Positions 1-34,559 of a DNA stretch of 34,559 nt are shown here, piece after piece (position 1 is the stretch's first letter; each line of letters starts with the position of its first letter). Source of the DNA: a virus. Both the position numbers and the translations under genes were made by a program. A model generated the notes under the pieces. It made no database searches. It saw only the letters and a list, made by a program, of their open reading frames with translations, and was not told the DNA's origin. The stretch covers positions 2,327-36,885 of IMG/VR virus record IMGVR_UViG_3300001472_000020. One strand, written 5' to 3'.

Positions 1-999
1 CCTAAACATAACTGGAAAGGTATAGTTAAGGGTAGTAAAAACCTTGTAAATGAAGTAGCTATAGGTAATACAATGTTTCCAGGATGGAGATCACCAGTAG
101 GTGCGACATTACACCATAATGAATTATTAAAAAACTTAGGTAGAAAAGGAACATTTAGCCAGTTTAATAATATATCTCAAACAGATTTAAACCCTTTGAC
201 TGAAACACTTTTAACAGATTATGCACAAAACTCTGGCCCGTATAAGATGAGGTCTAGCACTGAAGGTACTATAGGTGATGGTACAGTAAATTGGGCAGAA
301 CCTAATCCTTCAGCTCCATGGCAAACACCACAGGTTTTTGATCCAGAAAGAAAAAAATTATTTCAAGAACAAATACAAGATAAACTTAGAGAAATAAATG
401 TTCCAGAAGAAACTCTTTTTACAAGAGTAGTGGATCGTAGAGATCCTAATCTTTTAAATATTGACAATGGTGTAATAAGAGTAGGTGATAATCTTAATTC
501 ATTTACAGTAGGTCCTGCTAGTAATATAATTTCAGGTGGGGCTAATACAGATAGGTTTGTTTTAACTGGTAAAAATTTAAAAGGTTATGAGGATAGTTTT
601 TTAAAAAATACATATCCTACAGTAACTTCAGAACATGCAGAAATAGCAAAAAAGAGTTTATTTCCAATTGTTAATCAAGGATTTAATTCAGGTAGTATTG
701 AAGAGGTTAATAGAATAATGAACCAATTAAAAAAAGAAAGAGAAGCAATATTTACAGGATCAGATCTTAAGATTAAACATAAAGTTAAAAATGATAGAGG
801 TGGTATTGATTACATAGTACGTCCAGTACCTTTAGGTTATACAACTCCGCAGTATGAAAGATTACTTAAAAATCCATATCTTTATAAAGGTATGGGTATT
901 GGTGTAGGAGGGTTGATGTTAGGCTCTGATGATGATAAAAAGAAAATAGGTGGGGTAATTAAGATAAGAAAGAGTAAACTTAACAAGTTTAAACATTAA
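1..999 (+). CDS. 3' part of a phage protein of unknown function (5' end outside window)
   Basis: The frame is open from the first base to TAA at 997-999, giving 332 visible codons. The ATG at 73 is internal, because there is no stop upstream of it. The first visible residues read PKHNWKGIVK. A near copy, PKHNLKGIVK, occurs inside the next protein just after a Gly-Gly motif, so the two proteins share a module boundary. Around codons 139-185 is a pattern with TRVVDR, then NSFTVGP, then a strand-like RFVLTG. This loosely recalls the R and S/T motifs of ADP-ribosyltransferase folds, but I see no clear catalytic Glu, so I do not assign that function. A Gly-rich hydrophobic stretch (GMGIGVGGLMLG) precedes a Lys-rich C-terminus. 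From its position it is probably a virion or cargo protein, which is inference. Confidence 0.8.
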   Translation, partial: PKHNWKGIVKGSKNLVNEVAIGNTMFPGWRSPVGATLHHNELLKNLGRKGTFSQFNNISQTDLNPLTETLLTDYAQNSGPYKMRSSTEGTIGDGTVNWAEPNPSAPWQTPQVFDPERKKLFQEQIQDKLREINVPEETLFTRVVDRRDPNLLNIDNGVIRVGDNLNSFTVGPASNIISGGANTDRFVLTGKNLKGYEDSFLKNTYPTVTSEHAEIAKKSLFPIVNQGFNSGSIEEVNRIMNQLKKEREAIFTGSDLKIKHKVKNDRGGIDYIVRPVPLGYTTPQYERLLKNPYLYKGMGIGVGGLMLGSDDDKKKIGGVIKIRKSKLNKFKH

Positions 1000-1038
1000 A
1001 TTTAAATTTAGTATATTAATATATATAATAAAGATATT
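997..1038 (+). promoter_or_regulatory. A+T-only spacer with two perfect palindromes, possible promoter region
   Basis: The short gap before the 1039 gene is almost pure A+T. It contains a 14-bp perfect palindrome (TAAATTTAAATTTA, 997-1010, overlapping the upstream stop codon) and a 12-bp one (TATATTAATATA, 1012-1023). No Shine-Dalgarno sequence precedes the ATG. Palindromes arise easily in sequence of this composition. The regulatory reading rests only on this being one of two gaps longer than 10 bp in the window. No full Bacteroidota TAnnTTTG element is present. Confidence 0.2.
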
Positions 1039-4000
1039 ATGGATTACATGAATAGCCAGCAAACTAATCAAGGAATGGAAAGGTTTCAATCATTCATAGC
1101 TACACGTTTACAAAGTGATGCTAACCCTAAAGATGTATACTATGAACTTATTTCAGCAGGCTTAGGTAAAAAAGATGCAGGTCAACTTTTGTCAGCTACA
1201 ATTGCTACATTAATTGAACAAGGTTTATTTGATCCTACATACTTTGATGAAGCAGAAGCATATGTTCCAAAAGAAGAAAGAACAGATGTTGTTAATGAAA
1301 GTAATATGGCAAATCAAGCTACTCAAGCTGAGCAGGAAGAATATACTGCTAGTTATGATGAGGAAAATGATGCTGTTGCAAATCAATTTTTTGGTAGTGA
1401 TGTAGATAAAGAGGAAACTCAGGGTATGGTTGGTCAGATGAAAAAGGGTGGTATGCTTGATAGAAGTGATTTACCACAAGAGGTTAGACAACAATATCAA
1501 GATAAACAACCTGTATCATTTGATAAAATAGAAAAATATTATAATCCTGTATCAAATATAGAATTTCCTTCTTTATCAGAATATCTACCTAATTATGATA
1601 CAGTAAGTTGGGATGACATATCTATGCAACAATCAGATAAGCCACAGAAAAAAGATGGAGGATCTTCTAAAAAAAGATTTGTAAATAATGTAATGAATCT
1701 AGTTAGAGCTAAAGAAGGAATGGAGTCTGAAAATCAACAGATTGCTAGCGGAGAAAGACAAGATACATTATTAAATGAGGTAGCTGCTATTAAAAAAGAT
1801 TTTAAATCTGCATTAAAAGGTTCTGCAGATGAAGCTTTGTCAAAGTCAGTATATGATAATGCGTTAAAATTAGGAGACCCTAAACTAATACAAATGGTTC
1901 AGGGTATGAATGGGGAACAACAGCAAGAACAACCTCAACAAGGTATGTTGAGAGATGGTGGTCTACCTAAGCATAATCTAAAAGGTATTGTTAAGTCAGG
2001 ACAACAAGGATCTAATGCCTTAAGTAAGTTTTTTGGCTTTGGTAGTAAAGGTCAAGGAGCATTAAGTATACCTGGTAATCAATACGCATCTGTATTTAAT
2101 GATGCTATGGGAGGTAATTTAAATTTAAAAACTGATTTTAAAAAATTCTCACCAGATGAAATGGCTAAGCTTTCTCAAATTAGCAAAATAATAAATATGG
2201 GTCAAGATGTAAGTCTGGCTAATAATAGATCTGTAAGAAAAATTTTAGAGAATGAAAAAAGATTTCAAAATGTTTCTGATGATGATTTACAAATACTTTT
2301 AGGTGCGGATAGAGATGGGTTAAGAAGAAGAATAGATGCTGGGTTTGATGTTTTTGGTGATAAAAGAAATCAAATATTACAAAGACAAGAACGTGCACTA
2401 ACACCTGGGAATATACCAGATTGGAAAGTAGGTTTTGGTGAAGTTAATAAGAGAAATCTTATGAATGATATGTCAGAGTCAGATGCTATGAAGCTTTTTG
2501 AAAGTGATCCATATCTATTACAACAGTATAGAATGCTTTATGGAAAACCTGGTAAAACAGATGTTCATCCTATGATGCATATGTTATATAAAGACAACTT
2601 TCCTAATGCTAGAGCAATGACTGAAACTCTAAAAGAAGGTGTAAACTTAGCATATGATCAAGCTCCAGTTGGTAGTATACTTACAGGTGCTACAGATTTA
2701 AGTACTGATTCTTATCCAATGACTTATGGTATGATGAGAAGATTTGCTAATAATTCTGAAAACTTAGGTTTACATAAAGATCCTTTACTTTATGGTTATG
2801 CTCCTGTATCAGATCATGGTTATTTAGATTCTTATTATTTTGATAAGAAAAAGGTACAAGAGTTTGATGACATAGGTGATATAAAAAGCCCTATGCCAGG
2901 AATGTCATTACTTGAAACTCATCAGCAAATGAGAAAAGATTTAAATCAAAAGTATAAAAATATGAGTTCTGATTATTTATTTAATCAGGTTAATCAAATT
3001 GATGAAAGATATGGTGATTCTTGGTTAGAAAAATTTGGTGCATTAAGTAACCCTGCTGATGGTAAAACTTATTTTCCTTTAGTTGGAATGGGTAAAACAC
3101 AAAAGAAAGGTAAGATACTTGAAGAGGGTGGTATGGTAGATAATGAACTATACAAGTTTATATCTGGCGGTGATGATCCAATGTATGCACCAGGTGGTGC
3201 TACAGTAGGTTCTTATATGGATGTTGATCCAGGTGGTCCTTTTGATCCTACTGTATATAATCCAGCAGTAAGTAATCTTATTACACCTATAGATACTCCT
3301 GAAGTATTAGCGTCATCTATAGAAGAAGGTGGTCAAGATGATCCAGTTGAAACTAATCCAGTAAAAAGATTTGTAAGAAATAGTACTATTAATTATGTAC
3401 CTGGTAATACAATACATGTTACACCATGGCAGGCACGTAGAATGATGAAAGGTAAAGACCCATTTAAAAGAAGGGGTGTTCTAGGACAGCTAGGTGATAT
3501 GCTTATACCTGCCAATATAGGAGCAAGATATAATTTTGGAAGTACACAGTACCCTGGGGTTAGAACTACATCTACAGGATATAAGTTTGCACCAGATGCA
3601 ATGATATCTTTAGATGGTAAAGGTAAGGGTAAGCGTATGCTTTCAAAAATGAAAAATAAAGCATCTGATGTAATTTCTAATGTATCTGATAATATTTCTG
3701 ATAGTATGTCTGATCGTGATGAGCTTAGAGATAAGATTAAAAATATTAATGATAGTGATTATAGTATGAAATCTAAAATGGCCCTTAGACAAGGTGAAAG
3801 ACAAGCATACCGTATTGATAAGAGAGCTGAAAGAAATCCAGAAGGAAGAGTTGTAAATAGAACAACTAGAGATAGAAGTGGTGGAGCAGGAGAAAGATTA
3901 GCAGATAGACTATTTCCTAATAGAGATCTAGACATGAAAACTAGATTACAAATTGCTGGTAGTAAAATAGCTAACTCAGGTTTATCTAAGTTTGTTCCTG

Positions 4001-4695
4001 GAATGGCAGAGGGTGGTTTACCTATGGCAAACAATGGTTATGAACTTACTCAGGGAGTTAACTCTAATCCAGTTGTATTAGGAGATGACATAGCGGGACA
4101 AATTAATTCAGATAAATTTAATCCAGAGCCAGCATATGCATTTCCAAGTATGAATGAGATGGATCCAACTTTAACAGTTCCAGATAATAGAACGGAAGAT
4201 GAAAAGTATATGTCTAGTATACAGGTAGACCCTAATCAAGTGCAAGATCCTATGACAAATGAAGATCAGAAAAAAATAGCAGAATTTAAGAAAAACATGG
4301 TTAAGACAGGAGAGTTTACAAAAGTAACTGACCCAACAGCTGGTATGTTACTGGGTACTGCTGCTCTTAAGGGTATTGCGGGTAAAATGACTAATTCACA
4401 AAATGTAAATGCTGCTCAAGATGCAGCTGCAAATAATCAAATGTATAATTCTATGGGTAGTTCTCCTGTTCAAGTTCAAAAATTCTCAGGTAGAGAAGGA
4501 ACTAATACTGGACTTATAGGTAGTAGAGAAACAGGTAGTAATACTAGTAGTTTTAATTCTGTTACAAGTCAGTATGGTGGCTTTATGGAAGAGGGTGGTG
4601 TTTCAGAAGAATATGATTATATATCTTTAGATGGTTTATCAGATGATGAGATTCAACAATATCTAGATATGGGTGGTGTAATAGAGTATCAATAA
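1039..4695 (+). CDS. Multidomain phage protein with recurrent Gly-Gly motifs, probable virion/cargo protein
   Basis: The product has 1218 residues. Residues about 14-64 form a small helical module (QSFIATRLQ, then ELISAG, then QLLSATIATLIEQG) that also appears in the next protein. Acidic or polar residues followed by Gly-Gly and often a hydrophobic residue recur at 137, 207, 307, 697, 764, 992 and 1186, separating longer segments. After the 307 motif comes PKHNLKGIVK, shared with the upstream gene. A central segment holds GSILTGATD at 545-553 and STDSYP at 555-560; I recall similar pieces in crAss-like phage proteins of unknown function. Residues about 770-990 are basic and helical. The start is the ATG at 1039, with an alternative at 1048; neither has a clear ribosome binding site. 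The role as a virion or delivered cargo protein is inferred from context and modular structure; no enzyme is recognised. Confidence 0.85.
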   Translation: MDYMNSQQTNQGMERFQSFIATRLQSDANPKDVYYELISAGLGKKDAGQLLSATIATLIEQGLFDPTYFDEAEAYVPKEERTDVVNESNMANQATQAEQEEYTASYDEENDAVANQFFGSDVDKEETQGMVGQMKKGGMLDRSDLPQEVRQQYQDKQPVSFDKIEKYYNPVSNIEFPSLSEYLPNYDTVSWDDISMQQSDKPQKKDGGSSKKRFVNNVMNLVRAKEGMESENQQIASGERQDTLLNEVAAIKKDFKSALKGSADEALSKSVYDNALKLGDPKLIQMVQGMNGEQQQEQPQQGMLRDGGLPKHNLKGIVKSGQQGSNALSKFFGFGSKGQGALSIPGNQYASVFNDAMGGNLNLKTDFKKFSPDEMAKLSQISKIINMGQDVSLANNRSVRKILENEKRFQNVSDDDLQILLGADRDGLRRRIDAGFDVFGDKRNQILQRQERALTPGNIPDWKVGFGEVNKRNLMNDMSESDAMKLFESDPYLLQQYRMLYGKPGKTDVHPMMHMLYKDNFPNARAMTETLKEGVNLAYDQAPVGSILTGATDLSTDSYPMTYGMMRRFANNSENLGLHKDPLLYGYAPVSDHGYLDSYYFDKKKVQEFDDIGDIKSPMPGMSLLETHQQMRKDLNQKYKNMSSDYLFNQVNQIDERYGDSWLEKFGALSNPADGKTYFPLVGMGKTQKKGKILEEGGMVDNELYKFISGGDDPMYAPGGATVGSYMDVDPGGPFDPTVYNPAVSNLITPIDTPEVLASSIEEGGQDDPVETNPVKRFVRNSTINYVPGNTIHVTPWQARRMMKGKDPFKRRGVLGQLGDMLIPANIGARYNFGSTQYPGVRTTSTGYKFAPDAMISLDGKGKGKRMLSKMKNKASDVISNVSDNISDSMSDRDELRDKIKNINDSDYSMKSKMALRQGERQAYRIDKRAERNPEGRVVNRTTRDRSGGAGERLADRLFPNRDLDMKTRLQIAGSKIANSGLSKFVPGMAEGGLPMANNGYELTQGVNSNPVVLGDDIAGQINSDKFNPEPAYAFPSMNEMDPTLTVPDNRTEDEKYMSSIQVDPNQVQDPMTNEDQKKIAEFKKNMVKTGEFTKVTDPTAGMLLGTAALKGIAGKMTNSQNVNAAQDAAANNQMYNSMGSSPVQVQKFSGREGTNTGLIGSRETGSNTSSFNSVTSQYGGFMEEGGVSEEYDYISLDGLSDDEIQQYLDMGGVIEYQ

Positions 4696-4705
4696 AATAT
4701 TATCA

Positions 4706-7700
4706 ATGAAGGTTAAAAGAAGTAAATACAGAGTAGAGTTACCAGAAGCAAGAACAGGTATGCAGGTAGATTATGGCTTAGATAATGAGGTATCTACCTT
4801 TGGTGGTGGAGACTATCAATCTAGTCTTTCAGAATCTAGTTTACAACTAAATAAATATTTGACAGCTGTACCTAGAGCAGAAGCTAATTTAGAAGCGGAG
4901 GGTGGTGAAACAGTGTATGGAGATATTAATGGTGACGGTATTCCAGAACATAAAATAATAAAGGGCCCTAGACATAGTAATGGTGGTGTTCCTTTAAATT
5001 TACCAGAGGATACTTTTATCTTTAGTGATACAAGAGGGATGAAACTTAAAAATCCTGATCTATTACAAGCATTTGGTAAAAAAGGTAATAAGTCATATAC
5101 ACCAGCAACTCTTGCTAAGCAATATGATTTAGATAAGTATAGAAAAGTACTTCAAGATCCTGACTCAGATATAGTAGATAGAAAGACTGCTGAAATGATG
5201 ATCAGAAATTACAACCTTAAATTAGGAGCTTTAGCATTAACTCAAGAAGCTAAGAAAGGATTTCCGCAAGGTATCCCAGAAGTAGCTAGGCCATATATGG
5301 AAGCTAATGGTATACAAGATTCTGATCTTATGGATACCCAACTAAAAGGTTTAAATGACCAAATAGAAAATAGAATTGAGTCTGAAGAAAAACAAATGGA
5401 GGAAGGTAATCCTGAGATGGAAATGGGAGATCCTCAAATGGCTCAAGAAATGAATCAAGGAATGCCAGTGGCCACACCTCAACAAGGTCCTGGTATGTTT
5501 ACAGGTGGTGGTATGCTTGCTGAGGACGGTATGATATATGCTCAAGATGGTCAAGCTATGATGATGCAGCAACCACAGCCACAGCAAATGTCTCAGGGTG
5601 AGGATCAGCAAATAATGCAATTGATACAAGCATTTATTCAAATAACAGAAACCTCTGAACAAGAAGTAATGCAGGCTTTGCAGTCAGCTGGAAGTGAAGA
5701 AGAAGTTCAAGCTCTCTTACAACAGATGTCACAGGTTGTTCAAGAATATATGCAAGCAGAAATGCAAGAAGCACCTATGGCTAAATATGGTATGGCTATG
5801 GGGGGTTATGATATGCCTTTTGTTCCAGAGATGCAAGAAATGGTTATGCAAGATGGCGGTGAATCAGAAGAACTAATGCTTGCTAATAATGGGAAAATTG
5901 TAATTAAAAAATCAGATCCTGATTATCAAAGAAAAGTTTCAGATGCAACAAGAGCTGGTAAACAGGTATTTGTAGTTGGAGATGATGGTAAACAACGTCT
6001 AAGAAGTACATCAAGACAAAACATGAAGTATGATGAAAGTACTATGGGTGGTTATGGCTTTCCTGATAATGATCAAGGACATGCTGCAGCTGCAACATAT
6101 TATATGCTTGAAAAACAGTTAGAAGATGATGCTGTGTCAGATGTATTATATAGTGAATACAGTAATGTTGCTGGAGGTGAAGATTTTTATAGAGTAGGTA
6201 AGAAAAGAAAAGATGGAACTTATAAGGTTGGTAATGCTTATAATAAGGTAAGTAATAAATTAAAGGCTAGAACTAAGGGTGAGATGAAAGCAGATTTTCT
6301 TGACATGCAGAAAAGAAATCTTATGCTTCAAGCAAGTAATGTTCATCCTTCTTTATTTAGTAATGCTGGTAATGGTGTTCAAAGTTGGGATAAAGTAAAA
6401 AATACTATAGGTAGTATGAATATAAAAGACCCTCAAACAGGAGAACCTATAACAAACAAAGCTGAGTTTGAGGCTGCTACACAATATTTAAATGATGAAT
6501 ATGGTGGAAAAATTTATAATGCTGCAAAAAAACTTGGTGTAACCTTACCTACTGAAGGAGTTACAAGAGCTTCAGAACAGGCTACGTTTCATGCATATAA
6601 TAAGATGATTCAGAATGCTGGAAATGGTACTTATAATGATGATCAACTATTTGCCATTCGTAATTTTATGGGTGAACAGCAGATTGGTACTGGTGATGAA
6701 AATAGCATGGAAGGTTTGTATGGGAATAAAAGTGTTATGATATCTCCTGTGGATGATTATAAAGATCTAACCTTTGATGCTAAGGGTAATTATGTTAGTG
6801 GTTCTGTATATGGTAATACAACTGCGGGAGAGTTAACAGGATTGCAGTCTAATGTAGAGTCTTTTGCAGATTGTCAGTGTGATGATGAAAATGAACCATA
6901 CTATATGGCACCAAGGGCAGATGGCTCATGTTCTTGTGATGAAGTAGTAGTTGAAGAAAAAGAATGTATATGTAAAGATGCTGATGGTACAGAAAGAAAT
7001 GTAGGTACTGATCCAAATACAGGTGAGTGTAATCCATGTAGAGAAGATGTAACTACTACAAATATTGAGGTAGATGAACCTGCACCTTGGTGGTTACAAG
7101 ATACAATTAAAACTACTGGTGCTTTTGGAGACTTGATGGGTGTTAAAAAGTATATGCCGTGGGCCCCTAAAGCTGATTTAGATGTTCCTAGACCTACCTA
7201 CTTAGATCCAACTAGAGAGTTAGCAGCAAATGCTGAACAAGCTAATATACAAACACAAGCTATTGGTCAATTTGCTGGAGCACAAGCTCAGTCAGCTAGA
7301 GCATCTAGTGTACAAGGTACAGCTGCTAAACAAGCGGCAGATACATTATCTAGAGTTAACAATCAAAATGTTAACATAGCAAATGAGTTTGCAACTAATG
7401 CTTCTAATATTAGAAATCAAGAACAGTTACAAAATCAAGCAACTGATCAAAGACTATATGATCAAACTACTGTTGCTAATCAACAGTTTGATAATGCTAA
7501 ACTAGCAATGAGAAATAATCTTAGAAACCAGTTTACCAATGCAATTACAAATAGATACCAGACAGATGCATTAAACCAATTGTATCCACAGTATAATGTT
7601 GATCCATCAGTAGGTGGTAAGATGACATTTGATCCATCTAAAGCTAGACAGATAGATGGAAGAGGGGCAAAACCTACAAAATCATATGGTGAATACATGA

Positions 7701-7909
7701 AAGAGTGTATTGCAGAAGGTGTACCAGCAGATGATAAAGCAAACTTAAAAGCATGTGTTAGTCAAAAGATGGCAAGTGCGGGTCTTTCAAGTAGTACGGT
7801 TGATAACTCATCAGCTGCAATGCAACAGTATGCTGGGCAAAAGCAAAGAGATGGTGGACAAATGGGACCAGGTGTTTATGCAAACATGGTGTTCCCTTTT
7901 ATTTTATAA
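4706..7909 (+). CDS. Conserved crAss-like phage structural protein with Gln/Met-rich and Cys-rich regions
   Basis: The product has 1067 residues and starts 10 bp after the previous stop. Four parts are visible. First, an N-terminal region with EAEGGETV, a Ca-site-like DINGDGIPE (residues 73-81), HSNGGVPLNLP and TFIFSDTRGMKL; I recognise this pattern from conserved crAss-like structural proteins. Second, a Gln/Met/Glu-rich region at about 225-390 containing a helical module (about 299-348) like the start of the preceding protein. Third, a middle region ending in eight Cys at 723, 725, 742, 744, 754, 756, 775 and 778, arranged as three CxC pairs and one CxxC. Fourth, a C-terminal region with WWLQDTIK (from 795), KKYMPWAPK and ELAANAEQANI, then an Ala/Gln/Asn-rich helical stretch. 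Gly-Gly motifs recur as in the neighbour. A structural or virion role is likely; the biochemical role is unknown. Confidence 0.88.
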   Translation: MKVKRSKYRVELPEARTGMQVDYGLDNEVSTFGGGDYQSSLSESSLQLNKYLTAVPRAEANLEAEGGETVYGDINGDGIPEHKIIKGPRHSNGGVPLNLPEDTFIFSDTRGMKLKNPDLLQAFGKKGNKSYTPATLAKQYDLDKYRKVLQDPDSDIVDRKTAEMMIRNYNLKLGALALTQEAKKGFPQGIPEVARPYMEANGIQDSDLMDTQLKGLNDQIENRIESEEKQMEEGNPEMEMGDPQMAQEMNQGMPVATPQQGPGMFTGGGMLAEDGMIYAQDGQAMMMQQPQPQQMSQGEDQQIMQLIQAFIQITETSEQEVMQALQSAGSEEEVQALLQQMSQVVQEYMQAEMQEAPMAKYGMAMGGYDMPFVPEMQEMVMQDGGESEELMLANNGKIVIKKSDPDYQRKVSDATRAGKQVFVVGDDGKQRLRSTSRQNMKYDESTMGGYGFPDNDQGHAAAATYYMLEKQLEDDAVSDVLYSEYSNVAGGEDFYRVGKKRKDGTYKVGNAYNKVSNKLKARTKGEMKADFLDMQKRNLMLQASNVHPSLFSNAGNGVQSWDKVKNTIGSMNIKDPQTGEPITNKAEFEAATQYLNDEYGGKIYNAAKKLGVTLPTEGVTRASEQATFHAYNKMIQNAGNGTYNDDQLFAIRNFMGEQQIGTGDENSMEGLYGNKSVMISPVDDYKDLTFDAKGNYVSGSVYGNTTAGELTGLQSNVESFADCQCDDENEPYYMAPRADGSCSCDEVVVEEKECICKDADGTERNVGTDPNTGECNPCREDVTTTNIEVDEPAPWWLQDTIKTTGAFGDLMGVKKYMPWAPKADLDVPRPTYLDPTRELAANAEQANIQTQAIGQFAGAQAQSARASSVQGTAAKQAADTLSRVNNQNVNIANEFATNASNIRNQEQLQNQATDQRLYDQTTVANQQFDNAKLAMRNNLRNQFTNAITNRYQTDALNQLYPQYNVDPSVGGKMTFDPSKARQIDGRGAKPTKSYGEYMKECIAEGVPADDKANLKACVSQKMASAGLSSSTVDNSSAAMQQYAGQKQRDGGQMGPGVYANMVFPFIL
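5600..5749 (+). repeat. Second copy of a small helical module shared with the 1039 gene
   Basis: Residues about 299-348 of this protein (LIQAFIQIT, QALQSAG, ALLQQMSQVVQE) line up with residues about 14-64 of the neighbouring upstream protein (FQSFIATRL, ELISAG, QLLSATIATLIEQ). The shared pattern is QxFI, then V and L before SAG, then LL and a final amphipathic helix ending in Glu-Gln or Gln-Glu. The match is judged by eye and is divergent. It suggests a reused protein-protein interaction module. Confidence 0.45.
6872..7039 (+). other. Cys-rich segment: three CxC pairs plus one CxxC
   Basis: Within residues 723-778 there are eight Cys, spaced CxC, 16 residues, CxC, 9 residues, CxC, 18 residues, CxxC. 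Asp, Glu and Gly fill the spaces. Cys is otherwise rare in this protein. The arrangement could bind zinc or form disulfides, or be a rigid linker between the middle and C-terminal parts. No named Zn-ribbon family fits well enough to assign. Confidence 0.55.
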
Positions 7910-7942
7910 ACTTATATGGTTTATTAAACTTATAAAATTTTT
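7901..7942 (+). terminator. Weak A+T hairpin followed by a T run, possible terminator or processing site
   Basis: ATTTTATAA (7901-7909) pairs perfectly with TTATAAAAT (7930-7938). An inner GTTT/AAAC stem (7919-7922 with 7926-7929) closes an ATT loop, leaving a 9-nt bulge, and Ts follow to 7942. The left arm includes the stop codon of the upstream gene. The outer stem has no G-C pair, so termination would be weak. Confidence 0.3.
7907..7934 (+). repeat. 10-bp direct repeat TAAACTTATA in the 61-bp spacer
   Basis: TAAACTTATA occurs at 7907-7916 and 7925-7934, a spacing of 18 bp, just upstream of the block of four giant genes. The repeats could be paired protein-binding sites or a by-product of the overlapping hairpin. 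The spacer (7910-7970) also holds TAGATTTA at 7944, one base from the Bacteroidota -7 consensus, without a clear -33 partner. Confidence 0.35.
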
Positions 7943-7970
7943 ATAGATTTACAAATAGAGAAAATTAGTT

Positions 7971-10900
7971 ATGGCAACGTATTTACAAGGAGTTACAGAT
8001 TACATACCAGATTATCAGCCTTTTCAGCCTGATCTAAACTTTTATGCTAATACCCTACAAGCAAAACAAACTCAATATGATTCAAATTATAAGTCATTAA
8101 ATAACTTATATAGTACATTATATAATGCACCTGTTACACATGAGTTAAATAAAGAAAAGAAAGATGTTTTAATTAAGCAAATAGATGATAACTTAAAAAA
8201 GGTATCGGGATTAGATTTATCATTAGAACAAAATGTACAGCAAGCTACACAGGTGTTTAGACCTTTTTATGAAGATAAGTATCTTATGAAAGATATGGCG
8301 TGGACAAAAAATACAATGAATGTATTAGGTAATGCTAATAGTCTACGTAATTCTGAAAATCCTGATATTTATGAACAGTGGTGGCAAACTGGAATTGATG
8401 CTATTAACTATAGAACACAAGAATTTGGTGAATCATCTTTAGATGAAACAATGAATTTTCAAAATGTTAGTTATACAAAATATACTAACGCTGTACAGGA
8501 TTATATGGATATGGCAACTAAGTTAAAAATTTCTGCTGAACATACAGATTTAACTGCAGATGGTAAATACATAGTTACTCAAAAAAATGGAAGCTTAATT
8601 ATACCTACACTACAACAGCTATTTAATGCTGAGTATGCTAAAAACCCAAGACTTCAAGAAATATATTCTGTTCAAGCTTATGTAGATAGAAAAAATTGGG
8701 TTGCTCAACATGAACAAGATTATAATGGTGATAAGCTTACTACAGAAAAAGAGTACTTACAGCAGAAATATAATTTTATTTCAAACTTAGTAAATAAAGA
8801 AAATGTAACTGCTAATGATAACCTAAACACAACAAAGAATAAGGTTGATGCGGTTGAGAATGATATTGCAAATGGTGATGTAAATATTAAACAACAAAAA
8901 TATTTAGATGCTCTAGCTAATGGTGCCACAGTACAAGAGGCAATAGCAGCTAGCACTAAGAAACTTAATAAAGATTTAAATACAGGTAACAGAACTTCAG
9001 TTACAGTGGGTCAACCATCAGGATTAAATCTTGAGAACTTAAAATTAGCTAGACTAAAGGTAGATGCTGGTGTTGCGTCATTACTTGCAACAAAAGATAT
9101 AAACAGAGCTGCTAAGGCTTACTCAGATATTGGTAAAGAATACAAGAGAGATATCAGTAAGATTGGTATGGAAGACATTAGAAATAGAAATGCTAGAAGT
9201 AGAATTAGGCTTGCAGCTAGTCTTAAAAAAGAAACTGATAGACAAAGTAATTTTGAAAAATACATGACAGATAAAGGTATGTTAATGTATGATATGAAAG
9301 GTAATCTAGTGCCTGATCCTAAATTTGATGGTTCATTTAAAGAGCAAGACGGAGGTGATCCTGGTCAGTCTACAGACCAAGACGTTGATATTAATAAACT
9401 AAATAAGAAGACTTGGAAACAATTTACAGATGAGTCAACTAGCGGTTGGACAGATCAGTTTATGATAGACATGAAAAACCTAGTTGATAAAAATGAAATT
9501 TCTAATGAAGAGATAGCTAGGTTTATGATTCCAGGTGCATCAAGTGGTATTAATATAACAAGTGGTTTTAGTGATTCAAAAGAAGAATATAGAAATATTT
9601 TAAGAGAAGAAGGTACTTTAAATAAAATTGATGATAAACAATTTAAAGAAGGCTTACGAGAATATAGAATAAGTCAAGGTATTTTAGATGAGAATGATAA
9701 TGTAACTGATAAAGGTCGTAAGCTAAAGGAGGAGATATATGGTACAGAGAATGCTAAATCAGAATTTAATAAAATATATAAACTCTGGAAAGAAAATAAA
9801 TCAACTACTGTTAATGGTCAAACATTTACATATAGAGATCATTTGAATAGAGAGTATGCTCCTAAGATATGGGTTGATGAGTGGGATACATGGTCAAAAA
9901 GAAATGCTGGTAATACGGTTGTAGAAAATTATTTACAACGTTCTGATAACATTTTAAAAATGGAAACTTATAGAGCAACTTATGATGCTAATGAGGCAGT
10001 CTTTGAACAGAATAATGATAAAATAGTAACAGAGTTAAGGCAAACAGTTAATCAATTAGGGTTAGATGATAAGGTAGCTGAAGAAACTGTAGAGTTATTT
10101 AATAATATTGTAAACCTATCAGATATTCAAGGTAATGATGCCTTGTCAGATTTTACTGAAGATGAAATGCTGGCGTTGTTTAATAACAAACTAACACAAT
10201 TTCAATATGCATTTGCAAATCTTGTTGATAGTAAGGGTGGTAAAATAAAGGGTCAACAGACTATGTCTTCACAGGGTGGGAGTTCATATGATATGGATGG
10301 TGTAAAAACTGATAATGCCATGCCAATGCCATATTTACCTAAATTTCAAGATGGTACTGATTGGAATGAAACTAAGGGAATTTTACCTGAGCAATGGGCT
10401 ATGGTAAATCAAATGTTAGATAATGATCCAAGAATGAGATCTGCTATGTCTGAACTAGGTCTTAGTGATGATGGTAGTACACCAATAACAAGTCCTGAAT
10501 ATTATAATTTTGATCCTGCTTCAGGCTATGGAGATATTAAAAGATTAAGAGATGATATTGTTAAGCAGTACAGAAAAGGTATTAATGTAGAAATATTTGA
10601 AACAGATGAGGAAATACAAGATTTTGCACAAACTGCTTTTACACTTTTAAATGCTAAATATGATGAAATAGTATTTAGACCATCTGGGGATAATGCATTA
10701 TTGTCATACATACCTACTACAGCTGGAACAGATGGTAGAGCATCATTAGCTTCAGAAACACAATCTCAATATGTTAATATGCAGGTTCCTGGTAGTGCAG
10801 GCTTTAAAGATTATGCAGCTATGGTTAGAGATATAAATAACATAAACTTTAATCAAGCAGGTAATTATAGAATTAGTCTTAATGGTAATATGTTACCTGA

Positions 10901-11660
10901 AGATTTTAGTTCTATGAGTTTAAATAAAAATGATATGAATCCTGATTTTGCAAGCAGATTGCTTCAAGATGCTTATTTAGCTGGAAGAGAGGGAGCTAAA
11001 GGTATGGGTGATTTAAAGATTAGTAATAATCAAGTATCTATGGAAGATGCGGGTACGGGTTCTATGACAGTTAACTTTTCTAAAAAGTTTTTAGAAGAAT
11101 ATGTTACTAGTATCCCAGAAGGTACAATGGTGAATGGTGCTGAGATTGAAGGTGAAAATGCTGGTAAGGCTGAATTTGTAAAACAATATGTTGATCAAAT
11201 ATATCAAAATGGTATTACATTTATTGCACCGAAACAACAGTGGACTAACCCTTTCTTTAATAATAATCAGGTAGGTCAAACAGAAGCTATCATGAATGCA
11301 TTAGGAAGTCTTAATTATAGTCATCCAAATGGTGCAGGTAGTTATACGTTAGAAAAAATTAATAATGTACCAGGAGTTACTCATAGAGGTGTATTTGAAA
11401 TTAATTACATAGATCCCCAAACAGGAGAGCTTAAAACTAAAAGTCAAGAATTACACCCTAACGTTAGAAAAAATGGTGATGCATTAGATCAAACACTAGC
11501 ACTTATGTTTAATAGTATTAATCAGACATCAGTGATAAATAACCAGCTTTTTCAATCATTTGTTAAATCAGATAATACAGAAGCACTTAATAAAGTTAGA
11601 AGTAATCAAAAGCTTACATTAACTCCAAAAAGCTCTGGGTTTAAATATGGTAATAATTAA
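7971..11660 (+). CDS. Conserved crAss-like phage virion protein, first gene of the giant-protein block
   Basis: The product has 1229 residues. The N-terminus (MATYLQGVTDYIP, then FQPDLNFY and TKQ-like helical residues) is a pattern I associate with conserved virion-associated proteins of crAss-like phages; this is memory of the family, not a search. The first 120 residues are helical and polar. The rest is acidic, Asn/Asp-rich and soluble, with no signal peptide or clear membrane segment and no catalytic motif I can name. The C-terminus, from about residue 1020, looks like mixed alpha/beta folds. The ATG at 7971 follows a 61-bp spacer and has at most a weak purine-rich AGAGAAAA upstream. It ends TAA-AAC-ATG, so the next gene begins in the same frame after a single codon. 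Most likely it is a structural or cargo protein packaged with the three giants downstream. Confidence 0.85.
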   Translation: MATYLQGVTDYIPDYQPFQPDLNFYANTLQAKQTQYDSNYKSLNNLYSTLYNAPVTHELNKEKKDVLIKQIDDNLKKVSGLDLSLEQNVQQATQVFRPFYEDKYLMKDMAWTKNTMNVLGNANSLRNSENPDIYEQWWQTGIDAINYRTQEFGESSLDETMNFQNVSYTKYTNAVQDYMDMATKLKISAEHTDLTADGKYIVTQKNGSLIIPTLQQLFNAEYAKNPRLQEIYSVQAYVDRKNWVAQHEQDYNGDKLTTEKEYLQQKYNFISNLVNKENVTANDNLNTTKNKVDAVENDIANGDVNIKQQKYLDALANGATVQEAIAASTKKLNKDLNTGNRTSVTVGQPSGLNLENLKLARLKVDAGVASLLATKDINRAAKAYSDIGKEYKRDISKIGMEDIRNRNARSRIRLAASLKKETDRQSNFEKYMTDKGMLMYDMKGNLVPDPKFDGSFKEQDGGDPGQSTDQDVDINKLNKKTWKQFTDESTSGWTDQFMIDMKNLVDKNEISNEEIARFMIPGASSGINITSGFSDSKEEYRNILREEGTLNKIDDKQFKEGLREYRISQGILDENDNVTDKGRKLKEEIYGTENAKSEFNKIYKLWKENKSTTVNGQTFTYRDHLNREYAPKIWVDEWDTWSKRNAGNTVVENYLQRSDNILKMETYRATYDANEAVFEQNNDKIVTELRQTVNQLGLDDKVAEETVELFNNIVNLSDIQGNDALSDFTEDEMLALFNNKLTQFQYAFANLVDSKGGKIKGQQTMSSQGGSSYDMDGVKTDNAMPMPYLPKFQDGTDWNETKGILPEQWAMVNQMLDNDPRMRSAMSELGLSDDGSTPITSPEYYNFDPASGYGDIKRLRDDIVKQYRKGINVEIFETDEEIQDFAQTAFTLLNAKYDEIVFRPSGDNALLSYIPTTAGTDGRASLASETQSQYVNMQVPGSAGFKDYAAMVRDINNINFNQAGNYRISLNGNMLPEDFSSMSLNKNDMNPDFASRLLQDAYLAGREGAKGMGDLKISNNQVSMEDAGTGSMTVNFSKKFLEEYVTSIPEGTMVNGAEIEGENAGKAEFVKQYVDQIYQNGITFIAPKQQWTNPFFNNNQVGQTEAIMNALGSLNYSHPNGAGSYTLEKINNVPGVTHRGVFEINYIDPQTGELKTKSQELHPNVRKNGDALDQTLALMFNSINQTSVINNQLFQSFVKSDNTEALNKVRSNQKLTLTPKSSGFKYGNN

Positions 11661-11663
11661 AAC

Positions 11664-14600
11664 ATGGCAGAAGAAAACGTAGATAAAGAATTTGATAAGT
11701 TTGCAGATAAGACAGACTTTCTAGGACCTGCAAGAATAGAGATGGAACTTGATGCTCCAGAACTTACACCTATTTTTCCTAATTCTGTTCCAGATGCATT
11801 TGAGAATAATACATATAATACTCAAAGAAATACTGGTGGCATTTCTCCTAATTACCCACCTAGTGCTGTAAAGCAGAATGTAGTAAATACACCTGATTGG
11901 GGAGAGTCTTTAATAAATGCCACTGCTGCTAAGATAAACTCTTTAGAAGATAAAAATGAGTATGCTAAAATGTACACTTTTGATTCATCTCCTAAAGGTG
12001 CATTTAAAGCAAGATATAAAGCTTATGATCAAGATATATATAATAAAATTGGATTTAGTCCATTACTAGATAATGAATCTTGGTATAATAATAATACAAC
12101 TTTCGGAGATGATATATCTAGGACAATGAGAACTTCAGCATTGCCTATGCTTGGTCTTGGTTTTCTTAGTCCCTTAAATTCATATGGTAATATGCTTCAG
12201 GGTAAAAGCCCTTTTGCACAAGATGCAGATGAAGCTGCTGAGTACGATTATTATAATCAACTATCCTACTCTTCTAAAGGAGGAGTTGGAGGTTTTACAA
12301 ATAACTTAGTATTATCTGCAGCTTATTCAATGGGTATACTAGCAGAAGGTGCTGTAGAAGGTGCTCTTATTGGTGGTGCAGTAGGCTTTGTTGAAGGTGG
12401 TGTTGGAGCTATTCCTGGAGCTGCTGTAGGTGGTGCACTTGGTACTTTAAAAAGTTTATACAGACTTCCAGGTAGTATAATTAAGGGTGTTAAAGCTATG
12501 GGATCTATGGCTAAAAATTTAAAGGCATTTGGTGATGTTACTAAAGCTAGACAGTTATTTGCTGCTTCTGGACGTAATGCAGCTAATTTTCTAAATCCAG
12601 CATCTAACCTTACAGCACAATTAAAAGCTACTGATAATATATCTGGATTAGCAAAATCAGCAAGAACTGTAGGAGCTCTGTGGCATGATGTAAAAAATAT
12701 CAACATGGGTATTGCAGAAGGAAGACTTGAGGGTGGGTTTACTCAAAATCAGACATATGAAGAGTTGTATAATAATTACTATAGTCTATATGGTATAGCT
12801 CCTGATGAAGATATGCAAGAGAGTATGATGAATCAAGCAAAAGCTGCAGGATGGAGGAATTCATTAAACAACTCTATGTTAGTTTTCTATTCTAATAAAA
12901 TAGCCTTTCCGTCTATAACTCGTGCTGGATTTTTAAAAGGGTTACCAAAATTAGGAGTTGGTACTGTTGTAGGTAATGTGGGTAAAGAATTTCAAGTTGT
13001 ATTTAATCCAGCTAAAAAAGCTAGTGAAGCTGTATTTACTGCAGAAAAGATTGGTTTTAAGAATGCATTAAAAGGTTTTACTAAACCTAAAGTTTGGGCT
13101 AATAATTCAATTAATTATTTTAAGGCTAATCTAGTAGAAGGTTTTCAAGAGTCTGCTCAAGATATTTTAAATGATGCAACAAAAGAATATTACAAAGAAA
13201 CATTTTATAATCCAGCTGCTAGAAACATGAGGTATACAACTGGTGTTTTAGGAGATGCGTTTAATAAACAAATAAGTGCTCAAGGTGCTGAAACATTTGC
13301 TTCTGGATTTTTAATGGGTACAATACTACAATTACCTGGTAAAGTTAAGGGTGGTTTAAATTATTCTTATAATAGGTTTTATAAAAATAGAGGTAATTGG
13401 GAACAACATGTTAAAGAAAGAGGTAATGATGCTCAAGATGTAGTGGATAACTTAAATAACATGTATAAAAATGCACATCATTTTTTTGATCCTAGAATAA
13501 GTAATTATTCAACTCAGATGCTTGCAGCTAAAATGGCTGATAATCCTGAAGAAGTTTCAGAAAAAGAATTAAGAGATACATCATTTACAGCATTTCATGA
13601 ATCAGTTATGACATCATTAAGTAATGGTACTTATGATATGTTTACTCAAAATTTATCAGAGTATAAAAATGCTACGCCCGAAGAACTTGAAGAAGCTTGG
13701 AATTTAGAGAAAGGACAAGGGAGAATTGCATTAGATAATATAGATAATCAACTTGATACAGCAAAAACAATTTCTAAAAGATTTAGAGAAGCTAGAAATA
13801 AAATGAAGAATCAGATTGACTTAGCTCAATTTGAAGTAGGTAGTCCAGAATATGAAAAAGCTAGAATATATAATGAAGCATATAGAGTAGCTCTTTCTAA
13901 TTTAGTCTTTTTACAAGGGTCGTTTGATAAAAACTTACAGTCTATTAAAGACTTAGGAGATGAGGTTAGTTCTTTAGATGCTATAAAAGATTTAAATTTT
14001 TCAAACTTTAGTAACTTAATAGTACCAGAAAGACTGAGTCAAGAGATTGCTATGCTAGAAACAGAAATTGAATCTTTAAAATCAAATCCTCAAAGAGAAT
14101 ATCAAGCAAATATACAGACTGAAATTAAAAGAATGGAGTCTAAACTATCTGCACTAACTGATTTTCAAAATGGTCAGAATGGTTTGATTGAAGGTTATAT
14201 GCAAAATGAGTTGCTTAAAGGAGTGATGTCAAAAATAATGACTGAAGATTCGTCTTTAACACAACAGGATGTTGAAATAAAAGCTATTCAAGAGTTAATG
14301 GATCAATATACAGAGGGTAAATCAGAACCGTTTTCTATATATAAAGATTCCTTTAAAGAACTTCTTTTTTCTTTAGCAGATACTCCAGAGAAAAAAGCAA
14401 GATTGCAATCACAGTTAGATGAAAAAGGTGGTATAGATACCATGTATAGTAAACTTTTAGATCTTCATATATTAAATAATGAAACAGCAGGTCTAACTAA
14501 GTTTATAAATTTATTAAGTAGCCCAAGAGATTTTTATGAGCATGTAGATAGGAATTTTAGTTGGATGAATGAGCTATATGATAATAAAAAAGAATATGTT

Positions 14601-17600
14601 AAAGATGTAGTTAATCAAGAGATATCAAATATTGAAAGAAATGCTATATTAAATGAATTAGCAAATAAAGGAATATTTGTTGATCTCCAACAATTTTCTG
14701 ATTGGATAGCAGATACTAACAACCTACCTGATGAGTTTATTGATATCACTAATGAAAGAGTTATTAATAAAGATAGTGTCTTGTATGAAGAGTACGTTGA
14801 TTTGTTTATTGCTGCTGCAGATTTAGAAAGTAAAAAACCAGCTGGAGAAGAGTTAGATGCTAAACAATCTTTAGAGGCAAGAGTAGAAGAATTAAATAGT
14901 GAGAGAAATGATAAGATTAATGATCAACTAGAGTCTTTAGATTCTAAGCTTAAGTCTAACTATGGTAAAACAAGACAAGAAATTCTTGATGAAAAAGCAG
15001 AGTTTGATAAAGAATATAAAGAAAAAATAAATCAAAAAGAATCTAAAGAAGAAGAAAACAAACTTATAGCAAAATCAAGAGAGCAGTTAAAAACAAATAA
15101 TGTACTTGAGATTCAAGCAATTTATGATTATGCTATAGAAGAAGGTTATATTACGGAGGAGCAGTTTGAGAATGCTGTAAATACAATAGCTCAAAATGCT
15201 GGTAAACCTTTACAAAGAGTTTTAGAAGCTCGTAAAAATATTGATGTAAGTGATATAGAAGATGCTGAAGAAGCTAGGCAAATAGGTTCTACTCAAGCAT
15301 TTAAGAAAGTTATAATTGATAGTATTTTAGAAGATAAGGCTGAAGATATTGAAAAAGAAATACAAGACATAGGTGATGTTGATAGGCAACCACCAATGGT
15401 CCTAGAGTCTACAAAAGAATATAAAAGTTATGAAGAGATAGTGGCACAAATAAATGCAAAGTATGATGCTGCTATTGATGAGTTAAAAGGTAAGATTTCT
15501 AAAATGGATACTGAAGAATCAGTTGAGCAATTTTATACTACATCTACACCATTTGATAATTTTGATCAAACTTCAAAAGATAAAATTACAGAGTTATTTG
15601 ATGATTACCTTATAACAGATTTAAATGAAAATTTAGAGATTAAAGAAAATGATCCTGAGCAATATAGAAAATTAAGGGAAAGATGGTTAGAAAGACAATC
15701 AGAACTTATTAATGAATTAAATGCTGATGTTGTTGAGGCTAAGAGACAGAAGTTAGAAGAAATGTCTAAACCACCTGAGCTAAAGTTTTTACCATTTAAA
15801 GCTGATTCTAAAACTAAGACAGAAGTCCTGGGTAATATATATGATAAGTTACAACGTATTTTAAATGATGGTGAATATGCCAAAGATGCTAAGAAACCTG
15901 AAGAAAAAACTCAGCTAACTGAAGAAGATATAGAAAATATTAACTCAGATTTACAAGCTATTGAAGGTTATATACAATCCCGTGCAGAATTATTTGCACC
16001 ACAAACTGTTGCTGAAGAAGTTGTAAATAGAATTTCTGAAACAATAATTAATAGAAGAAATGAAGTTGTAGAAGTTACAGATGAAGAGGGTAATGTTATA
16101 GGTAGAAAGTTTGCCAATAGAGAAGATTCTGATCCATCACCTGAAAGAGTTACCGCAGTTGCTGAGGAAATTAAACAAGACCTAACAGGTGAACCTCAGT
16201 TTAAATATGACCCAATAGAAAAAACAGAAGATGGAGAGCCTGGTGCTATAGAAAGTGTGTATAATACTTATTTTCAAGATCCTGATATTACTAATGAAGA
16301 AGCTATTGATTTATTTGTAGCTAGGTTTAGAGAAATGGCCTACAGAGAATATAAGAAAGTCTTTGGAAATGAAGCTAAGTTAAGTTCAATTGAGAGTGGT
16401 ATCAGACAAGATTCTTCATTTAGTAATGTAGAAAGACTAATTAAAAAATATGTATTCAAACATTACTCAGATGCAGGAACTAATTCTGATGCTTTAATTA
16501 GAATGTTTTTAACTCCTAAATCAGAACAAGATGGTTCTGGATTTATAGATTTTACATATGACTCTGAAGTTGAAATAAAAGGTAATATGATTAAGGTATC
16601 AGATACTATGTCTGAAGAAGCCTATAATACTTTATTTAACTCAGCATCAGGTATTATATCTAAATTACGTCAGGGAATTATTGATGGTAAATGGCAAATA
16701 CTATCTGAAAATGTTTTACTGTTTGATGAAAACGCCAGAGAAAATGGCCTTACAGGAGAGATAGATTTACTTGCTATAGACACTGAAGGTAAAGTTAAGA
16801 TTATAGATATTAAAACTGGTAACCCTGGTACATGGAAAATTTATGGTACAGGAGCACAGTATGATAAGGAAGCTTACTTCCGTGGTCAACAAAGTATTTA
16901 TGCTGATTTATTTTATAATATGTCAGGTATAGATGTGGATTCTATTGGTTTATTACCATTAGAAACTATTGTGAATTTAGATGGTTATATTGAATCTGTA
17001 AAAAAACCAAATCTAGTTCCTAAAGGTGAGGACACTATTGAAATAGAAAAGATTGAGGATATTAGTAAGTATGGTCTTGAGAGAATTAGTCCAAATTTAA
17101 AAGAAATTAAAAGGGAAACTGAGAGAGGTGAGAGTAAAGTAGAAATAGGTATTCCACAAAGTGATCCAACAAAACTTACATTAGAAGAAAATCTTGGTAA
17201 CATGATTACATATAATGGAAAAACAGGATTATTATCTAAGATGGGTAATGGTACATTTGGTGTATTAGTTACATCTAAGGTTGATGATACATTATTAAAT
17301 CTAACATTAGAATCAGTTCAAAATGAATTAGTTCTTGAAAAAGCTAGTGAATTTAAAAATGAAGAGTTAATATCTCAATTAGAGGATCAAGTTAAAAAAC
17401 TACAAAAGAATATTGATGATAAAGGTGAGACCAAAGAAATGTACTCCATTAAATTTGATATGGAGAATGTTTATGATGGTGGTCTTAACATGATGGAATT
17501 AGGTATACAACCAGTTGCTATTATAGAAAGTGTTGGTCAACAAAGAATGGTTGGTGGTAAAATTATCAATGCTAAGTTTGATAACCCTGCAGAAACAATA

Positions 17601-19004
17601 GCTACTATAAATGGAATAAAGTATAATGTATTAAGAGACACGTCAGGAAACATTACTATATTAAATTATATGTCCAATGAAAAAGAAATCAAGGATGTAG
17701 ATCAGGAAGCTGGTCAAGTATCAATGGAGATTGGTAAACTAAGACAAGAAGCTGCTGAACTTGAAGGTATAGAAAAAGACTTTGTATTAAAAAAGATATC
17801 TAAAAAACAGGTATATAAAACAGAGCTTGATAGAAAGAGGCAATCATTAGTTAATAATAATACAAAGGTATTTTTAAGGGGTAGAAATAATGAAGATCTT
17901 ATATTTGCATTAAATAAATTACCCAACAGTCTTCAAAAGGTTACAGAAGGTCGTACTAAAGCAGATGAGATAATAGATTTAAAAGAAATAGGAAGGTTAT
18001 CTTTATCACAAAGTATTTCTGAAGCAATAGATGAAGTTATGTCAAGAAATTATCCAGATGCAATGGATGTTTTAATTGATAAAGGTTTAGCTGGTGCAGC
18101 TGGTCAGAATGGTCAACAAATTATTGATTGGGCTACAGAGACAATTAAAGAGTTAGAAGACTTAGGTTTTAGTGTAATTAATAGAGGAGATCTAGTTGAT
18201 GATATATCTAGACAAATAGATGCTTTAAATTTATTACTAGGAGATTTAGAATTAATTAATTTAAATAAAGATGGAAAAATCAGTAAAAGACAAAAAGGAA
18301 AAGTTAGAGACTACTTTGAAAGGGAAGAAATACAGGAAGGGTCTAGTGTATCTACGGATGCAGAGTCTGTCCAACCAGAGACAAAAAGAGTTCTTAGACC
18401 ATCTGCAACCAAAACAGAACTTAAAAGAAAAATAGATTCTATTAGAAATAAGTTTGATAAAGAAGACAAAGCTACTTTAGAAAATATAACAAATAATGAG
18501 TTCATTGTTAATCTAAATGAAGCTACTAAATCTAATATTGAAAACATATATGAAAAGGCCTTATTAGAAGCAGCTAAAGAGACTACTCCTTTAACAGTAG
18601 ATGATGTAAAGTTGGCATATGAAACTAGGCTTGAAGAGTTAGAAACTAATATGGACTTAGCCAGTATAGAAAAAGGAATGATCTTAATGGACAAGTTAGA
18701 TACTCCAAACTATTATATGGTTAAAAAAATCAATAAAAATTCAGTAACTTTAGAGAATATCCAAACTCAAGAAAAGATGAATGTATCTGAAACAGATCTT
18801 ACTGATTATGATAAATCAAATGATGAACAAACTCCTGTAGTAGAAACAACTGAAGAGCTAGTAGAAAGCTCAGAAGAATCTGTAGCTAATTTAAAAGAAT
18901 TAGCTAAAAATGAAGAAAAACTATCTCAAGCAAAAGAAAATGCTAAAAAATCTACTAGAGAAGATAGGATGAATAAATTAAAAGATAACTCATTAAAATG
19001 TTAA
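11664..19004 (+). CDS. Giant virion protein with Gly-rich hydrophobic segment and RecB/Cas4-type PD-(D/E)XK nuclease domain
   Basis: The product has 2446 residues. The N-terminal part contains IGFSPLLDNESWYNNNTTF and GGVGGFTNNLVLSAAYSMGI, patterns I recognise from giant proteins of crAss-like phages. Residues about 215-262 are hydrophobic and Gly/Ala-rich, compatible with membrane insertion. Coiled-coil-like, Glu/Lys-rich stretches lie near 790-830 and 1065-1142. A nuclease core follows: GEIDLL at 1698-1703 (Asp1701), IIDIKTG at 1713-1719 (Asp1715, Lys1717) and QQSIY at 1742-1746, matching the D, DxK and QxxxY motifs of RecB/Cas4-like PD-(D/E)XK nucleases. The C-terminus is acidic and helical and ends in Lys-Cys. 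The gene sits directly before the RNA polymerase gene, so the protein is likely packaged and delivered with it. Nuclease motifs are seen; activity and target are not known. Confidence 0.88.
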   Translation: MAEENVDKEFDKFADKTDFLGPARIEMELDAPELTPIFPNSVPDAFENNTYNTQRNTGGISPNYPPSAVKQNVVNTPDWGESLINATAAKINSLEDKNEYAKMYTFDSSPKGAFKARYKAYDQDIYNKIGFSPLLDNESWYNNNTTFGDDISRTMRTSALPMLGLGFLSPLNSYGNMLQGKSPFAQDADEAAEYDYYNQLSYSSKGGVGGFTNNLVLSAAYSMGILAEGAVEGALIGGAVGFVEGGVGAIPGAAVGGALGTLKSLYRLPGSIIKGVKAMGSMAKNLKAFGDVTKARQLFAASGRNAANFLNPASNLTAQLKATDNISGLAKSARTVGALWHDVKNINMGIAEGRLEGGFTQNQTYEELYNNYYSLYGIAPDEDMQESMMNQAKAAGWRNSLNNSMLVFYSNKIAFPSITRAGFLKGLPKLGVGTVVGNVGKEFQVVFNPAKKASEAVFTAEKIGFKNALKGFTKPKVWANNSINYFKANLVEGFQESAQDILNDATKEYYKETFYNPAARNMRYTTGVLGDAFNKQISAQGAETFASGFLMGTILQLPGKVKGGLNYSYNRFYKNRGNWEQHVKERGNDAQDVVDNLNNMYKNAHHFFDPRISNYSTQMLAAKMADNPEEVSEKELRDTSFTAFHESVMTSLSNGTYDMFTQNLSEYKNATPEELEEAWNLEKGQGRIALDNIDNQLDTAKTISKRFREARNKMKNQIDLAQFEVGSPEYEKARIYNEAYRVALSNLVFLQGSFDKNLQSIKDLGDEVSSLDAIKDLNFSNFSNLIVPERLSQEIAMLETEIESLKSNPQREYQANIQTEIKRMESKLSALTDFQNGQNGLIEGYMQNELLKGVMSKIMTEDSSLTQQDVEIKAIQELMDQYTEGKSEPFSIYKDSFKELLFSLADTPEKKARLQSQLDEKGGIDTMYSKLLDLHILNNETAGLTKFINLLSSPRDFYEHVDRNFSWMNELYDNKKEYVKDVVNQEISNIERNAILNELANKGIFVDLQQFSDWIADTNNLPDEFIDITNERVINKDSVLYEEYVDLFIAAADLESKKPAGEELDAKQSLEARVEELNSERNDKINDQLESLDSKLKSNYGKTRQEILDEKAEFDKEYKEKINQKESKEEENKLIAKSREQLKTNNVLEIQAIYDYAIEEGYITEEQFENAVNTIAQNAGKPLQRVLEARKNIDVSDIEDAEEARQIGSTQAFKKVIIDSILEDKAEDIEKEIQDIGDVDRQPPMVLESTKEYKSYEEIVAQINAKYDAAIDELKGKISKMDTEESVEQFYTTSTPFDNFDQTSKDKITELFDDYLITDLNENLEIKENDPEQYRKLRERWLERQSELINELNADVVEAKRQKLEEMSKPPELKFLPFKADSKTKTEVLGNIYDKLQRILNDGEYAKDAKKPEEKTQLTEEDIENINSDLQAIEGYIQSRAELFAPQTVAEEVVNRISETIINRRNEVVEVTDEEGNVIGRKFANREDSDPSPERVTAVAEEIKQDLTGEPQFKYDPIEKTEDGEPGAIESVYNTYFQDPDITNEEAIDLFVARFREMAYREYKKVFGNEAKLSSIESGIRQDSSFSNVERLIKKYVFKHYSDAGTNSDALIRMFLTPKSEQDGSGFIDFTYDSEVEIKGNMIKVSDTMSEEAYNTLFNSASGIISKLRQGIIDGKWQILSENVLLFDENARENGLTGEIDLLAIDTEGKVKIIDIKTGNPGTWKIYGTGAQYDKEAYFRGQQSIYADLFYNMSGIDVDSIGLLPLETIVNLDGYIESVKKPNLVPKGEDTIEIEKIEDISKYGLERISPNLKEIKRETERGESKVEIGIPQSDPTKLTLEENLGNMITYNGKTGLLSKMGNGTFGVLVTSKVDDTLLNLTLESVQNELVLEKASEFKNEELISQLEDQVKKLQKNIDDKGETKEMYSIKFDMENVYDGGLNMMELGIQPVAIIESVGQQRMVGGKIINAKFDNPAETIATINGIKYNVLRDTSGNITILNYMSNEKEIKDVDQEAGQVSMEIGKLRQEAAELEGIEKDFVLKKISKKQVYKTELDRKRQSLVNNNTKVFLRGRNNEDLIFALNKLPNSLQKVTEGRTKADEIIDLKEIGRLSLSQSISEAIDEVMSRNYPDAMDVLIDKGLAGAAGQNGQQIIDWATETIKELEDLGFSVINRGDLVDDISRQIDALNLLLGDLELINLNKDGKISKRQKGKVRDYFEREEIQEGSSVSTDAESVQPETKRVLRPSATKTELKRKIDSIRNKFDKEDKATLENITNNEFIVNLNEATKSNIENIYEKALLEAAKETTPLTVDDVKLAYETRLEELETNMDLASIEKGMILMDKLDTPNYYMVKKINKNSVTLENIQTQEKMNVSETDLTDYDKSNDEQTPVVETTEELVESSEESVANLKELAKNEEKLSQAKENAKKSTREDRMNKLKDNSLKC
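16740..16910 (+). other. PD-(D/E)XK nuclease active-site region
   Basis: Conserved acidic and basic residues fall in the order expected for RecB/Cas4-like nucleases: Glu1699-x-Asp1701, then Asp1715-x-Lys1717-Thr-Gly, then Gln1742-x3-Tyr1746. The intervening AIDTEGKVKI has the usual beta-hairpin character. The Cys residues of the Cas4 iron-sulfur cluster are not apparent nearby, so a RecB-like variant without a cluster is more likely. Confidence 0.8.
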
Positions 19005-19017
19005 AAAATGGCTTGTG
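18993..19017 (+). repeat. Gene-junction repeat, copy 1 (Lys-Cys-stop-Lys-Met-Ala-Cys)
   Basis: The junction between the nuclease and polymerase genes matches the one between the polymerase gene and the next at about 20 of 25 positions, with AAATGTTAAA, ATG and TTGTG in common. In both, the upstream protein ends in Lys-Cys and the downstream protein has Cys at position 3. Confidence 0.6.
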
Positions 19018-22000
19018 CACTAAATCAAGAACAGGTATTAGATGTTTATGAAATCTTAATTGGTGATATACTTGAACTAGGTGTTGATACACCTTTTCAA
19101 CTAGACACTGTTGTTAAAGATCTTTATAATGCAATTAATGATAAAGAGAAAGCTGTGCTTTATGCTCAAGCAACTCCTGATATATTAAATTTAGTTTTAC
19201 AAGATGATGAAGCTAATGAAAAGCTAGTAATGTCTGGTTTTGATTTTACTAATCTAGCTAAAATGAGAGTAGAGTTTAACAACTTAGATAATGTATCTAA
19301 ATTTGTAGCTCAAAAAAAAAGAACTAAAAAAGATGTTGATTCAGATATAGCAGGTATTAGTAAAGGTAATGCTGCTAAGCGTCCTAAAGATTCTGGTGAT
19401 GAAAAAATCTTATGGTCATATAATGAGAATGAAGGAGCAAAGGTTGTATTTCCATTAGCAACAACATCTCAAATAGCATACTCTGAAAATCCAGAAGAGG
19501 TTTCAGAAGAAAAAAGAAATGAGATTGATCCAGAAAAGAAACTATTCTATGATGTTATTAAAGACATAGTATATATTTCTAGACAACAAGAAACAGATTC
19601 ACAAGAAATTATTTACGGTGATACTTCTCTTGCTTTAGTGGCAAAAAAAGCTAGTGATGTAGACCCAATGCTGCTTACAACTGATGATAGAAACTTTTTA
19701 GAAGAGAACCCTGAGTCATCTGGTATTGTATCTATTATATCTGACACGGAAGGTAAACCAGTTTTTTTTGATGAAGGTGGTAATGTTACTACTGAAGATA
19801 AAGGAAGAATAGTTTATAGCTATTTAAGAAGAGTTAACCTAGTAAAAGATAAATTACTGTTATCTAATAGAAGCAATAGACATTACAACCTGGTAGAACC
19901 AGAGGTTATTGTGTCTAGATTAGTAGAGCAAATGGAATCTCAACCTAAAGCTAAAAAAGTTTCTAAAAAATGGTTTGATGATAAGGTTAAGGAGATAAGA
20001 GATAAGCAAGAAAAAGAAATGAATGATTTGTATACTCTTAGAAATCATATCATGGATACAGAACAGTCTGTTATATTACCCATTATAGGTGGTAGTTTTG
20101 GTATACCTACAAATAAAGCTAAGACAATGAGTTTAGCAGAGTCGGGTATTTCTTTACAGGATATAAAACAGTATCAGCAAATTACTACTGAAGGTAAAAA
20201 TAAAGGTAAGCAGTTTATTATGTTGTCAATGGAAAGACCAGGTTTAACCGTTGATCAACAAATATTTTTACAAAGAGGTGATATAAACTCTGAATTAGCA
20301 GATAAAATTGCAGATGTATTAACTACAAGTGCTACACTAAAAGGTAAGCAATTAACACCTGAAGATAGAAAAAACTATTTTGAAATTTTTATTAATAATG
20401 CTATTGGTAAAGGTTTTAAAACTAATAGAGATAGAATTACTGCTAAAGTTAGAGTAAGGGATAATGAAAAATCTTTAGTGGTAACTATAAAAGGAGAAGA
20501 GATTCCTCAAGATCAACTTTATACTGAAGAAACTAGAAATAAGGTTAAAGAGCATCTAATGAATGCTATTGACTTTAAAGGGGTAAGAACTTATCCTGCA
20601 AACGTACAGTTTAATAATAAGTATAAAAATGGTGACTTTGATGATTATACAATAGACGGAGATAAAATTACAGTAGAGAGTAAAAACTATTTTAATTTTA
20701 TAAAGCCTTTTATAAAAATAGAATATCAGGATAGTGATAATGCATATATGAATGGTCTAAACGCATATATGAACTATAGTATTCCAGAAGGGTTTAATCC
20801 TGAAGATTCTCAGTTCTATAAAGTTGGTAGACCTGTTACTAAAGATAAGACAAAGGTTCAAAAACGTTTTGAGAAAAAGAAAAATAAGAAAAAAGATAAG
20901 GATTCTTATACGTCTGTAAAGGAAAAGAAAAGTATACGTAATACTAATAAAGTTCAACCAGCTACTGAGACTAAACCAAAAACTAAAAAAGAAGCTGTAG
21001 ATAAAGCAGTTGGTAAGGGTGGTCTTTTAGCTGATATACTTAACCAACCATCTAGAAATCTTAATGCAACTGTTAAGGCTAAATCTAAAAAGTTAAATAG
21101 AGATAAGACAATTAATGCATATTTAAATAATGTATTTAGTAATAAAAAAGACCGTGATTCAGCTGAAACTTGGTGGTCTAACTCACCCTTAAGTAAACAT
21201 ATTGAACTAGAAAGAATTACTGAAATTGTAAATTCAGATGCTTATGCTACCTGGCAAGGATATGGTATTACACTATATGAAGGAGATGGTGGTACTGCTG
21301 TTGATTTATACCATGAGGCGTGGCATGGTTTCTCTCAATTATTTTTAAGTGTATCTGAGAAAACTTCATTATACAATAAGTTAATGGAGAATGATAGGTG
21401 GAAGAAAAAATCATTCTTAGAAATTGAAGAGGATATTGCTGAAGATTTTAGAAGATTTGCTAAATCAAAAGGTAAGGTTAAAAGACAAGGAGTTGTCGGT
21501 AGAATATTTAATAAGATTTATAATTTCTTAAGAGATCTTTTTAAGGGTGTAACTAAAAAAGAAGTTATCACAAGACCTTCAGATATACCTGTTGTTAAAG
21601 AATTGTTTGATAAACTATATAGAGCATCAGAAAATCCAGAGATTATTTCTAATCTAAAACCTTCTATGAACAATATATTGTTTACAGAACTTAATAGATT
21701 AAAAACCATTAATGAAAACTTTACTATTGATGAGTCTGTAAAAATATCTAGTGCAATGGATAATATTGTTTCTCATCTTATTAAGAACTTTAATAGAGAT
21801 AATAATACTACCGCTGGAGCACTTAAAATCTTAAGAGATACAGATCAAAAGATTGCATTATATGATGATGCTTATGCCATGTTAGAGGCTGTAGCTAATC
21901 AGTATGAGGGCTTTATTACTCAGATCATAGAAGATAATGAAAATGCTGCTAAACCTGACATAGCTTTATTACAGCAATATCAAGATAAATTTGACTTGAT

Positions 22001-25000
22001 TAAAAAGGCCATGGCTAACTATGGAGATCCTGTAGAAACATTAGATGGAGATACTGTACAAGCAAATGTTATAAATTATCACTTAGAAAAATCTATTTAT
22101 AAAGTACTAGGTGATGAGTATATAGAGGTGGAAGATCCAAGTGATTTAAAAACAACAACGTTATTTAAAAAAGACCAGGGTAATAATATCTCAGCAAGAG
22201 AACTTGCAGGACAAGATACATTAATGCTATTAGCTAGTATAGTTAAAACAGAAAAAGATGAAGATGGTAATTTGGTAGATTCTTTAGATTATTTTGGTAT
22301 ACCGCAAATACAAAGTATTGATATAACATGGAATAGATTAGCTAAAATACTAGAAGGTTCTTTTAATGATCAAGAATTGTATAATAGAATATTAGAAAAC
22401 GCTGACAACTATCCTGAGCTAGAACAGCTTTCAAATCTATTACCTAATCCAGGTGTAGATTATAGAGATTCAGCTGAGTTTGATTTAGAGACTAGTTTTT
22501 GGCAAGACTTTAAAAAACCAAGATTACCTTATATTCAGTTAAACCTAAATACAGAAGGAGATACAGAAAAGGTATATGAGGCTAGAGTAATGAAGGCCAG
22601 TTTTGATACACGCCAGGTTATGAATGACTGGACTCAAAATTTTAAGATATCAGATAAATCAACTAACCCATATGTAAATGTAGATAAGCTAGGAAGATCT
22701 GTTTTAAATACTAAAAAAATTATAAAAGACTTTAGTATAAATGGTCAATTCAACTATAAAAAAGCTAATAGATTTTTAAAAGCTGTAGGAATACAGTTAG
22801 ATATGACAAGCACAGCTCTTAAGAATATAGTTAATAATAGAACTACACCTTTTAGTAATACTTTTGGAATTGATAGAATGTTTCAAATAGTAAGTCAAGT
22901 AGATAAGTTAGAAAAAACATATCCATCTGAAGCCTATCAGTTTAAAATTAATCCTTTAAGATACTTTAGAGAAGGGTTACCAAAACAACTTAGATTAAGT
23001 GAAGATAATAGTCAAGAAGTTAGTGGTAGAATTAAAGTCCTAGCAGAACTTCAAAATACATATTCAGATAAATTTTCAAACTTTAGTGTTCAAAGTGCTG
23101 AAGGTAATAGAGTATGGGAGCATTTTCTTGATAATACTATAACTAGAATGGTTACCTCTATTAACTATGCAGAAAACTGGCAAGAGTTAACAGGTCAAGA
23201 ATTTGCTGATCCTGATCAACTCTTTAAGCACATGTATTGGATGGGTGAGGATAATAACACAATGACTCAATTTTCTGTATTATTAAAATCTATTTTTCAT
23301 TTAGATGATTCAAATCCTGAAACTTATGGTAAGAAAAAAGATATAGGTAATAAATTAAAATTACAAAATGTATCAGGTACACAATTAATAGGTAAAAATA
23401 CAATTGGATCTGCTACAGCTTCAATGGACGCAACTAGTAAGTATCTTCAAGAGTTTCATACAATGTTGTTAAGTGGTGTAGAAGAATTTATGAGACATGC
23501 TTCTAAGAATACTGCACAAGGTTTATCTTTAACAGAAAAAATTCAAACCTATAATGGCAAAAGAGCTAATAATCTTTATGTAGACATTGAAGCATTTATG
23601 CCAGGAGCTTTTGGTACAATGAAAGCTAATGATATACTGATGGGTTATATTGCAGGAGAAGGTAATAGAATCTTTAGATATAAATCAAACAAGAGTAAGT
23701 TTTCACAGTTTAAAGGTTACAATAGAACGGTTAAAAGAAAGGATGGTAAATCTGTAGACGCAGCAGAAGCATTCACTGCATTTGATGATGTATTATCAGC
23801 TGAAACACAAAGAAACTTATATAAAGAAATAGATAATTCTATTGATGAAAATATAGGTGATTTTAATTTGATGGATGTTCTTAATGCTAATGAAGAATTA
23901 AGAGATAGTGTAGCTAGAGATTTAGATTTATACTTTGAAAAAGAATCTACAAATAATAATAACCGTTTAAGTAAAGCAAAATACTTAGATCAATCTCTCT
24001 TAGATAGAATAGATAGAGAGGGTTATCAATTAACACCTGATCAGCTTCAGGAAGTACTTTCTACTGCATATACGTATAACTCATGGATTCATAAGTTTGA
24101 AACAACCATATTAGCCTATGGTGATGTAGTACAATATAACCATGCTAAAGAAGAGTTCCATAAACGTAATGCTGGTTTAGGATCGGGTGGTAGAAGTTTC
24201 CGCTCAGATTTAAGAGCTCAAGCTTTTATTAATGATCAATCATTGTTTAAAAAGTATTATGCAGATAAAAAAGGTTATAGTGTAAAACCATATGACGGGA
24301 CTCTTACTACTGGAATTCTTAAAGAGTATAAAAGAGATTCTATTATGTATGATGAGTACTTAAAGAGTTTGGAAGATGCTTATTATAATAAACTTAAAAA
24401 TCGTACTAAAGCTAAGAAGCTTGCTAAAATTGCAATGGGTGAGTATATGGGCATGGAAGTAGGTGATGGTCAAGGACATATTACTTTTGAGTCATATAGA
24501 ATGCTAAAAAAACTTGAGAATAATTGGACTGATAACCAAGAAAGATTATATAGAAAAATATCTTTAGGTGAGTCTATTAATATAGAAGACGTTGTAGAAT
24601 ATTTTCCACCCTATAAGCTTCAGTATTTTGGTAACATGCAAACTACAGGACTTCCATTAACATCATTTCATAAATTCTCACTTGCACCAATAGTGCCAGG
24701 TGTTGCTAAAGAAAATACACCACTTGCAAAGATTCATGATAAAATGATGAAGGATCAAGTAGACTATGTAACATTTGAGTCAGGTTCTAAAGTAGGTCAT
24801 ATAGGATCAGGTGATGCATTTTTAAATCAAGATGGTACATTCAATGAAGATGCAACGTTTACTAAAAACGTAATATTTGCTGAGTATCTAAAAAATCAAA
24901 CAGAAATAAATCCATCTTATAAGGGTAAATCAATTTTCTCAACTCAAATGAGAAAGCTTATTTTAGAAGGGTTATATACACAGGGTGTCATAGATACTAC

Positions 25001-28000
25001 TGATGAATCCAAGATAACGGAAGTAAAGGTTAAAAGATACCTAGACCATGTATCAGACTACACAGATCTATTAAAGTATGAGCTCTTAGAAGAAATTGGT
25101 TTTAAAGAAACAAGTAATGGAGAATTCGTAGCTAAAGATGCTAAAAGCAGAGGTAGACTTGCTAACCTAATAAGAACAAACTTAGAAAGAGAAGATGTAT
25201 TAAGTGATGACTTAATAGAGTTTATAGATGTGTTTGAAAATGATGGTGAAATGCTACATGATATATCGTTTCATCCAGATGCTTCTAAGATTGAAAAAAT
25301 ATTACTTTCTGTAATTAACAAAAGAATAATAAAACCTAAAGTAAAAGGTGAGCCTTTAGTTCAAGTTTCTTCCGCATTATATGAGAACCAACTAAATGTA
25401 CCTGTCAATCTTAAAAATGCAAGTCAAGAAGATATTAAAAAATATGTAGGGACAAATCTATTACCTACATATCATGCTGGTAAAGGTAAGACTAATGCAA
25501 TGAAGGTAATGGTGGCCATGCAAAGTGATTATTATAATTTGTTTAAGCTACCGTATGACTTAACTAAAAGAGAAAAAATAGAGGTTACTAATGAAGATGG
25601 TACTGTTAACGTAGAGGAAAGTATAAAAAGACTTAATGAAAAAATTAAGGATGATGCATGGCTAAACGGTAATGATGGTGCTAATAGAAAAGCAGTAACT
25701 ATGGTAGGTGTTCGTATTCCTGTACAGGGACTAAATTCTATGGAGTTCATGGAAGTCTATGAATTCTTACCCCCAGCTGCAGGTAACATAGTTGTAGTAC
25801 CAGCAGAGATTGTAGCTAAGTCAGGTGGTGACTTTGATATTGATAAGCTCACAATATTTATGAGTAACTTAAATAAAAATGGTAGAGTCATAAGACCTCA
25901 GTTTTCTAACACAGCTGCTTTAAAGGAAGAAATGACTAAAGAAGGTTTTAATCTTAATGAACTTAAGATTCAAAAAGCTGGTATTGAGAATGAAATGATT
26001 AATGACATTAGAGAAATCTTAGAAATGCCACATAACTATGCAAGTCTTGTAACTCCTAATGGTACATTCTTGTTGAAGCAACTATCTGAAAAATTAGCTA
26101 GAGATGTAATGGAGTATGATCCGTTAGAAAATAGAATGTCTGATGAAAGAGGAGAGTCTATTTCACCTACTAGAATCTTTGAGGCAGGTTATAACTTATA
26201 CAAGCATGAGTCAAATGCAGTTGGTAAAAGAACATTAGGACTTGGTGCAATTGAAAATACATTTAATGTAATCATGAATGCTGCGGGTGCAAAGATGCCA
26301 TCAGTAATTAATATACCGTTTGAAGGACAAAGAGATGTAAGTCTTTATTTAAGACATAATAAGTTTGGTGATACAAATCAAATATCATTATCAGATCAAT
26401 TTGATATAGATGGTGTAAATAAAGTTGCTGACGTTATATCACAAATGATGAATGGTTGGGTTGATGTTGAAAAAGATGCATGGGTATTCTTTATACAAGG
26501 TAACTATGAAGTAGCACCTCAGCTATTATATTTAACAAAAGCAGGCGTACCAATAGAAGAAGCTGTTTATTTTGTTTCTAATCCATTAGTAAGAGAATAT
26601 GTTGATGAACAACGTATTGCCAGATCTACATTTGCAGAGGTTTTAGGTAAAAAACCTGCTCAACCAACCTTTACTAAATATCAAGCAGCTAAGAATGTAA
26701 TTAAAAATAACTTTGACTCAGATGTATTAGGTGCTAGAACTAAAAATAAAGTAAGACATGAGACTGGTGAAAAAATGATTGAGGACTTGCTTAGTAAAAG
26801 AAAAGATAAACACTTTAATTTAAAAGAACTTAAGAAAGTTGTAGAGTCGGATCCTACAGATATGAAAAAAGATAAGTTAGCACAGGCAATGTTCTTACAT
26901 TATCTTTCAATAGAAAAACAAGTTGGTGGCCTAACCGCATTAAAAATGTCTTCTAATCCTGACACTAGTACAAAGAGTACAATATCTGATGTAGAACAAA
27001 CAGAAGCTAACTTGGATCAAATTAGAGAAGGTGATCATGCTGAGTTACTAGAATCTTTTATGAATGATTCTGTTATTAGTTCCTTCTTTAATGGCCCACT
27101 AGCTCTTGCTTTAAGTAGACCTCTATTTAAATTAAGATTTCATAAGAACATTAGTGATTATTTAATAGTAAAGAGTGAAGCTATAAGAAATGATTTACAG
27201 TTTACATTTCCTGGGGGAACAACTGAAACGTTTTTAAATGTATTTAGAAATGACCTTGTAAGCTTTTTATTTCAAAATTCTCTAAGAAGATATAAACTAG
27301 AAGATACTTATATGTCTCATGCTATTAATAAAAGCATTCCTGTTAAACTTGTATCTAAGTTAGATAGAGGGGCTTTTGTTAAAGATGATATTTTATATGT
27401 AGATGAAAAAGAAATTAAAAGAGAATTTAAAACCAAATCTTGGGAGGTTGATTCTGAAGCGGAAAATAATTATGAGGACAAGAATCTGTATGCTCTAAAT
27501 CCAAGTACGTTTATGCAGAATGGTGAATCTAACTATAATGAATATTTAAAGTTTGTATTAGAGAGAGAAACATTAAGGCCATTATTTAGCTTTGCAGATG
27601 TTACAAAGACTCAAGAATTTGCAGAAGAATTAAAAAAGTCTGAAATAGAATTACCTGAAGAGTCCAATCAAAATCTAGCTAGATATACGTATGAAAGAAT
27701 ACTAGCTAATAAGGCGTTAGATAACACATATAATTTCTATCATTTATTTAATAATCCAGAATACTCCATGGGTGTAAGATTATCAGAAATGCTTGTTAAA
27801 TATCCTGATCTTGCTAGTAAGTTTGAAGTTCTTCAGAGAATGAGAAATAATACTAATAAAGAAGAGACTGTATTTAATATTGAAATTAATGATAAAGATT
27901 ATAATAATGATAAGTCTAACCTTTACACTAAAAATCTAGCTGATTTAGCTGACATATCTGTAATAAAATCTAATGATAATGAAGAAAATGCAAGAATTAG

Positions 28001-28910
28001 TGATTTCTTTAATAAGCTAAAAATGTTTGGCTTCTTGCAAAGTGGTATTAATAAGGAGAGCGTTAGTATAACTAATGTTTTAGATTATAGACCTTTTGTA
28101 CAAGTACTTGAAACTGAATCTGATGCTTTTATAAAAGCTCTTGATACTGATGGTAACAAAATCTTAGATAACTTTTATAAATTATTTTTAGAGCAAAATG
28201 CAGCTACTAATAAAGATAAGCGTAGATATAAAGATTACCTATCATTATTAAATTATAAGCAACCATCTAAGATTAAAGATATAGCTATACCAACAAGAAG
28301 TAGAACTCCTATTCTAGAGGATTCTCTTGATACTAGTGATTTAAATGTATCACCAGTAAGACAAGGCCTAAAAACAACTACTAAAAATAAAGTATTTACT
28401 TATAATGATAGATTTGCAAATAGTAATGTCTACTATAACAATCTTATGCTTAACAATCAAGATGTAGTATTTATTCATAATACAACATTAAATGAATTAA
28501 AATCAGAATTTACTAAATCATTTGGTGGTCAAACAGCGTTGGCTACAAACAGTAGTGGCATGGCTGTAAATTTCCCAACTGGTAATACTAAACCAGATGA
28601 TGCTATGGAAGGTTTATCAGAAAGTCAAATAAAAGATATACAAGATTTATATGAAAGAAGAATAGCAGGTATCAAAGAACTAGTTGAAGGAGACACTAAT
28701 ATTGCATTTCCTGAAACAGGTATTGGTACCAGTTTACCTCAAGAATTATTTGTATATTTAAGTAAGAGGTTGTTTGAAGAATTTCAGTATGTTAATCCAG
28801 GATCTACAATGTATGATCAAGTTAATGATCTTATAGGTAAGGCTCAAGGAATTACTGATCAAGAAATACTAAGTGCTCTACAATTAGAACAAGACCCTTT
28901 TAAATGTTAA
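19008..28910 (+). CDS. Virion-packaged two-barrel DNA-dependent RNA polymerase of crAss-like type, with zincin-like domain
   Basis: The product has 3300 residues. Catalytic region: GGDFDID at 2273-2279 (Asp2275, 2277, 2279) fits the DxDxD magnesium-binding motif of the second double-psi barrel, and RIP at 2236-2238 followed by QGLNSMEF parallels the NRxPTLH segment of cellular beta-prime. Lys2159, Lys2161 and Lys2166 are candidates for first-barrel lysines. FHKFSLAPIVPG (from 1887), FESGSKVGH and SNAVGKRTLG (2402-2411) also recur in crAss-like polymerases as I recall them. Residues 612-666 form a Lys-rich linker. HEAWH at 769-773 with EEDIAE at 807-812 is a zinc-metallopeptidase signature, followed by an amphipathic helix ending FLRDLF. 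The characterised relative, phi14:2 gp66, is about 2180 residues; this protein is longer at the N-terminus. It likely enters the cell with the DNA and transcribes early genes, by analogy with gp66. Confidence 0.92.
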   Translation: MACALNQEQVLDVYEILIGDILELGVDTPFQLDTVVKDLYNAINDKEKAVLYAQATPDILNLVLQDDEANEKLVMSGFDFTNLAKMRVEFNNLDNVSKFVAQKKRTKKDVDSDIAGISKGNAAKRPKDSGDEKILWSYNENEGAKVVFPLATTSQIAYSENPEEVSEEKRNEIDPEKKLFYDVIKDIVYISRQQETDSQEIIYGDTSLALVAKKASDVDPMLLTTDDRNFLEENPESSGIVSIISDTEGKPVFFDEGGNVTTEDKGRIVYSYLRRVNLVKDKLLLSNRSNRHYNLVEPEVIVSRLVEQMESQPKAKKVSKKWFDDKVKEIRDKQEKEMNDLYTLRNHIMDTEQSVILPIIGGSFGIPTNKAKTMSLAESGISLQDIKQYQQITTEGKNKGKQFIMLSMERPGLTVDQQIFLQRGDINSELADKIADVLTTSATLKGKQLTPEDRKNYFEIFINNAIGKGFKTNRDRITAKVRVRDNEKSLVVTIKGEEIPQDQLYTEETRNKVKEHLMNAIDFKGVRTYPANVQFNNKYKNGDFDDYTIDGDKITVESKNYFNFIKPFIKIEYQDSDNAYMNGLNAYMNYSIPEGFNPEDSQFYKVGRPVTKDKTKVQKRFEKKKNKKKDKDSYTSVKEKKSIRNTNKVQPATETKPKTKKEAVDKAVGKGGLLADILNQPSRNLNATVKAKSKKLNRDKTINAYLNNVFSNKKDRDSAETWWSNSPLSKHIELERITEIVNSDAYATWQGYGITLYEGDGGTAVDLYHEAWHGFSQLFLSVSEKTSLYNKLMENDRWKKKSFLEIEEDIAEDFRRFAKSKGKVKRQGVVGRIFNKIYNFLRDLFKGVTKKEVITRPSDIPVVKELFDKLYRASENPEIISNLKPSMNNILFTELNRLKTINENFTIDESVKISSAMDNIVSHLIKNFNRDNNTTAGALKILRDTDQKIALYDDAYAMLEAVANQYEGFITQIIEDNENAAKPDIALLQQYQDKFDLIKKAMANYGDPVETLDGDTVQANVINYHLEKSIYKVLGDEYIEVEDPSDLKTTTLFKKDQGNNISARELAGQDTLMLLASIVKTEKDEDGNLVDSLDYFGIPQIQSIDITWNRLAKILEGSFNDQELYNRILENADNYPELEQLSNLLPNPGVDYRDSAEFDLETSFWQDFKKPRLPYIQLNLNTEGDTEKVYEARVMKASFDTRQVMNDWTQNFKISDKSTNPYVNVDKLGRSVLNTKKIIKDFSINGQFNYKKANRFLKAVGIQLDMTSTALKNIVNNRTTPFSNTFGIDRMFQIVSQVDKLEKTYPSEAYQFKINPLRYFREGLPKQLRLSEDNSQEVSGRIKVLAELQNTYSDKFSNFSVQSAEGNRVWEHFLDNTITRMVTSINYAENWQELTGQEFADPDQLFKHMYWMGEDNNTMTQFSVLLKSIFHLDDSNPETYGKKKDIGNKLKLQNVSGTQLIGKNTIGSATASMDATSKYLQEFHTMLLSGVEEFMRHASKNTAQGLSLTEKIQTYNGKRANNLYVDIEAFMPGAFGTMKANDILMGYIAGEGNRIFRYKSNKSKFSQFKGYNRTVKRKDGKSVDAAEAFTAFDDVLSAETQRNLYKEIDNSIDENIGDFNLMDVLNANEELRDSVARDLDLYFEKESTNNNNRLSKAKYLDQSLLDRIDREGYQLTPDQLQEVLSTAYTYNSWIHKFETTILAYGDVVQYNHAKEEFHKRNAGLGSGGRSFRSDLRAQAFINDQSLFKKYYADKKGYSVKPYDGTLTTGILKEYKRDSIMYDEYLKSLEDAYYNKLKNRTKAKKLAKIAMGEYMGMEVGDGQGHITFESYRMLKKLENNWTDNQERLYRKISLGESINIEDVVEYFPPYKLQYFGNMQTTGLPLTSFHKFSLAPIVPGVAKENTPLAKIHDKMMKDQVDYVTFESGSKVGHIGSGDAFLNQDGTFNEDATFTKNVIFAEYLKNQTEINPSYKGKSIFSTQMRKLILEGLYTQGVIDTTDESKITEVKVKRYLDHVSDYTDLLKYELLEEIGFKETSNGEFVAKDAKSRGRLANLIRTNLEREDVLSDDLIEFIDVFENDGEMLHDISFHPDASKIEKILLSVINKRIIKPKVKGEPLVQVSSALYENQLNVPVNLKNASQEDIKKYVGTNLLPTYHAGKGKTNAMKVMVAMQSDYYNLFKLPYDLTKREKIEVTNEDGTVNVEESIKRLNEKIKDDAWLNGNDGANRKAVTMVGVRIPVQGLNSMEFMEVYEFLPPAAGNIVVVPAEIVAKSGGDFDIDKLTIFMSNLNKNGRVIRPQFSNTAALKEEMTKEGFNLNELKIQKAGIENEMINDIREILEMPHNYASLVTPNGTFLLKQLSEKLARDVMEYDPLENRMSDERGESISPTRIFEAGYNLYKHESNAVGKRTLGLGAIENTFNVIMNAAGAKMPSVINIPFEGQRDVSLYLRHNKFGDTNQISLSDQFDIDGVNKVADVISQMMNGWVDVEKDAWVFFIQGNYEVAPQLLYLTKAGVPIEEAVYFVSNPLVREYVDEQRIARSTFAEVLGKKPAQPTFTKYQAAKNVIKNNFDSDVLGARTKNKVRHETGEKMIEDLLSKRKDKHFNLKELKKVVESDPTDMKKDKLAQAMFLHYLSIEKQVGGLTALKMSSNPDTSTKSTISDVEQTEANLDQIREGDHAELLESFMNDSVISSFFNGPLALALSRPLFKLRFHKNISDYLIVKSEAIRNDLQFTFPGGTTETFLNVFRNDLVSFLFQNSLRRYKLEDTYMSHAINKSIPVKLVSKLDRGAFVKDDILYVDEKEIKREFKTKSWEVDSEAENNYEDKNLYALNPSTFMQNGESNYNEYLKFVLERETLRPLFSFADVTKTQEFAEELKKSEIELPEESNQNLARYTYERILANKALDNTYNFYHLFNNPEYSMGVRLSEMLVKYPDLASKFEVLQRMRNNTNKEETVFNIEINDKDYNNDKSNLYTKNLADLADISVIKSNDNEENARISDFFNKLKMFGFLQSGINKESVSITNVLDYRPFVQVLETESDAFIKALDTDGNKILDNFYKLFLEQNAATNKDKRRYKDYLSLLNYKQPSKIKDIAIPTRSRTPILEDSLDTSDLNVSPVRQGLKTTTKNKVFTYNDRFANSNVYYNNLMLNNQDVVFIHNTTLNELKSEFTKSFGGQTALATNSSGMAVNFPTGNTKPDDAMEGLSESQIKDIQDLYERRIAGIKELVEGDTNIAFPETGIGTSLPQELFVYLSKRLFEEFQYVNPGSTMYDQVNDLIGKAQGITDQEILSALQLEQDPFKC
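21312..21443 (+). other. HEAWH zincin motif with downstream Glu ligand
   Basis: His769-Glu770-Ala-Trp-His773 is a standard HExxH zinc site in a hydrophobic helical context (VDLY before, GFSQLF after). EEDIAED at 807-813, about 35 residues later, offers the third ligand of a gluzincin-like site (Glu808 or Glu812). All key residues are intact, so a peptidase is plausible; substrate unknown. Confidence 0.7.
25713..25844 (+). other. RNA polymerase catalytic region (R-x-P and DFDID)
   Basis: These bases encode residues 2236-2279. R-I-P-V-Q-G at the start and G-D-F-D-I-D at the end are spaced much as NRxP and DFDGD are in multisubunit polymerases. The Gly of the cellular DFDGD is replaced by Ile, as in the crAss-like enzymes. 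All three Asp are present. Confidence 0.9.
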
Positions 28911-28926
28911 ACTATGCTTTGTGACG
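28902..28926 (+). repeat. Gene-junction repeat, copy 2 (Lys-Cys-stop-Thr-Met-Leu-Cys)
   Basis: This is the second copy of the junction sequence at 18993-19017. It again has AAATGTTAAA across the stop and TTGTG two bases after the ATG, and again codes for a C-terminal Lys-Cys and an N-terminal Met-x-Cys. Confidence 0.6.
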
Positions 28927-31900
28927 TAAAAATAAATTCATTAGACTATCTTAAGAAAAAAGGTGTAACTGATGATGTAAGAAAAATTTTAGATAGAGAA
29001 GAATTTGATAAGGTTAATGACCAACTTACAGAACTTGCTAGAATTAAATATGGTCTAGAAACTCAAGGGGATAAATTGTTTGGAGTAAATATATCTGAGC
29101 AGATTGACCCTAGAACATCTAGATATTGGAGAGATGATCAATATAAGATTTATAGAGCAATCCCTAATGATACATTATTTGAAAAGTTAGATCAATTATA
29201 TAAGCAAAGACAGAATACAGAAAGTTTAGATACTATAAATTCAGATACACGTTTTTTTAAGTTTGACCCTTTTTTATATAACCAAGGTGTACCTATGGTT
29301 GATATTGATATAAATGACTTAAAAAATGCTAGAGTTAAGGAGAAGGTAGAAATTATAGCAGAAAAGCTAGCTGGTAGTATGAATGTACAATATGCAAATA
29401 TTACTTCAGAAGCAGCTACTCAATTGCTAAAAAATAGACCTATACCTTACAGAGGAGAACCTGGATTTTATTTTGCAGGTACAGTGTATACTGTGGGAGA
29501 TAATGTTTCTTTATCAACTGTCATGCATGAATTTTCACATCCACTTCTCCAAGGGTTGAGAAGAGATAATGTAAAATTATTTAGGAGTCTTTATGATCAG
29601 TTCATGGCTACAGGAGAAGGTCTTGGTGTTAATGAATATGTAAAACAAGTATATCCTGAATTAAAAGAAGACTCTGATTTATTTAAAGAAGAAGTTCTTG
29701 CTTTTGGTTTACAATTAAAATCGGTAAATAAAATAACAAATGAAGTTGAGACAGATGGTTTTAGCTCATTTATTAAAAGATTATTAGCAGGTATTAAAAA
29801 AATGCTAAGAAATATGTTCGGATCTAAAGTAAAGGTATCTAAGCTAGATGTAGATACTTCTTTGGATGAAATGGCAGATATGCTTATTGAAAAGGATTTT
29901 GAATTTAAAACTGCAGATGTAACAGAAGAAGATCTTGTTATGTATGCTAGAATGGTATCTGAAAGAGCTAATGAGTTAGCTAAAGGAACTACTGAAGGAA
30001 GTCTACAAGATATATTGGAGAAAACTTACGCTTCTAACTTAGATATATTAAGAAATGCTAAAAACTTTAGAGGTGATAAAAAAACAAAAAGTATTGTAAG
30101 AGAAACCTTATTTGAAAAAGGGACCTCTCAATTGTTACCTGGTGTTAGATCTTCACTATCAGCTTATGTAGATACTCAAGAGTTAAAAAACTTAGAGGAT
30201 GATGATCTTATTGAAAATATATTAAACTCTGAAGAAGCTAAAATTAATGATATTCAAAATAAATCAGTAGCACTTATTAATAGCTTCGACACTATTAATA
30301 ATATGAGTAAGAATATACTAAAAGATATTAATAAGATATCTAAAGATCAAACTTTAAATAGCAGACATACAATTGCTATGTTAGCTTTATATAAGAATAC
30401 ATCCCGTGCTTGGATGACATTACTAAAAGATATTGATAAAGAGATTACTTTAGAAAGTGGGGAGTTTATAGATACTAATAATCCATTTTATGCAACTCTT
30501 AATGAAATAGCAAATAATGTTACTAGAATTCAAACTGGTGTTGCAGATGTACTAAAGAAAAATAATGTACAGTTTTTCGTAGAGATAACTAGTTATATGA
30601 ATGAGTTTGTAAATAAAAAACTTAATTCTAATTTAGGGACCGCTTTAAAAAACGCATTTCCTGACTTACAAGAAAGAGAAAAAATTGTATTAGATATAGC
30701 TAATAAAGTTGAGCAGCAATCATTAACTCAAGAAGATATTCAAGGTCTTGTAGATAAAGGAGCCCCAGCACAGATTCTTAAAGAATTTTTAAAAGAATAC
30801 AAGGACAATGTAGTTGATGAAGAAAAAATAAAAAATGCATTAACTGGTAATGCCCATGATGTATCCTGGTTTAATAGATGGTTAGAAAGCTATAGTTCTT
30901 CTAATGATGTTGTAGTAGGTCCATTAGCAATGTTTATTCAAGATCAAAGAACTGAAGTTGAAAATGAAGTTTGGAAAAAGTCAATGGCTTTTAGAACTAA
31001 GCTAAAGGAGTTATTACCTAAAGTAAATTTTTCTAAGCTTAACACGGCACAGGTAAGAGATCTTGTAGGAGAAAAGGATACTATAATGTTTTTTGATAAA
31101 GAAACTGGTGAGCCAGCTGAAAAAGAAATATATAAATTTGTTAGTGAGTTTGGTAATGGGTATAGATATCAACAAGATATGTTACAGTACAACCTTGCAA
31201 AGGCCAAAGATGTTGGAGATCAAAACAAAATTGCTGAAGCACAACAAGCATTACAGGACTTTAACAATGACTATATGTGGCAAGAATATGTTCCAGAGTA
31301 CTACTCTAGAAATAATATTTTTAAAGAATCTTCTGTGGGTAAATTAGCATATAGTGTAAGAAAAGAAAAACTAGCAGCTTTTAATAATCTTCAAAATCAA
31401 TTTGATAATGAACTTGAAAGAGTTGAGAACTATGGTTCTATAAAAGCCGCATGGAGAGAGTATCAACAACTATCTTCACTTGAGTATGAAGACGGTACTC
31501 CTAAAATAGATGATGTAGAAAATGGTATTTACGATAAAAGTATAGCTGAGGTATTAATAGAGTCAAAAAAAGGAACTCAGTTTAGAGAAATGGTTCCTAT
31601 TGCAGGATCTTTGCAAACATCATATAATGAGTATGTAACTTTGCTTGAATCTAGAGGTATAACTAGAGGTAGTGCTGAATTTAAAATGAAGCTTGCAGAC
31701 TGGCAAAAACAAAACATTAAAATAAAATATACCGATGAATATTGGGATTCTAGAAATGCAATTATAACAGAATTATCAGAATTACAATCACAAATAAATG
31801 AGACTACTAGTGATGAGTTTGATGTTTCTAATGCATTTAAAAGAATAAATGATTATATATATTCTTATAGAGATGAGTTTAATCAGCCTATTGCTAATGA

Positions 31901-34559
31901 GATGGGTGAAACAAGACTTAGGGAAATAAAAAATCTTCAGCAAAAAATTATTGATACTCAATCATTATTTGATAAAAGAACAGGTCTTAGAAAAGATCAA
32001 TCAGATGAGTTGTTTAAATTAACTAAGGACGCTAAAGAAGGTAAGCTTGAATTAGGTAGTGCTAAAATGGATAGATATAAATATCTTATTAGTTTACAAG
32101 AAGAAACTGGTATTTCAGCTCAAGATTCAGCTAGAGTTAAAGAGTTATTAAGTCAACTATTTGATTTGACTGAAGTTCAGTATACAGATTATTATATGGA
32201 TGCCATAAACTATAGTCTTTCAAAACAAAATCTAAAAGAAGTTGACTCAGAAGAAGTTAAAGATTTTATTAATAGTGATGACTTTCAAGAAATATTAGAT
32301 AATGATCAAGTGTTTAGGGATTGGTTTGTATTAAACCATGTTGAAAGAGAAAAATGGAATAATACTACTAAAGCATTAGAAGTTGAATTTGTACCTACAA
32401 AAGCAAATACAATGTCTATACCTAAAGATCCAAGTCATTATGAATCAAGTACTGTTGTAGATATTGAAACAGGACAGGATGTGATATTACCTGGTGTACC
32501 TAGCTCAAGACATTCTAGATTTGAAGTTAAAAATGAATATAGAACTATACCATATGGTGAAAGTAGAGAAGACTATGTAGGTAAGTATGTAGATAATAAA
32601 GGAAATTTTTTACCAAGAAAGTTTGATCCTAGTAATCAATATAGTGCTAAGGATGATAAGTTTATGAGTCAAAAATATAAAGAGTTATCATCTAATACAT
32701 CATCTCCAGTATTTCAATTACTTGAAGCAATGACCGAATATCATTTAGATATGCAAAAGGGTATGACAAACTACGGTAAGTTATATCTTGATATGCCAAG
32801 GTATGCTACTAAGAGAGGAGATTACTATCAAGCTTTTGAGAAAGGTAAATACGGAGAAAGGTTTAAAGAAGTTGGTGCTAATATAAAGGAGTGGATGAAA
32901 CAATCATTTACTAGATCAGCTGTTGACTTTGAAAATGACTATAACTATGATCCTGAAAACAACTTAGTAAATACAGATCTAAATGGAGATGCTGTAACTT
33001 ATATTCCTGTAACAGGTATATACAATCTTGAATTAGATATTACAGATATGGATGTTATTTCTGGTTTATTTAAGTATGCATTATCTATTCAGACACAGGG
33101 TAAGTTATTAGAGAGTTTACCTTTAGTAGAAAGCGTATTATCAACTTTACAAGATCCTAACAATCAACCAAAAGAACTTGAGAAGTATTCAAAAAATATG
33201 CAAAAAGTAAGAGGGATCTTACAAAAGGCCAATAAAAAAGGTGCCACTAATAATAGAATGCAACAAGTTAAGTCTTTAGTTGAAAGAGAATACTATGGTA
33301 AACAAGTAGAGGGTATAGATGAAACACACCCTATGATAGCTAGAACACTACAAACATTACAAGGTATATCTAGTTATGGTTCATTAGCATTAAATATTCC
33401 TGCAGATTTAAAAAACCAGTTTTCAGGTTATGTGCAGACTATTATTGAATCTGTTGGTGCAGATTTTATAACAACAAAAGATTTAGCATTAGCTACTCCG
33501 TGGGCATCTAAGGCAATGTTAGAATGGTCAAGAAGTGATATATATGAAACAGGGCCAGGATCATTGTCTGGACAATTAGTTCAAATATTTGACCCAGCAT
33601 TTAAAGCTACTGATGAATTTGGTAGAGAAGTTATGAGATCTATGGTAAAAGACCTTACTAATATGGAATGGATGTTTATGCATAGAAAGTTTGGTGAGAT
33701 GGATGTTGCTATGAAGTTGTTTGGTGGTTTTATTCACGGTCAAAAAATTACTCAAACTCTTAGTGATGGTACAGAAAAAACATTAAGATATGTTGATGCT
33801 TGGGAAAAAGATGAAAATGGCATTGCTAGATTAAAAGAAGGAATTCACCCAGGTTGGAATAATACTTCTGTATTTCATGAGTATATTAAAGGAGAAAGCT
33901 TAGCGGAAATAGCTAAAAAATATAACATTAGTGAAACTGAATTAAAAGCTAAAAATAGAATTAAATCTGAGATTCAGTTAGAAGATGGTCAAGAATTAGT
34001 CATAGCTAAATCAGAAAAATTTAAGGCATTTAAAAATAGATTACAAGGTACATCAAGAAGATTGTTTGGTGTATATGATAGAATGGGTCAACCAGAAGGT
34101 AACAAACTATTGATGTATAGAATGTTTATGTTTATGAGAAAGTGGTTTACTCCTATGTTTACTAATAGATTTGGTATGGATACTAAAACTGCTACATTAA
34201 GAAATGGTGGTGAAAGGTATGATTGGGCCCTTGGTACATATAACAAAGGTTATTATATAGGTGCATTTCAAACAATGTACAAAGTTTTATCTACAAAAGG
34301 TGCAGACTATCAATATTTAACTAAACAAGAAAAGTCAGATTTTAGAAGATTTGCAAGTGAAGGTCTAGCTACAGTTATGCTAGCTTTAATAGCTTCTATG
34401 TTATTGGGCTTTGATCCAGATGATGAGGATAAGTGGAAAAAAATGAAAAGAAGATCAGGTGCAATTAATGAAGGTAATTATGATACATACGGATTTTTAG
34501 CTAATCACGCACTACTTCTTATACTAGGTGTACAAGCAGAAACAACTGCATTTGTACCC
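28914..34559 (+). CDS. Giant virion protein with zincin, LysM-like and hydrophobic segments (3' end outside window)
   Basis: The frame is open from ATG 28914 through the last base, 1882 codons, with no stop in any line checked. HEFSH at 205-209 with KEEVLAF at 258-264 is a zinc-metallopeptidase signature, again followed by an amphipathic helix (FIKRLLAGIKKMLRNMF) as in the polymerase protein. Long helical, Glu/Lys-rich stretches follow to about residue 1250. Residues 1654-1697 (YIKGESLAEIAKKYNIS through DGQELVI) resemble a LysM repeat. Then comes a conserved-looking MYRMFMFMRKWFTPMFTNRF (about 1737-1756). Residues 1817-1833 and from about 1864 are hydrophobic. It starts three bases after the polymerase stop in the same frame, so expression is likely coupled. 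It is probably packaged and ejected with the polymerase; the domains suggest proteolysis and envelope binding, which is inference. Confidence 0.87.
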   Translation, partial: MLCDVKINSLDYLKKKGVTDDVRKILDREEFDKVNDQLTELARIKYGLETQGDKLFGVNISEQIDPRTSRYWRDDQYKIYRAIPNDTLFEKLDQLYKQRQNTESLDTINSDTRFFKFDPFLYNQGVPMVDIDINDLKNARVKEKVEIIAEKLAGSMNVQYANITSEAATQLLKNRPIPYRGEPGFYFAGTVYTVGDNVSLSTVMHEFSHPLLQGLRRDNVKLFRSLYDQFMATGEGLGVNEYVKQVYPELKEDSDLFKEEVLAFGLQLKSVNKITNEVETDGFSSFIKRLLAGIKKMLRNMFGSKVKVSKLDVDTSLDEMADMLIEKDFEFKTADVTEEDLVMYARMVSERANELAKGTTEGSLQDILEKTYASNLDILRNAKNFRGDKKTKSIVRETLFEKGTSQLLPGVRSSLSAYVDTQELKNLEDDDLIENILNSEEAKINDIQNKSVALINSFDTINNMSKNILKDINKISKDQTLNSRHTIAMLALYKNTSRAWMTLLKDIDKEITLESGEFIDTNNPFYATLNEIANNVTRIQTGVADVLKKNNVQFFVEITSYMNEFVNKKLNSNLGTALKNAFPDLQEREKIVLDIANKVEQQSLTQEDIQGLVDKGAPAQILKEFLKEYKDNVVDEEKIKNALTGNAHDVSWFNRWLESYSSSNDVVVGPLAMFIQDQRTEVENEVWKKSMAFRTKLKELLPKVNFSKLNTAQVRDLVGEKDTIMFFDKETGEPAEKEIYKFVSEFGNGYRYQQDMLQYNLAKAKDVGDQNKIAEAQQALQDFNNDYMWQEYVPEYYSRNNIFKESSVGKLAYSVRKEKLAAFNNLQNQFDNELERVENYGSIKAAWREYQQLSSLEYEDGTPKIDDVENGIYDKSIAEVLIESKKGTQFREMVPIAGSLQTSYNEYVTLLESRGITRGSAEFKMKLADWQKQNIKIKYTDEYWDSRNAIITELSELQSQINETTSDEFDVSNAFKRINDYIYSYRDEFNQPIANEMGETRLREIKNLQQKIIDTQSLFDKRTGLRKDQSDELFKLTKDAKEGKLELGSAKMDRYKYLISLQEETGISAQDSARVKELLSQLFDLTEVQYTDYYMDAINYSLSKQNLKEVDSEEVKDFINSDDFQEILDNDQVFRDWFVLNHVEREKWNNTTKALEVEFVPTKANTMSIPKDPSHYESSTVVDIETGQDVILPGVPSSRHSRFEVKNEYRTIPYGESREDYVGKYVDNKGNFLPRKFDPSNQYSAKDDKFMSQKYKELSSNTSSPVFQLLEAMTEYHLDMQKGMTNYGKLYLDMPRYATKRGDYYQAFEKGKYGERFKEVGANIKEWMKQSFTRSAVDFENDYNYDPENNLVNTDLNGDAVTYIPVTGIYNLELDITDMDVISGLFKYALSIQTQGKLLESLPLVESVLSTLQDPNNQPKELEKYSKNMQKVRGILQKANKKGATNNRMQQVKSLVEREYYGKQVEGIDETHPMIARTLQTLQGISSYGSLALNIPADLKNQFSGYVQTIIESVGADFITTKDLALATPWASKAMLEWSRSDIYETGPGSLSGQLVQIFDPAFKATDEFGREVMRSMVKDLTNMEWMFMHRKFGEMDVAMKLFGGFIHGQKITQTLSDGTEKTLRYVDAWEKDENGIARLKEGIHPGWNNTSVFHEYIKGESLAEIAKKYNISETELKAKNRIKSEIQLEDGQELVIAKSEKFKAFKNRLQGTSRRLFGVYDRMGQPEGNKLLMYRMFMFMRKWFTPMFTNRFGMDTKTATLRNGGERYDWALGTYNKGYYIGAFQTMYKVLSTKGADYQYLTKQEKSDFRRFASEGLATVMLALIASMLLGFDPDDEDKWKKMKRRSGAINEGNYDTYGFLANHALLLILGVQAETTAFVP
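29526..29705 (+). other. HEFSH zincin motif with downstream Glu ligand
   Basis: His205-Glu206-Phe-Ser-His209 lies in the hydrophobic context STVM before and PLLQGL after. Glu259 or Glu260 in FKEEVLAF, about 50 residues later, can serve as third ligand. The site is intact and looks like a divergent paralogue of the HEAWH site in the preceding protein. Confidence 0.72.
33873..34004 (+). other. LysM-like segment
   Basis: Residues 1654-1697 follow the LysM plan: YIKGESLAEIAKKYNIS for the first strand and helix, ETELKAKN for the second helix, and LEDGQELVI for the final strand. LysM domains usually bind peptidoglycan. A helix-turn-helix reading of LAEIAKKYNISETELK is possible, but it does not explain the GQELVI strand. 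Confidence 0.5.

Follow-up and report, generated by a model that had tools for sequence, protein, structure and literature searches.

The window, the whole stretch of 34,559 nucleotides analyzed here, corresponds to positions 2327–36885 of the 56,240-base virus record IMGVR_UViG_3300001472_000020, in which a block of giant genes is accompanied by replication-type genes grouped on the opposite strand. The same genes were found at 100% identity in the IMG/VR contig IMGVR_UViG_3300000149_000002 (loci L004 and L083). Four giant open reading frames, designated P1 to P4, are located on the plus strand: P1 at 7971–11660 (1229 aa), P2 at 11664–19004 (2446 aa), P3 at 19008–28910 (3300 aa), and P4 from 28914 to the end of the window at 34559. 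The P4 gene overruns the window; its stop codon lies at record coordinate 37191 (window coordinate 34865), and the full-length protein has 1983 aa. As the preliminary description had noted, all four genes share one frame, and each gap consists of TAA, one codon, and ATG. The sequence is TAA-AAC-ATG at the P1/P2 junction (11658–11666), TAA-AAA-ATG at the P2/P3 junction (19002–19010), and TAA-ACT-ATG at the P3/P4 junction (28908–28916).

Upstream of P1, at 4706–7909, lies a gene for a protein of 1067 aa with glycine-rich repeats and a cluster of cysteines at residues 723–778 (CxC and CxxC motifs). Its neighbors at 73–999 and 1039–4695 are, in contrast, cysteine-free. At the start of the record, within its first 3 kb (window positions 1–999 and locus L002), the repeated module DGGxxPKHNxxGIVKGSK opens successive proteins or domains, one of which also has an HExxH-type sequence (SAHEAAHTMQ).

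A tblastn search with residues 701–3300 of P3 gave matches in 129 phage records, nearly all of them crAss-like, including gp50 of crAss001, gp077 of the Cellulophaga phage phi14:2, and gp44 of p-crAssphage. P3, itself a giant protein, has the DxDxD catalytic motif as GDFDID at residues 2274–2279 (25827–25844, plus strand). By these matches, P3 is a homologue of the crAss-like virion RNA polymerase, and the earlier assignment of the giant proteins to a crAss-like phage was correct. The presence of P3 in the virion and its ejection are assumed by analogy with phi14:2 and crAss001, which share with the window a homologous P3, the DFDID motif, and a block with two further giant proteins. The counterparts of P2 are crAss001 gp47 and phi14:2 gp078, and those of P4 are gp49 and gp076, respectively. 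The phi14:2 protein gp077 is the chain solved as PDB 6vr4, and the annotation of phi14:2 gp076–gp078 as structural proteins rests on mass spectrometry of virions. In crAss001, gp47, gp49, and gp50 were likewise detected in virions by mass spectrometry and placed in the cargo zone of the capsid, where the cargo proteins are present in multiple copies and must partly unfold to exit via constrictions of less than 50 Å (PMC10172136). Searches against Pfam and PHROGs gave little for the giant proteins, namely LysM in P4 (aa 1659–1697) and a weak PD-(D/E)XK match in P2 (aa 1686–1749), and a PDB sequence search with P3 alone returned nothing meaningful.

Scanning IMG/VR with P3 yielded 79 loci, in all of which P1, P2, P3, and P4 were separate genes. 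Frames were counted after dereplication at 90% P3 identity. Among the dereplicated relatives, 34 of the 114 junctions with readable spacing were in frame, against an expectation of one third (p ~0.5). All three junctions were in frame only in the window, among 29 dereplicated loci with all three readable, while 1.07 such loci would be expected. Among compact spacings, these phages use one of exactly 3 nt most often (20 of 114 junctions), and 3-nt gaps are also found between early genes of the window's genome. In three phages, crAss001, cr128_1, and DAC17, the P2 homologue is on the other strand. The window's clade has 58 members, and the genes are split in every one of them.

The common frame had initially been read as the trace of a recently split polyprotein, or as a device by which readthrough or stop-coupled reinitiation across the three TAA codons sets the ratio of packaged proteins. 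The comparison of homologous loci, proposed at the same time as a check, revealed scattered spacings and frames, and the shared frame is real but coincidental and carries no signal. Since the in-frame rate equals that of chance, the frame supports neither readthrough nor a recent split; moreover, the split of P2, P3, and P4 must be old because the entire clade of 58 has it. It is true that P2–P3 and P3–P4 fusions occur in relatives, that the frame is common in this one phage, and that translation may well be coupled across so short a distance between stop and start. Nevertheless, with in-frame junctions at the chance rate, P2 on the other strand in three phages, and an old split, we regard both versions of this reading as extremely improbable. 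These results exclude readthrough as a conserved device. Translation may be coupled at the tight junctions, yet this would be as ordinary as in any compact operon.

The distribution of cysteine residues in the four proteins is highly regular. P1, a virion-cargo-type gene product, has no cysteine, and there is none on either side of the P1/P2 junction. The only cysteine of P2 is its last residue, Cys2446 (…KDNSLKC, TGT codon at 18999–19001). P3 has cysteines only at residue 3 (MAC…, TGT at 19014–19016) and at its last residue, Cys3300 (…DPFKC, TGT at 28905–28907). The only cysteine of P4 is residue 3 (MLC…, TGT at 28920–28922). Thus, the P2/P3 and P3/P4 junctions are flanked by TGT codons on both sides, all on the plus strand.

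The same pattern was found in the relatives. In the first set (57 dereplicated clusters), a cysteine was present within 10 residues of the inner ends in 42 of 43 P2 C-termini, 41 of 41 P3 N-termini, 57 of 57 P3 C-termini, and 50 of 50 P4 N-termini. No cysteine was found within 10 residues of the outer ends (P1 C-terminus 0/30, P2 N-terminus 0/23, P4 C-terminus 0/50). Interior cysteines numbered 4 in 84,917 residues of P2, 7 in 196,692 of P3, and 6 in 96,899 of P4, i.e., about 5 per 100,000, compared to a cysteine content of 0.98% in this phage's early proteins. Scanning again with phi14:2 gp077 added 80 loci, and a third scan, with the fusion protein of Flavobacterium phage Fpv1, added 8; scans with p-crAssphage and cr1_1 queries gave almost no loci. 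For separate proteins of both sets, the cysteine was kept at 84 of 85 P2 C-termini, 91 of 91 P3 N-termini, 113 of 114 P3 C-termini, and 108 of 108 P4 N-termini (at positions 3–6), with outer-end controls at 0/64 (P2 N-terminus) and 0/101 (P4 C-terminus). The sole exception for P2 was L148, in which the cysteine lies 18 residues from the end. The distance from the tip varied from 1 to 9 residues at the C-end and from 3 to 7 at the N-end.

The start codon was taken as the ATG nearest the upstream stop, blind to cysteine, and the search patterns of the first scan were non-terminal; the pattern was therefore not built in by the procedure. The counts for the ends of P2 and P4 exclude five loci whose frames are broken or misassigned: L008 (P2 reading frame broken), L019 (P4 reading frame broken), L135 (broken frame, out of both the P2 and P4 counts), and L151 (broken polymerase frame) and L168 (a false motif pick), the last two being also out of the polymerase table. 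L143 was not counted for the P2 C-terminus, as its P2 is fused and the upstream gene is P1.

In phi14:2, cysteines were found at residue 1797 of 1797 in gp078, at residues 3 and 2179 of 2180 in gp077, and at residue 3 in gp076. In crAss001, they are located at residue 2339 of 2341 in gp47, at residues 5, 1334, and 2404 of 2412 in gp50, and at residue 5 in gp49, although gp47 is encoded on the other strand. In DAC17, where the P2 homologue is likewise encoded on the other strand, its single cysteine (within 2116 aa of sequence) is at position −3. As P2 keeps its cysteine on the opposite strand in crAss001 and DAC17, the pattern must act at the protein level and not as a DNA or RNA signal. A junction motif in the nucleic acid (TGT-TAA-NNN-ATG-NNN-TGT) as the cause was ruled out on the same ground and by the differing spacings and frames. 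Some gut lineages (L154, L155, L158, L167, L170, ctcc615, and cr8_1) have 10–40 interior cysteines in P3, which indicates that strict absence of other cysteines is not needed everywhere. In L154, L155, L158, L167, and L170, the polymerases with many interior cysteines still keep those at both ends, and only the scarcity is relaxed. Across the sequences compared, the cysteine rule is order-wide and nearly exceptionless.

Variation of protein boundaries within clades was reported for the crAss-like transcription block, with no rule for the boundaries given (PMC7886860). That relatives split and fuse these giant proteins, as had been suggested for all four, held for P2, P3, and P4; P1 stands outside the fusing set. 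We compared fused and broken junctions in 130 dereplicated Crassvirales-type polymerases. At the P2/P3 junction, the cysteine was present in 89 broken cases and absent from 2 (91 vs. 0 after correction of three start codons), and it was present in none of the 18 fused ones. At the P3/P4 junction, the corresponding numbers were 113 broken with cysteine, 1 broken without (L140), and 0 of 14 fused with cysteine. Fisher's exact p-values, with relatedness ignored, were 6e-21 and 9e-18 for the P2/P3 and P3/P4 junctions, respectively. On the tree, the architecture changed at least 10 times. Independent contrasts on well-supported branches numbered five for P2/P3 and four for P3/P4, with none against the rule, which is too few to reach p <0.05 by themselves. 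The start-codon corrections concerned L170 and crAss002, the two apparent exceptions at P2/P3, and L158. In L170, an in-frame start (MAKDTC) 22 codons inside restores the cysteine, in crAss002 an in-frame MSC start does so, and L158 had been counted from the internal start MASC, as in L167. In L140, the P3 cysteine lies 287 residues from the end, where the polymerase part stops, ahead of a glycine-rich domain. This domain, fused to the polymerase C-terminus (L140, 7369–13201), resembles the neighboring gene.

The absence of cysteines matched the position of the fusion. P2–P3 fusions were found in the Suoliviridae phages cr118_1, cr1_1, cr4_1, and cr7_1, in Fpv1, and in L131, L137, L139, L143, L159, L165, and others. 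They have no cysteine at the N-terminus but keep one at the C-terminus, and the N-terminal cysteine of P4 is also kept. In Fpv1, the only cysteine of the 4401-aa fusion is residue 4400. P3–P4 fusions (Intestiviridae; L116 and L117) show the reverse: the N-terminal cysteine is kept, there is none at the C-terminus, and P2 keeps its C-terminal cysteine. Triple fusions (L153, L156, L160, L175, and L180; 5,220–5,639 aa), as well as the partial L169 and L176, have no cysteine at all; their N-terminal parts match separate P2 and their C-terminal parts match separate P4. In phages with a short P4, a profile test did not indicate any shift of the N-terminal half of P4 into P3.

In Intestiviridae, the gap before the gp33-type gene contains a strong hairpin resembling a terminator or a processing site. 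In crAss002, the start annotated for gp33 seems to be wrong; the true one would be the in-frame MSCTPSNPK, which matches the annotation of its relative cr107_1. The regions concerned are L095, 9458–9790 (crAss002), and L191, 7458–7723 (cr107_1).

Additional genes at the junctions were also examined. Six loci (L020, L025, L026, L027, L046, and L078) have an additional gene between P3 and P4, encoding a protein of 242–261 aa with exactly two cysteines, one at residue 3 and one at the last residue. These proteins are homologous (29–35% identity) to the C-terminal 110–190 residues of the longer P3 of L021, L043, L065, L032, and others, which has no cysteine at the corresponding internal place. Links of this kind were also found in distant phages: 754 aa with cysteines at residues 3 and 752 in L172, and 871 aa with cysteines at residues 3 and 871 in L140. 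Other kinds of genes inserted at the same places do not have the pattern, namely ferritin-like genes in L108, L113, L122, L146, L148, L152, L162, and L168 and an endonuclease-like gene in L147. By eye, a ferritin- or Dps-like gene of ~160 aa adjoins P3 at a block junction in several unrelated phages and is always outside the cysteine chain. Three loci (L031, L051, and L075) have a short P1 (~475 aa) followed by an extra gene of ~600 aa before P2. The extra genes between P1 and P2 are cysteine-free, as would be expected if a chain began at the P2 C-terminus, with P1 upstream of it and outside.

The order of links is the order of fusion, the outer ends are free of cysteine, and both cysteines of a junction are missing when it is fused; for these reasons, a thiol pair joining neighboring proteins is the simplest reading. 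Disulfide is the likely chemistry because virions of crAss001 contain resolved inter-subunit disulfides, proven in the portal vertex and the tail (PMC10172136), so that oxidation does occur in the particle. We therefore consider it likely, from the sequence pattern, that P2, P3, and P4 are linked head to tail by inter-chain disulfides, which take the place of a peptide bond in the virion. The idea that the giant proteins act as a unit thus stands for P2–P3–P4 on the evidence of the junction cysteines, and the shared frame drops out as evidence for it.

According to this proposal, P2, P3 (the RNA polymerase), and P4 would be three links of one virion cargo unit, which is a single polypeptide in some relatives. 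In the oxidized virion, the C-terminal cysteine of P2 would pair with the N-terminal cysteine of P3, and the C-terminal cysteine of P3 with the N-terminal cysteine of P4; these partners are deduced by elimination only. The product would be a linear head-to-tail disulfide chain of ~7,700 residues behaving like a fused polyprotein. Such a chain could keep order and stoichiometry in packaging, and its links would be drawn serially through the narrow tail. The reducing cytoplasm of the host would then open the bonds after ejection and release the polymerase. The scarcity of other cysteines would avert branching and wrong pairing, and a linear chain of this kind could be threaded free of branches. 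The common reading frame would have no part in this mechanism. The full proposal, a "reversible polyprotein" in Crassvirales held by terminal-cysteine disulfides that are evolutionarily interchangeable with fusion, drawn out via the tail as a single string and then freed by the reducing cytoplasm, seems to us reasonably probable.

Disulfides could also be formed otherwise than head to tail, between like ends (P4–P4 or P2–P2) or with the portal, ring, or another virion component. In crAss001, disulfides are known to link different virion proteins, and like ends could meet, as the cargo is present in multiple copies. However, bonds of this type would not require the joint absence of cysteines at a fused junction with those of the other junction kept. 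The outer ends, P2-N and P4-C, never have the cysteine, and the inserted links have it at both ends, which also argues against such pairing; we consider it improbable. Still less probable is a junction made by other chemistry, such as a shared metal ion, a thioester, ligation to a true peptide bond, or a modification of another kind. Two thiols meet at every break, and any thiol chemistry could make use of them, but no conserved His, Asp, or other ligand is apparent in the listed termini, and the variable position of the cysteine is ill suited to an enzyme-like motif.

The terminal cysteines might instead act inside the cell, in a transient assembly check or in contacts within the working polymerase complex, with no covalent bond in the virion. 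The P2/P3 and P3/P4 termini must be able to adjoin, since fusions are tolerated, and the recombinant phi14:2 polymerase with both cysteines was solved as a separate protein (6vr4). Adjacency alone, however, would not select a cysteine at each break together with near absence elsewhere, and the chance of an exclusively intracellular role appears very small.

The head-to-tail disulfide chain differs from the disulfides already known in phage particles. Those in the portal vertex, tail hub, and ring proteins of crAss001 are likewise inter-subunit bonds, but they stiffen a shell that stays outside, whereas the proposed bonds would join the ejected cargo head to tail. A disulfide between gp47, gp49, and gp50 is unmentioned in the published crAss001 text (PMC10172136). 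No phage-borne thiol oxidase was found; thioredoxin was present in 2 of 45 records and glutaredoxin in 0 of 45, and a search for Evr1/Alr gave no match, although its control gave none either. The N4-type virion RNA polymerase of Schitoviridae is similar in being giant, ejected through a narrow tail, and cysteine-free (zero cysteines in N4 vRNAP, gp51, and gp52), and its lack of cysteine was proposed to be important for entry (PMC2784036). It differs in being one chain with an unrelated T7-type polymerase, no terminal cysteine, and no multi-protein chain; P3 is homologous to the crAss two-barrel type and not to the T7-type polymerase of N4.

The family to which the proteins belong is already known, and any claim to novelty concerns the linking rule. 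Although phi14:2 and crAss001 also have the terminal cysteines, the crassvirus literature examined makes no mention of them, and no paper combining crAss, vRNAP, and disulfide was found there; the 2021 paper on the phi14:2 polymerase structure was outside this comparison. The crassvirus structure paper poses as an open question how folded proteins of 150–280 kDa exit the head in a set order via a channel of less than 50 Å, and suggests that packing and interactions between cargo proteins likely determine the order of extrusion in crAss001 (PMC10172136). A disulfide chain would be one such interaction between cargo proteins and, if it exists, would answer the question of ordered exit. It would also mean that evolution has repeatedly replaced a peptide bond by a reducible one in one of the most abundant groups of human-gut viruses, and it would offer a naturally evolved way of delivering several proteins strung together.

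The cysteine rule yields exact predictions for mass spectrometry, and two cultured phages, crAss001 and phi14:2, are available. For crAss001, the calculated disulfide pairs are CNS (gp47 2339–2341) with CITTNSTIEELAAK (gp50 5–18), MH+ 1813.831, and ICGANTLYEL (gp50 2403–2412) with CAIIPQVR (gp49 5–12), MH+ 1993.025. For phi14:2, they are GEDSNTIC with MACK, MH+ 1287.501 (Met kept), and QECK with MSCK, MH+ 972.395.
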